Below, piece after piece: positions 1 to 64,000 of a stretch of 64,000 nucleotides of DNA (the stretch's first letter is position 1; each line of letters starts with the position of its first letter). The notes under the pieces are model-generated. The model searched no databases and was not told the DNA's origin. It was given only the letters and a program-made list of their open reading frames with translations. The stretch is from Clostridia bacterium (GTDB lineage: Bacteria > Bacillota > Clostridia > Oscillospirales > Acutalibacteraceae), in the NCBI GenBank assembly GCA_017452785.1, contig JAFTLT010000006.1, forward strand, positions 1 to 64,000, read 5' to 3'. The translations under genes and the position numbers were made by a program.

Positions 1-36
1 GGTATAAAACTTGCTGCAAATACATCTGAAAAGCAC

Positions 37-81
37 AAATCCATTGTAAAAGCTTCAAAAATCAGCTTTTACAATGGATTT
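37..81. terminator. Long perfect hairpin, likely bidirectional terminator
   Basis: An 18-bp perfect inverted repeat (37-54 with 64-81) encloses a 9-nt loop. It lies just past the 3' end of the leftward esterase gene. Following T-runs are short, so it may instead end a rightward gene outside the window or act as an mRNA 3' stabiliser. The rest of 82-198 shows nothing I can name. Confidence 0.5.
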
Positions 82-198
82 TGTCATATCAACTTGCCTG
101 TTTTAAAGGCTTTGCGGAGCTTTTTGTTTTTTTACAGCCCCAACTGTATGACTATTTATTTCTGTCCTTAGCAACCCTGCGCATTGTGGGGACTGCTT

Positions 199-1248
199 TC
201 AGAATAAATCTGAAACCTTATCAATTATTTTTACAAGGGTAACAAAGACTTTTCCGAAAACACTTCTGAAAAATCCTGCAATACAGCTTTCATCATCCTG
301 CACCTCAATATTACCGCTGTCTGAAGCAGCACTGCCGTCAAAATCAGATGTGAACTGTGAAAGCCATGAAATCATTCCGTCAGGATATGTGAATTTAACT
401 TCGTTGCCCTTTCCGTCAACCGTTGACATATTGGGATAATCACCCCACTCATATGAAAACATATCGTGAGCAACTGCCTGCCATGATTCGTGACCGCTGG
501 GGGCGGGGCTGCCGTCAGGCATAACTGTCTGTGTCATTGACGAAAAACGGTTAACTGAATTCTTATTAGACACAGCACAGATATTGTTCCATGTTTTTTC
601 AACGCCCTTATAGTTAACGGCATTATCGTTCATTCCGCAGGTGAGCCATATGGGCATATCCTTTATTATTTGAAGGCTTGCTTCATCAGGTGACCACGCC
701 GGGCAAATAGGAAAAGCCGCCGCAAACATTTCCGGGTACGCAGTAATCATTTTAAGGGTCATTTTGCCGCCCATTGAGTAGCCGCCTATGTAAATGCGGG
801 TTATATCTATATTTTCTTTATTCTGAGCTATGAAATCATCTATTGCTGCTCTGAGAGGATAAACGGTTCTGTCTTCCCAATAAATTATCTTTTCCTCGGG
901 TGAACGTGGAGCCATAATGAATGCTCCGCCTGAGGGAAATCGGCTCTGAAACTCAGCACTTGTCCAATAGGAAATGTTGTTGTTTTTAATCTGTCTGCCG
1001 CTGTAGGAGCCGTCCCACATGCCGTGAAGCCACACAACGAGAGGATACTTTTTATTATCGTTTTCCTGCACCGGTGAAAAATAGAGATAATCAATTGCAA
1101 AGCCCTCTGTTTCAGACCCTGCACCATCTTTAAACTGAGTTTTGAGCACCTCTATGCCTGCCGAATAAGGCTCAGCTGCAAAGGCAGTGAGGCTGAGTGC
1201 CCCCAGAATAACTAAAATACTGCAAAGTAATGATATAATTTTTTTCAT
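199..1248 (-). CDS. Secreted PHB-depolymerase/feruloyl-esterase-like hydrolase
   Basis: Predicted exported alpha/beta-hydrolase of 349 residues, likely cleaving ester side chains of plant or mucin polysaccharide. Seen: an N-terminal MKK plus hydrophobic core ending in AFA (signal peptide), WLHG near residue 73, nucleophile elbow GYSMG with Ser at 158, then an Asp in CGMNDN and a His in GHESW that can complete the triad. The start was moved to the ATG at 1248 because GGAGGG sits 6 nt upstream; the longer reading frame lacks a ribosome site. The protein ends in an acidic linker and a C-terminal hydrophobic helix (FVTLVKIIDKVSDLF), a tail also seen on the neighbouring GH3. A paralogue lies at 12164-13222. 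Substrate is inference. Confidence 0.82.
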   Translation of the reverse strand: MKKIISLLCSILVILGALSLTAFAAEPYSAGIEVLKTQFKDGAGSETEGFAIDYLYFSPVQENDNKKYPLVVWLHGMWDGSYSGRQIKNNNISYWTSAEFQSRFPSGGAFIMAPRSPEEKIIYWEDRTVYPLRAAIDDFIAQNKENIDITRIYIGGYSMGGKMTLKMITAYPEMFAAAFPICPAWSPDEASLQIIKDMPIWLTCGMNDNAVNYKGVEKTWNNICAVSNKNSVNRFSSMTQTVMPDGSPAPSGHESWQAVAHDMFSYEWGDYPNMSTVDGKGNEVKFTYPDGMISWLSQFTSDFDGSAASDSGNIEVQDDESCIAGFFRSVFGKVFVTLVKIIDKVSDLF

Positions 1249-1283
1249 TTTCATCCCTCCTTTATAAGCTGAGTTTAGCATAA

Positions 1284-1316
1284 AAACAGGCGGTCTTGCA
1301 ATAAAACCGCCTGTTT
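1284..1316 (-). terminator. Rho-independent terminator of the GH3 gene
   Basis: Inverted repeat 1284-1294/1306-1316 (AAACAGGCGGT and its complement). On the minus strand it is followed by TTTTTATG. It separates the GH3 gene from the esterase gene. Confidence 0.8.
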
Positions 1317-1348
1317 CTTAATTTTTCTTAGTTTTTGCTTTCAAAGCA

Positions 1349-4006
1349 TCAGAATAAACCTTTAATCTTATCAAAGATGCCTGAAAAAGCTGACACAGCC
1401 TTATTGACTATATCCTTAATGAATGTCACCACAGCATTGTCGTCATCCACTGTGCTGTCTGACGGATTTTCAGGTACTGCGAGGTCGCCCTCAGGTGTAA
1501 ATGCATTTGACTCTATTTTCATTCTGCAGATATCATATACGCAAAGTCTCATTGCGTTGCCCATACCGATAGGGTCAGCCTTATAGGTTTCTTTAAGTGC
1601 ATTTCTTGTCTGCACAGCTGAAATGACATAGAGCATTGTCAGAATTGCATCATTTCTTGCGTAAACTGCAAGAGCAGGGTCAAGATAACCGCCACCTGTC
1701 AGGTCAATGCTTGCATCAGTGATAACAAAGCCGTCAAAGCCCCATTCGGTTCTGAGAAGGTCTGTTACAAGAGCCTTTGAGCCGCCGCACCACTGGTTAC
1801 CTATTCTGTTATATGCAGTCATTATACCCTTGGCGCCGCCCTCTTTAAATGAAATCTCAAAGGGCTCTGCATAAATTTCTCTGAGTGACTGCTCGTTAAG
1901 CCATGTGTAAAGACCGTTTGACTGTCTGTTTGTTTCCTGATCGTTTGCAACAAAGTGCTTGACAGTAACGATAATACCCTTTGACTGCACGCCTCTTGTA
2001 ACGGCTGCTGACATCTTGCCTGAAAGCAGAGGATCTTCTGAGAAGTATTCGTTATTTCTGCCGCCTAAGGGGCTGCGGTGAATATTACATCCCGGTGCGT
2101 ACCAGACATGAGTGCCAAGCTCAACGCCTTCCTGGCCCACAATTTCACCGAAATCTTCTGCAAGCTCATCATTCCAAGTGCATGCAATTACTGTTGCAAC
2201 GGGATAAGCAAGACCTGAATCCATATAGAGAAGACCGCCTGAGCCCTTGATGCATGAGGGGCCGTCATTATCTGATGTTGAGGGAATGCCAAGTCTGTCA
2301 AGACCTGCTGTTTCATAGCCGCAGTCACTGATAAGCTCAATCATTTCGTCAACTGTCAGCTGGTCAAGAAATGCATCCCATAAGCTATCATCCTTTGCAA
2401 CATCGCTGAGCATAATGGGGCCGTCATCATAAACCACACCTGTTTTGGGTGCCACACCCTCTTTGGTGGGCGCAGGTCTCTTATCGCTGTTTTTAACCTC
2501 TTCAGTTGCCTGATAGTTTGTGGGAGCTGTAGGATATGTGTCCTCAACATCGGCACGTGACATATAGGTCAAGTCACCCTCAGCAAAGCCGAAAAGGTTC
2601 TTGATTTCAGCACCTGAATAGCTGTCTGTCTTATAAACAACGGTTTCAGCCACGTTATATGTAAAGCTCTCCTCAAATGTTCTAATGTCACGGGCAACAT
2701 GAATTTTATATTCACCCTTGTCAAGAACCCATGCCTGCTCAGTTTTTGAATCATAAGAAGCCATATCTTCTGTGGCAAATTTAATTGTGAGCACTTCACT
2801 TTCACCGGGGGCAAGAAGCTTTGTTTTGTCATAGCCTGCAAGCTCAATGGCACTCTTTTCGATGCCGCCCATATAATAGGGAGCTGAGAAATAAACCTCT
2901 ACAACTTCCTTACCCGGCACAGTGCCGATATTTTTAACCTCAACCTCAACGCTGATTTCTTTTTCGTCAGCCTTATAGGATTTTACATCCCAGTCAAAGT
3001 CAGTGTATGAAAGGCCATAGCCAAAGGGATACATAACCTTTTCAGGTGCAAAGGTTTCAAAATATCTGTAGCCCACATAAATGCCTTCATTGTAATTTAC
3101 GAAATACTTAGGTATGCCGAAAACTCCCTTATAGGTGTAGCTGCCGAAATTCATATTTGAGGGATGATCCTCTAAGTTATATGCAATAGTGTCAGCCAGC
3201 TTGCCTGAGGGGTTGATTTCACCTGAAAGTACTCTGCCGACACTGTCCGTTGCAACCTCACCGGGAAGCCACATAATAAGTGCAGCCTTGATGCTGTCGT
3301 AATCGTCGAGCCATGACATATCCATAATATTTGAAATATTCAGAACAACAATAACATCAGAGAAAACGCCGCAGACCTTGTCAAGCATTGCCTTTTCTTC
3401 CTCTGTAAGCTTCAGGTCTTCCACACTCAGATCCTTCATTTCTGTGCCGACTCTGCCGATAACAACAACTGCCGTGTCTGAATAAGCAGCTGCCTGACTC
3501 ATAACACTGTCGCTGATGTCTCTAATAGGCATTTCAGACTGACCGCCTGAGAAGAACTGCTCAAGTACCGTGCCCACATAGTCAATGAGACCGCCGTCTG
3601 ATTCAGCATCGGTATAGTCTGCATAAATGTCATAAAGAGCCTTGTTATACTCTATGCCTGCATTTGTCAGGGCATCATAAAAGCCAACAGCCTGCGAAGC
3701 ACGCACTGCACCTGAGCCTGCTGCACCTGCAAAAGCAAGAGAGCATGAAGCTGAGCCGAAAACATTGACCTTCTTATTTTTAAGAGGAAGCACATCATCT
3801 TCATTTTCAAGCAAAACGATGCCCTCAGCCTCAATCTGCTTTGCTATTTCCTTAGCCTTTTCGGTGGTTTCGGGTGAAATTGCACTTTCCTCGGCAGAAA
3901 TGATAAAGCCTCCGCTTGCAAGGCTTGTTACGGGCAATGAAAATGCCAGAATAACAACCAGCAGAAGTGAAATCACATTTTTGAATAAGCCTTTTTTGTT
4001 TTTCAT
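1349..4006 (-). CDS. Secreted GH3 beta-glycosidase with permuted domain order
   Basis: Glycoside hydrolase family 3 enzyme of 885 residues with a signal peptide. The domains come in swapped order: the GH3 C-terminal alpha/beta sandwich first (about residues 50-360, including the AEGIVLLEN motif), then a fibronectin-III-like domain (about 375-450), then the TIM-barrel domain (about 550-800) with KHFVAND, RTEWGFDG and the nucleophile Asp in VITDAS (about 764). This arrangement is known in a GH3 subgroup from rumen and gut clostridia. The start at 4006 is set by AGGGGGA upstream; the longer frame adds 11 residues without support. An acidic linker and a C-terminal helix (NKAVSAFSGIFDKIKGLF) end the protein. 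Exact sugar specificity cannot be read here. Confidence 0.9.
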   Translation of the reverse strand: MKNKKGLFKNVISLLLVVILAFSLPVTSLASGGFIISAEESAISPETTEKAKEIAKQIEAEGIVLLENEDDVLPLKNKKVNVFGSASCSLAFAGAAGSGAVRASQAVGFYDALTNAGIEYNKALYDIYADYTDAESDGGLIDYVGTVLEQFFSGGQSEMPIRDISDSVMSQAAAYSDTAVVVIGRVGTEMKDLSVEDLKLTEEEKAMLDKVCGVFSDVIVVLNISNIMDMSWLDDYDSIKAALIMWLPGEVATDSVGRVLSGEINPSGKLADTIAYNLEDHPSNMNFGSYTYKGVFGIPKYFVNYNEGIYVGYRYFETFAPEKVMYPFGYGLSYTDFDWDVKSYKADEKEISVEVEVKNIGTVPGKEVVEVYFSAPYYMGGIEKSAIELAGYDKTKLLAPGESEVLTIKFATEDMASYDSKTEQAWVLDKGEYKIHVARDIRTFEESFTYNVAETVVYKTDSYSGAEIKNLFGFAEGDLTYMSRADVEDTYPTAPTNYQATEEVKNSDKRPAPTKEGVAPKTGVVYDDGPIMLSDVAKDDSLWDAFLDQLTVDEMIELISDCGYETAGLDRLGIPSTSDNDGPSCIKGSGGLLYMDSGLAYPVATVIACTWNDELAEDFGEIVGQEGVELGTHVWYAPGCNIHRSPLGGRNNEYFSEDPLLSGKMSAAVTRGVQSKGIIVTVKHFVANDQETNRQSNGLYTWLNEQSLREIYAEPFEISFKEGGAKGIMTAYNRIGNQWCGGSKALVTDLLRTEWGFDGFVITDASIDLTGGGYLDPALAVYARNDAILTMLYVISAVQTRNALKETYKADPIGMGNAMRLCVYDICRMKIESNAFTPEGDLAVPENPSDSTVDDDNAVVTFIKDIVNKAVSAFSGIFDKIKGLF

Positions 4007-4129
4007 ATTTATCCCCCTAATCTGATAAAATAGAAACATATATGTTATATTAGCATACTAATCATTTTTTTACAACAAAAAAGCAAAAAAATATGCAGAT
4101 TTACAAGAAGGCTTTATTTGTCTTAATGT

Positions 4130-4164
4130 AAAAAAGGATACACGTTTTTGGCGGTGTATCCTTT
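4130..4164 (-). terminator. Terminator of metK
   Basis: GGATACAC (4136-4143) pairs with GTGTATCC (4154-4161). The A-run at 4130-4135 becomes the T-run on the minus strand. It sits about 70 nt past the metK stop. Confidence 0.8.
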
Positions 4165-4230
4165 GTGATTTCACTTTATGGGCAGCAGAAAAAGCTCTTT
4201 TGAGGCTTCACCCTTTTGCGTACCCGAAAA

Positions 4231-5412
4231 TTAAACGAGAGCCTTGATAGCGTCAACCTTATCTGTCTTTTCCCACTGAACATCAAGGTCTTCTCTGCCC
4301 ACGTGGCCGTAAGCAGCAAGCTGACGATAAATGGGAGCTCTGAGCTTTAAGGTGTCAATGATAGCTGCAGGACGAAGATCAAAGACCTTATCAACGATTT
4401 CGCTTATCTTATCGTCGCCTATCTTACCTGTTGAGAAGGTGTCAACCATAACTGAAACGGGCTTTGCAACACCGATAGCATATGCCAGCTGAACCTCACA
4501 CTTTGAAGCAAGACCTGCGGCAACAATATTTTTAGCAACATATCTTGCAGCATAAGCAGCACTTCTGTCAACCTTTGTGGGATCCTTGCCTGAGAAAGCA
4601 CCGCCGCCGTGGCGTGAATAGCCGCCGTAGGTATCGACAATAATCTTTCTGCCTGTCAGGCCGCTGTCGCCCTGAGGTCCACCTGTAACAAAACGGCCTG
4701 TGGGGTTAACATAAATCTTTGTTTCCTCTGTCATAAGCTCAGCGGGAATAATAGGCTCGATAACATATTTTGTAATGTCTTCTCTTATCTGTGAAAGCTC
4801 AACATCTGCACTGTGCTGTGATGAAACAACAACTGCTGTTACGCTTTCGGGCTTGCCTTTTTCGTCGTACTGCACTGTTACCTGACTTTTGCCGTCTGCT
4901 CTGAGATAAGGAAGAGTGCCGTTTTTGCGCACCTCTGTGAGCTTCTTTGAGAGCTTATGAGCAAGTGAAATGGGAAGAGGCATAAGCTCCTTTGTTTCAT
5001 CACATGCAAAGCCGAACATCATACCCTGATCGCCTGCACCGTGAAGGTTATATGCATCCTCCTCACCGCCCTTGAGCTCAAGTGACTTATCAACACCCAT
5101 TGCAATATCAGGTGACTGCTCGTCAAGGGCAACAAGCACTGCACAGGTGTTGCCGTCAAAGCCCTTTGAGCCCTCATCATAGCCGATGTCGCAGACGACC
5201 TTTCTTGCTATTTTGGCTACGTCAGGCTTATAGACCGATGAAATTTCACCCATAACAATCACCTGGCCTGTTGTTACTGTTGTTTCACAGGCTACTCTTG
5301 CCTGTGGGTCATGTGAATAAATATCATCGAGGACAGCATCTGAAATCTGGTCGCAGATTTTATCGGGATGTCCTTCTGTTACTGATTCTGATGTGAAAAG
5401 AAATCTTGCCAT
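4231..5412 (-). CDS. metK: S-adenosylmethionine synthetase
   Basis: Makes S-adenosylmethionine from methionine and ATP in the cytoplasm. At 393 residues it has the normal family length and shows the family motifs: [17 protein letters not shown] near the N-terminus, [16 protein letters not shown], and the phosphate-binding glycine loop [16 protein letters not shown]. The ATG has TAAAGGAG 8 nt upstream. It is transcribed alone from a sigma-A-type promoter (5683-5711) through a SAM-I riboswitch with an intrinsic terminator, so its product should repress its own synthesis. Confidence 0.98.
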
Positions 5413-5530
5413 TTTAATTACTCCTTTATATTAAAACTATTTTGTTACTGTATTTTTTCTGCAACAATATTGCAGAGGGCCGTCGAGGACGCCGATCCCA
5501 ACATCCATAATTCCTCATTCATAATTAAAT

Positions 5531-5560
5531 AAAAAAACTGCAGTCCTATCCCGACCGCAG
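5531..5560 (-). terminator. Riboswitch-controlled terminator upstream of metK
   Basis: Eight-bp stem (5553-5560 with 5538-5545, one G-U pair) with a 7-nt loop, followed on the minus strand by seven T. It is the expression platform of the SAM-I riboswitch. Confidence 0.85.
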
Positions 5561-5567
5561 ATATAAG

Positions 5568-5661
5568 CCTTATCTTTCGGTCAGACCGCAGGATTTAGCA
5601 CCTTGCAAACGCAGGTTGCCGAGCTTCAACGGGCCTGTTCCCTCAGCTTCTCTTAATAAGG
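5568..5661 (-). promoter_or_regulatory. SAM-I (S-box) riboswitch aptamer
   Basis: On the minus strand the order is CCTTAT (P1 5' arm), AAGAGA, GCTGAGGGA, CCCGTTGAAGCTCGGCAACC, a hairpin, then GACCGAAAGATAAGG closing P1. These are the conserved S-box blocks. Together with the terminator at 5531-5560 it forms a transcriptional OFF switch for metK. Confidence 0.95.
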
Positions 5662-5682
5662 AAATATTAATTTTACCGTGAT

Positions 5683-5711
5683 ATTATATCAGCGGTGCCC
5701 TGTGTTGTCAA
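5683..5711 (-). promoter_or_regulatory. metK promoter
   Basis: Consensus TTGACA (5711-5706) and TATAAT (5688-5683) with a 17-nt spacer on the minus strand. Transcription would start about 15 nt before the riboswitch aptamer. Confidence 0.88.
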
Positions 5712-5843
5712 TAGTTTTTTATAAAAAACAGATTTTTCCTAACATGCTCCCCTTTAACACTGCCGTAACTTTTTTTGAGCTGCAGGCATAGAATGTATCA
5801 GGCAGTTAATTTAAGCTGCAATAATATTAAGGGAGCGATAAAA

Positions 5844-6068
5844 ATGAATAACACTAAATGTGCATACGCTTCTCAGCTGAGGATGTCTTCTGATACACAG
5901 TGCTGCTCACAGCTAAAGGAGCTGCCCCGTGAACTGAGTCTCGCTATGGCATATGTACCTTTTCAGCAGTGGTGTGACAATATTTACACCGCAGATAAAG
6001 CCCTTTGTCAGGGCACACTTTTCCCCATGCTCGACCTTCCTTTTACCCAAGGGGGCAGATGCAGATGA
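5844..6068 (+). CDS. cotJA: Spore coat protein CotJA
   Basis: Small spore-coat-associated protein of 74 residues, first gene of the cotJ operon; in Bacillus the operon is made in the mother cell under SigmaE. Seen: the family core LAMAYVPFQQWCDNIY followed by GTLFPMLDLPF. The ATG at 5844 was chosen because GGGAG lies 8 nt upstream; the longer frame adds 23 residues without family similarity. It overlaps cotJB by ATGA, so translation is coupled. CATAGAAT near 5787 resembles a SigmaE -10 box, but I could not find a convincing -35. Confidence 0.9.
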   Translation: MNNTKCAYASQLRMSSDTQCCSQLKELPRELSLAMAYVPFQQWCDNIYTADKALCQGTLFPMLDLPFTQGGRCR

Positions 6069-6319
6069 TTAACACAAAATCAAACCTTAAGCACAGAATT
6101 ATGGCAATACGCTTTGCTATATGGGACTTACATCTTTATCTTGACACACATATTGGTGACTGCATGGCACTTGAGCTGACAGAAAAATATAAAAAGCAGC
6201 TCAGACAGCTTATGGATGAATACATCTGTCAGTACGGCCCTATTTCAATTAAAGATGATAACGCCGAAAAATGGCTTTGCACACCCTTTCCTTGGGTAAA
6301 CAGCGGGAGTGATTGCTGA
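6065..6319 (+). CDS. cotJB: Spore coat protein CotJB
   Basis: Second cotJ gene, 84 residues. Seen: the family pattern FAIWDLHLYLDTH, then a helical region and a C-terminal aromatic CTPFPWV segment. The ATG at 6065 has AGGGGG 9 nt upstream (inside cotJA) and overlaps the cotJA stop by 4 nt; an ATG at 6059 is too close to the ribosome site. Its stop overlaps the cotJC start by one base. The role in coat assembly is known only from the family. Confidence 0.9.
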   Translation: MINTKSNLKHRIMAIRFAIWDLHLYLDTHIGDCMALELTEKYKKQLRQLMDEYICQYGPISIKDDNAEKWLCTPFPWVNSGSDC

Positions 6320-6924
6320 TGTTCCAATATGAAAAAATCTTACAGTACCCTATCAATATTAAAAATCCCAACCCTATGTATGCTAAAATTATAATGACGC
6401 AGTACGGTGGCCCCGACGGAGAATTAGGTGCTTCACTGCGTTATCTCAGCCAGCGCTTTGCAATGCCCTGCTGCGAGCTTCAGGGTCTGCTGACGGATAT
6501 AGGCACCGAAGAGCTCGGCCACCTTGAAATGATAGGTACTCTCGTTTATCAGCTGACAAGAAACCTTTCATGTGAGGAAATCAAGAAGCAGGGCTTCGAT
6601 GCTTACTTCGTTGACCACACAACAGGTGTTTACCCTGCTTCAGCATCAGGGGTACCCTTTACGGCAGCGTACCTGCAGTCAAAAGGCGATGTGATAACTG
6701 ACCTTCACGAGGATATGGCGGCTGAGCAGAAGGCAAGAACCACCTATGACAACATTCTCAGACTCGTTGATGACCCCGATGTAAAAGATGTCATTAAGTT
6801 CCTCAGAGCAAGAGAGGTCGTTCACTATCAGCGCTTCGGTGAAGGTCTGAGACTGGCAACGGATAAGCTTAACGAAAAGAACTTCTATGCCTTTAATCCG
6901 GCTATTGACAAAAACTGCAAATAA
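6319..6924 (+). CDS. cotJC: CotJC, manganese-catalase-family spore coat protein
   Basis: Ferritin-like, manganese-catalase-family protein of 201 residues, the conserved partner of CotJA and CotJB in the spore coat. Seen: metal-ligand-type motifs TEELGHLEM, EDMAAEQKAR and REVVHYQRF in the expected order, and the HTTGVYPASASGVPF stretch typical of CotJC. The start is the ATG at 6319 with GGGAG 9 nt upstream; an in-frame TTG at 6313 is less likely. It is followed directly by a strong terminator, so the operon is cotJA-cotJB-cotJC only. Catalase activity is possible but not shown by sequence. Confidence 0.94.
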   Translation: MFQYEKILQYPINIKNPNPMYAKIIMTQYGGPDGELGASLRYLSQRFAMPCCELQGLLTDIGTEELGHLEMIGTLVYQLTRNLSCEEIKKQGFDAYFVDHTTGVYPASASGVPFTAAYLQSKGDVITDLHEDMAAEQKARTTYDNILRLVDDPDVKDVIKFLRAREVVHYQRFGEGLRLATDKLNEKNFYAFNPAIDKNCK

Positions 6925-6928
6925 GGAG

Positions 6929-6955
6929 CAAAACCACCGGTTGTCGGTGGTTTTG
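6929..6955. terminator. Shared bidirectional terminator of cotJC and DUF454 gene
   Basis: An 11-bp perfect stem (6929-6939/6945-6955) with a GTTGT loop, starting with AAAACC and ending in GGTTTTG. It lies between convergent genes. Confidence 0.85.
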
Positions 6956-6978
6956 TCTTTAAATATACATTAGTTATA

Positions 6979-7386
6979 TTAATTCTCGCTCACTGTTTCA
7001 GCTTCTTCAGGCTCATACTTCTTAACCCCAAAACAGAAGTATAGAATATGGAACAGCCAGACACCGCCTAAAATTGCACAGGGAATATAAAGATCTTTTC
7101 TGAACATCATAAAGAATCCGAAGCTCATAAGAAGTGTTACGGTTATCATAATTCTGATTTTGGTTTTCCATGTCATACCCTGACCTTTAACATAAGATTC
7201 AAGGTTGTTTTTATAGAGCTTTGTATTTATAAACCATGTATGGAGTTTTTCTGAGCTCTTGGCAAAGCTGTATGCCGCAAGAAGCAGAAACGGGAATGCA
7301 GGTATCATCGGTACCACAGCACCAACTGCACCCAAACCCACACCGATACAGCCTAAAACTACAAAAAATATTTTCTTGGGACTCAT
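6979..7386 (-). CDS. DUF454 (YbaN-type) membrane protein
   Basis: Small integral membrane protein of 135 residues. Seen: two N-terminal hydrophobic segments with the family signature VPMIPAFPFLLLAAYSFAKSS, then two more hydrophobic stretches (about 75-120) and an acidic tail. Biochemical function of the family is not known. It is the last gene of the NEAT/ABC/YgbA operon; its ATG overlaps the preceding stop (ATGA) and has GGAGG upstream. The company of a NEAT protein and the operator upstream hint at iron or heme physiology. Confidence 0.85.
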   Translation of the reverse strand: MSPKKIFFVVLGCIGVGLGAVGAVVPMIPAFPFLLLAAYSFAKSSEKLHTWFINTKLYKNNLESYVKGQGMTWKTKIRIMITVTLLMSFGFFMMFRKDLYIPCAILGGVWLFHILYFCFGVKKYEPEEAETVSEN

Positions 7387-7724
7387 AATTCTGCCTCCAT
7401 CTTTCTTTTCTCTTTTTTACTTTCAACAAGATGATTTGTTGCCATTACCGGATGATGAAATATCATTCTCGGCCCTGAAAAGCGCATAACCTGACGGATT
7501 TTCTCACGCATTTCTGCTTTGTAACAGTGCACCTTGCAGTTTGAGCAGAAGGTTTTGTTTTCCATAAAGGGACACTTGTCGCTTCTCAGTTCTGCATATT
7601 CCTTAAGTGCCTGACATTCAGGGCAAAGACCGTTCTTCACTTTATGCTGCTTTTTGCAATAAAGCTTAATCATTTCGCCAACAATACGCTTTTCTTTTTC
7701 TCTTTTGTACTCTGCCGTTTTCAT
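7383..7724 (-). CDS. YgbA-like 'nitrous oxide-stimulated promoter' family protein
   Basis: Cytoplasmic protein of 113 residues, cysteine-rich. Seen: a basic helix KREKEKRIVGEMIKLYC, a CPEC motif, then CPF, CSNCKVHCY and the HHPVMATNHL region typical of the family. The cysteines could bind a metal. Despite the family name, the function is unsettled. Its ATG overlaps the upstream ABC gene stop by one base (GGAGG 8 nt upstream), and its stop overlaps the DUF454 start, so the genes are translationally coupled. Confidence 0.78.
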   Translation of the reverse strand: MKTAEYKREKEKRIVGEMIKLYCKKQHKVKNGLCPECQALKEYAELRSDKCPFMENKTFCSNCKVHCYKAEMREKIRQVMRFSGPRMIFHHPVMATNHLVESKKEKRKMEAEL

Positions 7725-9379
7725 CAGCTCATCCTCCCGTGTTCAACACAGTAAACCTTATCGACAATTCTCATTGTTGACTCTCTGTGAGAAACGAGAA
7801 CAGTAGTTTTGTTTTCGCTTTCTTCTTTAAGAGATTTGAGGACAACAGCTTCGTTAAGTGAGTCGAGATTACTCGTCGGTTCATCAAGGAGCATGAAAGG
7901 TGCATCGTGAAGAAATGCTCTTGCAAGTCCTATTCTCTGCTTTTCTCCTCCTGAAAGAGTATCGCCAAGCTCACCTACATCGGTATCGTAGCCATCGGGA
8001 AGACTCTTTATAAAATCGTGAAGAGATGCCTTTTTGCAAGCCTCCACAATTTCTTCGTCAGTAGCATCAAGCTTTGCAATTTTTATATTATTCTTAATAC
8101 TATCTTTGAAAAGATGAGTTTCCTGAGTAACGAAGCTTTCAATATCACGCAGATTCTTTGTATTGATGCTGTCTATGTTTTCATCGGATATTTTCACAGC
8201 ACCTTGCTGCACTACCCAGAAACGCATAAAGAGCTTTAAAAGTGTAGATTTACCGCTGCCGCTTCTGCCGACAATGCCTATGATTTTATCTTTCGTTATC
8301 TCTAAAGACAGATTGGAAAGTATCTGCTCATTGCCGTAAGAGAAGCTGACGTTTTCTGCTTTTGCACCGCTGAAGGTTACATCGTTTTTACCCGTGATTT
8401 CCTCTGTTACAGGCTCTTCATCAAGAATGTCAAGTACACGGTTACCTGCTGCAAAGGTGTTCTGAAGGGTGCTGCCGAGATTTGCAAGAGCAACTGCAGG
8501 GCCAAAGGAGCTGATAAGAGTTACAACACCAATGAGCACGCCCTTAAAATCTACAGCATCTTTTGTGTAAAGATAAACCGCTGTAAAGAGCATTACAAGG
8601 TCGAAAATAAGAATGACGGAATTAGTCAGAGCAACATTTCTGCCGGTAACTTTTTTCATTCGCTCTTCATCCCCCGAAACATCTTTGGTCAGTTTTGTCA
8701 TTTTGCCTAGTCTGCTTTTTCCGACATCGTACTGTATAATCTCGTTAAGACCTCTTAAAGAGTCAAGAATAAAAGAGCTGATGTTTCCTGTTTTATCTCT
8801 AAATTTCTGTCCGTCATCACCACTCATTTTTGATATGAGCAAGGGAATGATAACACCGACAGTAAAGTGTGCCAAGAGGGCAATAAGAGCAAATACGGGA
8901 CTGAAAAAGAAGAGAAAAACGCAGATGCAAAGAGTGAACAGTACCGCAATGGCAATTGGTGAAATAGTGTGAGCGTAAAACACTTCAAGCAGCTCTATAT
9001 CTGAAGTAATGACGGAAATCAGGTCACCTTTGTCTCTGCCCTCTAATTTTGCAGGACAAAGTCTTCTCAAGGCAAAGAAAACCTTATCTCTTATCAGAGC
9101 AAGGAGCTTAAATGCAATAAAGTGGTTGCAGGACTGCTCTGCATATCTTAACAGGCCTCTTACAACAGCAAAAACTATCAGACAAAGAGTAATTACACCA
9201 AAGGAAAGGGCAATGTCTGTGCCGAGAGCTTTGGTTACTGCAACGGCACCGAAAATAGTAATAAAGCTCGCACAAAGGTGACCGATAAGTCCCATAATTA
9301 TTGCAAGGATCATATACAGAGCAAGGGGCTTCACAAGACCTATCAGCCTTGTCATAATATTAAATCCGCTTCTTTTCAT
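7724..9379 (-). CDS. ABC exporter half-transporter, CydC-like
   Basis: Fused membrane and ATPase half-transporter of 551 residues. Seen: six hydrophobic segments in the first ~300 residues, then Walker A GRSGSGKST, signature LSGGEKQRIGLARA, Walker B FMLLDEPTSNLD and H-loop SHRES. It pairs with the upstream half-transporter, and the two probably form a heterodimer as CydDC and related exporters do. CydDC exports cysteine/glutathione and affects heme proteins; here the NEAT gene in front suggests a heme or iron-linked cargo, which is inference. The ATG at 9379 overlaps the preceding gene end. Confidence 0.86.
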   Translation of the reverse strand: MKRSGFNIMTRLIGLVKPLALYMILAIIMGLIGHLCASFITIFGAVAVTKALGTDIALSFGVITLCLIVFAVVRGLLRYAEQSCNHFIAFKLLALIRDKVFFALRRLCPAKLEGRDKGDLISVITSDIELLEVFYAHTISPIAIAVLFTLCICVFLFFFSPVFALIALLAHFTVGVIIPLLISKMSGDDGQKFRDKTGNISSFILDSLRGLNEIIQYDVGKSRLGKMTKLTKDVSGDEERMKKVTGRNVALTNSVILIFDLVMLFTAVYLYTKDAVDFKGVLIGVVTLISSFGPAVALANLGSTLQNTFAAGNRVLDILDEEPVTEEITGKNDVTFSGAKAENVSFSYGNEQILSNLSLEITKDKIIGIVGRSGSGKSTLLKLFMRFWVVQQGAVKISDENIDSINTKNLRDIESFVTQETHLFKDSIKNNIKIAKLDATDEEIVEACKKASLHDFIKSLPDGYDTDVGELGDTLSGGEKQRIGLARAFLHDAPFMLLDEPTSNLDSLNEAVVLKSLKEESENKTTVLVSHRESTMRIVDKVYCVEHGRMS

Positions 9380-11118
9380 TATAGCTTCTCCTTTCCTGTA
9401 TAGTTTTCAAGCTTCTGCTGAGCTGTCCACAGCTTATGATAATGTGAATGCTTTTCCAAAAGCTCACTGTGAGTACCGCTTTCTCTTACTGTGCCTTTAT
9501 CAAGAACATAAATGTTATGAGCATTTTTTACATTTGCAAGACGGTGGGAAATAAGGATTACCGTCTTGGTTTTGGCAAGAGTATGGATAAGCTCCATAAT
9601 GTCATTTTCGCTCTCAACATCGATGTTTGAAGTCGCTTCATCGAAGATATATATAGGTGATGAGTGAAGTATTGCACGGGCAAGAGCAAGTCTCTGACAC
9701 TGACCGCCGGAGAAGTTACTGCCTTTTTCTTTTAACTCGGTATCAAGACCTTTTTCGCTTTTAAGAAAAGATGCAAGCTTTACTTTTTCAAGTACGCTCC
9801 AAAGCTCGTTATCACTTGCAAAGGGATTACCCATAAGAAGATTATCCCTTACAGTACCTTTGAAAAGATAACTGTTATGACCAATATAGGTTATATGTTT
9901 CATCAGGGCTTCTTCTTTGATGTCGGAAAGTTCAACATAACCGAGAGTTACGCTTCCACCGTAATTTTTATTTCTGCCCATAAGAATTGAAGCAACTGTT
10001 GATTTGCCGCATCCGCTTTCACCGACAATGGCAGTAAAGCTGTTTTCGGGAAATCTCATGGAAATGCCGTGAAGTATTTCTCTGTCTTCGGTATAAGAAA
10101 AGGTCAGATTATTGATTGCTATATCCTTGCTGACAAGGGGAATTTCTTCTGAGGGAGCTTCACTTTCTTCAAGGTCGATAAGGCGGAAAATCTTATCACT
10201 TGCTGCCATACCGTTCATAGCGATATGGAAGAATGAGCCGAGCTGCCTCATCGGGATAAAGAAATCAGCTGAAAGGAGAATGATAAGAAGACAGCCCCAA
10301 AGGCTGAGATTGCCGTTTTTGAACTGACTTACGGAAATGATAATACCGAGAGCTGCGCCTGCATATGCAATAAGATCCATAATGGTAATGGAATTAAGCT
10401 GCATTGTCAGAACCTTCATAGTGATTTTTCTGAACTTTTCAGCCTGCTCATTCATCTGCTCATTTTTATATTCATCTGCAGAATAAATTTTCAGAGTTGT
10501 AAGTCCCTGAAGGTTTTCAAGGAAGGTATCACCGAGGGCAGTGTACTGTCCCCAATATTTTGAAAGAAGTTTTTTTGCCCAACGCTGAATTGCCACAATT
10601 GTTACAGGTATAAGCGGTACACATATAAGAAGAACTACCGCACAGGGGAAACTTATAAAGCTCATCACAGCAAACAATGTCAGGGGAGCGAGCATTGCGT
10701 AAAAGAACTGAGGCAGATAAGCTCCGAAATAGGTTTCAAGCTGATCAACACCTTCGGTGGCAACCTGAATTACCTCTGAGGTCTGCACCTTTTCATTATA
10801 AGCCGCACCGATTTTAAGAAGCTTTGAGTATATCATTTCACGAAGCTTAAGCTTTACTGACTTAGAGGAAAGATAACCCATTCTGCTTGAGCCGATGGCA
10901 CAGATAAATCTGACAATAAGTGCAGTCACAGTTGCCGCAAGAGCAGTTGTCACATTTTCTTTTGTAATATTGTTTTCAAAAACATCACTTAAAAGCTTTG
11001 TTATGCTTGCCATCATTGTGATATTGGATGCAAGTCCCACCCACTGAAATATGACATTTCCGGCTACATATTTTTTGCTTTCGCTTACCTGAGAAATCAG
11101 GCGTTTATTTATCATCAT
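9379..11118 (-). CDS. ABC exporter half-transporter, CydD-like
   Basis: Partner half-transporter of 579 residues with six N-terminal membrane segments and a C-terminal ATPase: Walker A GESGCGKST, signature FSGGQCQRLALARA, Walker B IYIFDEATSNID, H-loop SHRLA. The start at 11118 is set by AGGAG 10 nt upstream; this makes the gene overlap the NEAT gene by 14 nt. Substrate is not readable from sequence. It is co-transcribed with the NEAT gene from the operator-rich promoter at 12012-12039. Confidence 0.86.
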   Translation of the reverse strand: MMINKRLISQVSESKKYVAGNVIFQWVGLASNITMMASITKLLSDVFENNITKENVTTALAATVTALIVRFICAIGSSRMGYLSSKSVKLKLREMIYSKLLKIGAAYNEKVQTSEVIQVATEGVDQLETYFGAYLPQFFYAMLAPLTLFAVMSFISFPCAVVLLICVPLIPVTIVAIQRWAKKLLSKYWGQYTALGDTFLENLQGLTTLKIYSADEYKNEQMNEQAEKFRKITMKVLTMQLNSITIMDLIAYAGAALGIIISVSQFKNGNLSLWGCLLIILLSADFFIPMRQLGSFFHIAMNGMAASDKIFRLIDLEESEAPSEEIPLVSKDIAINNLTFSYTEDREILHGISMRFPENSFTAIVGESGCGKSTVASILMGRNKNYGGSVTLGYVELSDIKEEALMKHITYIGHNSYLFKGTVRDNLLMGNPFASDNELWSVLEKVKLASFLKSEKGLDTELKEKGSNFSGGQCQRLALARAILHSSPIYIFDEATSNIDVESENDIMELIHTLAKTKTVILISHRLANVKNAHNIYVLDKGTVRESGTHSELLEKHSHYHKLWTAQQKLENYTGKEKL

Positions 11119-11866
11119 TTTTAATTTTCTCCTTTGAGTCATCATAGATTAAGAGCAAGGTTAACATAACTGCGGCACCAATAACAAGCAGAATAAATAC
11201 AAAAGACGGAATACCTTTGCTGTCAGCTTCTTCTTTTGCTGTTTCGTTTACATATACAGTAGTTTCTTCATATGTACTCTGTACAGTTGGTACTGTTGTT
11301 TCTGCAAGCGTTGGCTGAGTTGTTACTGTTGTTGTATCAGCTACGGCAGCAGTGGGTTCTGTCACCAATACTGTTGTAGCTTCAGGTGCTTTGTCAGATG
11401 CAGTTGTTTCCCCTTCGGAAATCTTGACAGCTTTACTGTAATCTATTCTGAGTCTTGCTGAAGGTGACATAGGCATAACCGGTACGCTGAACTGAAGACC
11501 AATATCACCGTCAGCCATTACTGGAATTTCAAAGCCCTGTTTATATGTTTCACCTGCAATCTTAACATCGCTGACAGGCTGTCCTTTTGCCACATCGCCC
11601 TCAAGTGAGCCGTTTATGTAATATGAAAACTCAATACCCTTCATATCGGTTGTAAGCAGTATAGTCACAGTCCTCTTACCCTTTTCAATTTCAAGCAAAG
11701 CAGTCTGAGCTACATATTTATTGCCGAAAGACTCCTTATCATCTTCCTTATGCATAAGGACTACGGGTACTTCGTAAGTACCGTCAGATAAATCGGTTGC
11801 AGCTGCACAAAGAGGCAGAGACATAAGCATAAAAAGAGTGATAATAACGGATAAAAATTTTTTCAT
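11105..11866 (-). CDS. NEAT-domain-like surface protein, membrane anchored
   Basis: Secreted protein of 253 residues. Seen: signal peptide (1-23), a NEAT-type domain (about 25-150) beginning DLSDGTYEVPVVLMH, with ESFGNK, a middle DMKGIEFSYYINGSLEG strand pair and ending RLRIDYSKAV; then a Thr/Pro/Glu-rich linker (about 160-215) and one membrane helix near 222-242 with a charged tail. NEAT domains bind heme or hemoproteins at Gram-positive surfaces. No LPxTG sorting motif is present; the helix is the likely anchor. GGAGG lies 7 nt before the ATG. First gene of the five-gene operon. Confidence 0.78.
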   Translation of the reverse strand: MKKFLSVIITLFMLMSLPLCAAATDLSDGTYEVPVVLMHKEDDKESFGNKYVAQTALLEIEKGKRTVTILLTTDMKGIEFSYYINGSLEGDVAKGQPVSDVKIAGETYKQGFEIPVMADGDIGLQFSVPVMPMSPSARLRIDYSKAVKISEGETTASDKAPEATTVLVTEPTAAVADTTTVTTQPTLAETTVPTVQSTYEETTVYVNETAKEEADSKGIPSFVFILLVIGAAVMLTLLLIYDDSKEKIKNDDK

Positions 11867-11918
11867 ATAAAGGCCTCCATATTATTAGTCAGCACTAACT
11901 GAACGCTTAACAAAAGCA

Positions 11919-12010
11919 GTTAGCAAAAGCTAACTTCAATCGCAAAAACATTGTTAGCCGTAGCTAACCAACATAACAAAATATACAGTTAGCTATTGCT
12001 AACTGTATAT
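11919..12010 (-). promoter_or_regulatory. Three copies of palindromic operator GTTAGC-N4-GCTAAC
   Basis: Perfect copies at 11919-11934, 11953-11968 and 11988-12003; the last extends to 13-bp arms (11981-11993/11998-12010). Centres are 34 and 35 bp apart. The copy nearest the promoter covers the expected transcription start, so binding would block transcription. The half-site resembles DtxR/IdeR-type iron-repressor sites. The 11881-11900 segment holds a weaker, differently spaced variant. Confidence 0.8.
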
Positions 12011-12011
12011 T

Positions 12012-12039
12012 ATTATAATTATTTTTAATTATTTGTCAA
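12012..12039 (-). promoter_or_regulatory. Promoter of NEAT/ABC operon
   Basis: TTGACA (12039-12034) and TATAAT (12017-12012) with a 16-nt spacer, directly before the first palindromic operator. Confidence 0.82.
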
Positions 12040-12132
12040 TATTTTTGCCACTAAAAAAGATGCTTTAAGTCATAATTTTTAACTCAAATCCATGCAGCCT
12101 TATTAACAAATCATGCACCAAATAAACCAAGT

Positions 12133-12156
12133 CGGCAGAGCACCTGAGCTCTGCCG
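12133..12156 (-). terminator. Hairpin after second esterase gene
   Basis: CGGCAGAGC (12133-12141) pairs with GCTCTGCCG (12148-12156). The following minus-strand stretch is only moderately T-rich (ACTTGGTTTATTT). Confidence 0.6.
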
Positions 12157-12163
12157 CTTATTG

Positions 12164-13222
12164 TTATTTAAAGAGTATTTCAATAAACTTAAGAATGAAT
12201 TTGAAAATCTTATTTATAGATTCAAGAACCGATGTTGAGGGCACCTCCACCTCAGGCTCTTTATCTTCATCCTCGTCATTGCCACCTATCACTCCGTCAA
12301 GACTCTGACTTGAAAGCCACGACAAGAAGCTGTCATTGACAGTCAGTGACACAGCCTCGCCATTGCCGTTAAGTGTTATCATGTTACTGTAAAGCTTTCC
12401 GTTATTCATAATAAGGTCGTGCGCAACAGCGTCCCATGAGTTATGCTGAAAAACAGAATAAATCGGGTCAAGCACAGGTGTGATACCGTTTGGGTTGACA
12501 AGAGGAGAAATGAAATATGTCCAACGGTTCAAATCCTTGCAAGAGGAATTGGTCTTCCAGTAATTCCACATATTGGTTGCAATAGCATGTGCATTGAGGC
12601 TTGTGTTTATGTAGTCACTTCTGCAGGTAAACATCCAAATGGGAGTATCCTTGAGGGCTTTAAGATCTGAGTTTGATGGATTATAAACGGAAGACATAGG
12701 GAATATGGCAGCAAAATATCCGGGATATGCTGCTGCAAGTCTGATAGTACCCTTGCCACCCATTGAAAAGCCTCCGAGATAAATACGACTCGTGTCAATA
12801 TTCTTCTTATACTTAGAAACAAACTGGTCAATAGATTTCTTCAAATCACTGACCGGGCCGTTCCATGCCATATCAAGCTGTAGTGTCGGGTCACGGGGCA
12901 GGAAAATAAATGCTCCGCCTGTGCCCTTGATTTTTGCCTGATACTCTTCACTTGACCAGAGAGCAACCTCGCAGTTTTCAAGCTGATAACGTTTGTAGTC
13001 ACCTGAGAACTGACCATGAAGCCAGATTATCAGAGGATATTTTGTTGTGTCACTTGTTTTTTTGACCGGTGTATAGTAAACATAGTCAAAATTATTTTTG
13101 CCGTCTGCAAACTGTGATTCAAGCGCTTCCAGTCCTTCATTTACACTCATTGCCGAAGCAGTAAAAGTAAAACAGGAAACAGTCATCAGTAAGCATATTA
13201 AAAGTGATATTGTTTTTTTCAC
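12164..13222 (-). CDS. Secreted esterase-like hydrolase, paralogue of 199-1248
   Basis: Exported alpha/beta-hydrolase of 352 residues. Seen: signal peptide beginning with KKTISLLICLL, WLHG near 67-70, elbow GFSMG with Ser about 153, and a His in QHNSWDAVAHDL. The start is a GTG at 13222 with AAGGAGG 7 nt upstream; the longer ATG frame has no ribosome site. The C-terminus is a strongly acidic linker (GGNDEDEDKEPEVEV) followed by a hydrophobic-basic helix INKIFKFILKFIEILFK. Same family as the esterase at the left end, and the same kind of tail. Likely acts on ester-linked side chains of glycans; substrate is inference. Confidence 0.82.
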   Translation of the reverse strand: MKKTISLLICLLMTVSCFTFTASAMSVNEGLEALESQFADGKNNFDYVYYTPVKKTSDTTKYPLIIWLHGQFSGDYKRYQLENCEVALWSSEEYQAKIKGTGGAFIFLPRDPTLQLDMAWNGPVSDLKKSIDQFVSKYKKNIDTSRIYLGGFSMGGKGTIRLAAAYPGYFAAIFPMSSVYNPSNSDLKALKDTPIWMFTCRSDYINTSLNAHAIATNMWNYWKTNSSCKDLNRWTYFISPLVNPNGITPVLDPIYSVFQHNSWDAVAHDLIMNNGKLYSNMITLNGNGEAVSLTVNDSFLSWLSSQSLDGVIGGNDEDEDKEPEVEVPSTSVLESINKIFKFILKFIEILFK

Positions 13223-13361
13223 AGTCCGGCCTCCTTCAAGCATATTTTTTAAGTTTCTACAATTATACATTTATTTTTCTGATAAATCAATGTACAAATC
13301 TTTAAATATTATTACATTATCTTTTCACATTTTGTTGTTTTCACATAATCCGACATAAAAA

Positions 13362-13387
13362 TAAAAAAGCCCGTACAAGACGGACTT
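13362..13387 (-). terminator. Terminator of tspO
   Basis: Near-perfect 8-bp stem (13367-13374/13380-13387, one mismatch) overlapping the stop codon, followed on the minus strand by a run of T. Confidence 0.7.
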
Positions 13388-13859
13388 ATCTGTTAAGCAT
13401 CCACACCATATAGTTTAACACTCCTGCAAAGCTGACCCATAAAAGATATGGTATCTGTAAATATGCCGCAATCTTATCTGTCTTTGAAAAGACTATAATC
13501 ATAAGCAGAATGAGTACCGACAAAAAAATCAGCCAGAAAAAAGCAAGACCGTAAGCCTGCAGATTAAAGAAAAGAAGACTCCATATAAAATTAGCTGCAA
13601 GCTGCAGCACATAAATAAGCAGTCCCCTGCTTCTGTGTACGCTCACCGGTGAAAGATAAATCCTTGCAGAGCTTATGCCCATAAGTAGAAACAAAATAGT
13701 CCACACAATCGGAAAAACAATATCCGGCGGAGTAAACGCAGGCTTTTCCGCCATTTTGTAATTTTCCATACCCATATTAGTAAGCAGTGCAGACACTCCG
13801 CCAACACCCAAAGCTATAAGCAGAGAAACAGCATAGGTTTTTATTTTGCTTTTATTCAT
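13386..13859 (-). CDS. tspO: TspO/MBR family membrane protein
   Basis: Five-helix membrane protein of 157 residues of the tryptophan-rich sensory protein family, which binds porphyrins and related ligands. Seen: five hydrophobic segments, the conserved KPAFTPPDIVFPIVWT motif after helix 1, ANFIWSLLFF and the final WVSFAGVLNYMVWMLN. The ATG at 13859 follows GGGGTGAT; a GTG three codons earlier is inside that ribosome site. It is transcribed alone, with its own terminator. The porphyrin link may tie to the NEAT operon nearby, but the two are separate units. Confidence 0.93.
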   Translation of the reverse strand: MNKSKIKTYAVSLLIALGVGGVSALLTNMGMENYKMAEKPAFTPPDIVFPIVWTILFLLMGISSARIYLSPVSVHRSRGLLIYVLQLAANFIWSLLFFNLQAYGLAFFWLIFLSVLILLMIIVFSKTDKIAAYLQIPYLLWVSFAGVLNYMVWMLNR

Positions 13860-13941
13860 ATTTATCACCCCATATATCTTATGGATAAATCAATGTCTTT
13901 ATTCACAAACTAAAAACATACATTAACCGAGGAGTAAGTTT

Positions 13942-14928
13942 ATGAAAATATTGTTTTATGACACCAAGCCCTATGACAGAGAGTCCTTTGAAAGAGTAAT
14001 GCCGGAATATGAGGATGTAACCGTTGACTTTCTTAAAACAGATATATCACATCGCACGGTGTACCTTGCCAAAGGCTACGATGCCGTCTGCGTTTTTGTT
14101 GCATCTGATGTGAATGAAAAAATTGTACGCAGCTTAGCCGAACTGGGTGTTAAGCTCATTCTTCTTCGCTGTGCAGGCTATAATAATGTCTGCATTGAAG
14201 CAGCAAAGCAGCATGGCATAACCGTTATGCGTGTGCCGGGATATTCACCCGAAGCTGTAGCCGAGCATGCTCTTGCTCTGGCATTTGCTGTTAACCGACA
14301 TATCCACAAGGCTTATATCAAGGTGCGTGAAAACAATTTCAGCCTTGTGGGGCTTACAGGCAACAACTTTCACGGAAAAACTGCCGGAATTATAGGCATG
14401 GGTAAAATAGGTGCAGCCATGGCAAAAAGCTGCCATGGAATAGGCATGAAGGTTATTGCTTATGATTTGCACGAAAGCACTGATTTATCCTTTGTGGAAT
14501 ATGTGAGCCTCAATGAGCTTTTCAGCCGCAGTGATCTGATTTCGCTTCACTGCCCCCTGACAAAGGACACATATCATATGATTGACATTGAAGCAATAAA
14601 TAAAATGAAAGACAATGTTATTCTCGTCAACACCTCAAGAGGTGCTCTCATAAGCTCCGAGGACTTAATCAAAGGAATCCGTCAGCATAAATTTGCAGGT
14701 GTGGGTCTGGATGTTTATGAGGAAGAGGACGAAAATGTCTTTGAAAACCGTGAAGACGATATTTTAGAAAACTCAATAACGGCAAGGCTGCTTTCATTCC
14801 CAAATGTAATAATCACATCTCATCAGGGATTTCTCACAGAAGAAGCTCTTGAAGCAATAAGCAAAACTACCCTTGAAAATGCAAAGAGTTTTAAGGAAGG
14901 CACACCGATAAAAGAAAATATGGTGTAA
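13942..14928 (+). CDS. D-2-hydroxyacid (D-lactate) dehydrogenase
   Basis: NAD-dependent D-2-hydroxyacid dehydrogenase of 328 residues; closest in pattern to D-lactate dehydrogenases that regenerate NAD from pyruvate in fermentation. Seen: Rossmann loop GMGKIGAAM, NAD-site Asp in AYDLHES, catalytic Arg in NTSRGAL, Glu in GLDVYEEE, and His in TSHQGFLTEEAL (about 294). GAGGAG precedes the ATG. It stands alone, ending in a shared hairpin with the convergent tsaD. Other 2-hydroxyacids are possible substrates. Confidence 0.92.
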   Translation: MKILFYDTKPYDRESFERVMPEYEDVTVDFLKTDISHRTVYLAKGYDAVCVFVASDVNEKIVRSLAELGVKLILLRCAGYNNVCIEAAKQHGITVMRVPGYSPEAVAEHALALAFAVNRHIHKAYIKVRENNFSLVGLTGNNFHGKTAGIIGMGKIGAAMAKSCHGIGMKVIAYDLHESTDLSFVEYVSLNELFSRSDLISLHCPLTKDTYHMIDIEAINKMKDNVILVNTSRGALISSEDLIKGIRQHKFAGVGLDVYEEEDENVFENREDDILENSITARLLSFPNVIITSHQGFLTEEALEAISKTTLENAKSFKEGTPIKENMV

Positions 14929-14969
14929 AAATGTCCAAAACAGAATTCGCCTTTTCTGTTATAAAAGCT

Positions 14970-15010
14970 CGGCAGGCCACTACCAATAAGAAAGTGCCTG
15001 CCGTTTATTT
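14970..15010. terminator. Terminator between ldh-like gene and tsaD
   Basis: CGGCAGG-c-CACT pairs with AGTGCCTGCCG, with one bulged base; TTTATTT follows on the plus strand and AGCTTTTAT on the minus strand. Probably used in both directions. Confidence 0.78.
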
Positions 15011-15077
15011 AATACCAATGAGACTTGCTGTCGCTGAACTTTATCTGTGCACAAATCAGTTAAGAGTGACGGTAAAA

Positions 15078-16106
15078 TCACACCATTGCTGATTGCTGAT
15101 TTTCTTCAATGCTTTTGCCTGCAAATGCGTTGAGCTCAAGACCTGCAACATTTCCGCTGAGATATTCATAGTAGCCCTGAGAGCCAACCATAACTGCATT
15201 GTCTCCGCAAAGAGACAGCTCAGGCAGATAAAGCTTCCAGCCGTGATTTCGGCAGAGTACCTCAACATCATGTCGAAGCACACTGTTAGCTGAAACGCCG
15301 CCTGCAAGCACAAGTGTCTTATATCCCGTGTCAAGCATTGCCTTTTCCGTGTTTTTAATAAGGCAATTTGATACTGCCTTCATAAATGATGCACCCAAAT
15401 CAGCCTTGTTTATTTCCTCACCCTTTTGCGAAGCGTTGTGAATTGTGTTTATGACACTGGTTTTAAGACCTGAAAAGCTGAAATCGTAAGGACAGCCCTC
15501 AACCTTAGGTGTGGGGAATTTGAAGGCAGTGCTGTCGCCGTCTTTGGCAAGCTTATCCATATTAAGTCCGCCGGGGTAAGGTATACCCATGGTTCTTGCG
15601 GCTTTATCGAGAGCTTCGCCTGCAGCATCATCTCTTGTTCTGCCTATCACTCTGAAATCCGTGTAATCCTTAACCTCAACCATCATTGTGTTTCCGCCAC
15701 TGACAACAAGGCAGAAAAAGGGAGGCTTCAAATCCTGATGAGTTATATAGTTAGCGGCAATATGCGAACGCAGGTGGTGCACGGGCACAAGAGGAAGACC
15801 CTTGGCATAGGAAAGACCCTTGGCATAGTTGACACCAACAAGTAATGCGCCTATAAGTCCCGGAGCATAGGTCACAGCAACAGCGTCAATGCTGTCAAGG
15901 CTGCACCCGGCATCTTCCAGTGCCTTAGCCACAACGCCGCTTATTGCCTCGGCGTGACGGCGTGATGCAATTTCAGGCACAACACCACCATAAATTTTAT
16001 GCTCTGCAACCTGAGATGCCACCACATTTGAAAGCACCTTTCTTCCGTTTTCAACTACACTTGCCGCAGTCTCGTCGCAGGATGATTCTATAGCTAAAAT
16101 TTTCAT
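15078..16106 (-). CDS. tsaD: tRNA N6-adenosine threonylcarbamoyltransferase TsaD
   Basis: Catalytic subunit for universal t6A37 modification of ANN-decoding tRNAs. 342 residues from the chosen start. Seen: MKILAIESSCDETAASVV, the metal-binding HHLRSHIAA, SGGNTMMVEV and the C-terminal LAGGVSANSVLR. The ATG at 16106 has GAGG 10 nt upstream; an ATG at 16115 overlaps the previous stop but is too close to the ribosome site. It is coupled to the RimI-fusion gene, a common neighbour. tsaB and tsaE are not beside it. Confidence 0.96.
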   Translation of the reverse strand: MKILAIESSCDETAASVVENGRKVLSNVVASQVAEHKIYGGVVPEIASRRHAEAISGVVAKALEDAGCSLDSIDAVAVTYAPGLIGALLVGVNYAKGLSYAKGLPLVPVHHLRSHIAANYITHQDLKPPFFCLVVSGGNTMMVEVKDYTDFRVIGRTRDDAAGEALDKAARTMGIPYPGGLNMDKLAKDGDSTAFKFPTPKVEGCPYDFSFSGLKTSVINTIHNASQKGEEINKADLGASFMKAVSNCLIKNTEKAMLDTGYKTLVLAGGVSANSVLRHDVEVLCRNHGWKLYLPELSLCGDNAVMVGSQGYYEYLSGNVAGLELNAFAGKSIEENQQSAMV

Positions 16107-16111
16107 CTTTC

Positions 16112-16960
16112 TCATTCCTCATTAAAAGTTTTTGTCATAATAAGAGCGTTTTCCACAGGGGCACGGTAAAAGTTTTTCCTTTCGCCCTGAGAGATATATC
16201 CGTGTTTTTCATAAAGCTTTATTGCAGGTGTGTTGCTGACTCTCACCTCAAGGGAAATAAAAGCACAGCCCTCTTCTGCTGCTCTTGCTTCTGCAAAGCT
16301 CAGCAGTGCATCTGCAACACCCTTTTGCCTGAAGCTATTTTTAACCGCCACATTTGCAATATAGCATTCATCAAGCACTATATGCATACCCATATATCCG
16401 ACTGTTACACCTGCTATTTTTGCAGTAAAAAATCTTGCGCCTTCATTTTTCAGTTCACTTTTTATGCCTTCTTCGCTCCACGGCTCACTGAAGCATTCCT
16501 TTTCAATCTGTGCCACAGCAGCCACATCTTTTTTGCTCAGAGGGCAGATTTTTATTTCGAGCAGCTCTGCAACAGCTTTTTCGATTTCATCTCTGCAGTT
16601 TTTGTACGCATTAAGGTCACCGCCGTAAGGGTCGCTTATTCCCCCGCCGAGAATATAAATTTTATCCTCAGGCACCGCCTGACTGATAGCTGCCTTGTGG
16701 CTCCGGGTCATAACAGCATAAAGGTCATATTCCTCTGCCATATATAAGTTGAAGGCTCTTGATCTGTGGCAAGATATATCAATTCCCTTTTCAGCCATTG
16801 CCGCAACAGCATTTTCACTTGCACTGTCACCGCTGAAGGCAGCAATTCCGCAGCTTGAAACCTCAAAGGGCAGGCCACGCCTTTCACATTCGTTTTTCAT
16901 AATCGCCTCAGCCATAGGACTGCGACAGGTGTTTCCCGTGCAAAGGAACAAAATCTTCAT
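16112..16960 (-). CDS. Fusion: YwlE-like arginine phosphatase + RimI acetyltransferase
   Basis: Two-domain protein of 282 residues. Residues 1-145 are a low-molecular-weight phosphatase: P-loop CTGNTCRSPMAE with nucleophile Cys7, and general-acid Asp in DPYGGDL. The Thr after GN (Thr11) is the residue that marks protein-arginine phosphatases of the YwlE type. Residues about 150-282 are a GNAT acetyltransferase of the RimI type (IANVAVKNSFRQKGVADALL, LEVRVSNTPAIKLYEKHGY), which acetylates ribosomal protein S18. The start at 16960 fits the family N-terminus MKILFLCTGNTC, although its ribosome site is weak; 17 upstream codons lack similarity. It lies just before tsaD. A substrate link to McsB 3 kb away is inference. 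Confidence 0.88.
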   Translation of the reverse strand: MKILFLCTGNTCRSPMAEAIMKNECERRGLPFEVSSCGIAAFSGDSASENAVAAMAEKGIDISCHRSRAFNLYMAEEYDLYAVMTRSHKAAISQAVPEDKIYILGGGISDPYGGDLNAYKNCRDEIEKAVAELLEIKICPLSKKDVAAVAQIEKECFSEPWSEEGIKSELKNEGARFFTAKIAGVTVGYMGMHIVLDECYIANVAVKNSFRQKGVADALLSFAEARAAEEGCAFISLEVRVSNTPAIKLYEKHGYISQGERKNFYRAPVENALIMTKTFNEE

Positions 16961-17115
16961 TTCATCTTTTCCAATCTTAACATCATTCATTATATAGTAA
17001 TTCTTTTTCACTCAAAAGTAAAGTTTTTTGCATCAATTTTTATTGAGGATATTTTTTAAATTTGTAAATATTAATATAAAATGCAAGTTTTTTGGTTTAT
17101 ATTTCTTTTTCGTAA

Positions 17116-17140
17116 ATATAGCAAAGTTTCCTTGCTATAT
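17116..17140 (+). promoter_or_regulatory. Inverted repeat overlapping a possible -10 box
   Basis: ATATAGCAA (17116-17124) pairs with TTGCTATAT (17132-17140), running into TATAAT (17139-17144) upstream of the secreted protein gene at 17176. No clear -35 is visible, so the site may bind a regulator. The surrounding 16991-17175 is otherwise AT-rich and featureless. Confidence 0.35.
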
Positions 17141-17175
17141 AATGACTTTATCTGTAATACACGGAGGTATTAATT

Positions 17176-18105
17176 ATGAAAAAAATAATAGCTATACTGC
17201 TTTCAGTGGTATGTATCTTCACAAGCATGGGCATTTCCGTTTCAGCCCTTGACGATGTTGTAGACAGCATTGGCGGTAACATCGGTCTTGAGCCCGACGA
17301 GCCTATCATTTACGGCATTGTTTATGAGATGGAAACTCTTGACGGCGTCTCAGTTCTTTATAAGCCCAGTCCCACTTTCTCATTCTCATCACCCGGTACA
17401 TACACCATTACAAACGATACTCCTCTTGCAGTTGATTATGATTTTGTCTGCTGGGAACACGAAGAAACAGGCAAGCACTATTATGCAGGCGACAAGCTCT
17501 ATATTGACGGTCAGGAAGTTCTTATTGCAGTGTGGAAGCCCAAAACAGACGGACATATCCGCACAACAAGAGTTCTGCTCACAGCTATTGAAGCTCTCAG
17601 AAGAACAATCGGTGCTTTCTTCGGTTTCTATAAGGTTATAGATGATTTCAAGGCTGACCTTGCAGCTCCCAAGCCGACTTATCAGTATTCTTCAATTGAT
17701 TCTCTCGGTGCAGAAATTATCAACATCAATAACGATGACACCTATGCAGAAAATCCCAGAAAGTACACTTTAGTTATCAAATCAGATAAAACCTTTGATG
17801 CTGTTTATGAAACTGTTGATGTTAATTTCTACGGTGACCAGTATCAGGCAATTACCGGCACAGATTATCCCGCATATTTCTCAATAACAACAGACACTAT
17901 GGAATATGACGGTGCACAGTGCCAGTTCATCACCATTTCATTCGTTGACGGTGTGCCTACACCTGCAACAGGCACAAAGCTCACCATCACACTTCCCAAG
18001 GGTCTTCTCAAGTATGACACAGGCGCAGTAAACAGCCAGAATATGCCTGTATATGCTGCTAACGAAGCTTATACACTCGACTTCCTTGTAACAAGCTATG
18101 TATAA
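17176..18105 (+). CDS. Secreted protein with a Listeria-Bacteroides-type repeat
   Basis: Exported protein of 309 residues, function unknown. Seen: signal peptide (1-25), a beta-rich segment FVCWEHEETGKHYYAG ending LIAVWKPKTD that resembles the Listeria/Bacteroides (InlB-type, Flg_new) repeat, then an amphipathic stretch RVLLTAIEALRRTIGAFFGF (about 128-150), then a C-terminal beta-rich domain (about 170-309) that I do not recognise. GGAGG lies upstream of the ATG. No anchor motif at the C-terminus. The internal amphipathic stretch resembles the helices that end other secreted proteins in this window. Perhaps adhesion or glycan binding, but this is a guess. Confidence 0.65.
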   Translation: MKKIIAILLSVVCIFTSMGISVSALDDVVDSIGGNIGLEPDEPIIYGIVYEMETLDGVSVLYKPSPTFSFSSPGTYTITNDTPLAVDYDFVCWEHEETGKHYYAGDKLYIDGQEVLIAVWKPKTDGHIRTTRVLLTAIEALRRTIGAFFGFYKVIDDFKADLAAPKPTYQYSSIDSLGAEIININNDDTYAENPRKYTLVIKSDKTFDAVYETVDVNFYGDQYQAITGTDYPAYFSITTDTMEYDGAQCQFITISFVDGVPTPATGTKLTITLPKGLLKYDTGAVNSQNMPVYAANEAYTLDFLVTSYV

Positions 18106-18150
18106 GGCAAAAGCAGATACCTGATAAAGGAGTATTTCTATAAAGTAAAT

Positions 18151-18380
18151 CCACCCGAATAAGAACGAAAAATTCTTTTTCGGGTGGTTTCTTTTTTGAA
18201 GTTTCAAACCTGCGGGTTGAAATAAAGTTACTCTCAATCTCAAAGCATCTTCAAAACAAGCTTCCCTACGCAGTAACTTCACTGCCTTAAGGCAACTTCA
18301 CTTGCCCGTCAGGGCAAACTTAGTTTCGGCACAGTGTGATGCATTGCTAAGAATATTGCCTTATATGACTGTGTCGAAAG
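18151..18380. repeat. Modular hairpin repeat, copy 1
   Basis: Intergenic repeat sharing long identical blocks with 35817-36100, including 42 nt around 18290-18332. It starts with a terminator-like stem (CCACCCGA...TCGGGTGG, 18151-18187), then small hairpins such as TGCCTTAAGGCA and TTGCCCGTCAGGGCAA spaced by ACTTCAC, and ends with a large hairpin (18326-18335/18368-18377) over a conserved loop. It fills most of the gap between a rightward and a leftward gene. Confidence 0.85.
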
Positions 18381-18403
18381 CAGAGGCTTTCTTTTTTTGC
18401 ACC

Positions 18404-18580
18404 TTAGCAACCGCAACCGTTGTCACAGCCACAGCCGTTGTTGCAACCGCAGCCGTTATTGCAGCCGCAACCGTTACCGCCGAAAAGACCACCGTCGTTA
18501 CCGCAGCACATTGATAAGATGAGAAGAATTACAATCCATGAGCAAGCACTGCCACCGAATAAACCGTTGTTACAAGACAT
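18404..18580 (-). CDS. Small Cys/Gly/Asn-rich protein, YjcZ-like
   Basis: A 58-residue protein with one hydrophobic helix (SWIVILLILSMCC, about 14-26) and a tail of NGCGC-type repeats. Translation support is strong: AGGAGGT 7 nt before the ATG, and a clean stop. Small Cys/Gly-rich one-helix proteins of this layout occur in spore formers (YjcZ-like family), but I cannot assign a role. TATAAT on the minus strand near 18632 may be its -10. It runs head-on into repeat copy 1. The plus-strand reading frames here are shadows of its repeats. Confidence 0.75.
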   Translation of the reverse strand: MSCNNGLFGGSACSWIVILLILSMCCGNDGGLFGGNGCGCNNGCGCNNGCGCDNGCGC

Positions 18581-18711
18581 TGTGTTGACCTCCTTTAATC
18601 TGAGGGTTTTGCACCCTTCAATGTCATTATACGCAAAGACTGAAAGTATGTTACTGAATAAATAAAGTCAGCGTGATAAAAATAAATATAGCTCATTTTA
18701 GGAGGCATCTT

Positions 18712-18876
18712 ATGAATAACCATATTTCAAGGCCTGATATGATTCTGCCTGCTGCTGAAATTGTTGCTGACCCTTTCCTGCCCTGCTCAAGGTCAAAAAC
18801 GGCAGAACATAAAAAAAGATTTCAATGTGGCGAAAACTCTCAAAAATCATTAAAAAACAAAGAAAACGAGAGCTAA
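18712..18876 (+). CDS. Small hypothetical protein upstream of ctsR
   Basis: A 54-residue polar protein (MNNHISRPDMILPAAE..., Lys/Ser-rich C-terminal half) that I do not recognise. Evidence that it is real is the AGGAGG 6 nt before the ATG. It has no membrane segment or known motif. It lies upstream of the ctsR promoter and in the same direction but is probably a separate transcript. Confidence 0.45.
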   Translation: MNNHISRPDMILPAAEIVADPFLPCSRSKTAEHKKRFQCGENSQKSLKNKENES

Positions 18877-18905
18877 ATTTAAAAATTGATATAAAATAAA
18901 TCCCT

Positions 18906-18986
18906 TTTGACCTTTTTTGACCTTTGAATTTGATGGTCAAAGGTATATAATTAAGATGTCGAAAGTCAAAGATAGTCAAAGTCAAA
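18906..18986 (+). promoter_or_regulatory. CtsR operators and promoter of the ctsR operon
   Basis: Heptads of the CtsR type: inverted pair 18906-18912/18916-18922 (GGTCAAA-3nt-GGTCAAA on the minus strand), single GGTCAAA 18935-18941, and direct pair AGTCAAA 18964-18970/18974-18980 with a further overlapping copy at 18980-18986. TATAAT (18946-18951) with TTGAAT 16 nt upstream lies among them. This predicts autoregulated class III heat-shock control. Confidence 0.88.
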
Positions 18987-19016
18987 AATTTGACAGACAT
19001 TACACAAAAGGAAGTG

Positions 19017-19472
19017 ATGACAATTAACCTTTCAAATGTAATAGCACAAATGATAACAGACATGCTGGAGGATAAAAGCGAAATAGAAATTCAGCGAAAT
19101 ATATTGGCGCAGAATATCGGCTGTGTTCCAAGCCAGATAAACTATGTGTTGTCTTCACGCTTCACACCCGAAAGAGGCTTCATAGTTGAAAGCAAGCGTG
19201 GCGGCGGAGGCTGCATAAGAATAACAAGAGTCAGCTATGATGAAAACTCTCTTCTGCTTCATGTTGTTAAAAGCATAGGCACGGCAATTGATGAAAACAC
19301 AGTGGATGGCCACATAATCAATCTTTTGCGGCACGGGCTCATCAATCAGCGTGATGCGGCAATTATGTCAGCGGCAGTAAGCGATTCAAATTATAAAGGT
19401 CTGCCCGGTGACATAAGAGATATTATAAGAGCTGCTGTTTTTAAGCAGATGCTTTTATCAGTAATGCAATAA
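19017..19472 (+). CDS. ctsR: Class III heat-shock repressor CtsR
   Basis: Transcriptional repressor of clp genes, 151 residues. Seen: winged-helix part with EIQRNILAQNIGCVPSQINYVLSSRF and the DNA-contacting glycine loop ERGFIVESKRGGGGCIRI, then a C-terminal dimer domain. The ATG at 19017 was chosen by family length; AGGA lies close (4 nt) and an upstream TTG at 18990 is less likely. First gene of ctsR-mcsA-mcsB-clpC. McsB/ClpCP is known to remove CtsR under stress. Confidence 0.95.
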   Translation: MTINLSNVIAQMITDMLEDKSEIEIQRNILAQNIGCVPSQINYVLSSRFTPERGFIVESKRGGGGCIRITRVSYDENSLLLHVVKSIGTAIDENTVDGHIINLLRHGLINQRDAAIMSAAVSDSNYKGLPGDIRDIIRAAVFKQMLLSVMQ

Positions 19473-19495
19473 ACCTTTTAAGGAGGATGATATTC

Positions 19496-20008
19496 ATGTT
19501 ATGTCAAAACTGTAAGAAAAACGAAGCAACCACACACATTAAAAGAGTAATAAACGGCGAAGCAACACAAAGTCACCTTTGCAGTGCCTGTGCTCAGAGC
19601 CTCGGCTACAACAACTTCTTTGACGATTTTTCATTTAACCTGCCATCACTGTTTTCAGGCTTTTTTGAGGACAGCATGCTCGCTCTGGGCGAAAGCAGAC
19701 TTGAGCGATGCGAAATGTGCGGCAGCAGCTTTGATGACATTATCAAATCAGGAAATGTAGGCTGTGCAAACTGCTATGAAAAATTCTATTCCAAGCTCCT
19801 GCCTTCAATTCAGAGAATTCACGGCAGAGTAAAACACGCAGGCTCAGCACCCGAAGCAACCGCTGATGCGGTGGTACCAAAAGAAAAAACCAACGAAGAA
19901 AAAATTGCAGATATGCAAAAAGAAATGAGCAAGGCTATTGAAGAACAGAACTTCGAGAGAGCCGCCGTTTTAAGAGACGAAATAAAAAAGCTGAAAGGAG
20001 AAAACTGA
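19496..20008 (+). CDS. mcsA: McsA, activator of arginine kinase McsB
   Basis: Zinc-binding activator protein of 170 residues. Seen: four CxxC pairs (CQNC, CSAC, CEMC, CANC) in the first ~100 residues and a C-terminal UVR motif (MQKEMSKAIEEQNFERAAVL) as in UvrB and ClpC. AGGAGG precedes the ATG at 19496 by 9 nt; the ATG at 19487 lies too close to that site. Its stop is one base before the mcsB start. Activates McsB and helps deliver substrates to ClpC in Bacillus. Confidence 0.95.
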   Translation: MLCQNCKKNEATTHIKRVINGEATQSHLCSACAQSLGYNNFFDDFSFNLPSLFSGFFEDSMLALGESRLERCEMCGSSFDDIIKSGNVGCANCYEKFYSKLLPSIQRIHGRVKHAGSAPEATADAVVPKEKTNEEKIADMQKEMSKAIEEQNFERAAVLRDEIKKLKGEN

Positions 20009-20009
20009 T

Positions 20010-21005
20010 ATGAACTGGTACCGTAATATAGCAGAGCAAGGCGATATATGTCTCAGCACAAGAGTACGCCTTGCAAGAAATATCACACAGTATCCCTTCC
20101 CGGCAAGACTCTCGGCAGAGCAGAAAAAGGAAGTCGGCGAAGTTGTAAAAGAAATACTTAAAAATGAAGAGCTTAAGTTTATTGATATGGCTTCACTCTC
20201 CCCTGCAGAAACAGTTTCACTTGCCGAAAAGCATCTTATCAGCCCCGAATTTGCCTGTGACACAAAGGGCAGAAGCCTTATGCTGTCAGAGGACGAAGAT
20301 GTGAGCATTATGATTTGCGAGGAAGACCATATCAGAATTCAGACTATCCTTCCCGGTCTTTCTCTTGATGAAGCCTTCAAGCAGGCTGAAAAATATGACA
20401 AAATTCTTGGCAGCAATCTCTCATATGCTTTTCACGACCAGCTTGGCTATCTGACACAATGCCCCACCAATATAGGCACTGCTCTTCGTGCCAGTGTTAT
20501 GCTTCACCTGCCTGCTCTCTCTCAAAAGGGTGCTATACACCGCCTGAGCACAACTGTTGCCAAGCTCGGTCTTACTCTCAGAGGCTCTTACGGTGAGGGC
20601 TCAGAGGTCAGCGGTGACATCTATCAGCTCAGCAATCAGGTTACTCTCGGCATAAGTGAAGAAGCCGCAATTAAAAATTTAAACTCAATAGCAATGCAGA
20701 TTATCACACAGGAAAAGCAGACCCGTGCTGCTCTTGTTAAAGATGACGATTACCTTGACCGCATTTCCCGTGCTTACGGCATATTGAGAAGTGCCCATAA
20801 GCTCACCACCAATGAGCTTATAAAGCTCATATCCTTTGTACGCGTTGGAGTGAGCGAAGGTATACTCTCAATACCCGCCGAAAAGCTCAAGGAGCTGACA
20901 GTAACTCTTCAGCCTGCAACTCTTAACACCGCCGCAGGAAAAACTCTCTCTCAGAGTGAGCGTGATGTTTTAAGAGCACAAAAGGTTAAAGAAGAGCTGA
21001 TGTAG
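20010..21005 (+). CDS. mcsB: Protein arginine kinase McsB
   Basis: Phosphagen-kinase-fold enzyme that phosphorylates protein arginines, marking them for ClpCP. 331 residues. Seen: STRVRLARNITQYPF near the N-terminus, active-site CPTNIGTALRAS with the catalytic Cys, RGSYGEGSEVSGDIYQLSNQ, and the C-terminal RDVLRA matching the RDxxRA phosphoarginine pocket that gives allosteric control. AAAGGAG lies upstream. A candidate opposing phosphatase domain is encoded at 16112-16960. Confidence 0.97.
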   Translation: MNWYRNIAEQGDICLSTRVRLARNITQYPFPARLSAEQKKEVGEVVKEILKNEELKFIDMASLSPAETVSLAEKHLISPEFACDTKGRSLMLSEDEDVSIMICEEDHIRIQTILPGLSLDEAFKQAEKYDKILGSNLSYAFHDQLGYLTQCPTNIGTALRASVMLHLPALSQKGAIHRLSTTVAKLGLTLRGSYGEGSEVSGDIYQLSNQVTLGISEEAAIKNLNSIAMQIITQEKQTRAALVKDDDYLDRISRAYGILRSAHKLTTNELIKLISFVRVGVSEGILSIPAEKLKELTVTLQPATLNTAAGKTLSQSERDVLRAQKVKEELM

Positions 21006-21014
21006 TGTCATAAT

Positions 21015-21062
21015 AAAAAGGACCGTTAATGCAATGATTTCTGCTGTTGCATGCGGTCTTTT
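21015..21062 (+). terminator. Hairpin between mcsB and clpC
   Basis: AAAAGGACCG pairs with CGGTCTTTT (one bulge), with an inner ATGCAA/TTGCAT stem and T-run. It looks like a partial terminator that could lower clpC relative to the upstream genes. Confidence 0.6.
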
Positions 21063-21099
21063 GTTATGCTGATTTAACTTAAAACAGGAGGATTTTGCA

Positions 21100-23538
21100 A
21101 TGTATAAATTCACAGGCTTTACAGAAAAAGCAAACCGTGCCCTTAATTCAGCCGTTGAAATAGCTGAAAATTTAGGTCACACCTATGTTGGCAGCGAGCA
21201 TCTGCTTGCCGGCCTTATAAGAGACGGTGACAGTGTTGCCACAAGCATTCTCACCTCTAAAGGAATAACACTTTCCGCCGTTGAGCAGGAAATTCGCCGC
21301 ACCGTCGGCGCAGGCATTCCCACAGTTCTCACACCCGATGATTTCACCCCAAGAAGCAAGCATATTATTGAGCTCTCGCTTCTTATTGCAAGGCAAAAAA
21401 ATGCAGGATACGTGGGCACTGAGCATCTGCTGACAGCACTGCTCAGTGAAGATGACAGCTGTTGCAGCTTCATTCTCATGCAGCTCGGAATGAACCCTGC
21501 CACCGTATTGAGCGACCTTGACTCATCAAAAGGCAAAAGTTCATTTTCTTCACCCTCGTCAAAAGCCTCACGCTCAGGCGGAAAAAGCACAACACCTACC
21601 CTTGACAAATACGCCACCGACCTGACTGCCAAGGCACAGAAGGGTGAAATTGACCCGGTTATCGGCAGAGAAAAAGAAATTGAGCGTGTAATTGAAATTC
21701 TCTCACGCCGAACAAAAAACAATCCCTGCCTCATAGGTGAGCCGGGTGTGGGCAAAACTGCCATTGCAGAGGGGCTTGCCTCAAAGATAGCAACCGATGA
21801 GGTACCCGAAACATTGAGAGGAAAAAGAATAGTTTCCCTTGACCTGACAAGCATGGTTGCAGGCACCAAGTACCGTGGCGACTTTGAAGAAAGAATAAAA
21901 GGCTGCATAGAAGAAACGGTTAAAGCAGGAAATGTCATCCTCTTTATTGACGAAGTTCACAACCTTATAGGCACCGGCTCAGCAGAGGGCGCCGTTGATG
22001 CGGCAAATATACTCAAACCGTCTCTTGCAAGAAGTGAATTGCAGGTTATAGGTGCCACAACTATTGAGGAATATCGCAAATATATTGAAAAGGACTCTGC
22101 TCTTGAAAGGCGTTTTCAGTCTGTCAAGGTCGGTGAACCCACTCAGGAGGAAACTGCTGAAATTCTCAAGGGTCTTCGCAGCAAATATGAGGCTCACCAC
22201 AAGGTTAAAATTACAGACGAAGCAATTAATCAGGCAGTGAAAATGTCAGTGAGATATATAAGTGACCGTTTTCTTCCCGACAAGGCAATTGACCTTATAG
22301 ATGAGGCCTGCTCAAAGGTAAGACTAAGTGCTTACACCATGCCCCCCGATGTCAAAGAAATCGAAAAACAGCTCAAAGAAACAACGGCTGAAAAGGCCGC
22401 CGCTATTGACTCTCAGGATTTTGAGGCGGCAGCAAAGCTCCGTGACAAAGAAAAAGAGCTTCTCAGCAGACTCACTGCTGCAAAAACAAACTGGAAAGAG
22501 GAATCGGCACATTCCTTCGGCGAAGTCGGCAGCAACGAAATTGCAAAGGTGGTATCTTCATGGACAGGTGTGCCCGTAAATGAACTGACGCAGGAGGAAA
22601 GTGAAAGACTTCTCAAGTTAGAAGAAATACTCCACGAAAGGATTGTAGGTCAGGAAAAGGCCGTTGAGGCTGTTGCCAAGGTAATAAGACGAGGCAGAAG
22701 CGGACTTAAAGACCCGAAGCGACCTATGGGTTCCTTTATTTTCCTTGGCCCCACGGGTGTGGGCAAGACAGAGCTTTGCAAGGCTCTGGGTGCTGCTATG
22801 TTCGGCGATGAGAATGCAGTTATCCGCCTTGATATGAGTGAATATATGGAAAAGCACAACGCATCAAGGCTTGTCGGTTCGCCTCCGGGCTATGTGGGCT
22901 ATGACGAGGGTGGTCAGCTCACTGAAAAGGTGAGACGAAAGCCCTACAGCATAATTCTCTTTGACGAGATTGAAAAAGCGCACCCTGATGTCTTTAATAT
23001 GCTGCTTCAGATTCTCGATGACGGCATACTCACAGACTCCACGGGCAGGCGTGTGGATTTCAAAAACACCGTTATCATTATGACCTCAAACTTAGGTGCA
23101 AAGCATATTGCCTCTGGCGGCAGCTCAATCGGTTTTGGTGAAAACGCAGGCAAGCTCACTGACGAGCAGATTAAAACGGCTGTTATGGGTGAGCTGAAAA
23201 AAGCCTTCAGACCTGAATTTTTAGGCAGACTTGACGAGATAATTGTTTTCAGTCAGCTTCAGAAAGACGAAATCCGTCTTATTGCAAAGCGAATGATAAA
23301 GGAGCTGTCTCAAAGACTGAAAGCCATGGACATAGAAATGAGCTTTTCAGATGAAGTAACAGACCTCGTTGCTGATGCGGGCTTTGACACGGTCTACGGT
23401 GCAAGACCACTGAGAAAGGCACTGCAAACCAAGGTTGAGGATAAGCTCTCGGAAGAAATACTCTCAGGTAAGGTTGAAGCAAAAAACAAGTATAAATGCA
23501 CCGTAACAGACGGTACGGTAATTTTCACCAAAGCATAA
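21100..23538 (+). CDS. clpC: ATP-dependent unfoldase ClpC
   Basis: AAA+ unfoldase partner of ClpP, 812 residues, full length. Seen: two N-terminal Clp-N repeats (about 1-145), a Ser/Lys-rich linker, first AAA module with GEPGVGKT (about 212) and [10 protein letters not shown], a middle region with UVR-like [19 protein letters not shown] (about 430-450), second AAA module with GPTGVGKT (about 550) and [14 protein letters not shown], and the C-terminal D2-small domain. AGGAGG lies before the ATG. Last gene of the operon; the 94-nt gap to mcsB holds a hairpin. Confidence 0.98.
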
Positions 23539-23551
23539 CTTATCATATATT

Positions 23552-23590
23552 AAAAGCAGCAGATTTCCTTCACGGATTTCTGCTGCTTTG
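23552..23590. terminator. Shared terminator of clpC and the PatB/MalY gene
   Basis: AAAGCAGCAG (23553-23562) pairs with CTGCTGCTTT (23580-23589) between convergent genes; A- and T-rich flanks allow use in both directions. Confidence 0.82.
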
Positions 23591-23594
23591 TTAA

Positions 23595-24770
23595 TTACTT
23601 ATTTATTGCATTTTTAAGCTGAGTCATTGCTTTGACTATTATCTCCCTAGGACAGGCAAGAACAACTCTCTGGAACTGATTTGCAATTTCGCCGAAAATT
23701 TTGCCTGCATCAAGCCAGAGCTTTGCTTTATTGATGATAAGGTCGTCGAGCTCATCTGTAGTAAGACCCAAACCGCTGCAATCAAGCCATGCAAAATATG
23801 TTCCTTCAGGCTCAACGAGCTTGATTTCAGGAATATTCTCTTTGAGGAAATCACGGATATAGTCAAGGTTGCCCTTGATATATTCCTTGCACTGTTTGCT
23901 CCATTCTTCTCCGCCTGAATATGCCGCCTTGCAGGCAACAATTCCAAGATTATTCATGCAGGTATAGCCTGAGCCTGCAATTTCCTGCTGATATTTTTCT
24001 CTTATTTCAGCACTCGGAATCCAGATGTTTGACAGCTGCAGACCTGCAATGTTAAAGGTCTTGCTGGGCGCTGTGCAGATGATAACTCTGTCTTGCATAT
24101 CGGGACAAGCCTGAGTGAACACAGTGTGAGGATGACCATCCCAAGTGAAATCACAGTGAATTTCGTCTGCAACAATATATACGCCGTACTTTTTGCAGAT
24201 TTCACCAAGCTTTTGCAGCTCCTGCTTAGTCCACACTCTGCAAACGGGGTTGTGAGGGGAGCAAAGGATAAAGAGCTTCACATTGTTTTCAGCTATTTTC
24301 TTTTCAAAATCCGAAAAGTCAATGCTGTATTTTCCGTCAGCATAAACAAGGGGACTTTCAATAATCTTGCGGTTATTGTTTCTGATTACATTATAAAACG
24401 GATAGTAAACAGGGGGCTGAATAATAACTGCTTCGCCCTCTTTTGTCAGAGCTCTGACAGCCATGGCAAGAGCATAAACCACACCCGGAGTTTTCACAAG
24501 CCACTCTCTTTCCGGTACCCATGAAAAATGCTTTTTAAACCATGCCACAACTATATCATAATAGTCATCCTTCGTGTCACTGTAGCCGAATATGCCGTGG
24601 TTGACACTATTCTGCAGTGCTTCAAGCACACAAGGCGGTGCCTTGAAATCCATATCAGCAACCCACATGGGCAGCACATCTTCGGGAAGGCTGTTTTCCA
24701 CTGCAAAGTCGTGCTTTAAGCTGTTTGTGTTTTTTCTGTCTATAACAGCATCAAAATTAACCTTATTCAT
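23595..24770 (-). CDS. PatB/MalY-type C-S beta-lyase (PLP enzyme)
   Basis: Fold-type I PLP enzyme of 391 residues of the MalY/PatB group, which cleaves cystathionine or other cysteine conjugates and also resembles aminotransferases. Seen: PMWVADMDFKAPPCV near the N-terminus, GVVYALAMAV, SPHNPVCRVW, ADEIHCDF and the PLP-binding Lys in APSKTFNIAGLQ (about 236), then FEGTYF-like EPEGTYFAWLD. The ATG follows AGAGG. It is the second gene after the flavoenzyme gene (11-nt gap), so the two are probably co-transcribed. Confidence 0.92.
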   Translation of the reverse strand: MNKVNFDAVIDRKNTNSLKHDFAVENSLPEDVLPMWVADMDFKAPPCVLEALQNSVNHGIFGYSDTKDDYYDIVVAWFKKHFSWVPEREWLVKTPGVVYALAMAVRALTKEGEAVIIQPPVYYPFYNVIRNNNRKIIESPLVYADGKYSIDFSDFEKKIAENNVKLFILCSPHNPVCRVWTKQELQKLGEICKKYGVYIVADEIHCDFTWDGHPHTVFTQACPDMQDRVIICTAPSKTFNIAGLQLSNIWIPSAEIREKYQQEIAGSGYTCMNNLGIVACKAAYSGGEEWSKQCKEYIKGNLDYIRDFLKENIPEIKLVEPEGTYFAWLDCSGLGLTTDELDDLIINKAKLWLDAGKIFGEIANQFQRVVLACPREIIVKAMTQLKNAINK

Positions 24771-24781
24771 TTTATTACCTC

Positions 24782-26851
24782 TTATTTTATATTTTTAACA
24801 CACTCAAAGGCGTCCTTTGTTGCTTCTGCAATTCTGCCCACCTTGTTTGCGTCACCTATTATGTAAACGTTGTTTCTGTCTTTGATTTCTTCATAGAGTC
24901 TGTTTTCCGGTCTGACGCCCAAAGCAAGCACCACTGCATCTGCAGCGATATTTTCTTTCTGCTTTGTTTTGACATTTTCTGTCACAATTGCACCGTCTTC
25001 AATTGAAAGCAGCTTTCTTGAAAGCCTAAGATCAGCGCCTGCCTCTCTGAGTCTTGGCATAACGTCATTGATATGCTGATGCCACACACCGGGAGCCACC
25101 GTTTCAGCCATTTCAACAACAGTAACGCTGTTACCCTGGGTGCAGAGAAGTTCCGCTGTCTCAAGTCCTGTCATACCGCTGCCGATAACCGCAACTCTTT
25201 TTCCTTCTATTTGTACACTGCCGTTTAAAACATCAGTTGTTGTGTAAACGAAATCTTTATCCGTACCCTTGATTGATCTTGGTTTAAGTGCATTACCGCC
25301 TGTTGCGCAAATAACAGCATAGGGATTTTCATTTTCAATAAGTTCTTTTGTTACCTCGGCAGAGTACTTAATATCTACACCGAGCTTTTCGCAGGCATAA
25401 ACTAAATCCTCAATGCACCAATTAAGCTTTTCTTTATGGGGAGGCTTCACTGCAAGAGCAACCTGGCCGCCTGCCTTGCTGTCTTTTTCATAAACACTGA
25501 CGCTGAAACCTCTTTTTGCAAGAAGCTCGGCTGCCATAAGACCTGCAGGACCTGCACCGATAACAATAACCTTTTTGCCATGGCCGTTGTTTGCAAGTTT
25601 ATAGTTTTCACTACCCACAAATGGATTGACGGCACAGTAGCCATGGTCGCCTATGTAAGCATTATTCTGCATGCTTTCAATGCAGTAAAGACAGCATATG
25701 CATCTCTTTATATCCTTTTCGTTTCCGCTTTCCGCCTTGCTTGCCCAATATGGGTCAGCAATGTGAGGTCTGCCAAGGGACACCATATCCTGTATGCCCT
25801 CAAGAAGCTGACTTTCAGCCTGCTCGGGACTTCTTATCAGGTTGGCTGCAATAACGGGAATTGACACAGCATTTTTAACTGCGGCAGCCATATATTTTCT
25901 CCAGCCGCATTTGAAAGATGTAGGCTCAAGCCAGTAGTTGAAGGTGTCATATGCTGCACTTGAAACGTCAATAGCATCAACCCCTGCTTTTTCAAGACGC
26001 TTGGCTATTTCAACACCCTCTGTCAGATCATAACCCTTTCCCTTTTTGCCTATCATTTCATAACATTCGTCAACTGTCAGACGCACAATTATCGGGAAAT
26101 TCTTACCGCACTCCCTTTTTATACCTTCAATGATTTCAAGTATAAATCTCATTCTGTTTTCAAGAGATCCGCCGTATTCATCGGTTCTGTGGTTTGTGTT
26201 GGGTGACAGGAACTGCTGAAGAAGATAGCCGTGTGAAGCATGAAGCTGAACACCGTCACAGCCTGACTTCTTTACTCGCACTGCAGCGGCAATAAACTGA
26301 GTGATAAGCTCTTTGATTTCGCTCTTTCTGAGTTCTCTGTTATTACCGTCTGAGAAATAGCTGTTTTCACACTTTGAGGGGGCAACAACTCTGGGCACAA
26401 GGTGCTTTTCCATAAGCAGCTTACCTGCAGGCACAACCTTGTAAAGCATATCCTTGAAGAAAGGCATCATTTTGTCGCAGGCTATACTCAGCGGCAGTGT
26501 ACCTATGAGAAGGCCCATATTCTGTCTGCCGGGGTGATGAAGCTGAACGAAAATCTTTGAGCCGTGGGAATGAATTCGCTTTGCAAGCTCACTCATACCC
26601 TCAATCTGATAGTCGTGGCTCATACCAAGCTGAGCAAAAGCAGAAGCACCTGTTTTGTCGTTGACACGGGTGATTTCAGTGATAATAAGGCCGGTGCCGC
26701 CCTTGGCTCTTTCCTCATAGTAATTCATAAGCTGCTCGGTTGTTCTGCCGTCAAACTGACCGAAATCCATAAGCATAGGAGCCATAGCGATGCGGTTTTT
26801 GATTTCAACATTACCTATTTTTATAGGCGTAAACAGTTTATCATACTTCAT
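24782..26851 (-). CDS. Old-yellow-enzyme/2,4-dienoyl-CoA reductase-type flavoenzyme
   Basis: Large NAD(P)H:flavin oxidoreductase of 689 residues. Seen: N-terminal FMN TIM barrel (about 1-375; IKNRIAMAPM, HASHGYLLQQFLSP, NHRTDEYGGSLENR), a Cys cluster CICCLYC followed by YCAVNP for a 4Fe-4S centre, then an FAD domain ([17 protein letters not shown]) and NAD(P) domain (GSGMTGLETAE). It reduces activated C=C bonds; relatives act on enoates, dienoyl-CoA or bile-acid intermediates, and the substrate is not readable. The start at 26851 follows AAAGGGGA; the longer frame adds 24 unsupported residues. It shares an intergenic region with the divergent SDR gene. Confidence 0.9.
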   Translation of the reverse strand: MKYDKLFTPIKIGNVEIKNRIAMAPMLMDFGQFDGRTTEQLMNYYEERAKGGTGLIITEITRVNDKTGASAFAQLGMSHDYQIEGMSELAKRIHSHGSKIFVQLHHPGRQNMGLLIGTLPLSIACDKMMPFFKDMLYKVVPAGKLLMEKHLVPRVVAPSKCENSYFSDGNNRELRKSEIKELITQFIAAAVRVKKSGCDGVQLHASHGYLLQQFLSPNTNHRTDEYGGSLENRMRFILEIIEGIKRECGKNFPIIVRLTVDECYEMIGKKGKGYDLTEGVEIAKRLEKAGVDAIDVSSAAYDTFNYWLEPTSFKCGWRKYMAAAVKNAVSIPVIAANLIRSPEQAESQLLEGIQDMVSLGRPHIADPYWASKAESGNEKDIKRCICCLYCIESMQNNAYIGDHGYCAVNPFVGSENYKLANNGHGKKVIVIGAGPAGLMAAELLAKRGFSVSVYEKDSKAGGQVALAVKPPHKEKLNWCIEDLVYACEKLGVDIKYSAEVTKELIENENPYAVICATGGNALKPRSIKGTDKDFVYTTTDVLNGSVQIEGKRVAVIGSGMTGLETAELLCTQGNSVTVVEMAETVAPGVWHQHINDVMPRLREAGADLRLSRKLLSIEDGAIVTENVKTKQKENIAADAVVLALGVRPENRLYEEIKDRNNVYIIGDANKVGRIAEATKDAFECVKNIK

Positions 26852-26938
26852 AAATTTTCCCCTTTGCAAATATAATAAAATAATATTTTCACACTGATTA
26901 AATATTAACATTTCTCGCCACAAAAGGCAACAGTTTTG

Positions 26939-26967
26939 TTGACTTATTGCTGAAATTAAGTTATTAT
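26939..26967 (+). promoter_or_regulatory. Promoter of the SDR gene
   Basis: TTGACT (26939-26944) and TATTAT (26962-26967) with a 17-nt spacer, in the divergent region with the flavoenzyme gene. Confidence 0.65.
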
Positions 26968-27006
26968 AAATCTATAAAATCGTGTTGAAAAGGAGAAAGA
27001 GGAAAT

Positions 27007-27792
27007 ATGATTACCAACAAAACTATTGTTCTCACAGGCGCTGACAGCGGCATCGGCTTAGAGGTATTGAAACTGCTTGCCGCAGAAAAGACCAACAAAA
27101 TCTTAGCGGTTGATATCAACTGCAAAAACATGGATAAGCTTTCAGATAATGTTATCACTTATGTGTGCGACGTTTCAACCAAAGAAAATGTTGACTCTAT
27201 TTTCGATAAAGCTATTGCTGAGCTGGGCTCAATTGATATTTTCTATGCAAACGCAGGCTATCCCTACTATGAGCTTTTCGACTATGTTGACTGGGACAGA
27301 ACCAGAAGAATGTTTGAAACCAACGTTTTCTCCCCCATTTATTCCTATGAAAAATACAGAGAATATCTCGACGGCAAAAAAGGACACTTTGCAATCACAA
27401 TTTCAGCTATCGGCAAAATGGCTATGCCCGGATTTACTACATATTCAGCTTCAAAGTTTGCTATGGAGGGCTTTCAGCAGGGCATTCGCTTTGAAATGCC
27501 GAAAAACATCACAATGACCTGCCTTTATCCTATTGCAACAGACACAGGCTTCTTTGCCGCTGCAAATGATGTCGAGTTTGAAAAACCCTTCCCTGTGCAG
27601 AGTCCCAAGGTTGTTGCAAAGAAAATGGTCAAGGCTCTTGAAAAGGGTAAGAAAAGCGTTAATCCCAGCTTTCTGTTTACTCTTTCAGGGGTACTATTTA
27701 CAATATTGCCTCCCATCAAGTCCACATATTTAGCTCTTGAGAAGGCTAAGCTCAAGAGATTTGCAAAGAAAATCGGCAAAGAAGTGGAATAA
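27007..27792 (+). CDS. Short-chain dehydrogenase/reductase
   Basis: Classical SDR of 261 residues. Seen: cofactor motif TGADSGIG (residues 10-17), NAG at about 85-87, and active-site YSASK with Tyr about 146; a catalytic Ser in ITISAIG precedes it. A hydrophobic segment in the last third (FLFTLSGVLFTILPPI) suggests membrane association. Strong purine-rich ribosome site upstream. Divergent from the enoate-reductase gene, so both may act on related hydrophobic substrates such as steroids or lipids; that is inference. Confidence 0.9.
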   Translation: MITNKTIVLTGADSGIGLEVLKLLAAEKTNKILAVDINCKNMDKLSDNVITYVCDVSTKENVDSIFDKAIAELGSIDIFYANAGYPYYELFDYVDWDRTRRMFETNVFSPIYSYEKYREYLDGKKGHFAITISAIGKMAMPGFTTYSASKFAMEGFQQGIRFEMPKNITMTCLYPIATDTGFFAAANDVEFEKPFPVQSPKVVAKKMVKALEKGKKSVNPSFLFTLSGVLFTILPPIKSTYLALEKAKLKRFAKKIGKEVE

Positions 27793-27806
27793 GTAAAGTT
27801 CTTTGA

Positions 27807-27993
27807 TTCTTTCTTTCAAGAAAGAATGCCTGCCCGGCGAGGGCAATTGAAACACAAATGATAAAAGCAGCAGATTAACCACTGTGGTAACTGCTGCTTA
27901 ATTTATTATTTACTGTTCTATGTTTTTCAGCAAAGCTTCGCTTTGCACTTTCGCTCGCCGCGTGGCATTCTTTTTGCTGGTGCGCAAAAAGAA
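27807..27993. repeat. Convergent pair of hairpin repeats (pair A)
   Basis: Right-hand unit: hairpin TTCTTTC/GAAAGAA (27807-27826) overlapping a 20-nt block at 27825-27844 also present at 53117-53136. Left-hand unit on the minus strand: hairpin 27968-27993 (TTCTTTTTGC/GCAAAAAGAA), then TGCC-ACG-CGGCGAGCG (27967-27952). Between them are a GCAAAGC palindrome (27930-27946) and the terminator hairpin. The pair fills the gap between convergent SDR and galM genes. Compare 52739-53136. Confidence 0.75.
27866..27905. terminator. Terminator of the SDR gene and galM
   Basis: AAGCAGCAG-ATTAACCAC pairs with GTGGTAA-CTGCTGCTT, followed by an AT-rich run on both sides. Bidirectional. Confidence 0.72.
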
Positions 27994-28010
27994 TCAAAAA
28001 TGCGCTGTTA

Positions 28011-29051
28011 TTACACCTTAAATATAGTTGTGCTTTTGAATGTTTCACCTGCTTTGAATGTGCACTGAGGGAAGTGGGCCTGATTAGGTGTGTCAGGATA
28101 ATACTGTGTTTCAAGGCAGAAGCCGTAATGCTGCTGCAGCACTATGCCGTCTTTACCTGTTTCAGTGCCGTCAATGAAGTTGCCTGTGTAAAGCTGCACA
28201 CCGGGAAGATCACTCATAACCTCCAGCTTTCTGCCGCTCTTTTCGTCTGTTACCTTAGCCACAGGACGGAGCTTGCCTGCTTCGCCGTTTACGCAGAAGT
28301 TGTGGTCGTAGCCACGGCACATGATAAGCTGTTCATCATCTGCCTTAATGTCTTTGCCTATCTTCTTGGGTGCGGTGAAGTCAAATGCTGTGCCCTTGAC
28401 AGCTCTTATTTCACCTGTGGGGATGCTGTCGGCATCTGTGGGAGTGAAGTAATCGCAGAAAAGCTGCAGTTCATGGTCGAGAATATCTCCTGCGGCAGGG
28501 GTACCAAGATTGAAATAAGCGTGGTTTGTCAGGTTGATAATTGTGTCCTTATCGCTGACCGCCTTGTAATTTATTTCAAGCTCGTTTCTGTCTGTCAGGC
28601 GGTAAACAACGGTAACATCAACATTGCCGGGGAAGCCCTCTTTGCCGTCGGGGCTGTGATATGTCAATTCAACGGCGTTATCGTCAATGATGATAGCCTT
28701 CCACACTGCGCTGCTGTACTCGGCTCCGCCGTGAAGGCAGGTCTTGCCCTTTTCATTCTGAGTTACCTGATATTCAGTGTCCCCCACCTTGAACTTACCG
28801 CCGCAGAGTCTGTTTGCGTACTGACCGATAACCTGACCTGTGTAAGTGTCGCTGGTAATATGGTTGTCAATTGAGTCAAAACCCATAATGATGTCACCCA
28901 TATTGCCGTTTTTATCGGGGCAGGTGAAGGAGTTAAGGGTAGCTCCTTTAGTTATAATTCCTGCGCTTATCTCGTTATTGTTTGTGATTGTGAAAAGATG
29001 CACCTCAGTGCCGTCGGGCATAAAGGCATAATGTGTTTTTGTAACGCTCAT
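28011..29051 (-). CDS. galM: Aldose 1-epimerase (galactose mutarotase)
   Basis: Interconverts alpha and beta anomers of galactose/glucose in the cytoplasm. 346 residues, normal length. Seen: QYANRLCGGKF, substrate/catalytic His in NLTNHAYFNLG, GYDHNFC, and the catalytic Glu in GFCLETQYYPD near the C-terminus. GAAAGGAT lies before the ATG. It is transcribed alone from the promoter at 29096-29124. Confidence 0.95.
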   Translation of the reverse strand: MSVTKTHYAFMPDGTEVHLFTITNNNEISAGIITKGATLNSFTCPDKNGNMGDIIMGFDSIDNHITSDTYTGQVIGQYANRLCGGKFKVGDTEYQVTQNEKGKTCLHGGAEYSSAVWKAIIIDDNAVELTYHSPDGKEGFPGNVDVTVVYRLTDRNELEINYKAVSDKDTIINLTNHAYFNLGTPAAGDILDHELQLFCDYFTPTDADSIPTGEIRAVKGTAFDFTAPKKIGKDIKADDEQLIMCRGYDHNFCVNGEAGKLRPVAKVTDEKSGRKLEVMSDLPGVQLYTGNFIDGTETGKDGIVLQQHYGFCLETQYYPDTPNQAHFPQCTFKAGETFKSTTIFKV

Positions 29052-29095
29052 AATTTTATCCTTTCTCCGGTCTCTGCCGAATTTGCTTTCGGTTT

Positions 29096-29124
29096 ATTGT
29101 AGCATATATTTTTAAAATTGTAAA
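29096..29124 (-). promoter_or_regulatory. galM promoter
   Basis: TTTACA (29124-29119) and TACAAT (29101-29096) with a 17-nt spacer on the minus strand. Confidence 0.6.
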
Positions 29125-29167
29125 TGCAAAATATAAAATGCAAAATTATTGTATGCGTCATAATATG

Positions 29168-29197
29168 CAAAAGCGGCAGGAACTTCCCGCCGCTTAA
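29168..29197 (-). terminator. Terminator of the secreted repeat-protein gene
   Basis: AAGCGGC (29171-29177) pairs with GCCGCTT (29189-29195), with inner GGAA/TTCC pairing and TTTTGC following on the minus strand. Confidence 0.75.
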
Positions 29198-29214
29198 GGT
29201 TTGATATTAATTTA

Positions 29215-30492
29215 TTAGAACATTGTTTTAACGAGGTTGATGAACATAATGATAAGACAAATAAGGTTGTTATAGAAGCCTTCGTGTACGGGTCTGCCGC
29301 AATCTTCACAGTAGAGCTGTTCGCCGCCGTTATCGCAAATGCCGTCACCGTCTTCGTCAGCGTGACCGAGTGCAGGAATTACTTCCTGTTCTACTGTCAT
29401 ATCGTCACAGCGTGAGCAGTGTGAACCCTCTGTGAGACCCGTTTCTTCGCACTTGGGAGCTATTGCTTCGTCGGTAATTATATCGTGACCGAGTTCGGGA
29501 ACAACTTCCTGAGCTACTGTTTTATCTTCACAGCGTGAGCAATGTGAACCCTCTGTGAGACCTGTTTCTTCGCACTTGGGTGCTACTGCTTCGTCGGTAA
29601 TTATATCGTGACCGAGTTCGGGAATAACTTCCTGAGCGACTGTCATATCGTCACAGCGTGAGCAGTGCTGACCTTCTGTGAGACCTGTTTCTTCGCACTT
29701 GGGTGCTACATAAGCATCAACAATGATGTCATGGTCAAGAGCAGGAACAACTTCCTGAGCTATTGTTGCATCGTCACAATATAAACAGCGCGAGCCCTCT
29801 GTAAGACCTGTTTCTGTGCAGGTAGGTGCAACTGCTTCATCGGTAGTAACTATATCGTGGTCTAAGTGTTTTAACTCAAACTCATCAAGATAAATCGGTC
29901 TTCCGCCTGTTGCCCAGGATCCGGATTTTACTTTTTCAAAAACCCACTTAAAGACTTGCTGGTCGCCTTCAGCGGTAAATGTATAGGATTCATCTAAGAT
30001 ATTTACGTATGGGTTAGGAGTCCGCGTAAAGTCATGGAGTATTTTTTCTTCACCGTTGTGGTAAAATCTTAAATAATATGATCCGTATTGAATAAATCCA
30101 TGACTTATCGCCCAGGAAAAATCCAACTTGTATGTTTCGCCGGGGACAGTATCCATTACAAGATATGATGTGATACTATCATTTTTAATACTATTGCTCG
30201 CCATATGTGAGATATTACCTGTTCTGCCATAATAATCACCAACTGACCATCTGTCGCTAGCCTCATATATTAACTCACTACAATAAACACAGTTCACATC
30301 AGTTTTTATGTCGCCATCATCTTCGAGAATATGACCGACATCCGCGACACGTTCAAGTCCGCAGTGATCACAATATATATCGCAGTCACTTATATATACG
30401 TGTTCATCTGCTGCAAAAGCCATTGGTACTAATGTCGCAACCATTAAGATTGCAAGGATGATTGATAAGGTTTTCTTTAATGTGTTTTTCAT
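29215..30492 (-). CDS. Secreted protein with four ~41-residue CxxC repeats
   Basis: Exported protein of 425 residues, function unknown. Seen: signal peptide (1-27), CDHCG and CVYC motifs, a beta-rich domain (about 75-215), then four repeats of about 41 residues each of the form GHDIITDEAVAPKCEETGLT and HCSRCDD, a type common in gut clostridial surface proteins. After a short DEDGDG segment with CEDCG, the protein ends in a hydrophobic helix (NLICLIIMFINLVKTMF). GAAAGGAG precedes the ATG, which overlaps the stop of the upstream TetR gene by ATGA. Being coupled to its likely regulator suggests tight control. Confidence 0.82.
   Translation of the reverse strand: MKNTLKKTLSIILAILMVATLVPMAFAADEHVYISDCDIYCDHCGLERVADVGHILEDDGDIKTDVNCVYCSELIYEASDRWSVGDYYGRTGNISHMASNSIKNDSITSYLVMDTVPGETYKLDFSWAISHGFIQYGSYYLRFYHNGEEKILHDFTRTPNPYVNILDESYTFTAEGDQQVFKWVFEKVKSGSWATGGRPIYLDEFELKHLDHDIVTTDEAVAPTCTETGLTEGSRCLYCDDATIAQEVVPALDHDIIVDAYVAPKCEETGLTEGQHCSRCDDMTVAQEVIPELGHDIITDEAVAPKCEETGLTEGSHCSRCEDKTVAQEVVPELGHDIITDEAIAPKCEETGLTEGSHCSRCDDMTVEQEVIPALGHADEDGDGICDNGGEQLYCEDCGRPVHEGFYNNLICLIIMFINLVKTMF
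29361..29859. repeat. Four 123-126 bp tandem repeats inside the secreted protein gene
   Basis: The unit starts near 29361, 29484, 29607, 29730 and ends about 29856. The middle copies are the most alike, consistent with recent duplication. Confidence 0.9.
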
Positions 30493-31199
30493 TGTTTTGC
30501 TCCTTTCGGGAATTTATTTTTCATTTTTATTGCAAGCTCACTGAAAACGTCTTCGACAGCTTTTTTTGCAACCGTCTCAAAGTCGATTTTCCGGGTGAAC
30601 TCAATAGCCTCATTAATTTTTTTATCATCAGCTTTGTAAATGCGAAGAAGCATTGTCACAAGTCTGTTTGCTTTAGCTTCTATGGTAAAATACATATCGC
30701 AGGGAATAGTCATATATGCTCTCATAATGCCCATTGAAGCGATTTCCGTTTCATAAAAATCTTTCTTTTCAAACTTAGGAAACATCTCTGAGAAGACTTC
30801 GTACATTATATCCGTGCGTCTTATGAGCACCGCTTCGCTTGTTTTTTGCAGAGAATAACCGGCAAGATAGAGATTTCGCATATCCTCGTTCATCTCTGCC
30901 ATATAAATCTGCAAAACCTCATTGGCTATATAAATTAAAATTTTATCGTCGGTGAGCTTTTTCGATTGAGCATCAGAAGCCGCCGTAACGCCGTCAAGAA
31001 ATTTTGAAACAAGGGCACAGAGGATATCTTCTTTTGATTTCATCTCATAAAAGATTTTTGTTTTGGGTATCCCCGACAGCTTTGCTATATCCTGCACCGT
31101 TGTGCGCTCATAGCCTTTTTCCATAAACAGCTCTGTTGCCGCTGTCAGGACCCTTTTATATATTTCAGCAGTTTCAGCCGCATCTCTTATATTTGCCAT
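30489..31199 (-). CDS. TetR-family transcriptional regulator
   Basis: Regulator of 236 residues. Seen: N-terminal helix-turn-helix TTVQDIAKLSGIPKTKIFYE within the TetR DNA-binding domain (about 12-60) and a helical ligand domain without further match. GGAGG lies before the ATG. It is followed in the same transcript by the secreted repeat protein. A perfect 7-bp inverted repeat at 31213-31232 between the promoter and the gene is a likely operator for autoregulation. The ligand is unknown. Confidence 0.9.
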   Translation of the reverse strand: MANIRDAAETAEIYKRVLTAATELFMEKGYERTTVQDIAKLSGIPKTKIFYEMKSKEDILCALVSKFLDGVTAASDAQSKKLTDDKILIYIANEVLQIYMAEMNEDMRNLYLAGYSLQKTSEAVLIRRTDIMYEVFSEMFPKFEKKDFYETEIASMGIMRAYMTIPCDMYFTIEAKANRLVTMLLRIYKADDKKINEAIEFTRKIDFETVAKKAVEDVFSELAIKMKNKFPKGAKQ

Positions 31200-31212
31200 G
31201 TTGCCTCCTTTC

Positions 31213-31232
31213 TCAATTTAAAATCAAATTGA
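31213..31232 (-). promoter_or_regulatory. Candidate TetR operator
   Basis: TCAATTT-6nt-AAATTGA, perfect arms (31213-31219/31226-31232), lying in the 5' leader of the TetR gene. Confidence 0.55.
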
Positions 31233-31254
31233 ACTGCGGTTTAATTTCGAGGCT

Positions 31255-31283
31255 ATTTTAACACAGTCAAAATTCACTGTCAA
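31255..31283 (-). promoter_or_regulatory. Promoter of tetR/repeat-protein operon
   Basis: TTGACA (31283-31278) and TAAAAT (31260-31255) with a 17-nt spacer on the minus strand. Confidence 0.75.
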
Positions 31284-31360
31284 TATTTTACACCGAAAAA
31301 ATTTGTGACTCCGAGTTAAAAATTCAGGTTTAATTTTTGGTTAATTTGACGAAGGCGGGG

Positions 31361-31453
31361 GCGGCTCCGCAAAAATCTCTCCGGGATTTTTCGGCGAAGA
31401 GTTCGCCGTGCCGAATGGAATTCGGCAGTGGAGCCGCGTGCCACCGTTGGCAC
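31361..31453. other. GC-rich cloverleaf-like inverted-repeat structure
   Basis: An outer 8-bp stem (GCGGCTCC 31361-31368/GGAGCCGC 31430-31437) encloses three perfect 7-bp hairpins: 31371-31377/31385-31391, 31392-31398/31402-31408 and 31410-31416/31420-31426. A fourth hairpin follows (31438-31453). It has no open reading frame that looks real. GC content is well above the flanks. Possibly a mobile palindromic element or a structured RNA. 31454-31513 shows nothing I can name. Confidence 0.6.
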
Positions 31454-31513
31454 AGACTGACTGGAAAGTTACAATCGACAGCACTTCCCCCCTTGTGAGC
31501 ACCTGCTCTGCGG

Positions 31514-31556
31514 CATAAAAACAAAAGCAGCCACAGGCTTCCCCGCAACCGCTTTT
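31514..31556 (-). terminator. Terminator of the EamA gene
   Basis: A 14-pair stem (with G-U pairs) AAAAGCGGTTGCGG / CTGTGGCTGCTTTT on the minus strand, followed by TGTTTTT. Confidence 0.72.
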
Positions 31557-31561
31557 ATTAT

Positions 31562-32512
31562 CTATTCTTTATTATCTATTCTTTCAGCAAAGCTCCGCTT
31601 TGCCCCCTTCTCCGGCAGCTGTGCCACAATTATTGCCGCAAACATCAATATGCAGCCGAGAGTTTCCCTCATAGTGGGCACCTGAGAAAGTACCACCATA
31701 GCTGTCAGCACACCGAAAACGCTCTCAAGCGACATTATCATGGTGGCTATTGTGGGCTCGGTTTTCTGCTGACCTAAAATCTGCAAGGTGTAGGCTATGC
31801 CGCTTGACATTATGCCCGAATATGCTATCGAGGGAGCCGCTGCCCTGAGTGCCTCAAATGTCACATCTTCCATAAGCAGCATGGGTACCGAAGCTATAAC
31901 ACCCGCCACAAAAAACTGCAACGTCGAAAGACGCACGCCGTCAAGCCTTGGCGACACCTTGTCAATAACCATTATGTGCACCGCAAAACAAAAAGCACAG
32001 GCTAAAACATAAAGGTCTGACATTTGTACCCTGCCGCCCTCTTTAACGCACAGCAGATAAAGGGCAATTATCGATACAACCACACATACCCATATAATGG
32101 GTCTTATTTTTTTGCCGAGCACCACAGAGAAAATGGGCACAAGCAAAATATAAAGTGCTGTTATGAATGCCGCCATACCGGGAGCAGTGCCGCTGTCAAT
32201 ACCAAGCTGCTGCAAAGATGATGCCGCAAAAAGCACAACACCGCAGGCGATACCGCCAACGAGCAGATATTTATAGTCAGCCTTAGTCATTTTTTTATAT
32301 TCGTCGGCTCTTGTCTTTTTCTTTACCGTATCCATAACGAATATAACGGGCAACAGTGCCACCGAGCCTAAAAGGCTCCTCATAGCAATAAATGTGAAAG
32401 GGCCAACGTGCTCTGCCCCCGTAGTCTGAGCAACAAAGGAGCTGCCCCATATTATAGCTGCAAGTGCAAGCAGCACTGAACCGATTAAACTGTTTTTTCG
32501 TGTCTGTGTCAT
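31562..32512 (-). CDS. EamA/DMT-family transporter
   Basis: Ten-helix drug/metabolite transporter of 316 residues with two EamA repeats. Seen: WGSSFVAQTTGAEHVGPFTFIAMRS in the first repeat and a second repeat from about 160 with LESVFGVLTAMVVLSQ. Substrate unknown. It lies 10 nt after the DUF554 gene, so the two are co-transcribed. The last codons (AKRSFAERIDNKE) are encoded by a palindromic repeat (31587-31603), also present outside genes at 27930-27946, so the C-terminal tail may be repeat-derived. Confidence 0.9.
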   Translation of the reverse strand: MTQTRKNSLIGSVLLALAAIIWGSSFVAQTTGAEHVGPFTFIAMRSLLGSVALLPVIFVMDTVKKKTRADEYKKMTKADYKYLLVGGIACGVVLFAASSLQQLGIDSGTAPGMAAFITALYILLVPIFSVVLGKKIRPIIWVCVVVSIIALYLLCVKEGGRVQMSDLYVLACAFCFAVHIMVIDKVSPRLDGVRLSTLQFFVAGVIASVPMLLMEDVTFEALRAAAPSIAYSGIMSSGIAYTLQILGQQKTEPTIATMIMSLESVFGVLTAMVVLSQVPTMRETLGCILMFAAIIVAQLPEKGAKRSFAERIDNKE

Positions 32513-32522
32513 AATAAACCTC

Positions 32523-33239
32523 TTATGCCAATGCAGGAATATATTTGCCTAAAAATTCAAAGAGATAGCACACAAAAGGTGCAAGCACAAGTGCAGGGAA
32601 ATAGTTAGCAACCTTAAACTTTGCAAGACCTGTCAGATTAAGTCCGAGAGCTAAAATCATAAGTGAGCCTACACATGTTATCTCTGCAACGGCACTCTCA
32701 CTCAGAAGCGGCTCAAGAAGACCTGCTGCAAGCACTATTCCGCCCTGAAAAACTAAAACGAAAATTGCGGCAAAAATTACACCGATACCAAGGCTTGCAC
32801 TGAGCATGCATGAAGAAAACAGGTCGAGTATACTCTTTGTAAAAATTGTTGTGTGGTCCCCCTTGAGACCTGATTCAAGTGAACCGATAATTGTCATGGC
32901 TCCCACGCAGAAAAGCAAACTTGCAGTAACAAAGCCCTCAGCTATAGTGACCTTATCTGTGTCACCCTTTTTCAGTTTTTTTGAAAGGAAATCGCCTGCG
33001 CCGCTGAGCTTGCCGTCAATATCAAGAGCAGTGCCGATAATGGCACCTATAACCATTGAGATAATAGCCACAAGCACATTTTCGCCCTTGAGCATTCCCT
33101 GAATGCCTATAAGCACAGTGCAAAGGCCTATGCCTATCATAACTGCATCCGTATATTTTTTTGATATACCCTTTTTGAATATAAGACCAATTGTGCTGCC
33201 GATTAAAACTGTGGCAACATTGACTATAACGCCTATCAT
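32523..33239 (-). CDS. DUF554 (YdfK-type) membrane protein
   Basis: Polytopic membrane protein of 238 residues of the DUF554 family, function unknown. Seen: GVIVNVATVLIGSTIGL at the N-terminus, MVIGAIIGTALDID, EGFVTASLLFCVGAMTIIGSLESGL (the most conserved part) and several further hydrophobic segments. The ATG at 33239 fits the family start; an ATG three codons upstream is possible. First gene of the DUF554-EamA pair. Confidence 0.9.
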   Translation of the reverse strand: MIGVIVNVATVLIGSTIGLIFKKGISKKYTDAVMIGIGLCTVLIGIQGMLKGENVLVAIISMVIGAIIGTALDIDGKLSGAGDFLSKKLKKGDTDKVTIAEGFVTASLLFCVGAMTIIGSLESGLKGDHTTIFTKSILDLFSSCMLSASLGIGVIFAAIFVLVFQGGIVLAAGLLEPLLSESAVAEITCVGSLMILALGLNLTGLAKFKVANYFPALVLAPFVCYLFEFLGKYIPALA

Positions 33240-33387
33240 TTTATACATCTTCTTTCATAAGAAACTAAGTAGCATTATATCACATCCGCCACCGAAAAGT
33301 AAATATATTTCTCTTACAGATTATGACTTTTTTCTATAAGGCATAAGATTATAATTTATAGCGACTAAATCTGAAAGGTAGATAGAA

Positions 33388-35715
33388 ATGAAAATAAAAG
33401 ACAAGGATATATCTTTCGGCGACACTGCCGAGCTTAATTTTGATCATTCAGAAGATACAGCAGAAAAAAGCATATATTATTATCTGAAAATTGCTCTGTT
33501 TTCTTTTGCAGGGCTTTGCTTTTCTTTGCTTGAGTGTCTTGGCACCATATCGCCCTTCACAGCCGCTTTTTTATCTGCAGTTGATTATTCATACTGCTTT
33601 CCTGCGTTTCTTTTCGGGTCTTTGGGCTACTTTATTTCTCAGCCATGGCAAGGTGCACTGAAATATACTTTTTCCTGCGCAGCTATCTGCATATTAAGGC
33701 TCATAATAAACAAGCGCTTTCATCACCTTGATAAGGGCAAGGTCAATTACATAGGTGCTTTCCTTTGTATTTTTATTCCCGGCATTATCTTTCTTGCCTT
33801 TTCAGGCATAAACTTCACAAGCGTTTTCATGCTTATTTGCGAAAGTCTGCTTGCCTTTTGCGCTTCTCTGTTTTTTATCAGGAGCTTTAAAACACCCGTT
33901 ATGCGAATAGGCATTTCTTCCCTCAGCATAAAAGACAGCACGAGCATTGTTATATCTATAGGCATATTTCTTATGTGCATGTCAGGCTTCAACATTGAGG
34001 GGCTCTCCCCTGCCCGCATTCTGTCGAGTATTCTGATTATGTTCCTTTCGCTTTATAAAGGCAGCAGCCTTGGTGCTGTCGGCGGAGTTTTAGTGGGTAG
34101 TGCTCTTTGCATAGACAGCTCACTCAGATATCTTTTTCCCTGCTATGCTCTTGCCGGTCTAGTGTCAGGAGTTTTTTCACCTCTGGGTCAGATTGTCACT
34201 GCAATAGCCTACGGTGTCAGCTTTTCTCTTATATGCCTTATCGGTAACACATCAAGTGATGTGCTTATATGTCTTGTTGAAACCGCAATAGCTTCAGCGT
34301 CTTTTATGCTTATCCCCTCACGGTGGATAACATCACTGCAGGACTATCTTTTAAAAAGCGGTATCGTTTCAGATAATCAGCTATCAAGTCAGGTGTCAGC
34401 CCAGCTTCACGCAGCAGCAAACAATATCTATGATGTAGCAAAGGTAGTGACCGGTGTGAGTGAAAAGCTTGACGGCATAATAAACCCTGAGGTTAACCGC
34501 CTTTTTGCAGCTCTGCAGCAAAGAGTGTGCACTTCCTGCACCAATAAAAGCAAATGCTGGCATAAAATGTTTGACTCAACAGCAAGTGACATTCTGTGTC
34601 TTGCAGGCATTGAAAAAAAGTCACCCGGCAAGCTGCCTATAGAAAAACGCTGCCCTCGCCGTGAATTGCTCATAAGTGAAATTCAGGCAGCACTTCCCGA
34701 TTACACCAATAACATTGCCATGAAAATGAAAGTGCGTGAAATGCGAAAGGTACTCACCGATGAATTCTGCGCTATGGGAGATTTTCTTAAGGAAACTGCT
34801 GACAAGGTACAAGGCAGTCGCATTGCAGACACGGCACGCTCCACTGCCGTGAGAACTGCTTTGCAAGATGCAGGAATTTACACCGATGCACTTTGCTTTT
34901 TTACAGACAATGACGGCAGAGTCACAATTGAGATAAGCATTATTGACCGTCCTTTTGAAACTGACCACAAAAAGCTGAAAAATATCCTGGAATTTTTGTC
35001 AAAGCGCAGATTTTCTGAGCCGACGATAGCTGTCAGCGAAATAAAAACAACTATCATCTTTTATGAAAAAGCTTCATTTGAGGTTCAGTTCGGCTATAGC
35101 CAGAAGCCTTTGAAAAAAGGCGGTCTTTGCGGGGACAGTGTCAGCTTTATTCCGTGCCCCGACGGCAACAAGGCAGCACTTATAAGTGACGGCATGGGTA
35201 CAGGCTCAAGAGCAGCTATTGACAGCACCATGACCTCATCAATAGCAGAAAAGCTGATTTCGGGGGGCTTTTCCGTAGCCGGTGCAATTAAAACATTAAA
35301 CTCTGCTATGATTATGAAATCAACTGACGAGTCAATTGCAAGCGTGGACTGTGTGAGCATTAACACCTATACGGGTGTTGCTTCATTTTATAAGTCGGGG
35401 GCTGCCATCAGCTTTATAAGAAGCGGCAATGAGGTTTATATTGTTAAGCTCGAATCCTTACCCGTTGGCATAATCAGAAATATTTCCCCTGCAAGCGAGA
35501 GTGTGCAGCTCGAAAGTGGTGACATAATTTTACTCGTCTCAGACGGTGTAACAGCTAAGGATTGCGGTTGGATAAATGACGAGCTTTTATCGTGGAGCAC
35601 AAATAATATGGAAGACCTCGCCTCACATATAGCCTCTCTTGCCCTGCTTCGCAGCGATAAAAACACAAGAGACGATATAACAGCCGTGGCACTGAAAATA
35701 ACAAAAAGCAAATAA
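33388..35715 (+). CDS. spoIIE: Stage II sporulation protein E (PP2C phosphatase)
   Basis: Membrane-bound serine phosphatase of 775 residues that dephosphorylates SpoIIAA and so activates SigmaF in the forespore; also tied to the polar septum. Seen: about ten N-terminal membrane segments (about 25-315), a central cytoplasmic region with a CTSCTNKSKCW cysteine cluster, and a C-terminal PP2C domain with metal-binding DGMGTG (about 600), SKGAAI-like YKSGAAISF, LLVSDGVTA and RDDITAV. GAAAGG lies before the ATG. No clear Spo0A box was seen upstream, though TATAAT at about 33350 may be the -10. Its presence supports endospore formation. Confidence 0.96.
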   Translation: MKIKDKDISFGDTAELNFDHSEDTAEKSIYYYLKIALFSFAGLCFSLLECLGTISPFTAAFLSAVDYSYCFPAFLFGSLGYFISQPWQGALKYTFSCAAICILRLIINKRFHHLDKGKVNYIGAFLCIFIPGIIFLAFSGINFTSVFMLICESLLAFCASLFFIRSFKTPVMRIGISSLSIKDSTSIVISIGIFLMCMSGFNIEGLSPARILSSILIMFLSLYKGSSLGAVGGVLVGSALCIDSSLRYLFPCYALAGLVSGVFSPLGQIVTAIAYGVSFSLICLIGNTSSDVLICLVETAIASASFMLIPSRWITSLQDYLLKSGIVSDNQLSSQVSAQLHAAANNIYDVAKVVTGVSEKLDGIINPEVNRLFAALQQRVCTSCTNKSKCWHKMFDSTASDILCLAGIEKKSPGKLPIEKRCPRRELLISEIQAALPDYTNNIAMKMKVREMRKVLTDEFCAMGDFLKETADKVQGSRIADTARSTAVRTALQDAGIYTDALCFFTDNDGRVTIEISIIDRPFETDHKKLKNILEFLSKRRFSEPTIAVSEIKTTIIFYEKASFEVQFGYSQKPLKKGGLCGDSVSFIPCPDGNKAALISDGMGTGSRAAIDSTMTSSIAEKLISGGFSVAGAIKTLNSAMIMKSTDESIASVDCVSINTYTGVASFYKSGAAISFIRSGNEVYIVKLESLPVGIIRNISPASESVQLESGDIILLVSDGVTAKDCGWINDELLSWSTNNMEDLASHIASLALLRSDKNTRDDITAVALKITKSK

Positions 35716-35816
35716 ACTGAAAGGGACTGTGCTTAAAACTGACACCCGATAAGAAAGCTTTTTAGAAAACAAGAGAGTTTCGCCATAAAATCGCCTATTT
35801 GTTGTATAAGACAAAA

Positions 35817-36100
35817 CCACCCGAAGAAGAACGGAAAATTCTTTTTCAGGTGGTATCTTTTTCTGTTAAGTTTCAAACCTACGGTTTGAAGTGAAGCTGT
35901 AACGCATTACAGTGAAGTATTTGCCTATTCAGGCAAATATGAAGTTAAGTTCGCCCTCAAAGTCAAAGCACTTGCAAAGCAAACTTCACTACGCAGTAAC
36001 TTCTCTGCCTCATGGCAACTTCACTTGCCCGTCAGGGCAAACTTAGTTTCGGCACAGTATGAAGCATTGCTCAGAACACTGCCTTATATCACTGTGCCGA
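35817..36100. repeat. Modular hairpin repeat, copy 2
   Basis: Second, longer copy of the repeat at 18151-18380. It has the same terminator-like first stem (CCACCCGA...TCAGGTGG) and the same final hairpin (36049-36058/36091-36100), with two extra hairpins in the middle (CTGTAACGCATTACAG and TATTTGCC...GGCAAATA). Hairpins are again spaced by ACTTCAC/GTGAAG heptamers. It lies between spoIIE and a leftward 40-residue peptide gene. Positions 35716-35816 hold nothing I can name. Confidence 0.85.
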
Positions 36101-36126
36101 TAACACAGTTCCTTAAAATATTCTGA

Positions 36127-36249
36127 TTAAACAGCTGCAGTTGTTTCTTCGTCAGTTGCTTCCTCATCACTTGGGAACATCTCGCCAAAATATCCTGCAA
36201 GAGCTTCAAAAATAGATATAAGAAGATCGATTAATTCACGGATTGACAT
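36127..36249 (-). CDS. 40-residue amphipathic peptide
   Basis: Very small protein: an amphipathic helix (MSIRELIDLLISIFEALAGY, residues 1-20, then FGEMFP) followed by an acidic Thr/Glu tail. AGGAG lies 9 nt before the ATG, and the stop is clean. It has no signal peptide. The helix closely resembles in character the C-terminal helices of the secreted enzymes in this window, but here helix and acidic part come in reverse order. I do not recognise a family. The gene runs toward repeat copy 2. Confidence 0.65.
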   Translation of the reverse strand: MSIRELIDLLISIFEALAGYFGEMFPSDEEATDEETTAAV

Positions 36250-36324
36250 AATTGTTTTCTCCTTTCATAATATTTTAATTTACAAAAAAATCATATCACA
36301 TAGATTATAAAAAATCAACAGTTT

Positions 36325-36837
36325 TTAAACAATTTCAATCTGACACATTTTCATGGCAGAGAGTGCGTTGTTGTGGCTTTCGGGGGTAACTCCTGCACAG
36401 CAAGCAGAGTCCACACTCATCTTAACTTCGGGGAGCTTTGCTTTTAAGAGCATTGCGTTTGATATAACACATATATCTGTGCAAAGCCCGATGAGTTCAA
36501 TTTCGCTTACACCATTTAAACCGGCAACATATTCACTAAGCTCAGTGGAGCCGAATGTGGGTTTATCTATAACCTTGCTGTCACCCACAGTCAGCTTGCT
36601 GCTTATCTGCCAACCATCAGTGCCTTTTATACAGTGTGGTACGGGTAGGTTTCTGCCCTCCTGAGTTTCCATATAATTATCGTGGTGCGTATCTCTTGTG
36701 AAAATCACCGTATCACCGTTTTTGCGGTAGGCTTCAATTTTATCCGCCACATTTTTCACTATCGCCTCAGCCTCTTTAGTACCAAGAGCGCCGTCGATAA
36801 AATCGTTTTGCATATCAATTACACAAAGAACCTTCAT
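36325..36837 (-). CDS. Cysteine hydrolase (isochorismatase/nicotinamidase family)
   Basis: Hydrolase of 170 residues of the isochorismatase-like superfamily, closest in pattern to nicotinamidases and related amidases. Seen: catalytic Asp in VIDMQNDFIDG (about 8), TRDTHHDNY with metal-type His residues, a Lys in KPTFGSTEL and nucleophile Cys in GLCTDICVISNA (about 120). Its start overlaps the stop of the transporter gene by one base (TAATG). The true substrate is unproven; being coupled to a sugar-type transporter is unusual for NAD salvage. Confidence 0.85.
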   Translation of the reverse strand: MKVLCVIDMQNDFIDGALGTKEAEAIVKNVADKIEAYRKNGDTVIFTRDTHHDNYMETQEGRNLPVPHCIKGTDGWQISSKLTVGDSKVIDKPTFGSTELSEYVAGLNGVSEIELIGLCTDICVISNAMLLKAKLPEVKMSVDSACCAGVTPESHNNALSAMKMCQIEIV

Positions 36838-38321
36838 TATGCTTCCACCTTTTCCATTTCCAGAGCTGCAGCCTCTCTCTTGAGCTTGAGCTGTCTTTCA
36901 ACCTCAGCTATATGAGTCTGATCGTCTTTGAGGAAGAGAATGACTATGAGGTAAAGCACTGAGCCGATTGCGGGGCCGAGAATGAACTGATGCCAACGGT
37001 ACTTGATAAATCTCGGTGCAACCTGAGCATTGATAACAGTCTGATTTGCTGCATGCTTGATGTTGGGGTCAAAGCCGAGGAACTTAAGAACATAGCCCTG
37101 AATAAACTTGGGAATAGCGGCTGTGAGCTTTGAAACAAAGTTCTGCATTGAAAAAACGATGCCTTCAGTACGCTTGCCTGTTTCAAGCTCAACCTCATCA
37201 ATTGAGTTTGTGAGAAGTGAACGGTGGGCGATATCCTTCATATTGGTGAATACCTGTGCAGTACCGAGAAGAAGCATAACTATGCCGAGAGCACCGATAT
37301 TGAGGAAACGGTCGTTTGCGCCAACAAAGAAAGCAAGAACACGGGCTACGATAGTAATTGCCTCAGAGAAAACAAGCAGTTTTTTGTTTCCGCCAAGTCT
37401 CTTGATAAGCTTGATTGCAAAGAACATTGCTATTGCACCGGGTATGCCCATAACAAAGCCATAAACCACCTGTGCCGTACCGCCGGAAATTTTACCGTTA
37501 AAATAGGAAACGCCCTGTGTTTCAAAGAAATATTCCCAAGGCAGCGCAATTGAGATACTCTGCACCGTTCTTGCAAGGCAGACAATAATGAGGGTTTTGT
37601 TATATCTGAGATCCAAGATGTCTTTCAGAATACTGCTTTTCTTTTCATCTTCTACGGGCTCAACCTTTTCTTTCATTCTGTAAGCGAGCATTGCTATAAT
37701 CATACCGCCAAGGCCGAACACAAGTGCGCCAAAAACATATGTGTTCTTTTCGGTCATAATGTCATTTTTAACAAACATATCCTTGAAGGTGGGGAAAAGA
37801 CCGCCAATAGTACCACCGAAACCTGCTGCAATAGTAATCCACTGAATAACTCGCCCACGCTCAGTCGAGTCGGGACTCGACATTGCCGCAATACCCCAGA
37901 TGGAAATATCCTGCAAGGAATAGAACACATCGAAAAGTAGGTATAAAACAAGAACAAATGCGATTGTCTGGCTTTCTTTGAGGCCGAAGTCAATAAACAT
38001 CAGGAAAACAAGAATACCGATAATAACCGGTGTCCACAAAAGGAAGGGGCGCATTTTATATCCAGGCTTATGCTTTCTGCGGTCGATAAGTCCGCCTACA
38101 ATAGGGTCGTTGATAGCGTCCCACAAGGTGCTGACACCTGTGATGATACCGGTTTTTTCTGAGGGTATTTTAAGAATGGTGTTAAGATAAACAAAGAGTC
38201 TGTTTGAAACAAAATTGTAGGTCATATTCTGACCTGTAAGACCCGCAGCATATGAAAGCAGTCGGGTATTCGACACTTTTGTTTCAGTTTCCGTGTTATC
38301 AAAAAGGAAAAACTTCTTCAT
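36837..38321 (-). CDS. GPH-family sugar:cation symporter (MFS)
   Basis: Twelve-helix transporter of 494 residues of the glycoside-pentoside-hexuronide (MFS_2) family, importing sugars or glycosides with a cation. Seen: SYAAGLTGQNMTYNFVSNRL, DAINDPIVGGLIDRRKHKPG (the family loop motif), and a C-terminal half with repeated hydrophobic segments ending in a charged tail. AAAGGGC precedes the ATG. It forms a unit with the cysteine hydrolase, under the promoter at 38353-38381. Substrate not readable. Confidence 0.92.
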   Translation of the reverse strand: MKKFFLFDNTETETKVSNTRLLSYAAGLTGQNMTYNFVSNRLFVYLNTILKIPSEKTGIITGVSTLWDAINDPIVGGLIDRRKHKPGYKMRPFLLWTPVIIGILVFLMFIDFGLKESQTIAFVLVLYLLFDVFYSLQDISIWGIAAMSSPDSTERGRVIQWITIAAGFGGTIGGLFPTFKDMFVKNDIMTEKNTYVFGALVFGLGGMIIAMLAYRMKEKVEPVEDEKKSSILKDILDLRYNKTLIIVCLARTVQSISIALPWEYFFETQGVSYFNGKISGGTAQVVYGFVMGIPGAIAMFFAIKLIKRLGGNKKLLVFSEAITIVARVLAFFVGANDRFLNIGALGIVMLLLGTAQVFTNMKDIAHRSLLTNSIDEVELETGKRTEGIVFSMQNFVSKLTAAIPKFIQGYVLKFLGFDPNIKHAANQTVINAQVAPRFIKYRWHQFILGPAIGSVLYLIVILFLKDDQTHIAEVERQLKLKREAAALEMEKVEA

Positions 38322-38352
38322 ATTCTCGCCCTTTCATCTATGTAATAATATA

Positions 38353-38381
38353 ATTATACAATACAGAAAATAAAAAAGCAA
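38353..38381 (-). promoter_or_regulatory. Promoter of GPH transporter operon
   Basis: TTGCTT (38381-38376) and TATAAT (38358-38353) with a 17-nt spacer on the minus strand. 38382-38519 is AT-rich with nothing else clear. Confidence 0.6.
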
Positions 38382-38519
38382 TAAAATGCAGTTATTTACA
38401 TATTTTTTTGTTAATTATAAATAAAAGTCTTTATTTTCATTTGTGTAATACAAATTAAACAATGTTTTTATTTGTAATTTACACCAAAAACCGCTTCGTC
38501 ATTTTGTATAAAAACTCAA

Positions 38520-38548
38520 TTGACAGTTAAAAAAAATTGTTATATAAT
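38520..38548 (+). promoter_or_regulatory. Promoter of sigma factor gene
   Basis: TTGACA (38520-38525) and TATAAT (38543-38548) with a 17-nt spacer: full consensus, unusual for a sporulation-type sigma gene. Confidence 0.82.
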
Positions 38549-38596
38549 AATCATTATACTGTGGTAGTATAATTTCCCATTTGGAAGGACACATAA

Positions 38597-39166
38597 ATGA
38601 CAGATTATTTGACTATGAGTGATGAACAGCTTTTGCAGCTTTACAGTGAAGACTGTCAGCAGGCGCTGGAGACACTCACAGACAGATATATGAAAACATC
38701 AAAGCTCATTGCAAAATCATTAAGCATTCCCTCAAGTGAAACCTGCGATTATGTTCAGGAAGGAATGCTCGGTTTTCTGTCAGCAGTCTATTCCTATGAC
38801 AAGAGCAGACACACTAAATTTTCAACCTTTGCCTATGTCTGCATTAAAAACCGTATGCTCAGCGTGCTGAGAAAATCTGCCGCAAAGGGAAATATCCCCC
38901 AAGAGCTCACAGTTTCATATGAGGAGCAGGCACAAAACATTTTAAGTGACCTGACACCTGAGGAGCAGCTGATTTCCGAAAGAAACATCACCGATATTCT
39001 CAGTGCTATTGAAAAGCTCTCACCTCAGGAGCAAAAGGTTTTCAGACTTTATCTCACGGGTCTGAGTTATGATGAAATTGCAGAAAAGCTTTCCGTAACG
39101 GCAAAAGCTGTTGACGGCACACTGCAAAGAGCAAGAAAAAAGCTGAGAAACAGTCTCAGCCTGTAA
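38597..39166 (+). CDS. Sigma-70 family sigma factor, SigH-like
   Basis: RNA polymerase sigma factor of 189 residues. Seen: region 2 (DYVQEGMLGFLSAVYSYD, FSTFAYVCIKNRMLSVLRK) and region 4 (LSPQEQKVFRLYLTGLSYDE, AKAVDGTLQRARKKLR). The region 4 pattern resembles SigH/Spo0H, but the protein is about 25 residues shorter than Bacillus SigH. GGAAGGA precedes the ATG. A zinc ribbon gene follows by 89 nt. Could be SigH or an alternative sigma of the same branch. Confidence 0.85.
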   Translation: MTDYLTMSDEQLLQLYSEDCQQALETLTDRYMKTSKLIAKSLSIPSSETCDYVQEGMLGFLSAVYSYDKSRHTKFSTFAYVCIKNRMLSVLRKSAAKGNIPQELTVSYEEQAQNILSDLTPEEQLISERNITDILSAIEKLSPQEQKVFRLYLTGLSYDEIAEKLSVTAKAVDGTLQRARKKLRNSLSL

Positions 39167-39255
39167 TATGCCCGATAGCTTAAAGTAGAGCGTTGATTAC
39201 AAAGGGCCGGTGCAATTCCGACAGGGGCAATAAAAATCAAGAGAGGTAAAAAACC

Positions 39256-39534
39256 ATGTACGAAGACAAAACACTCAAATGTAAGGAATGCGGAGCTGAC
39301 TTTATTTTCACAGCCGGCGAGCAGGAATTCTATGCTGAAAAAGGCTTCCAGAATGAGCCTCAGCGTTGCAGAGAGTGCCGTAATGCACGTAAGAATGCTG
39401 CAAGACCTGCACGTGAAACTTACACTGCTACCTGCGCACATTGCGGCGGCGAAGCTGTTGTTCCCTTCAAACCCACAGAGGGCAGAGATGTTTTATGCAA
39501 CGACTGCTTCAAGAAGTCAAAAGAAAACGCATAA
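39256..39534 (+). CDS. Zinc-ribbon protein
   Basis: Cytoplasmic protein of 92 residues with two zinc ribbons. Seen: CKECGADFIFTAGEQEFYAE and GFQNEPQRCRECR (first ribbon; the FTxxEQxFY pattern is a known clostridial family), then CAHCGG and CNDCF (second ribbon, typical of CxxC-x-G-type). Function unknown; perhaps nucleic acid or ribosome binding. GAGAGG precedes the ATG, and a strong terminator follows. The 89-nt leader after the sigma gene shows no named element. Confidence 0.88.
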   Translation: MYEDKTLKCKECGADFIFTAGEQEFYAEKGFQNEPQRCRECRNARKNAARPARETYTATCAHCGGEAVVPFKPTEGRDVLCNDCFKKSKENA

Positions 39535-39555
39535 TTGAAAAGATATAATGCGATG

Positions 39556-39586
39556 CCGGAAACCCAGTGTTTCCGGTTTTCTTTTG
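39556..39586 (+). terminator. Terminator of zinc-ribbon gene
   Basis: CCGGAAAC (39556-39563) pairs with GTTTCCGG (39569-39576), then TTTTCTTTTG. Confidence 0.88.
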
Positions 39587-39667
39587 TGCTTTTAAACAAA
39601 TAAACCCTGCCTTTGAATGCAATATCAACAAAAATTGTTACCAAATTGTTATTAAAACCGAAAGATA

Positions 39668-39696
39668 TTGAAATATTTAATTCATAATGTTATCAT
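39668..39696 (+). promoter_or_regulatory. Promoter of glycosidase-like gene
   Basis: TTGAAA (39668-39673) and TATCAT (39691-39696) with a 17-nt spacer. Confidence 0.55.
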
Positions 39697-39729
39697 ATTT
39701 TCACAACATTATGAAAAGGAGAAATCAAT

Positions 39730-40968
39730 ATGTCATTCCCACCAATCTTTGCAAAAATCGTAGGTTTTCTTCTTGCCGTACTCACACCTCTTTTAAGTTT
39801 CATTGTTATGGATGTAACAGGTCCGTGTAACAATCAGGTTGAAATCGCCCTCGAAAAAACAGACGGTTATATCAAAGGCGTTTGCCACGCTGACCCACAG
39901 TATGATCTTTTAAAAGAGGGCAATATCGAATGGTTCCGTGATGATATTCCCTTCCCCTATGACAAAGACGGCAACCTTTCGCAAAGCTATATTAACTGGA
40001 AAAAGTACGCTCAGGGCTATGCAGATAACGGCATAAGAATTTTTGCTGTTACACCCTACCCCGAAGATTTTATTGAATACGGCCTTGATCCGAGACTACC
40101 CGAAAACAGACAGGCAATTCAGGATATAGCCCGTTTTTATGTTGAAGACCTCAAAGGTATTGTAGGTGCTTTCCAGATTACCAACGAAATGGGTATAGAC
40201 CGTTTCACATATCCTTTGACTATGGATGAAGCTTATGATTTCATCGGTATGCAACTTGAGGCTATGTACCCCATAAGAGGGGATATTCTCATAGGCTATA
40301 ATCTTGCAGCTCTTTCTATTGCTACAATGCCCATCGAAATGAGAGAATATCACCAATACTGCGACTATGTTGGCGTTGACCTCTATCTCGGTTGTTTTGA
40401 AAATCTACTCAAAAACGCTAACCAGTATATAACTATTCTCAATTATGTCAGAAAGGTAACACGCAAGCCCATTATCCTTTGCGAATTCGGTTATATCGGT
40501 CTTGGTGAACCTAAGAGTGATGCCCAAAAGAAAGAAATTCTTGAAAGCTACGGCTATTCAAGTGAGGAAGAAGCAAGAGCTGATATTGATAAATTCATCA
40601 GCAACCTGCCTCCCGAACTGGCAGACGAATTTGACCAGTATGCTGACGAAACATCTGAATACAGAGCTAATCTTATGTTTGAAGGCGAATTCTCCAACCA
40701 CCTTTACAGAGAGCTCCACGACGGTTACGGTCTTTATGGCTTTGAGCATACTCCCGAAGGTCAGGCTGAGTTCTTCTCATATATTATTCCTAAGATAAGA
40801 AAGCTTGACTTTGTTATCGGCTCAATAGTTTATTGCTGGTCTGACAGCGGTGACTGCTATGTCTGCGGTCAGGAGGACTGCCCCGTTGAAACAAAGTGGG
40901 GACTTGTTGACTGTGAAGGAAATCCGAAACCCGCATATTATGCAGTTAAAGAGGCTTTTGCCGATTAA
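39730..40968 (+). CDS. Clan GH-A-like glycosidase with N-terminal membrane helix
   Basis: Protein of 412 residues. Seen: an N-terminal hydrophobic helix (about 7-30) with few basic residues before it, so an anchor or odd signal; then a TIM-barrel-like region with acid/base Glu in FQITNE (about 154) and nucleophile Glu in ILCEFG (about 253), the ~100-residue spacing of clan GH-A (GH5/GH39/GH42-like). CxxC pairs (CYVCGQEDCP) near the C-terminus and the WGLVDCEGNPKPAYYAV ending are typical of beta-glycosidases of this clan. Exact family and substrate are not readable. GGAG precedes the ATG; a terminator follows. Confidence 0.72.
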   Translation: MSFPPIFAKIVGFLLAVLTPLLSFIVMDVTGPCNNQVEIALEKTDGYIKGVCHADPQYDLLKEGNIEWFRDDIPFPYDKDGNLSQSYINWKKYAQGYADNGIRIFAVTPYPEDFIEYGLDPRLPENRQAIQDIARFYVEDLKGIVGAFQITNEMGIDRFTYPLTMDEAYDFIGMQLEAMYPIRGDILIGYNLAALSIATMPIEMREYHQYCDYVGVDLYLGCFENLLKNANQYITILNYVRKVTRKPIILCEFGYIGLGEPKSDAQKKEILESYGYSSEEEARADIDKFISNLPPELADEFDQYADETSEYRANLMFEGEFSNHLYRELHDGYGLYGFEHTPEGQAEFFSYIIPKIRKLDFVIGSIVYCWSDSGDCYVCGQEDCPVETKWGLVDCEGNPKPAYYAVKEAFAD

Positions 40969-40986
40969 TAAGCAGATCAAATTTTA

Positions 40987-41018
40987 CCGGAGTATCCGTC
41001 AGGGTACTCCGGCTTTTT
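40987..41018 (+). terminator. Terminator of glycosidase-like gene
   Basis: CCGGAGTA (40987-40994) pairs with TACTCCGG (41005-41012), then CTTTTTAT. Confidence 0.87.
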
Positions 41019-41649
41019 ATATATCCTTGAAGGACTCAAATGCACCTTCGCACGGTTTTGATGTGAATAACATAGCTTCTCCGCTTAAAGGGTGAATAAA
41101 GGAAATTGAGGTGGAATAAAGACCTATGTCACAGTTTTCTTTGCTGCCGTATTTCCTATCCCCCACCAAAGGCATTTTCCTTGAAGCGAATTGCACTCTT
41201 ATCTGGTGAGTTCTGCCCGTTTCAAGGCGTACCGAGTAAAGAGATCTGCCGTTCACAGTTTTAACAAGACGATAATGGAGAATTGCTTTTTTCACGCCCT
41301 TGCGCTCACGCCTTGCAATAAAGGATTTGTTTCTCTGCTTATCAAAAAAGAGCAAATCCTCCATGGTACCCTCAGCAGCAATATCACCTTCAGCCGTCAC
41401 TGCAAGATAATTCTTTTTCATTGTTCTGTCGCTGACCTGCTTTGATAGTACCCCTGCCGCTTTTTGCGTTTTGGCATAGACCATGACACCGCTGACATCT
41501 TTGTCGAGTCTGTGCACAGGGTAAATTTGGCAGGCACATTTTTCACCGAGCACCGCCACCATGCTTTGCGTACCCGGTGCACCCTCTTGTGAAATGAGAC
41601 CTTTCGGCTTTATACAAACCACTATTTCATTATCTTCATAAATTATCAT
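41017..41649 (-). CDS. RluA-family pseudouridine synthase
   Basis: RNA pseudouridine synthase of 210 residues, short form without an S4 domain. Seen: catalytic Asp motif HRLDKDVSGVMVYAKT (Asp about 48) and the C-terminal RLETGRTHQIRVQFA. Modifies rRNA or tRNA; the target position is not readable. GAGGGAT precedes the ATG, close to the rny terminator. Its stop overlaps the terminator of the convergent upstream gene. Confidence 0.93.
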   Translation of the reverse strand: MIIYEDNEIVVCIKPKGLISQEGAPGTQSMVAVLGEKCACQIYPVHRLDKDVSGVMVYAKTQKAAGVLSKQVSDRTMKKNYLAVTAEGDIAAEGTMEDLLFFDKQRNKSFIARRERKGVKKAILHYRLVKTVNGRSLYSVRLETGRTHQIRVQFASRKMPLVGDRKYGSKENCDIGLYSTSISFIHPLSGEAMLFTSKPCEGAFESFKDI

Positions 41650-41660
41650 AATTATCCCTC

Positions 41661-41693
41661 AAAAAAAGAGTTGCATCCTCGGACACAACTCTT
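41661..41693. terminator. Terminator downstream of rny
   Basis: AAGAGTTG (41666-41673) pairs with CAACTCTT (41686-41693); seven T follow on the minus strand. The RluA gene starts inside the far flank, so it may need its own promoter or readthrough. Confidence 0.8.
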
Positions 41694-41760
41694 AGTTTTT
41701 TATTGCGTAGCAACTTTTTTTGCAATTCCGCCATGCATTCTATGCACAGATGAGGCGATC

Positions 41761-43314
41761 TTATTTTGCAAAATCTGTAGCTCTTGTTTCACGAATAAGA
41801 TTAATCTTAATCTGACCGGGATACTCAAGCTCCTGCTCAATCTTTTCAACGATGTTGCGGGCAACGAGTGCCATCTCATCATCACTGATTGCTTCAGGGT
41901 TAACAATAATGCGAACCTCACGGCCTGCCTGAATTGCAAATGCCTTTTCAACACCCTTAAAGGATTCTGAAAGCTCCTCGAGAGTCTTAAGACGCTTGAT
42001 ATAGTTTTCGAGATTTTCTCTTCTTGCACCGGGTCTTGCAGCTGAGATAGCATCAGCAGCCTGAACAAGGCAAGCAATTATAGTCTTGGGCTCAACATCA
42101 CCGTGGTGAGCTTCAATTGCATTGAGAATAATGTCGTTTTCCTTATACTTCTTAGCGTACTCAACACCGAGCTCTATATGTGAGCCTTCCTGCTGACGGT
42201 CAACAGCCTTGCCTATGTCGTGCAGAAGACCTGCTCGTCTTGCGAGCTTCACATCAACGCCGAGCTCAGCAGCCATAAGACCTGCAATATAAGAAACCTC
42301 AAGTGAGTGAGTGAGAATATTCTGACCGTAGCTAGTACGGTATTTAAGGCGACCGATGAGCTTAACAAGCTCGTTATGAATGCCGTTTACACCTGCATCA
42401 ATAACAGCTCTTTCACCTGCCTGCTTGATTGTCTGGTCAACTTCTCTCTTAGCCTTCTCATGGATTTTTTCAATGAGAGCCGGATGGATACGTCCGTCAG
42501 CAATAAGCTTTTCAAGAGTGAGTCTTGCAACTTCTCTTCTGACAGGGTCGAAGCATGAAAGAGTGATTGCCTCAGGTGTGTCATCAATAATAAGGTCAAC
42601 ACCTGTGATTGTTTCAAGGGCTCTGATGTTGCGGCCTTCACGACCGATAATGCGTCCCTTCATTTCATCGTTGGGCAGTGCAACAGCACTGACTGTAACC
42701 TCAGATGTGTGATCTGCAGCACAGCGCTGAATTGCTGTTGTGATAATCTCTCTTGCAAGATTTTCGCTTTCATCACGAATTTCCTGCTCATACTCCATAA
42801 TTTTAACTGCTTTTTCTCTTTTAAGAGTTTCTTCAAGTGAATTAAGTAAATCCACCTTTGCCTGCTCTTTTGTATAGCCTGCTATTTTTTCAAGCATTTC
42901 ACACTGGCTTCTTTTGATGCTTTCTGCCTCGGAAAGTTGGATTTCAGCCTGTTTTATCTTCTGATCAAGAGTTTCTTCTTTTTTCTCCAGAGTTTCAGTC
43001 TTTTTGTCAAGAGATTCTTCCTTCTGAATAATTCTCTTTTCCTGTCTCTGAACTTCATTTCTTCTGTCACGAAGCTCACGCTCAGTTTCAGTTCTTAATC
43101 TATGAATTTCATCTTTAGCTTCAAGTACAGCTTCACGCTTTTTTGTTTCTGCCTCGTTAACAGCCTGATTTACAATGCGGGTTGCTTCTTCATTAGCTGA
43201 GCCTATAAGAGCTTCCGCAGTCTTTTTTCTGTGAGCTGAACCTGCAACAAAACCGATTACTGCAAAAATTACAGCAGCAACAACAGCGATGATTATTGTA
43301 ATTATCCAATCCAA
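41761..43314 (-). CDS. rny: Ribonuclease Y
   Basis: Membrane-anchored endoribonuclease that begins mRNA decay in Firmicutes. 517 residues. Seen: N-terminal membrane helix (1-25), a long coiled coil (about 40-190), KH domain with [15 protein letters not shown], and HD domain with [10 protein letters not shown] and [10 protein letters not shown]. The start codon is TTG at 43314, fixed by AAGGAGGT 8 nt upstream and by the family N-terminus; a weak start may limit levels. It has its own promoter at 43471-43499. Confidence 0.97.
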
Positions 43315-43470
43315 GTAGCAGCACCTCCTTCTTTTTCATAATTCAAATTTGGGTCAATCTAATGTAACACAGCATAAGCTGCGATTAAATAAATCCATTC
43401 CGAATTGTCATCAAAAGAATTACAGTATTATTACCCGAACGACAGTGCCACAAATAACACTATCTTGTAT

Positions 43471-43499
43471 ATTTTAAAACAAAACACGCAATATGTCAA
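43471..43499 (-). promoter_or_regulatory. rny promoter
   Basis: TTGACA (43499-43494) and TAAAAT (43476-43471) with a 17-nt spacer, giving a leader of about 150 nt in which I see no named structure. Confidence 0.7.
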
Positions 43500-43583
43500 G
43501 CAAAAAACCGATAAAGTATATTATTTTTTATTATAAATTGTATAAAAATTCTCCCGGCAATAAAAATATCTTGTAAACAATAC

Positions 43584-43617
43584 AAAAAATCTCCCTCATA
43601 TTTTAAATGAGGGAGAA
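43584..43617 (-). terminator. Terminator of surface protein gene
   Basis: TCTCCCTCAT (43590-43599) pairs with ATGAGGGAGA (43607-43616), followed by TTTTTTG on the minus strand. Confidence 0.88.
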
Positions 43618-43625
43618 ATGTTCAT

Positions 43626-45449
43626 TTATTCTTCTGTTTCAGTTTCCTTACCGTTCTCAAGATAAGCCTCACTGTCACGGTGCTTTTTGTTCATAAGATA
43701 GCCCATGAAAGCGCCCACTGCTATAACACCTGTGGGTGCCACAACAACTTCGGGGTTTTCCTTAACAGCTTCAACTGTCTTTTCGATGAAGTTCTGCTCT
43801 GTTGTCTGCTCACTGTAGGTGAATGTGGGGGAAGTTACAATATTGCCGTTGACATCGGTTGCATACACACCGTCGATGAGCTCCTCAAGATAGTCGAAAT
43901 CAAATCTGTCACCACTGCCTGAAAGACCTTCGTTTGAAGCATAGGTCGGTGCGCTGTGTGTGTCTGCATAGGTTGTGAGAATACCCTCACCTACCTGAGC
44001 TGAAGTGTTATCCTGCACTGCCGAGTCAACACTCTGGAAAACTCCGTCAATAATTGTGCTTGCTGTTTCATTTCCTGCAGGTACAATTGAGTTAACATAC
44101 TGCTCAACACTTGCAACCATGTCGTTCTGTGAATTTGAATTGTTTTCACCGTTGAGAGCAGGATTTTTTATGATAAGGAACTCATAAACTGCACTGTCGT
44201 TTCTGTCGGGTGAATTGTAATTACACTCAAGATAAACAGTTTCCTGAGCCTTTGAGGGGTCAAGGACAACACCTGTTGTTGATGAAGGTGCAACGCTGTT
44301 ACCTGCCAGCTTAAGTGTGAGATACTCTTCGCTGCTGCCGCTGAGCACACCTGCAAGAGGGAACGGAGTGAACCATATCTTAGTGCATTCCTGAGCAACC
44401 TCGATTTCATATTTCATAATATCGGTATAGAACTCCTCTTCAAGAGCGAACCAACCGTTTTTGCATGCCATATCAAAGAGCTCCTGACAGCTCATATCCA
44501 TAGCATAGTCAACGCCTGACTCGTCAAGCATGGAGTAAAGGATAAGCTTCTGGAGTGCCAGGTCATCACTGCTCTGCATAGCAACAACCAACTTAACGGG
44601 ATTAACCTGAACATCATATAAATTTGTCAGCAATGATGCATAATAAGCATAGTCAACATACTGCTTCTGTGCGGGAGTTGTAAGCTCATAAACCTCAACG
44701 GGAACTTCGTAATCGCTTGTTGCAGCCTTGATAACCTTTGCCCAATAGAAAATTTCCTCTGTTGAAGGGTTTTCGCTGACAGGAAGGTCGCTGAAGGATG
44801 TGACATAAGTCTTTGTGCAATGAATGCCGTAGCCTGTGAGTGAATCAACACCTGAGGGCACCACTGTGCCTGTGAGAGCCGAAACAATTGTAACAACTGC
44901 ACCGTCAAGACTTGTTCCCTTGGGGAAAGTTACATGTTTGCCGTAAAGAGCGTAAACTGCGTCGTACTTAATAGCCGCATAAACAACAGCAATTTCAGCT
45001 TTTGAAGCTGCTGAGTTTGCAGGCAGGCGAATGCCCTGCTCTGTGAGATATTCGCACATAATGTCGAGTTCTGTGGTCATGCCCATAGCAACAACAACAT
45101 AATACATTGCGTTTACCACTTCATCGTACCCTGCCGCAACAGTGTTTTCGTCAATTGTAAGGAGCATTGAATAATTCTTTGACTCCTCGATAAACTCTTC
45201 ATATGTATGGCTGTAGGGATAATCAGGTTTTGGAGTAATCTTTGACTGAAGAGCCGCCATGGGGTCATCTCTGATAATCATATTGTCAAGCCATGCGTAA
45301 TTATACACAGGATTTTCAGCACGCACATTACCGGGATTGACAGAAACTGTGCTGAAATATGAAATCTGACCTTCCGATGCGAAGGCAGGACAAACCGACA
45401 CTGCAAAAACCAGAGTGAGTGTCAGAAGAAAAACAAACAGTTTTTTCAT
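43626..45449 (-). CDS. Large secreted, C-terminally membrane-anchored protein
   Basis: Surface protein of 607 residues, function unknown. Seen: signal peptide (1-24), a helical central region (about 60-370) rich in YY and acidic residues with no match I know, a beta-rich segment (about 380-450, EYLTLKLAGN...YEFLIIKN) that may be a cadherin-like sandwich, a Ser/Thr/Asn-rich region, and one membrane helix near 575-592 (TGVIAVGAFMGYLMNKK) with a charged tail. AAAGGAG precedes the ATG. It is transcribed alone from 45512-45540. Confidence 0.7.
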   Translation of the reverse strand: MKKLFVFLLTLTLVFAVSVCPAFASEGQISYFSTVSVNPGNVRAENPVYNYAWLDNMIIRDDPMAALQSKITPKPDYPYSHTYEEFIEESKNYSMLLTIDENTVAAGYDEVVNAMYYVVVAMGMTTELDIMCEYLTEQGIRLPANSAASKAEIAVVYAAIKYDAVYALYGKHVTFPKGTSLDGAVVTIVSALTGTVVPSGVDSLTGYGIHCTKTYVTSFSDLPVSENPSTEEIFYWAKVIKAATSDYEVPVEVYELTTPAQKQYVDYAYYASLLTNLYDVQVNPVKLVVAMQSSDDLALQKLILYSMLDESGVDYAMDMSCQELFDMACKNGWFALEEEFYTDIMKYEIEVAQECTKIWFTPFPLAGVLSGSSEEYLTLKLAGNSVAPSSTTGVVLDPSKAQETVYLECNYNSPDRNDSAVYEFLIIKNPALNGENNSNSQNDMVASVEQYVNSIVPAGNETASTIIDGVFQSVDSAVQDNTSAQVGEGILTTYADTHSAPTYASNEGLSGSGDRFDFDYLEELIDGVYATDVNGNIVTSPTFTYSEQTTEQNFIEKTVEAVKENPEVVVAPTGVIAVGAFMGYLMNKKHRDSEAYLENGKETETEE

Positions 45450-45511
45450 TTTGGTTACTCCTTTTCCATATTGTTTATATCAAGACATAATTTCGTAATT
45501 ATACATACTAT

Positions 45512-45540
45512 ATCTTACAACTTTCTAAAAGATATGTCAA
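45512..45540 (-). promoter_or_regulatory. Promoter of surface protein gene
   Basis: TTGACA (45540-45535) and TAAGAT (45517-45512) with a 17-nt spacer on the minus strand. Confidence 0.6.
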
Positions 45541-45591
45541 CCGAAAAGGTAATATTTTTCAAATTTTTAATCTTTATTTTTCCTTAATTTC

Positions 45592-45621
45592 ACAAAAGAG
45601 ATGCCGCAAAACGACATCTCT
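45592..45621 (-). terminator. Terminator of the GntR/ABC operon
   Basis: AGAGATG (45597-45603) pairs with CATCTCT (45615-45621), followed by TTTTGTG on the minus strand. Confidence 0.72.
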
Positions 45622-45632
45622 CAGCTCAGTGT

Positions 45633-47075
45633 TTATTTTATTGTTACAATCAGGTCTTCCTCATCATCAAACACACCGGTGCAAAAATAAATACTGCTGC
45701 CGTTTGCTTCGGCACCTGCATCAAGGCTGCTTTTATAATTGCCGCAGTAAAGAGCCTTTTCGCTGTCGAAAACAGTCAGAGTAAAGCCACAGTTATAGCT
45801 AAGCTCATAATGGCCCCATAAATCTGTATCTTCTCTAGACTCATCATATTTTTTAACAGCAACAAGTCTTTCTCCGTCCCAATATATATTTGAGTCAAAA
45901 ATAGTGTAGTCAGTATAAATATCGGCTTTCTTTTCATATGAGCCGTTATTCTCTTCAAAAAGAAGAATATCATTACCTGACTGCTCGCTGTAACGGGTAA
46001 TGACAACATAGCCGTCATGTGCCGAGTGGAAGGAAACAGAGCCTTCGTTCATATCAAGCTCAAACTTCTGCAAATCTGTCATAGTTTTTTCGTCCACAAC
46101 AGTGAAGTAATATTTGCCACCCTCATTTGTGAGAAGATAAATTTTCGTTTTATCAAAGCTCGCCATCATTTCAAAGATATAATCGTCCTCACTGAGAGCA
46201 TAAACCATTTCAAGCTTATCTGCGTGCACCTTTGTGTGGACTGTATCGTTTATCAAATCCTCATCGGTGCTTCTGTCATAGGGCAGACGGTAAATGCCGT
46301 AGCCGCCGGGAATAAGGCTTGTGTCAATTTTCTCGTCGCTGTCGGGAAACTTATTATCAAATGTAAAGTATGCGGCACTGTCACAGACAGCTGAAATTGT
46401 ATTGAAAAAATAGTTGTGTGTTTTTTCCGTAATGGTTTCTATGTTTCCGCCGGCACCGTAGCTCACTGCTGCCTTAACAGTAGTGACCTCACTGTCGGGT
46501 ACGGGAATTTTGAAGAACTCACGGAACTGCTTAACTACATTATCAGCAGCCTCATAATCAGCTTCGCCGTAAATGTTAGTACATTCAGGCAGCCATAATG
46601 ATATGCCTATGGGATAATATTCATAATAATCCCTGAGTTTAAATGTTACAGTTACGGGATTATCAAGGCTATCCTTTGTCAATTCATCAAAGTCGTCCTG
46701 AAGCTTTTTTCTTTCCTCAGTGATTTTTTTATCATTTCTGACAGAGGAGCCGAAATCAGGGTAACTGACTGTTGAAAGCCATATGCTGTCATAATCAGGT
46801 CCGCCCTCATATTTCCAGCCAAAATCATAATAGGTAAAATCTGTCTCAGCCGTAACCTTGCCATCATTTATGCTGCAGACACTTTTCCACCGGGCATCAT
46901 CTAAATGTATATTTCTCGTCACATCAATGCCGTCTGCATATTTTATATCGCCGTAAACAGTGCTTTCTGCAAAAATCACATTATCCTGCTCTTTATAGGC
47001 ATCTGCAAACGTCCACACTGCACCCGACATGAGCAGTACGGCAAACAGGAGAAATATTGCAAGAGCTTTTTTCAT
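45633..47075 (-). CDS. Exported protein of unknown function in GntR/ABC operon
   Basis: Protein of 480 residues with a signal peptide or N-terminal anchor (1-24) and a mostly beta-rich, acidic extracytoplasmic part with repeated Tyr/Asp motifs (for example KVHADKLEMVYALSEDDYIF), which may form a propeller-like fold; I recognise no family. The ATG at 47075 follows GGGGAGGT; its start lies 2 nt after the ATPase stop. As last gene of a GntR-controlled ABC operon, it may be an external sensor or accessory part of the transporter. Confidence 0.65.
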   Translation of the reverse strand: MKKALAIFLLFAVLLMSGAVWTFADAYKEQDNVIFAESTVYGDIKYADGIDVTRNIHLDDARWKSVCSINDGKVTAETDFTYYDFGWKYEGGPDYDSIWLSTVSYPDFGSSVRNDKKITEERKKLQDDFDELTKDSLDNPVTVTFKLRDYYEYYPIGISLWLPECTNIYGEADYEAADNVVKQFREFFKIPVPDSEVTTVKAAVSYGAGGNIETITEKTHNYFFNTISAVCDSAAYFTFDNKFPDSDEKIDTSLIPGGYGIYRLPYDRSTDEDLINDTVHTKVHADKLEMVYALSEDDYIFEMMASFDKTKIYLLTNEGGKYYFTVVDEKTMTDLQKFELDMNEGSVSFHSAHDGYVVITRYSEQSGNDILLFEENNGSYEKKADIYTDYTIFDSNIYWDGERLVAVKKYDESREDTDLWGHYELSYNCGFTLTVFDSEKALYCGNYKSSLDAGAEANGSSIYFCTGVFDDEEDLIVTIK

Positions 47076-47077
47076 AG

Positions 47078-47809
47078 TCATACCTCCCCGTCTGTCAGGT
47101 CATTCAGAGCCTTGCTGACTCTGTCAGAACGATAGTTATATGCCCTCTTGACATAGGAAACAAGATTATCCCCCTTTTCCATAAGCTCAAGAGTGGACAC
47201 ATCTCCGATAATTTCACCTGAGCGTATAAGCACCGCCCTACCGATAAAATCCGAGACCTCTTCAATAAGATGAGTTGAAAGAATAACCGTTTCATTTTCT
47301 CCCAGTATGCCGAGGAGCACCTTATAGAAATCCTCACGGTTGAATATGTCGTTGCCTGCAAAGGCTTCATCAATGAGAATGTAGTCTGCCCCCTGAGACA
47401 GAGCCATTATAACCTCAAACTGATTTTTCTGACCCAGAGAGAAGCTCCTCAAAGGTTTGTCGGGCAGCGAGAAAAACTCCATAAGAGACTTAAATCGTTT
47501 ATCCGAAAACGAAGGAAAATGCTCCTTGTAGAAATCTCTGTGTGCCGAAGGCGTCAGATTAGGAATAAATGAATGCTCAGCCGTTGCAAAAGAGAGTTTA
47601 TCTATATTTTTTTCGCTTATGCTTTCACCGTCAAGGGTTATAGAGCCCTCAAACTTTATGAGCTTCAGCATTGATTTTAAAAGTGTGGTTTTGCCTGCGC
47701 CGTTTTCACCAAAAAGACCAACTATTTCGCCCCTTGGAAAGCTGATGCTTACATCCGAGAGAGCCTGCTTCGAGCCGTAGCTTTTACTTACATTTTTTAT
47801 TTCAAGCAT
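47078..47809 (-). CDS. ABC transporter ATPase (YtrB-like)
   Basis: Cytoplasmic ATPase of 243 residues. Seen: Walker A GENGAGKTT, a degenerate signature SFSLGQKNQ, Walker B YILIDEAFAGND and switch His in STHLIEEVSD. The start at 47809 follows AAGGAGG by 9 nt; the longer frame belongs to an overlap with the upstream gene and has no support. Together with the two membrane proteins upstream it makes an ABC-2-type transporter controlled by the GntR regulator, as in ytr and bcr-type envelope-stress operons. Cargo unknown. Confidence 0.88.
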   Translation of the reverse strand: MLEIKNVSKSYGSKQALSDVSISFPRGEIVGLFGENGAGKTTLLKSMLKLIKFEGSITLDGESISEKNIDKLSFATAEHSFIPNLTPSAHRDFYKEHFPSFSDKRFKSLMEFFSLPDKPLRSFSLGQKNQFEVIMALSQGADYILIDEAFAGNDIFNREDFYKVLLGILGENETVILSTHLIEEVSDFIGRAVLIRSGEIIGDVSTLELMEKGDNLVSYVKRAYNYRSDRVSKALNDLTDGEV

Positions 47810-47823
47810 AGTTATTATCCTCC

Positions 47824-48303
47824 TTAAAATATCCTTACAAATTCTTCCGGTACTATACTGATGTATTCCATAAAGCACACCGCCACAAGTCCCGCCATAA
47901 CCGCAAGACATATTAACGATATAACGGCCGAGCCTGAAAGACAGCGTTTATAAAGCTCGCTTCTTTTCGGAAGTCTCTTCATAAGATAAATGCTTTTTGA
48001 GTGCTGATAGTGATAAAAATATCTGTAAACTGCCGTAATTACAGCGAATATGAACACAAGAGCAAATGACTGAAACTCACCGAGCAGACTGACAAAGGTC
48101 GGTACCTTATAAAATGCAGTTTCCTCAATTATTCTCACGCCGTCTATGTATTCTTGGGTGACCGATTCGAGAGCTAAGTTCAGGCCTGCACGAAACATAA
48201 GAAAAGCCCAGCCCGAAAGAAGCATGCACATCAGAGCCGTGATTATTATCTCAGGTCTGTAATCATAACCGAGAGGATAATACTTTTCAAGCTTCTTTTT
48301 CAT
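47824..48303 (-). CDS. ABC-2-type membrane subunit, short
   Basis: Membrane protein of 159 residues with three hydrophobic segments (about 22-42, 76-96, 130-150). Start: ATG at 48303, with AGAGGTG upstream; an ATG one codon earlier is equally possible. It overlaps the preceding membrane gene by about 17 nt. No family motif, but its position between a membrane subunit and the ATPase indicates a transporter subunit. Confidence 0.65.
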   Translation of the reverse strand: MKKKLEKYYPLGYDYRPEIIITALMCMLLSGWAFLMFRAGLNLALESVTQEYIDGVRIIEETAFYKVPTFVSLLGEFQSFALVFIFAVITAVYRYFYHYQHSKSIYLMKRLPKRSELYKRCLSGSAVISLICLAVMAGLVAVCFMEYISIVPEEFVRIF

Positions 48304-49018
48304 CATAATCACCTCTCATTGTCCGCCACAGCGACGAAATTATCACAAGCACCGCCCACACAGCCGGCAACACCTTTGTGCCCGCATCGTCACCCGAAGC
48401 AAAGCCCACAAGAACAATTGCTGTCATAATCACGAGGGAAAAGGCTATTTTTCCTCGTCTTTGCATATAAGGAAAAAGTGCCGAGGATGCCCCCATAGCC
48501 AGAACCCATATTATGTTTCTTACAAGATTCACCGTATCACTCAGCGGCAAAAGTGCACCTAAAAAGTCGTTGCGATAAAAAGACAGCATCAGCATCTGAT
48601 TTGTGTAAATTTTCTCAGGCACATCGCTTAAATATAACTGCATAAGAACTCTTATTATGACGATTTCACAAAACCAGAACATAGCGTAAAACATTGTGTT
48701 GGCAGAAAACTGCATTAAATAGACTTTCTTTTCTTTTATTCTCAGCCTTCTCAGGGTGTAGCCCTGCTTGCCTGAAAACTCACTTCCCGCATAACAGAGA
48801 ATTGCCGTCAGCAGCACAAACGCCACACCGAAAACAATAAATAAGCCGCTTTCTTGTAAGGTTTCCTCCACGCCGGCAAACTTGTGAGGCATATTAATTT
48901 TCTCCCATGTTCTCAGGAACAGCACCGTCTGCACTGCCGCCATAGCTGTCATAAGCAAAATAAATTTGTAAATACTGCTTCTGATATAAATCATAAAAAC
49001 CGATAAATATTTCTTCAA
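48287..49018 (-). CDS. ABC-2-type membrane subunit
   Basis: Membrane protein of 243 residues with about six hydrophobic segments. Start choice: a TTG at 49018 lies 6 nt after GAGGTG, the best ribosome site; a GTG at 49027 is inside that site. It starts just past the GntR stop. Likely permease of the operon. It carries no motif that tells the cargo. Confidence 0.68.
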   Translation of the reverse strand: MKKYLSVFMIYIRSSIYKFILLMTAMAAVQTVLFLRTWEKINMPHKFAGVEETLQESGLFIVFGVAFVLLTAILCYAGSEFSGKQGYTLRRLRIKEKKVYLMQFSANTMFYAMFWFCEIVIIRVLMQLYLSDVPEKIYTNQMLMLSFYRNDFLGALLPLSDTVNLVRNIIWVLAMGASSALFPYMQRRGKIAFSLVIMTAIVLVGFASGDDAGTKVLPAVWAVLVIISSLWRTMRGDYDEKEA

Positions 49019-49028
49019 GTCAATCACC

Positions 49029-49400
49029 TCAATCCCAATATTCGCTGATAAGTGCGAAGGCTTCTTCTTTTGTCACGCCCATCTGCTTTAAGGTACGCAC
49101 CGCATTCTCAGCATCGGCATGAAGTACCTCCTGCCTGATTTTCTTTATTTTCTCCTGTGTCAGTGCCATATTACTTTTTGCACCGCTGTGAGAAACAATA
49201 AGTCCTTCATCCTCAAGCATTTTATATGATTTCTGCACAGTGTTAGGGTTGACGCCAAGAAGTGCCGACAGCATTCTTCTTGAGGGAAGCTCGTCACCGT
49301 CTTTAACTGAACCTGCTATTACTCCCCTTTTGATATGAAGCAGAATCTGCAGATAAATAGGTGAAGAGTCTTCCATAATAAAATTATCGAAACTGATCAA
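49029..49400 (-). CDS. GntR-family regulator, YtrA type
   Basis: Short one-domain regulator of 123 residues: winged helix DELPSRRMLSALLGVNPNTV and QKSYKMLEDEGLI, plus a C-terminal dimer helix, as in the YtrA subfamily that controls ABC transporter operons. The start is TTG at 49400 with AAAGGCGGTG upstream; an internal ATG lacks a ribosome site. Two perfect palindromes in its promoter region (49427-49444, 49453-49476) are the likely autoregulatory sites. Confidence 0.88.
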   Translation of the reverse strand: MISFDNFIMEDSSPIYLQILLHIKRGVIAGSVKDGDELPSRRMLSALLGVNPNTVQKSYKMLEDEGLIVSHSGAKSNMALTQEKIKKIRQEVLHADAENAVRTLKQMGVTKEEAFALISEYWD

Positions 49401-49426
49401 AAAATAACACCGCCTTTCTCAAAAGT

Positions 49427-49444
49427 GTATTAGTTGACTAATAC
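49427..49444 (-). promoter_or_regulatory. GntR operator 2
   Basis: GTATTAGT-2nt-ACTAATAC, perfect 8-bp arms, in the start region of the transcript just before the regulator gene. Confidence 0.7.
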
Positions 49445-49452
49445 GGTTTACA

Positions 49453-49486
49453 ACTGTATTATACATATAATACAGTTCATTGTCAA
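49453..49486 (-). promoter_or_regulatory. Promoter with GntR operator 1 over the -10
   Basis: TTGACA (49486-49481) and TATAAT (49463-49458), 17-nt spacer. A palindrome with 11-bp perfect arms (49453-49463/49466-49476, ACTGTATTATA) covers the -10 and most of the spacer, so a bound repressor would exclude RNA polymerase. Confidence 0.82.
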
Positions 49487-49491
49487 TAGTT

Positions 49492-49532
49492 TTTCAAAAA
49501 AAATAAAGAACACCCTTTAACGGATGTCCTTT
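49492..49532 (-). terminator. Terminator of hisS-aspS operon
   Basis: AAAGAACACCC (49505-49515) pairs with GGATGTCCTTT (49522-49532) with two G-U pairs; a long T-run follows on the minus strand. Confidence 0.75.
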
Positions 49533-49561
49533 ATGGAAAGAAATGTATTTACGAAAAGAAT

Positions 49562-51346
49562 TTATTCATCTTTAGCCACAACACCAATGCCAAGCATTTC
49601 AAGCTGATCATTGTCAACAAGAGCAGGGCATTCTGTCATGGGCTCGCTTGCATTCTGAACCTTGGGGAATGCAATGCAGTCACGCAGTGTTTCAAGGCGA
49701 AGCATCTGCATAATAAGTCTGTCAAGACCAAGACCGATACCGCCGTGAGGAGGTGCACCGAATCTGAATGCATCTGTGAGGAAGCCGAACTTCTCGTGTG
49801 CTTCTTCATCGCTGAGACCGAGAAGATTGAAAATTCTCTTCTGAAGGTCGGGGTTAGTGATTCTGATTGAACCGCTTGCAAGCTCAATGCCGTTGAGCAC
49901 AAGGTCATAGGCGTTAGCTCTGACCTTAGCCTTATCTGTTTCAAGATATTCAAGGCACTCTTCAAGAGGAGCTGTGAACGGATGATGCATTGCAACAAAC
50001 TGCTGAAGCTCTTCGTCCCAATCGAAGAAGGGGAACTCAACAACCCAGAGAAGGTTATATTTATCCTGAGGAATAATGTCAAGCTTCTTTGCAACAGTCT
50101 GTCTGAGAGCACCCAGTACGCTGAGAACTGTATTGGTTTTGTCAGCAACAATAAGGATAACGTCACCGTTTTCAGCACCGCACTTAGCCATAATAGCTTT
50201 CATTTCATCCTCTGTCATAAACTTAGCAAATGATGAAGCAACTGTGCCGTCTTCGCCTATTCTTGCCCATGCAAGACCCTTTGCACCGATACCTCTTACA
50301 AATTCTGTGAGCTTGTCAACTTCTTTTCTTGTCAGAGTGCTGAATGCATTCTTAGCTGTGATAGCTGAAACTCTGCCGCCGTTTTCAATAGCACCTGTGA
50401 ATACACCGAAGCCACAGTCCTTTACTTCTTCGCTAAGGTCTGTGATTTCCATAGCATATCTTGTGTCAGGCTTGTCTGAGCCGTAACGCTCCATAGCCTC
50501 TTTATATGTGAGTCTGGGAAGAGGTGTTTCGATATCAACACCGAGAGCTTCCTTAAACACTCTCTTCATAAAGCCTTCGATAAGGCCGAGAATATCTTCC
50601 ATTTCGATGAAGCTCATTTCAATATCTATCTGTGTGAATTCAGGCTGACGGTCTGCACGGAGGTCTTCATCACGGAAGCAACGTGCAATCTGCATATATC
50701 TATCGAAGCCTGCAACCATTGAGAGCTGCTTATAAAGCTGAGGTGACTGAGGCAGAGCATAGAATGAGCCCTTGTGAATTCTTGAGGGCACAAGGAAGTC
50801 ACGAGCACCTTCGGGAGTTGATTTAACGAGAATGGGAGTTTCAATCTCAATAAAGCCGTTATCATCGAAGTAGTCACGGATAATCTTTGTGATTCTGTGG
50901 CGCATAAGAATATTCTTTTGAAGGTCAGGGCGGCGAAGGTCAAGATAACGGTACTTAAGTCTCGTCAGCTCTGAAGTCTGGCAATTTTCCACAATCTCAA
51001 AGGGAGGTGTTTCACTCTTGCCGAGCACACGAAGGTCTGTGACGAAAATTTCAACCTCACCTGTGGGAATTTCCATATTCTTTGAGCTTCTCTCTCTTAC
51101 GGTACCCTTAGCCATGAGGACATATTCGCTTCTGACTGTGAAAGCCTTGTCGAAAACTTCCTTTGCTGTTGTGTCGTCAAATGCAAGCTGAACTATACCT
51201 GTTCTGTCACGAAGGTCAACGAAGATAAGAGCACCAAGGTCTCTTTGTCTCTGCACCCAACCTGCTACAACAACCTCTCTGCCGCAATCCTTAGCTGTGA
51301 AGTTGCCGCAGTAATCTGTTCTTTTAAGTCCTGTCATAAAATCCAT
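49562..51346 (-). CDS. aspS: Aspartyl-tRNA synthetase
   Basis: Class II synthetase of bacterial type, 594 residues. Seen: N-terminal OB-fold anticodon domain (about 1-110), motif 2 FRDEDLRADRQPEFTQID, the bacterial GAD insertion (about 290-410) and motif 3 GAPPHGGIGLGLDRLIM. AAAGGA lies 10 nt before the ATG. It follows hisS by 17 nt and shares its transcript and T-box. Whether it also charges tRNA-Asn cannot be told here. Confidence 0.97.
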   Translation of the reverse strand: MDFMTGLKRTDYCGNFTAKDCGREVVVAGWVQRQRDLGALIFVDLRDRTGIVQLAFDDTTAKEVFDKAFTVRSEYVLMAKGTVRERSSKNMEIPTGEVEIFVTDLRVLGKSETPPFEIVENCQTSELTRLKYRYLDLRRPDLQKNILMRHRITKIIRDYFDDNGFIEIETPILVKSTPEGARDFLVPSRIHKGSFYALPQSPQLYKQLSMVAGFDRYMQIARCFRDEDLRADRQPEFTQIDIEMSFIEMEDILGLIEGFMKRVFKEALGVDIETPLPRLTYKEAMERYGSDKPDTRYAMEITDLSEEVKDCGFGVFTGAIENGGRVSAITAKNAFSTLTRKEVDKLTEFVRGIGAKGLAWARIGEDGTVASSFAKFMTEDEMKAIMAKCGAENGDVILIVADKTNTVLSVLGALRQTVAKKLDIIPQDKYNLLWVVEFPFFDWDEELQQFVAMHHPFTAPLEECLEYLETDKAKVRANAYDLVLNGIELASGSIRITNPDLQKRIFNLLGLSDEEAHEKFGFLTDAFRFGAPPHGGIGLGLDRLIMQMLRLETLRDCIAFPKVQNASEPMTECPALVDNDQLEMLGIGVVAKDE

Positions 51347-51363
51347 AACTGTATATTCCTTTC

Positions 51364-52686
51364 TTACATAAGTGTTGATATGTCAAGTCCTTCAACCTCA
51401 AAGCCCTTAAGGGAATCGTTGATTGAAAGTCTCATAATTTCTTCTGCAATATCATCAATATTCATTTCAGTTTCGCTGCCGTCTTCCATATTCTTGACCT
51501 TAGCTACACCTGCTTCAATTTCGCTGTCGCCGAGAACAACCGTATAAGCTGCGCCGATTTTGTTTGCGTACTTCATCTGTGCCTTGACACTTCTGCCAAC
51601 AATATCAAACTGAGCATGCATGCCGTTACCTCTGACATCAGATGCAATCTGTGAAGCCTTAAGAGTTGCACCTTCACCCATTGATGCGATATAGAGGTCG
51701 CATTTAGCTTCGGGCGGGAACTCAATTCCCTGTGCCTGCATTAAGAGAAGCAGTCTTTCCATACCCATTGCAAAGCCTAATGCAGGAGTGTGGTTGCCAC
51801 CGATTTCCTCGACAAGACCGTCATATCTGCCGCCACCGCAAACGGTACCCTGAGCACCGATTTCAGTTGAAACGAACTCAAACACTGTCTTGGTGTAATA
51901 ATCGAGACCTCTTACAATTGAGGGGTTAACCTCGTAGGGAATATTCATTGCATCGAGGTACTGCTGAACCTTCTGGAAGTGGTCGTGACACTCGTCACAG
52001 AGATAGTCTGTCACCTTCGGTGCGTCCTTGGCGATTTCTGAGCAGACAGGGCTCTTGCAGTCGAGAATTCTCATGGGGTTTCTCTCAAGTCTGCCAAGAC
52101 AGGTGCCGCAAAGCTCGTCCTTTTTGCTCTCGAAGTATTCCTGAAGTGCCTTGTGATAGTTCTTTCTGCATTCGGGACAGCCGATGGAGTTAATCTGAAT
52201 CTTGAGATTCTTCACATCAAGGAATGCGAAGATATCGTTTACAAGTGAGATAAGCTCCGCATCAGCAGCAGGTGAAGCAGTGCCGAAGCACTCACAGCCG
52301 AACTGATGGAACTCTCTGAGTCTGCCTGCCTGAGGCTTTTCATAGCGGTAACAGGAGATGAGGTAGCAAACCTTCTGAGGCTGAGCCTCATTGAAAAGAC
52401 CGTGCTCAATATATGAACGCACAACACCTGCAGTGCCTTCGGGGCGAAGTGTGATTGAACGGCCGCCCTTATCCTCAAAGGTATACATTTCCTTCTGAAC
52501 AACGTCGGTGGTATCACCTACACCTCTCTGGAAAAGCTCCGTGTGCTCAAAAACTGGCACTCTTATCTCTTTGTAGCCGTAATTTTTTGCAATTTCGAGA
52601 ACTGACTGTTCAACGAACTGAATCTTGTAGCTCTCTGAGGGCAGCGTATCCTGTGTGCCCTTGATTGATTTTGTAACTAATGCCAT
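51364..52686 (-). CDS. hisS: Histidyl-tRNA synthetase
   Basis: Class II synthetase of 440 residues. Seen: motif 1 region near the N-terminus, motif 2 YRYEKPQAGRLREFHQFGCE, histidine motifs RGLDYYTKTVFE and GGGRYDGLVEEIGG, motif 3 ALGFAMGMERLL, and the C-terminal anticodon domain. An unusual feature is a cluster of cysteines (CPECRKN, CGTC, CDEC) around 168-232, a likely zinc site seen in some clostridial HisRS. GGAGG precedes the ATG. The T-box leader lies 0.6 kb upstream, with a DUF2695 gene between. Confidence 0.97.
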   Translation of the reverse strand: MALVTKSIKGTQDTLPSESYKIQFVEQSVLEIAKNYGYKEIRVPVFEHTELFQRGVGDTTDVVQKEMYTFEDKGGRSITLRPEGTAGVVRSYIEHGLFNEAQPQKVCYLISCYRYEKPQAGRLREFHQFGCECFGTASPAADAELISLVNDIFAFLDVKNLKIQINSIGCPECRKNYHKALQEYFESKKDELCGTCLGRLERNPMRILDCKSPVCSEIAKDAPKVTDYLCDECHDHFQKVQQYLDAMNIPYEVNPSIVRGLDYYTKTVFEFVSTEIGAQGTVCGGGRYDGLVEEIGGNHTPALGFAMGMERLLLLMQAQGIEFPPEAKCDLYIASMGEGATLKASQIASDVRGNGMHAQFDIVGRSVKAQMKYANKIGAAYTVVLGDSEIEAGVAKVKNMEDGSETEMNIDDIAEEIMRLSINDSLKGFEVEGLDISTLM

Positions 52687-52738
52687 TATTTATCCTCCAT
52701 AGTAGTAATATATAAATTGAATAATCTGCGTCTTTTGG

Positions 52739-53136
52739 TTACTTTTGGGCGCTAGCAAAAGTAACGCCCCGCGGCGAGCGTGGATAAAAAAGTTGATTTC
52801 ATCAAACTATGTCATATTCTTCATAGCAATTTGACAAAACTTCACAGTCACAATAGCCACCCATTTCTTCGATTTCTTCAATAGCACTTTCTATTTTTTC
52901 GGGAACTAAATTTTCTTTAAGCCACTGTTTCGTATAACGCAATGTATCATCACAAGGATTATCATCTAATTGTGTTTCTAAATATTGAAACAAATCTTCT
53001 GCATTTGTTTTACTGAGATTGTACTTATTTTCTTTCTGGGTTTTCCATTCTTTCATCAAAAATTTCTTTTCTTCTTTTGATAAGTCTGCCATAATTGACC
53101 TCCGTCATCCTCTATCGCCCTCGCCGGGCAGGCATT
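52739..53136. repeat. Inverted hairpin repeat pair (pair B) bracketing the DUF2695 gene
   Basis: Left unit: hairpin TTACTTTTG/CAAAAGTAA (52739-52764) then CGCC-CCG-CGGCGAGCG (52765-52780). Right unit: a 20-nt block at 53117-53136, the exact complement of 27825-27844, continuing as TACTTTTTTG. Compared with pair A (27807-27993), the flanks CGGCGAGCG are identical while hairpin arms differ in a compensating way. The gene at 52802-53092 lies between the units. Confidence 0.75.
52802..53092 (-). CDS. DUF2695 family protein
   Basis: Cytoplasmic protein of 96 residues. Seen: a lysine-rich N-terminus and the family signature CDDTLRYTKQWLKEN followed by GGYCDCEVLSN near the C-terminus. The conserved cysteines suggest metal binding, but the function is unknown. 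GGAGGT precedes the ATG. Base composition is more AT-rich than hisS. It lies between the T-box terminator and hisS and is flanked by paired inverted repeats, so it looks like a cargo gene of a small inserted unit. Readthrough from the T-box would transcribe it. Confidence 0.82.
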   Translation of the reverse strand: MADLSKEEKKFLMKEWKTQKENKYNLSKTNAEDLFQYLETQLDDNPCDDTLRYTKQWLKENLVPEKIESAIEEIEEMGGYCDCEVLSNCYEEYDIV

Positions 53137-53284
53137 ACTTTTTTGTTGACCCCTCTGTCACTTCGTGACATCTCCCCTTTCAGGGGCGACAAGACGTAAT
53201 CAAAAGAACTTTGCTTCCTCGGCGGGAAAAACCTTCCCTCCTCAACGGGATTTCCCCGCAATTCTGCACTCTGCATTCTGCATT

Positions 53285-53329
53285 AAAAAAGCTTCATCCA
53301 CAATGCCTGCCGCATTGGGGATGAAGCTT
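53285..53329 (-). terminator. T-box terminator
   Basis: AAGCTTCATCC (53289-53299) pairs with GGATGAAGCTT (53319-53329), with further inner pairs CAATGC/GCATTG; six T follow on the minus strand. Confidence 0.9.
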
Positions 53330-53333
53330 TGCT

Positions 53334-53512
53334 CCACGGTACCACCCCGATTGAACGCATAATGTGCGCTCCACTCGATGCCTTAACGCGGCAAACGGAC
53401 CTTTCGGTCAGCTCAGGAATGTCTTCGCATCTCCCCTGCACAAGCACTTCCAGCCTAAGGTGCTTTTCTCTGTAGTGTGGTGGAAAGGTTACTCTTTTCC
53501 GTCATAGCTTTT
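53334..53512 (-). promoter_or_regulatory. T-box riboswitch leader of (DUF2695-)hisS-aspS
   Basis: T-box sequence GGGTGGTACCGTGG at 53334-53347 on the minus strand, preceded by a long stem I with AGAGTAACC (S-turn type) and, on the 3' side of the specifier loop, GAAGACATT. In the usual GAA-NNN-A reading the specifier is GAC, aspartate. The leader begins a few bases after the mgsA-like gene ends, so its promoter must lie inside or before that gene. 53137-53284 holds short hairpins such as GTCACTTCGTGAC and CCCCTTTCAGGGG and common intergenic AT/GC filler. Confidence 0.93.
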
Positions 53513-53533
53513 AGGTTATTTATTCTTTTCGGC

Positions 53534-53935
53534 TCAGCCGTTTCTTACAATTTCACGCCAATCAAGGTCGCCTCTTTCAAGAGCGTGGATAAGAGCCTCA
53601 GCCGTTGCAATGTTTGTTGCCACGGGAATGTTGTGAACATCGCAAAGTCTTAAAAGGCTTGCTTCGTTAGGCTCATCCTTTCTTGCTGTGATAGGGTCTC
53701 TGAAAAGCAGAAGTAAATCGATTTCATTGCAGGCAATTCTTGCAGAAATCTGTTCCTCACCGCCCTGATAGCCGCAAAGAAACTTTGTAATTTCCAGACC
53801 TGTTGCTTCGCTTACTATCTTACCTGTTGTACCCGTTGCGCAAAGGGTATGCTTGCTGAGAGTGCCGCAGTATGCTATGCAAAACTGTGTCATTAACTCT
53901 TTTTTTGCGTCGTGTGCAATAAGTGCAATGTTCAA
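53534..53935 (-). CDS. mgsA: Methylglyoxal synthase-like protein with altered active site
   Basis: Protein of 133 residues with the methylglyoxal synthase fold (MGS-like domain), which in the classic enzyme turns dihydroxyacetone phosphate into methylglyoxal. Seen: MNIALIAHDAKKE, GTTGKIVSEATG phosphate loop, LLLLFRDP and IPVATNIATAEALI. But the usual GGDQQ is GGEEQ, and the usual HEPDV is DEPNE, so three catalytic positions (Asp71, His98, Asp101 by E. coli numbering) read Glu, Asp, Asn. The start is TTG at 53935 with AAGGTGG 8 nt upstream, matching the family N-terminus. Its place beside the mre cluster is common in clostridia. Confidence 0.82.
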   Translation of the reverse strand: MNIALIAHDAKKELMTQFCIAYCGTLSKHTLCATGTTGKIVSEATGLEITKFLCGYQGGEEQISARIACNEIDLLLLFRDPITARKDEPNEASLLRLCDVHNIPVATNIATAEALIHALERGDLDWREIVRNG

Positions 53936-54044
53936 AATCACATCCACCTTTCTATCGTTATTCAATAATATAATAACAAAAAAAATGTCACAATGCAATA
54001 GATTTCGTGAAAAAATAACATAAAAATGTATTTTTATTCGTCTA

Positions 54045-54761
54045 TTATACCTTCAGCGCAGCAGATTTGCCACCTATTCTTTTTGCGATATTAGTCAGTG
54101 CCTTATATGACACCTGACCCTTTTTATAAATACTTCTTCCCATAGAGCCGAGTCTTATTTTCGGGTCTTCCGGTACTATGCCTATTAACTGAATCTGTGT
54201 TTGGTCAATAACTGAGTCGAAGTTAAGAAGTCTGCCCTTGACTATATCTTTTTTAGAGACTCTGTTTATAACGAGTCTTATATTGTCAACACCCTGTTTT
54301 TCTATCTCTCTGCCTGCAGTGCAAGCACTTCTGACGCAAACAAGGTCAGGTGTTGAAACAACGATTGCTCTGTCTGCAACAGTCACTGCAAGATGAAGTC
54401 CCCTGTCAATGCCTGCAGGTGCATCGAGCAAAATATAGTCATAATCCTGCTCATACTTTTTTATCAGCCATGTCATTGAATAATCGCTTATATTATCATA
54501 GCTTTCAGGGCAAGTGATAACACTGAGTCCTTCATTTTCATAAACAGCCTGCTGTGCATCGCATCTGCCGAAAATGACATCACCGAAATTATATACCATT
54601 CTTTCAGTCACACCCATAAGAAGGTCGAGACTTCTCAGACAGTCACAATCTATTAAAAGCACTTTGTTTCCCATTGTGCTCAGAGCCTTGCCGAGTCCCA
54701 CACAAATTGATGTTTTTCCCACGCCACCCTTGCCGGAGGCTATAACAATTTTTTATGCCAT
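54045..54761 (-). pseudogene. minD: minD-like ATPase gene with a stop at codon 3
   Basis: MinD/ParA-type ATPase, 239 codons counted from the ATG at 54761. Reading from that ATG, which has GAGGGG 7 nt upstream, codons are ATG GCA TAA; after the stop the frame continues open with KIVIASGKGGVGKTS, the intact Walker A loop, then VLLIDCDCLRSLDLLMG and YILLDAPAGID. A GTG at 54722 gives an open frame but drops half of the P-loop. The C-terminus (GKSAALKV) lacks the MinD membrane-targeting helix. minC, minE and rodA, frequent neighbours, are absent. Either a true nonsense mutation, a rare start (ATT or ATA), or a base error. Confidence 0.72.
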
Positions 54762-54781
54762 ATATTTTCCCCTCTTTACAT

Positions 54782-56812
54782 TTACTTAAGCAGGCTGCTT
54801 TCGCTCTGCAGATTTTCCTGAGTGTCTTTTTCTGCAAAATACTGCTCTAAAATTGCTGAAGCTATAGGTGCTGTTGAACCACCGCTGCCTGCACCCTCAA
54901 CTGCAACGCAAACTGCTATCTCAGGCTTTTCATAAGGTGCAAAGGCGATAATAAAGCCGTTATAGGTTTCTATCATGCTGCCACCAACTCGCTTTGCAAC
55001 TGTTGTGGTACCAGTTTTTGCCGCAACCTTACAGGGTACATTATTAAAACGTGCATAGCTTTCAGTACCGACAAGAAGCATACCTCTGTGCACAAGATCC
55101 CAGTTTTCATCTGAGAAGTTTGCCTTTGAGAGTATCTGACTGCCTGTTTCCATAACAGTTTCGGAAAGATCAGCACTTTTGACGCTCTTTATAACATGAG
55201 TTTTATAGCGTGTGCCTCTGTTTGCAATAGTTGAGGCATAAGCGCAAAGCTGAACGGGAGTGAACTGGTTGTCACCGTGACCGATGCCTGCCTGAATTGT
55301 AAGACCGGGAGTCCACATAACGCCGTTCTGTGTTCTGTGCTCAACGCTGTCAACTGTGCCCTCACTTTCTGTGAGCTCTATACCTGTAGGTTCGCCAAGA
55401 CCAAACATTGCAAAATAGTTGTTGAGCTTTTCTATGCCTAAAAGTCTTGAGGTTTCATAGAAGAAAATATTGCAGGAATTAAAAAGAGCCTTTACAACAT
55501 TCTGATAGCCGTGAACATCTGTGCAGCCCGGCTGATAGTCCTGATAATATCTGTAGGTACCCGTGCAGACAACGCCTGTGTCGCCTGAAATCACACCTTC
55601 TTCAAGACCTGCCATTGCAACCGCAGGCTTAATGGTTGAACCCGGTGTATAGGTACTGCGAAGAGCTCTGTTCCATAAGGGTTTTCTTTCATCCTTAACC
55701 AGCTTATCATAGTTATCCTGATAAGTTGAGTTGTCATAGGTGGGATAGGAAGCCATTGCCAGCACTTCATTGCTGTTTGTATCCATAACAACCACTGAAC
55801 CCGAAAGGCGGTAGCTTCTCTTGGTTGATTCCTGCAGCTTTGCAATGCCGTCTTTAAGAGCATCCTGAGCCACCTTTTGCAGATCTCTGCTTATTGTGAG
55901 GATAACTGTATCACCCTGCACGGGTTTTAAGGTGTATTGCTCTGTTTTATTGCCGTCGGCATCTGTTGTTATTGTCTTTTCGCCGTTTGTGCCACGAAGA
56001 TAGCTTTCCATAGCCAGCTCAATGCCGCTTTTGCCTATAACATCATTGATGGTGTAGCCTTCTTCTTTTTTAGCTTCATATTCCTCTTCGCTGACATTGG
56101 CAACTATGCCGAGAATGTGAGGAGCCAATGTGCCGTCATAATATTCTCTTTCACTTGTAACCTGCACATCAACGCCGGGAAAATGGTCGCTTCTCTCTTT
56201 AACAGCTGACACAAGCTCACTTGAAACATCTGATGCAAACTCATAGTTTCTGCCTGTGTTAAAGCCGTCTTTAACCATGGAATAGTAGACCGAAGCAATG
56301 TCTCTGGCATCATTGAGGCTGTAATCGGTGAGCTTATATTTATCACTCAGGGCATTGAAGCAGTCCTCAACATCGGCATAATAGTTAAGGTCGAGGAACG
56401 CCTCGCTCTTAAGATAGGAAACCTCGTTTTCCTTTTCAGTGTCAAACTTCAGCTTGCCGCTTTTTGTTATTTTAATGGGGAGCTCATCATTCCACTCAAC
56501 CTTGTTTTTGTCAAACATTCTGATAAGCTCAATTATAATTTTATTTCTTTCAGTGTAATCCTTAGGGAAAGCGAGATAGTTGAATATTATTTTATTAACC
56601 TGCTTGTTTGTGACTAACGGATAGCCGTTTCTGTCTAAAATTTCACCTCTTATGGGTGGTACCGAAACAGTAACAACCGAAACTGCAGAGTCATTATTTC
56701 TGTTAGTACCAACCACCTGCACATTAAATAAATGCACAAGAAAAGTGAAAAACAACACGCCGATAACCGCAAACACTATCATATTTCTTTTTTTACCTAC
56801 TTTGCCTGACAT
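54782..56812 (-). CDS. mrdA: Penicillin-binding protein 2 (elongation transpeptidase)
   Basis: Class B transpeptidase of the rod complex, 676 residues. Seen: one N-terminal membrane helix (about 10-32), PBP dimer domain with RGEILDRNGYPLV, then a penicillin-binding domain with SxxK in TPGSTIKP (about 392), SxN in FNSCNIFFYE and KTG in AAKTGTT (about 600). A C-terminal Gln/Ser-rich tail. AGGAG precedes the ATG. Fourth gene of mreB-mreC-mreD-mrdA-minD-like. Cross-links peptidoglycan during lateral growth. Confidence 0.95.
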   Translation of the reverse strand: MSGKVGKKRNMIVFAVIGVLFFTFLVHLFNVQVVGTNRNNDSAVSVVTVSVPPIRGEILDRNGYPLVTNKQVNKIIFNYLAFPKDYTERNKIIIELIRMFDKNKVEWNDELPIKITKSGKLKFDTEKENEVSYLKSEAFLDLNYYADVEDCFNALSDKYKLTDYSLNDARDIASVYYSMVKDGFNTGRNYEFASDVSSELVSAVKERSDHFPGVDVQVTSEREYYDGTLAPHILGIVANVSEEEYEAKKEEGYTINDVIGKSGIELAMESYLRGTNGEKTITTDADGNKTEQYTLKPVQGDTVILTISRDLQKVAQDALKDGIAKLQESTKRSYRLSGSVVVMDTNSNEVLAMASYPTYDNSTYQDNYDKLVKDERKPLWNRALRSTYTPGSTIKPAVAMAGLEEGVISGDTGVVCTGTYRYYQDYQPGCTDVHGYQNVVKALFNSCNIFFYETSRLLGIEKLNNYFAMFGLGEPTGIELTESEGTVDSVEHRTQNGVMWTPGLTIQAGIGHGDNQFTPVQLCAYASTIANRGTRYKTHVIKSVKSADLSETVMETGSQILSKANFSDENWDLVHRGMLLVGTESYARFNNVPCKVAAKTGTTTVAKRVGGSMIETYNGFIIAFAPYEKPEIAVCVAVEGAGSGGSTAPIASAILEQYFAEKDTQENLQSESSLLK

Positions 56813-56863
56813 AACCTGCAGCTCCTTTCTTAAAAATCATATGGTCATTATATAAAACTGTCT

Positions 56864-57400
56864 TTAATTGAACCTTATCCTTTTATCGTCACTCGTAAGC
56901 TGCACAATAAGACGCAAAAGATAATAATAGATAAATGTAAACAGTACACTGTAAAAAGCACTTGGCAGATAAAAGCTCATAAGCACCTGAGAAGCACCCT
57001 CATAGCCTTTCACAAGTATAAAAATCATCCAGTACGACACATTAACCGCCAAGGAAAAAATGCCTGAAATAATAAGTGCTGAAAAAATATTATTGCGCAT
57101 GAGATAGGTTATTACCGCACCTGATATAAAGCCGGTGATTGCAAGGGCAACACTGAAAAAGCCATCGCCTCTTGCACTGGCGGCATCCCACAGCACTCCG
57201 CACAGCACACCGAATGCAAGACCGCCCATGCTTCTTTCAAACATGGCAATGCACACACAAAGAGGGATAAGCAGCATAGCCTTGGCTGAGAAAAAATCAG
57301 GCACAGCTATATCTGTGTGCTGAAATGCCGCAGTCAAAACCGTCAGCAAGACAAAAAGAGCTCGTCTGATATAAAGCTTTTTATTATCACCGAATTTCAC
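56864..57400 (-). CDS. mreD: Rod shape-determining protein MreD
   Basis: Membrane protein of 178 residues with five or six hydrophobic segments. Seen: FERSMGGLAFGVLCGVLWDA, the typical MreD core, and a basic C-terminus. Start: GTG at 57400, 6 nt after AAGGTG; a GTG at 57409 is too close to the ribosome site. Lies between mreC and the PBP2 gene in one transcript and links MreBC with the wall synthases. Confidence 0.9.
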   Translation of the reverse strand: MKFGDNKKLYIRRALFVLLTVLTAAFQHTDIAVPDFFSAKAMLLIPLCVCIAMFERSMGGLAFGVLCGVLWDAASARGDGFFSVALAITGFISGAVITYLMRNNIFSALIISGIFSLAVNVSYWMIFILVKGYEGASQVLMSFYLPSAFYSVLFTFIYYYLLRLIVQLTSDDKRIRFN

Positions 57401-57440
57401 TCTTTTCACCTTCCTTGCTTTTTATCTTTAATTAACTGCC

Positions 57441-58298
57441 TTATTCTATTATTTCTTCAATTCCCTGACCTTCAAAGTCAGTTATTATAAACAGATCTTC
57501 AAGTTCCTTGATATTTACGCCCGGTTCAACAACCGCATAGTTTGAAAGATCATATTCACTCTCACAAACCTCATTTACCGTGCCGATTATGAGCCCCTTG
57601 GGATATGTGCCGCCGATGCCCGATGTGAGGATAATTCCTCCGGGTGAGACAGCTGTTGTTCTTTCAAGGCCCGAAAAAACACAATGACCCTTTTGTGAAT
57701 AATCAATTGTTGTGGTCACATATGCTGTTTCTCTTGTTTTGCTGTCAAGGGCACTTATGTTAACCTCAGGGTTGAGTATAGACTCAATAACACTGTATGA
57801 GGGATGTACCTTTTTGACGATGCCCACAACATAATTTCCGTAAACAGCAGGGTCGTTGACGCTTATATCATCGTTTGAACCCTTGTCAATAATCAGAGAT
57901 GTGAACATATCAGCACTGTCCGTGCCGATAATACCCGCTCTTTCAAGAACAAAATCAGGGTTTTCTTCTTTAACACCCAGCATTGTTTCATAAGATGAGA
58001 GTTTCTGCTGCATTTCGTTATAGTCAACAAGCTGATTTTCATATTCTGCTATCTGCTGTCTGAGACGCTCTATCTCTTTTTTATAGCTGCCTGAGCTTTC
58101 AAAGCTGTCACCGAGCCACTTCACATTATCTGCAACACTGCTGACAAGCTTCTGCACAGGGCTCAAAGCACTGCCAAGCACGTTTGTCACAGGCGAAGCT
58201 CCCTTAGATGAAACAACAGCTATAACTGCCCCGATCAGAAGGGCACATATTACAAACATAAAGGTTTTAAACTTTCTGCTTTTTAAAAACTGAAGCAT
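57441..58298 (-). CDS. mreC: Rod shape-determining protein MreC
   Basis: Bitopic scaffold protein of 285 residues: membrane helix (about 11-30), coiled coil (about 70-105) and a beta-rich MreC domain with VIGIVKKVHPSYSVIESILN-like and GIGGTYPKGLIIGTVNEV. AAAGGGGTG precedes the ATG. Links cytoplasmic MreB to outer wall synthases. Confidence 0.95.
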   Translation of the reverse strand: MLQFLKSRKFKTFMFVICALLIGAVIAVVSSKGASPVTNVLGSALSPVQKLVSSVADNVKWLGDSFESSGSYKKEIERLRQQIAEYENQLVDYNEMQQKLSSYETMLGVKEENPDFVLERAGIIGTDSADMFTSLIIDKGSNDDISVNDPAVYGNYVVGIVKKVHPSYSVIESILNPEVNISALDSKTRETAYVTTTIDYSQKGHCVFSGLERTTAVSPGGIILTSGIGGTYPKGLIIGTVNEVCESEYDLSNYAVVEPGVNIKELEDLFIITDFEGQGIEEIIE

Positions 58299-58326
58299 TT
58301 TTACACCCCTTTATACTGTCCTTACT

Positions 58327-59337
58327 TTAAAATCTCTTACCTACATTTCCGAGCACATCGCTCTCAAGATAAACACCGGTGCCGTCAACAACACAGTCAA
58401 GAGGGTTGTCAGCAACATGCACGGGCATGCCTGTCTGGGACGCGATGAGCTTATCGATACCTCTTAAAAGTGCGCCGCCACCAGTGAGGGTTATGCCGTG
58501 TTCCATAATATCTGCCGAAAGCTCAGGCGGTGTCTTTTCAAGAGTGGACTTGACAGCATCAAGAATCTGGTTGACACAGTCTGAAAGAGCTTCTCTTATT
58601 TCTTCACTTGTGATTGTGATGTTTTTCGGCAGACCGTCAACAAGGTTTCTTCCCTTAATTTCCATTCTGCCCTCGCCCTCATATTCCATGGCTGAGCCTA
58701 TTTTTATCTTGATATCCTCTGCGGTTCTTTCGCCAACGAGAAGATTGTATTTTTTCTTTATATAAAGGCTTATTGCGCTGTCAAAGCTGTCACCTGCAGC
58801 TCTGACTGAGCGTGAGCAGACAATATCACCAAGGGATATAACTGCCACCTCAGATGTGCCGCCTCCGATGTCAACTATCATGCTGCCTATAGCCTGAGAA
58901 ACAGGCAGACCTGCACCTATAGCCGCTGCCATAGGCTCCTCAATAAGGCTGACATATTTTGCACCTGCTTCTATGGCAACATCGTGAACGTTTCTTCTTT
59001 CAACCTCTGTAACACCTGAAGGAATGCAGATAACTACTCTTGCCTTGGCAAGGTACGAGCCGCCAAGAGCCTTTGCAATAAACTTTTTAAGCATTTCGCA
59101 TGTGATATCAAAATCAGCAATAACACCGTCTGTGAGTGGACGCATTGCAGTGATTGAACCGGGGGTTCTGCCTATCATTTCTTTAGCCTGAGTGCCGACT
59201 GCAACAACCTTTGCAGGCTTAGAGCTGACATTTATTGCAACAACAGAGGGCTCACGAATTAAAATACCCTTGCCTTTAACAAAAACGAGTGTGTTGGCAG
59301 TTCCTAAATCTATACCTATATCCTGTGAAAATAACAT
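58327..59337 (-). CDS. mreB: Rod shape-determining protein MreB
   Basis: Actin-like cytoskeletal ATPase of 336 residues. Seen: phosphate 1 [16 protein letters not shown], phosphate 2 [13 protein letters not shown], adenosine motif [11 protein letters not shown] and the N-terminal LFSQDIGID membrane-binding stretch. GGGAGGAG lies 9 nt before the ATG. First gene of the elongation cluster, with a clear promoter at 59391-59419. Confidence 0.97.
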
Positions 59338-59390
59338 ATATTAACTCTCCTCCCGGATAATGAAAATTAATGGGCACACTAAGATATTTT

Positions 59391-59419
59391 ATTATACAAT
59401 AAAAACATCTCTTACTCAA
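59391..59419 (-). promoter_or_regulatory. mreB operon promoter
   Basis: TTGAGT (59419-59414) and TATAAT (59396-59391) with a 17-nt spacer on the minus strand. Confidence 0.75.
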
Positions 59420-59504
59420 TAGCAAAGAGAAAAAATTATTACTTTTTTAATTATTAAAAAAGTTTATCCGATTAGAATTTTTGACAAAAGACAAAGTCTT
59501 AATA

Positions 59505-59552
59505 CAAAAAAATAACCGCTCTTTACAGTCATCATAAGACCGAGCGGTTATT
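59505..59552 (-). terminator. Terminator of acyl-CoA synthetase-like gene
   Basis: AATAACCGCTC (59511-59521) pairs with GAGCGGTTATT (59542-59552); a T-run follows on the minus strand. Confidence 0.85.
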
Positions 59553-59558
59553 TATCGT

Positions 59559-61262
59559 TTATATTGTTTTTGGCTGAGGAATAGGATCGGACAGCTTGAC
59601 AAAATCAATCTTTTCCATTTTGGTTCTGGGCAGAAGATCCATAATAAAAATCTTTCTGGGGCAGGCATATGCTTCAACATTTTCTTTGCAATATGCCATA
59701 AGCTTTTTCTTTACCTCTTCGTGGTCTGCAGCAGGGTCTTTGAGTGAAACCACCAATTTGACATAAGGCTTATCGTTTTCATCATAGCCCTGACAGGCAC
59801 ATACCTCATTGATATAATCAAGCTCAAGCACCTTTTCTTCGATAGTTGCGGGGTAAATATTATAGCCTGCTATAATAATAATTCTCTTTTTGCGGCTGGT
59901 AAACATAAGATGACCGTCTCTGTCAATGAAACCAACATCACCTGTTCTGACCCAGTTCTTTCCATTTTCATCTGTGTAAATGCCTGTTTCCTGAATAAAA
60001 TCATCAGGAAGATAGCGGTTCATCATTGTTTCGCCGCTTATGACCACTTCACCTATTTTGCCCATAGGCAGCTTATTGCATTCATCATCCCATATTTCAA
60101 TTATTGTGCCGAAAATAGGCACACCTACCGTGGTTGTTCTTGGGTCGGAAATGCCTGAGTTTGTTGTGCAGACAGCACACATTTCTGTCAGTCCATAGCC
60201 TCTTCCGAGAAATGCCCTTGATCCCAATGCTCCGATTTTTGTGTTGAAGAAATTAACAAATTCGTTGCTGACAAAATCACCGCCCACTGAGAGAATAAGC
60301 AGATTTTTAACACCCTCATTTTCAAAGTTGGGAGCCTCAATCATTTTCTGGAACATCTTGGGCACACCGAGAATTTCAAGCACGCAGTATTTTCTTATAA
60401 GCTCATTTGCCTGAATGGGATCAAACTTCGGAATCATAATGGGTCTGTAAGCGTTGCAAAGGGCATAATGCATTGAAACACCTAAGCCGTAAGCGTGAAA
60501 GCAGGGAAGCACACAAAGAGAATATGCATTTGTGTAATCATGTGCCGGGTCAAGAGCGTACATACTGTAAGCAAGAAAATTGAAAGAGTAGTTTGAATGA
60601 ATAATTGTTTTACTTCTGCCCGTGGTGCCGCCGCCGTGAAGATAAATTGCATCGTCCTTGCCCGGACGCTCTACCGACGGAACTCCCGGAAGGTCCATAT
60701 CCATAATATCCATATACCTGTAAACATTTTTGTGTTCGGGTACATGAGCGTTCTGCAGTTCATTTCCTCTTGCGTACTTGTAAGCCATACCCTCACAGAA
60801 ATCCGATGTGGAGCAGACAATCGTCATATGATTTTCAATTATGCTTTTATAGCCTGCCGCAAAAAGGTCAAGCATAAATATACCCTTGCTTTTTGTGTGA
60901 GCCATAATATCCTCAAGCTGTGCAGGCGGTGTGAGAGGATGCACAAAATTTGCAACAACACCCAATTTGATAAGCGAATAAAACGCTATAAAGGCATGGC
61001 CGCAGGTGGGCATAAATGCTGTGAAAACATCACCCTTTTTAAGTCCCTTTGACGAGAGGAAAGCCGCCATTTTTTCAATATCACCTATAAGTCTTTCCAT
61101 TGAGGTTTCACTTTCCACGGGGCCTACAGGCGTAACAAAAGCAGTATAGTCACTGCCTATATCCTTTGATATTCTCTCATAGCTTTTAAGCATATAGTCA
61201 TAACAGCTCTCATCTGTCGGTTTATGTAAATAGTTATTGGCTGATATTCTGAATTCACGCAT
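59559..61262 (-). CDS. AMP-dependent acyl-CoA synthetase/ligase
   Basis: Adenylate-forming ligase of 567 residues. Seen: phosphate loop HGGGTTGRSKTIIHSN (about 212-227), GRGYGLTEMCA (A5), WVRTGDVGFIDRDGHL (A7) and C-terminal catalytic Lys in LPRTKMEKIDF (A10). Could activate fatty or aromatic acids, or act as a stand-alone ligase; substrate unknown. AAAGGAG precedes the ATG. Transcribed alone. Confidence 0.92.
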   Translation of the reverse strand: MREFRISANNYLHKPTDESCYDYMLKSYERISKDIGSDYTAFVTPVGPVESETSMERLIGDIEKMAAFLSSKGLKKGDVFTAFMPTCGHAFIAFYSLIKLGVVANFVHPLTPPAQLEDIMAHTKSKGIFMLDLFAAGYKSIIENHMTIVCSTSDFCEGMAYKYARGNELQNAHVPEHKNVYRYMDIMDMDLPGVPSVERPGKDDAIYLHGGGTTGRSKTIIHSNYSFNFLAYSMYALDPAHDYTNAYSLCVLPCFHAYGLGVSMHYALCNAYRPIMIPKFDPIQANELIRKYCVLEILGVPKMFQKMIEAPNFENEGVKNLLILSVGGDFVSNEFVNFFNTKIGALGSRAFLGRGYGLTEMCAVCTTNSGISDPRTTTVGVPIFGTIIEIWDDECNKLPMGKIGEVVISGETMMNRYLPDDFIQETGIYTDENGKNWVRTGDVGFIDRDGHLMFTSRKKRIIIIAGYNIYPATIEEKVLELDYINEVCACQGYDENDKPYVKLVVSLKDPAADHEEVKKKLMAYCKENVEAYACPRKIFIMDLLPRTKMEKIDFVKLSDPIPQPKTI

Positions 61263-61445
61263 AGGGACTACTCCTTTATTTTGCCGTAATTATTGCAGAT
61301 TTTTACATCATTGTGACAAATTATATCGGAAATGAATTTTCATGTCAATGTATAATATTTATCTTTGTGTTATATTTGTTACACTTTGTATTAAATAGTA
61401 ACAACAGTAACAAATGTTTTACAATTTATTAAATTAAATTACGAT

Positions 61446-61484
61446 AAAAAAAGCAGCTACACTCTTTTGAAAAGTGAAGCTGCT
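61446..61484 (-). terminator. Terminator of the GH38/57-like gene
   Basis: AGCAGCT-a-CACT (61452-61463) pairs with AGTG-a-AGCTGCT (61473-61484), followed by seven T on the minus strand. 61263-61445 is AT-rich with nothing else clear. Confidence 0.82.
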
Positions 61485-61490
61485 CCCCAA

Positions 61491-63983
61491 TTATTTTGTT
61501 TTAATCTGTGTCCACACAATGTGACCTATACCTCTGACACCTTTTGTTATATATTTGCCGAGGTTGCCGTAAAGGCCTGTCATAACGGGATTTTTTAGAT
61601 CCTTTTCGCTCTTATTGTCCTTTTTGCTCTCCCCTACTCTGACATTATCCCCATCAAAGGGTGACGCAATGCTCTTTTCGCCTGCCACCGCCACAGCACC
61701 ATCTGCGAATGCACAGATTTCACTGAAAAGCTCAGCTGAAGGAGTACCCTCAAAAGCATAAAGACCAAGCATCGCATTTTCACCTGTGCCGTTATATGAG
61801 GGGGCAAGGGGTTTGCCCTGAGCCGCAACCAAGGTGTATGCGCCAAGCACCTGATCTTTTGCTCTGCCACGGTGATGACGCTGATTGCCGTAATATGTGC
61901 CAAAGGGATTCATTCTCACGGTCTTATCCTTTTCAAGGCGCATGGGACAGTGTGCCATTGATGAGAGCACCTGTCTTGCATTGGCAATAATAAGTCCGCT
62001 TTCACCGTCACAAAGACCCACCATACCTGACGTGAGCTGATGATTGAAAGATGCAACATAGCTGTTTTTGCTGTCACATTCGGGGAAGGACTGTGTTCTG
62101 AATGAGGAAATATCATCCATAAAATTACGTTTGATTACACTTATATCGCCTTTGAATTTTGGGGTAATCTGAAAAGGCACAGCCTCCTGCCACTTCATAT
62201 CCGTATATCTGCCGAGAGATGAGTTTTCAGTTGAAATCGACACAAGCTCAGGTGTATAGGGATAGTTTATCTGTGTTCTGACAAACACTGCATCACTGCC
62301 CACAGCAGTGAAGAAATCATAAGTGAAGCTGCCGCCTTTTTCTTCACCGGGCAGATGAATTTCACCCTTTATGCGTACACCCTCACCCGTACCTGCAACG
62401 CTGAGAGCCTTTGCTGAAACACTTTGGAAGGCGTACTTCTTGCCGCCGTAGGTGATGAAGCTCTGCAGAAATTCATCGGTGCCAAGCTTTTTATCGCCAA
62501 ACTGAACCCATGTAATCTGACCTTTGTCACTGAAAAATATGCTGAGCTTACCTGAGGATAAAATATTGCTGAACTGCGGCTTTGCCTTTTCACCGTCAAG
62601 AGTAAATTTTATGTCGTACTTCTTTTTGTTTTCGCTGAATTTCAGCATCACATAAGCCAATGAGTTGTCGTCAGCCATGCTCACTGCAGTGAAGCTGTCA
62701 AGATATTTGCCGCTGACATTAAGTTTTGAAATGTCGCTGAGCTTTTCTTTAAGTTCAACCTGCAAGCACTGCAAATTGCTGCCGTTTGTGTTGTATAGTG
62801 TGAAGCCCTCACTTTTTGGCATTGCAGCCTTTTCTTTTGCTATAACCTTTTCAGCCAAAGCCAAAGCAGTTTTTTCTCTTTGAATATTGAGCACAGGCGT
62901 TGCAAGACCGAAGTGAGTGGTTGAAAGAAGGATAACTCTGTCAAAAAACGAGGGAGACTCACTGTCTTTTTTTGCCGTAACCTTTGCCATGGCTCTTGCT
63001 CTTTCAAGGCTTGTCCATATTTTGCGGTTAAAGGGCTTTTCACTCCATGAAGCGTAGCCTGTAAAGTTGCCGTCGGCTGTGTCATGGGTAAAGTCTATCT
63101 CACCCACTGTTTCGTGGTTTTTAAGATAGCCGCCAACCGTGTCAAAAACAACATAAGGCAGGTCGGCAATTTCTTCAACAAGGCCTTTAATGCCGTCTGT
63201 GTTTGCAATTTTGCCTGTGAGCGGGCCAAGATTCATAGTCTCCCAGAAAATTGCATCAGCATCCATATTGATAAAAATAAGCATATCTCTGTTGGTTATT
63301 CCTTTTTCCTGCTTTTTGCGAAGGTCCTTAACCCATGCACGCAAGGTGCCTGCATCACAGACATCAGAGTTGCTGTAGGTAGGGATAATCGTCATGCTCT
63401 CGTTTTTATATGTATACTTAAGAGGATTAAAAGCGTATTCGTCGCAAAGCTCAGGAACAATTGTTCTGAAAGCATCAAAGGGCACACAGCTGTAATAAAG
63501 GCACAGTGCCTTAACGCCCAGTTTATTATAAAGGCTGACCTGAGAGGGCGTGAACATAACCTCCTGAGGTCTGACTATTTTTTCATATTCGCCGAAAATA
63601 TCCTTAAGTCCTGAGCCTGCTTCGTTTGTCACTGCAAGCTCAATACTCGCCACAAACTCATCCTCAGTCATTGCCGAGAGTGCACCGTTGTTATAGCCCA
63701 TGATGATATTTTCATCGCCGTACTTTGCCACACGCTCTTTCATTTTCTCTATAATTTCAGGTGCGTATTCGGGCAGTATTCTTTCAAGAGAAAAGAAGTT
63801 TTCGCTGTCCCATGTACCCTTGACAGGAATGCCTCTTTTATTGAAATCGGTGAGAGTGTCGAGAATTTTGTTTATTATTCTTATATCTGACCCGAAGCCT
63901 AAATTATCGTTGGTGTCACCTCTGTAGGAATGATAGCAGTTGACATGAAATCCGTAAGCAACGTGTATTTTGTTTTCTTGCAT
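61491..63983 (-). CDS. Putative glycosidase, GH38/GH57-superfamily-like
   Basis: Cytoplasmic protein of 830 residues without signal peptide. Seen: an N-terminal alpha/beta barrel-like domain with HVNCYHSYRGD, GTWDSENFFSLERILPEY, GYNNGAL and IFINMDADAIFWE, similar to the catalytic region of GH57/GH38 enzymes; a linker; then a beta-sandwich region (about 400-750) with MNPFGTYYGNQRHHRGRAKD, reminiscent of the GH38 C-terminal domain. I could not settle the family. AAGGTGAT precedes the ATG, and the gene is complete within 17 nt of the window end. Might degrade mannosides or alpha-glucans intracellularly. Confidence 0.6.
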   Translation of the reverse strand: MQENKIHVAYGFHVNCYHSYRGDTNDNLGFGSDIRIINKILDTLTDFNKRGIPVKGTWDSENFFSLERILPEYAPEIIEKMKERVAKYGDENIIMGYNNGALSAMTEDEFVASIELAVTNEAGSGLKDIFGEYEKIVRPQEVMFTPSQVSLYNKLGVKALCLYYSCVPFDAFRTIVPELCDEYAFNPLKYTYKNESMTIIPTYSNSDVCDAGTLRAWVKDLRKKQEKGITNRDMLIFINMDADAIFWETMNLGPLTGKIANTDGIKGLVEEIADLPYVVFDTVGGYLKNHETVGEIDFTHDTADGNFTGYASWSEKPFNRKIWTSLERARAMAKVTAKKDSESPSFFDRVILLSTTHFGLATPVLNIQREKTALALAEKVIAKEKAAMPKSEGFTLYNTNGSNLQCLQVELKEKLSDISKLNVSGKYLDSFTAVSMADDNSLAYVMLKFSENKKKYDIKFTLDGEKAKPQFSNILSSGKLSIFFSDKGQITWVQFGDKKLGTDEFLQSFITYGGKKYAFQSVSAKALSVAGTGEGVRIKGEIHLPGEEKGGSFTYDFFTAVGSDAVFVRTQINYPYTPELVSISTENSSLGRYTDMKWQEAVPFQITPKFKGDISVIKRNFMDDISSFRTQSFPECDSKNSYVASFNHQLTSGMVGLCDGESGLIIANARQVLSSMAHCPMRLEKDKTVRMNPFGTYYGNQRHHRGRAKDQVLGAYTLVAAQGKPLAPSYNGTGENAMLGLYAFEGTPSAELFSEICAFADGAVAVAGEKSIASPFDGDNVRVGESKKDNKSEKDLKNPVMTGLYGNLGKYITKGVRGIGHIVWTQIKTK

Positions 63984-64000
63984 AGTATCACCTTCATAAT

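Follow-up and report, generated by a model that had tools for sequence, protein, structure and literature searches.

Amphipathic C-terminal helices on unrelated exported proteins of a clostridial lineage as candidate surface anchors

It is poorly understood how uncultured gut Clostridia keep adhesins and polymer-degrading enzymes at the cell surface. The window (the whole stretch of DNA analysed here, 64,000 nucleotides long) raises this question through four genes: a preliminary description had pointed to four exported proteins of different families that end in a short helix, and had proposed the helix as a membrane- or surface-retention signal of the lineage. All four genes, their tails and a signal peptide at the start of each protein (called with our own script) were found, as follows.

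199..1281, minus strand: esterase P0001, a secreted alpha/beta-hydrolase with a type II tail (Pfam; signal peptide by our own script)
202..285, minus strand: type II tail of P0001, a 28-residue amphipathic helix region ending LF (periodicity over the last 22 residues, p 0.015)
1349..4039, minus strand: P0002, a secreted GH3 glycoside hydrolase with a type II tail (Pfam; signal peptide by our own script)
1352..1435, minus strand: type II tail of P0002, a helix region ending LF with a Ser/Asp-rich linker before it (periodicity p 0.003)
12164..13270, minus strand: esterase P0003, a secreted alpha/beta-hydrolase with a type II tail (Pfam; signal peptide by our own script)
12170..12229, minus strand: type II tail helix of P0003, residues 348-367 (AlphaFold2; periodicity p at the lowest value that 2000 shuffles allow)
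12233..12289, minus strand: acidic linker of P0003, residues 328-346, predicted to be disordered (pLDDT < 50 at 328-337 and 339-346)
29215..30492, minus strand: P0004, a secreted CxxC-repeat protein with a type I tail (signal peptide by our own script)
29218..29310, minus strand: type I tail of P0004, CEDCGRPVH followed by a helix ending INLVKTMF (alignment A5; periodicity p 0.02)

The nearest solved structure to P0003 is the esterase 3doh, and an AlphaFold2 prediction made with 21 relatives gives an enzyme of high confidence, a disordered linker positioned between the catalytic domain and the tail, and the tail helix 348-367 at a pLDDT of ~73. The helix region of P0001 is also preceded by a linker, rich in Ser, Asp and Glu. 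P0004 has no Pfam model over its cut-off, and its tail aligns with two other proteins of the same genome (alignment A5). A third esterase paralogue elsewhere in the genome (G000:C25) carries a tail of its own, as does its neighbour. The Pfam domains of P0002 run Glyco_hydro_3_C (74-345), Fn3-like (378-450) and Glyco_hydro_3 (607-777), opposite to the order usual in GH3 enzymes.

Three tail forms, which we call types I, II and III, have the helix in common. The preliminary description took the four window tails to be alike, which stands for the three enzymes, all of type II, while the CxxC-repeat protein differs in being of type I. Type II, whose carriers include both window esterases and the GH3 enzyme, is a bare amphipathic helix. 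Type I places CxxCGxxH before the helix; P0004 and two more proteins of the genome carry it as CxDCGRPVH with a helix ending INLxKxMF, and the Cys and His columns are invariant in these three rows. Type III consists of C-x-[C/H]-x-C-H, a helix of ~20 residues and CxCGxxH[Y/W]; it was first met in a sample of genome stretches, and was invisible to the preliminary description because the copy on the window's contig (78359-78526) lies outside the window. A sister form, type Ib, reads CKYCGKVHTGFFGKI..FFHNI.YFFKNLF. With hardly any letters conserved in type II, a profile built from the four window tails (A1) found six places at E < 0.001 in the genome, two of which led to type I.

A type III profile search of the genome returned 27 rows, of which 24 are real (the other three, L056-L058, are short frames and were discarded), the 24 being partly redundant through contig ends and through contigs C11 and C68, with one, L035, lacking the last motif. 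Across 42 distinct type III sequences, selected with a pattern that requires one His and the other Cys and leaves position 5 and the last H free, C occupies position 5 in 31 and H in the other 11; the G is conserved in 39 and the last H in 41, with a Y after it in 36 cases and a W in 5. Such a swap between C and H is the behaviour of a metal ligand, which makes the type III Cys and His residues candidate ligands; judged from the residues themselves, the Cys/His clusters of types I and III probably bind a metal such as zinc, the combination of conserved Cys/His ligands with C/H exchange expected of a zinc module being found in type III only. AlphaFold2 folds the type III tail alone into a helix at 12-26 (mean pLDDT 79, pTM 0.48), and a search for solved structural relatives of this tail found none. 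Several contigs end at or near type III genes (C42 58241-58300, C50 4-60, C27 40-228, C7 196-354, C26 28258-28365 and C68, all of G000); the same tail sequence is present at the end of C42 and the start of C50, and the tails of C11 (58967) and C68 are identical, so that repeated tail-bearing genes may break the assembly at contig ends.

The position of type III is strict, with 17 of the 24 rows ending exactly at the stop codon and the remaining 7 no more than 18 residues from it, and a genome holds many unrelated carriers, as is typical of sortase- or exosortase-like signals. Both features would suit a processed sorting signal, in which cleavage by a dedicated peptidase, close to the Cys motif or the linker, would be coupled to joining the protein to an envelope component. 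We nevertheless consider processing quite improbable: the tails read here lack the arrangement of motif, spanning helix and basic end, no motif is common to the type II tails, and in type III the residues resembling metal ligands follow the helix, where a discarded piece would not need them. PEP-CTERM, MYXO-CTERM and GlyGly-CTERM tags have NCBIfam models, and in a scan of 10 tails alone neither these, nor other NCBIfam sorting tags, nor any other NCBIfam or Pfam model matched over its cut-off; the single NCBIfam row, primosomal protein N' at E 0.38, fell far below its own.

The hydrophobicity of the tails has its strongest period at 100 degrees (windows: the last 22 residues for types I and II, the 20 residues after the CH motif for type III). 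Mean power there is 4.47 for type II (n=16 from the window's genome, partly picked by a score that contains amphipathic periodicity), 4.36 for type I (n=3) and 3.47 for type III (n=19), against 1.44 for cytoplasmic C-termini (n=258, 36 of them below p 0.05). Seventeen esterase relatives from other genomes, picked by their catalytic domain with the tails disregarded and leaving aside one esterase with a type III tail (L205) and nine distant rows, give a mean power of 3.91 (Fisher-combined p 9e-16); 14 of the 17 beat shuffles (< 0.05) and three do not, L206 clearly so. When these relatives without L206 were combined with the window's two esterases and their paralogue (19 proteins, 171 pairs), mean identity was 46% over the catalytic part but fell to 12% over the tail, the latter computed ungapped from the C-terminus; what is conserved is therefore the property and not the letters.

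Amphipathic helices also make protein contacts, and the tails could instead be docking modules that bind each other or a common surface partner, such as an S-layer-like protein or a scaffold, rather than lipid. The Cys/His motifs could mediate such assembly, and the invariant letters of type III exceed what membrane binding needs; type II, however, keeps its amphipathicity with few fixed letters, unlike a specific contact, and the exchange of tails for transmembrane anchors described below also counts against docking, which we regard as unlikely.

Two further features named in the preliminary description do not extend to tails in general. A helix finishing in F or LF(K) had been noted in all four window proteins, yet a terminal F is present in only 4/16 type II tails of the genome and 1/17 esterase relatives, and terminal F was rejected as a signal. 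The linker of the type II tails in this genome is enriched in acidic residues (24% D/E; untailed secreted proteins have 14.5%, p 0.003), whereas that of the esterase relatives is not (14.8% D/E), and an acidic linker was likewise rejected as a general part of the tail.

The tails are found on secreted proteins more often than expected by chance in the window's own genome (2.44 Mb, 74 contigs), as the preliminary description would have it. Within a sample comprising the window and 40 further stretches (637,657 bases), a tail score of at least 0.6 was reached by 25 of 70 predicted secreted proteins lacking an inner transmembrane segment and by 9 of 266 cytoplasmic proteins (Fisher p 2e-12, the proteins not being fully independent), the score having been devised after the first tails were seen and the genes and signal peptides called with crude scripts of our own. 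At 0.75 the counts are 19 and 6, and inner 45-mers of secreted proteins reach this higher cut in 10/640 cases. One of the 25 high-scoring secreted proteins (43626-45449) has a transmembrane tail; a slightly different secreted set that excludes such tails gives 24/72. Replication in the congener G003, with the score fixed, is weaker: the 0.6 cut is borderline (5/30 secreted vs 14/229 cytoplasmic, p 0.053), and the excess is clear at 0.75 (4/30 vs 1/229, p 0.0007). A Mann-Whitney comparison in G003 gives p 0.047. A lipobox was flagged in 2/24 tailed proteins (both apparently false by eye) and 12/47 untailed ones (some doubtful), and mutual exclusion of lipobox and tail, though suggestive, is not significant (p 0.12).

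The carriers belong to unrelated families. Among the type I and type III proteins with the N-terminus in hand (n=23), a signal peptide was called by script in 22 and by eye in the other, L169. Pfam matches in 36 tailed proteins (to E 0.1 for the window proteins and E 1e-5 for the others) include LRR_5/BspA, CHAP, transglutaminase, DUF6273, fn3, List-Bact repeats, metallophosphatase, PQQ propeller, DUF4430, alpha/beta-hydrolase and GH3, and many of the 36 have no match. The same scan found no SLH domain, no dockerin and no family for the tail itself, and an LPxTG-like signal is absent from the tail sequences, in agreement with the preliminary description. Five giant type III proteins (L166, L167, L169, L173 and L175; 1521-3830 aa) have at most a List-Bact repeat (Pfam, E 1e-5) and closely similar signal peptides of the kind MKKxxFKKxxSLxMAVxMxMxCWVFVAPQKAEA, and are perhaps a family of giant surface proteins.

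Ordinary C-termini might look similar, and the helices could then be parts of their host domains, or commonplace hydrophobic ends, with no role in common. The unconserved letters of type II would fit such an account, as would two GH3 orthologues that stop before the tail. The tails nevertheless occur on unrelated domains, and in P0003 a disordered linker separates tail and enzyme. Nor are such ends general: samples of seven other genomes, from the same family (2), order (4) and phylum (1), show no enrichment, 5/46 secreted proteins reaching the score with no excess over 39/483 cytoplasmic ones. Three of those five end in a transmembrane or LPxTG-like segment, and the cytoplasmic background rises to 10/54 in one of the seven. 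The absence of any common role thus appears very unlikely.

Relatives of the window enzymes show what can stand in the tail's place. A search of 150 genomes of the family with the esterase gave 32 matches, of which 30 have a locus (3 in the window's genome, 27 in others) and two do not. All 18 close relatives, on a line between 183 and 117 bits that was drawn after the scores were seen, combine a signal peptide with a hydrophobic tail at the C-terminus. Seventeen of them are of the type II position, 16 reaching the score and L201 scoring 0.53; L205, from the congener G003, bears a type III tail on the same esterase. The distant esterases L197, L199 and L209 end in a transmembrane segment with a basic end, L195, L196 and L198 have neither signal peptide nor tail, and three others are parts of long frames running past the locus in which a signal peptide cannot be judged.

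The GH3 evidence on anchor exchange is mixed. Eight complete relatives (L257 is incomplete) comprise four with a tail that is Phe-rich and hydrophobic by composition, one with an LPxTG-like end, one with a transmembrane end (L254) and two without a tail. In the LPxTG-like relative, L253 of G009, NPLTGD is followed by a hydrophobic stretch and a final RRRK. The two tail-less proteins, L251 and L252, are the closest (73-74% identical), and no tail could be recognised downstream in three frames over 240 bases; at least this GH3 enzyme can therefore do without one. Exported homologues lacking the helix thus number five with transmembrane or LPxTG-like ends (L197, L199, L209, L253 and L254) and two that are bare. 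The expectation that homologues in sister species keep the tail was borne out by the close esterases, 17 of 18 reaching the score, and only in part by GH3, where it is missing in 2/8.

Placement at the very end, unrelated exported hosts, a property that is kept and exchange with transmembrane segments are together best read as a membrane anchor. Basic, Phe-rich helices also resemble membrane-active peptides, and tail helices of this composition might act on other cells or vesicles, delivering enzymes to foreign membranes in the manner of an antimicrobial peptide. The hosts, which are enzymes and large adhesin-like proteins, would however seem better used at the cell's own surface, and on related domains the tail is replaced by transmembrane anchors; action on foreign membranes seems to us extremely unlikely.

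Within the genomes sampled, the forms with cysteines are confined to a lineage. Strong type III matches are found in 8/150 family genomes, including the window's own and two congeners (best 50 or fewer candidates per genome), and the phylum sample of 398 holds no strong match besides the own genome (best 19 or fewer candidates per genome), with matches at E > 0.001, in 6 family and 6 phylum genomes, taken as chance. Among the 150, strong matches to the window's version of type I come from the own genome (3) and G122 (3). Type Ib, searched with a four-row profile from G043, matches 15 times in G060, 10 in G043, 4 in G087 and singly in three more genomes (E up to 0.001, limited candidates per genome); the tail was read in 23/30 loci. 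The phylum sample gave 0/398 (best 19 or fewer candidates per genome) and the order sample 1/295, in another family (limited candidates per genome). Spread of types III and Ib through the phylum was thus considered and not seen in these samples of 398. L290 (G558), with a type Ib-like tail CSYCGQVHPKTFVGFLIYIFHML..., belongs to another family of the order and is the only one seen outside the family. Different genera may have multiplied different versions, type III in the window's genus and the CKYCGKVHTGFFGKI form in others. Named type III carriers amount to at least 11 loci in at least 9 MAGs, whose titles read Clostridia bacterium or Oscillospiraceae bacterium; in some, more tailed genes adjoin the match, and among the matches listed seven of these MAGs come from the cecum, colon or rectum of goat, buffalo, roe deer or yak. 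Lack of a sortase was rejected as a reason for the tails, since 137/150 family genomes, the own included, have a sortase match; with one such match and transmembrane anchors present in the own genome, there is no obvious need for tails.

What is observed here is a helix pattern that is concentrated on exported proteins, modular and, within the samples, restricted to a lineage; retention on the outer face of the membrane, as in PBP5, is our best reading of these features, the binding to membrane being what we infer. The retention signal of the preliminary description is supported by the unrelated exported hosts, the transmembrane replacements and the lineage-restricted Cys forms, and we think it probable that the tails are interchangeable C-terminal anchors whose membrane helix holds exported proteins at the cell surface. 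Judging by its signal peptide, the protein would be exported, and the last ~20 residues would then fold into a mildly basic, amphipathic helix rich in Phe and lodge in the outer leaflet of the cytoplasmic membrane, with the catalytic or binding domain standing off on a flexible linker. The helix would keep the protein at the cell surface much as the C-terminal helix of PBP5 does, and in types I and III the adjoining Cys/His clusters would probably bind a metal such as zinc and so brace or cap the helix. More tentatively, the clade may possess an envelope-retention system of its own, in which the metal-braced amphipathic helix of types I and III, borne by enzymes and adhesin-like proteins, replaces the sortase or S-layer anchoring used elsewhere; a dedicated partner might recognise the Cys/His cap.

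If the tails are anchors, surface location would be predictable from the last 25-45 residues in a group of bacteria of the ruminant hindgut, and many proteins that seem freely secreted would be cell-bound. They would also offer a short, genetically encoded tail for surface display, and with types I and III a probable metal-binding motif would join the known bacterial envelope signals. A search of the open-access literature found no published description of such tails, which is weak evidence of novelty, and in the available text of a review of cell-surface display in monoderms the words amphipathic, amphiphilic and monotopic do not occur (PMC5817068).

Like the tails, LPXTG/sortase signals sit at the C-terminus of many unrelated exported proteins; they combine a motif, a spanning helix and a basic end, which the tails are without, and an LPxTG-like end stands where the tail would sit in the GH3 relative L253. 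C-terminal transmembrane anchors stand where the tail would be on related domains, those of esterases (L197, L199 and L209) and of GH3 (L254), with an uninterrupted spanning segment and a basic end where the tails are amphipathic. MYXO-CTERM, the myxosortase tag, is also C-terminal, has an invariant cysteine and is found, within one phylum, on dozens of surface proteins in each genome; according to the available text it has a spanning helix and an arginine-rich end, and lipidation is predicted for its cysteine (PMC11980579); the tails differ in a helix proposed to lie in the plane of the membrane, in several Cys and His residues, and in a type III motif that follows the helix. E. coli PBP5 (DacA) has a signal peptide and a C-terminal amphipathic helix at the outer face of the cytoplasmic membrane, an anchor tested by removal of 18 residues, as far as the available text describes it (PMC2909392), and the exported proteins described here similarly finish with an amphipathic helix some 18-25 residues long. 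The PBP5 anchor belongs to one enzyme family in that text, whereas the tails are spread over unrelated exported families of one lineage, and their Cys/His variants are absent from the same part of the PBP5 account (PMC2909392). None of the 36 tailed proteins scanned has a peptidase S11 (D,D-carboxypeptidase) domain; they are therefore not members of the PBP5 family, and the likeness lies in how the tail would work.
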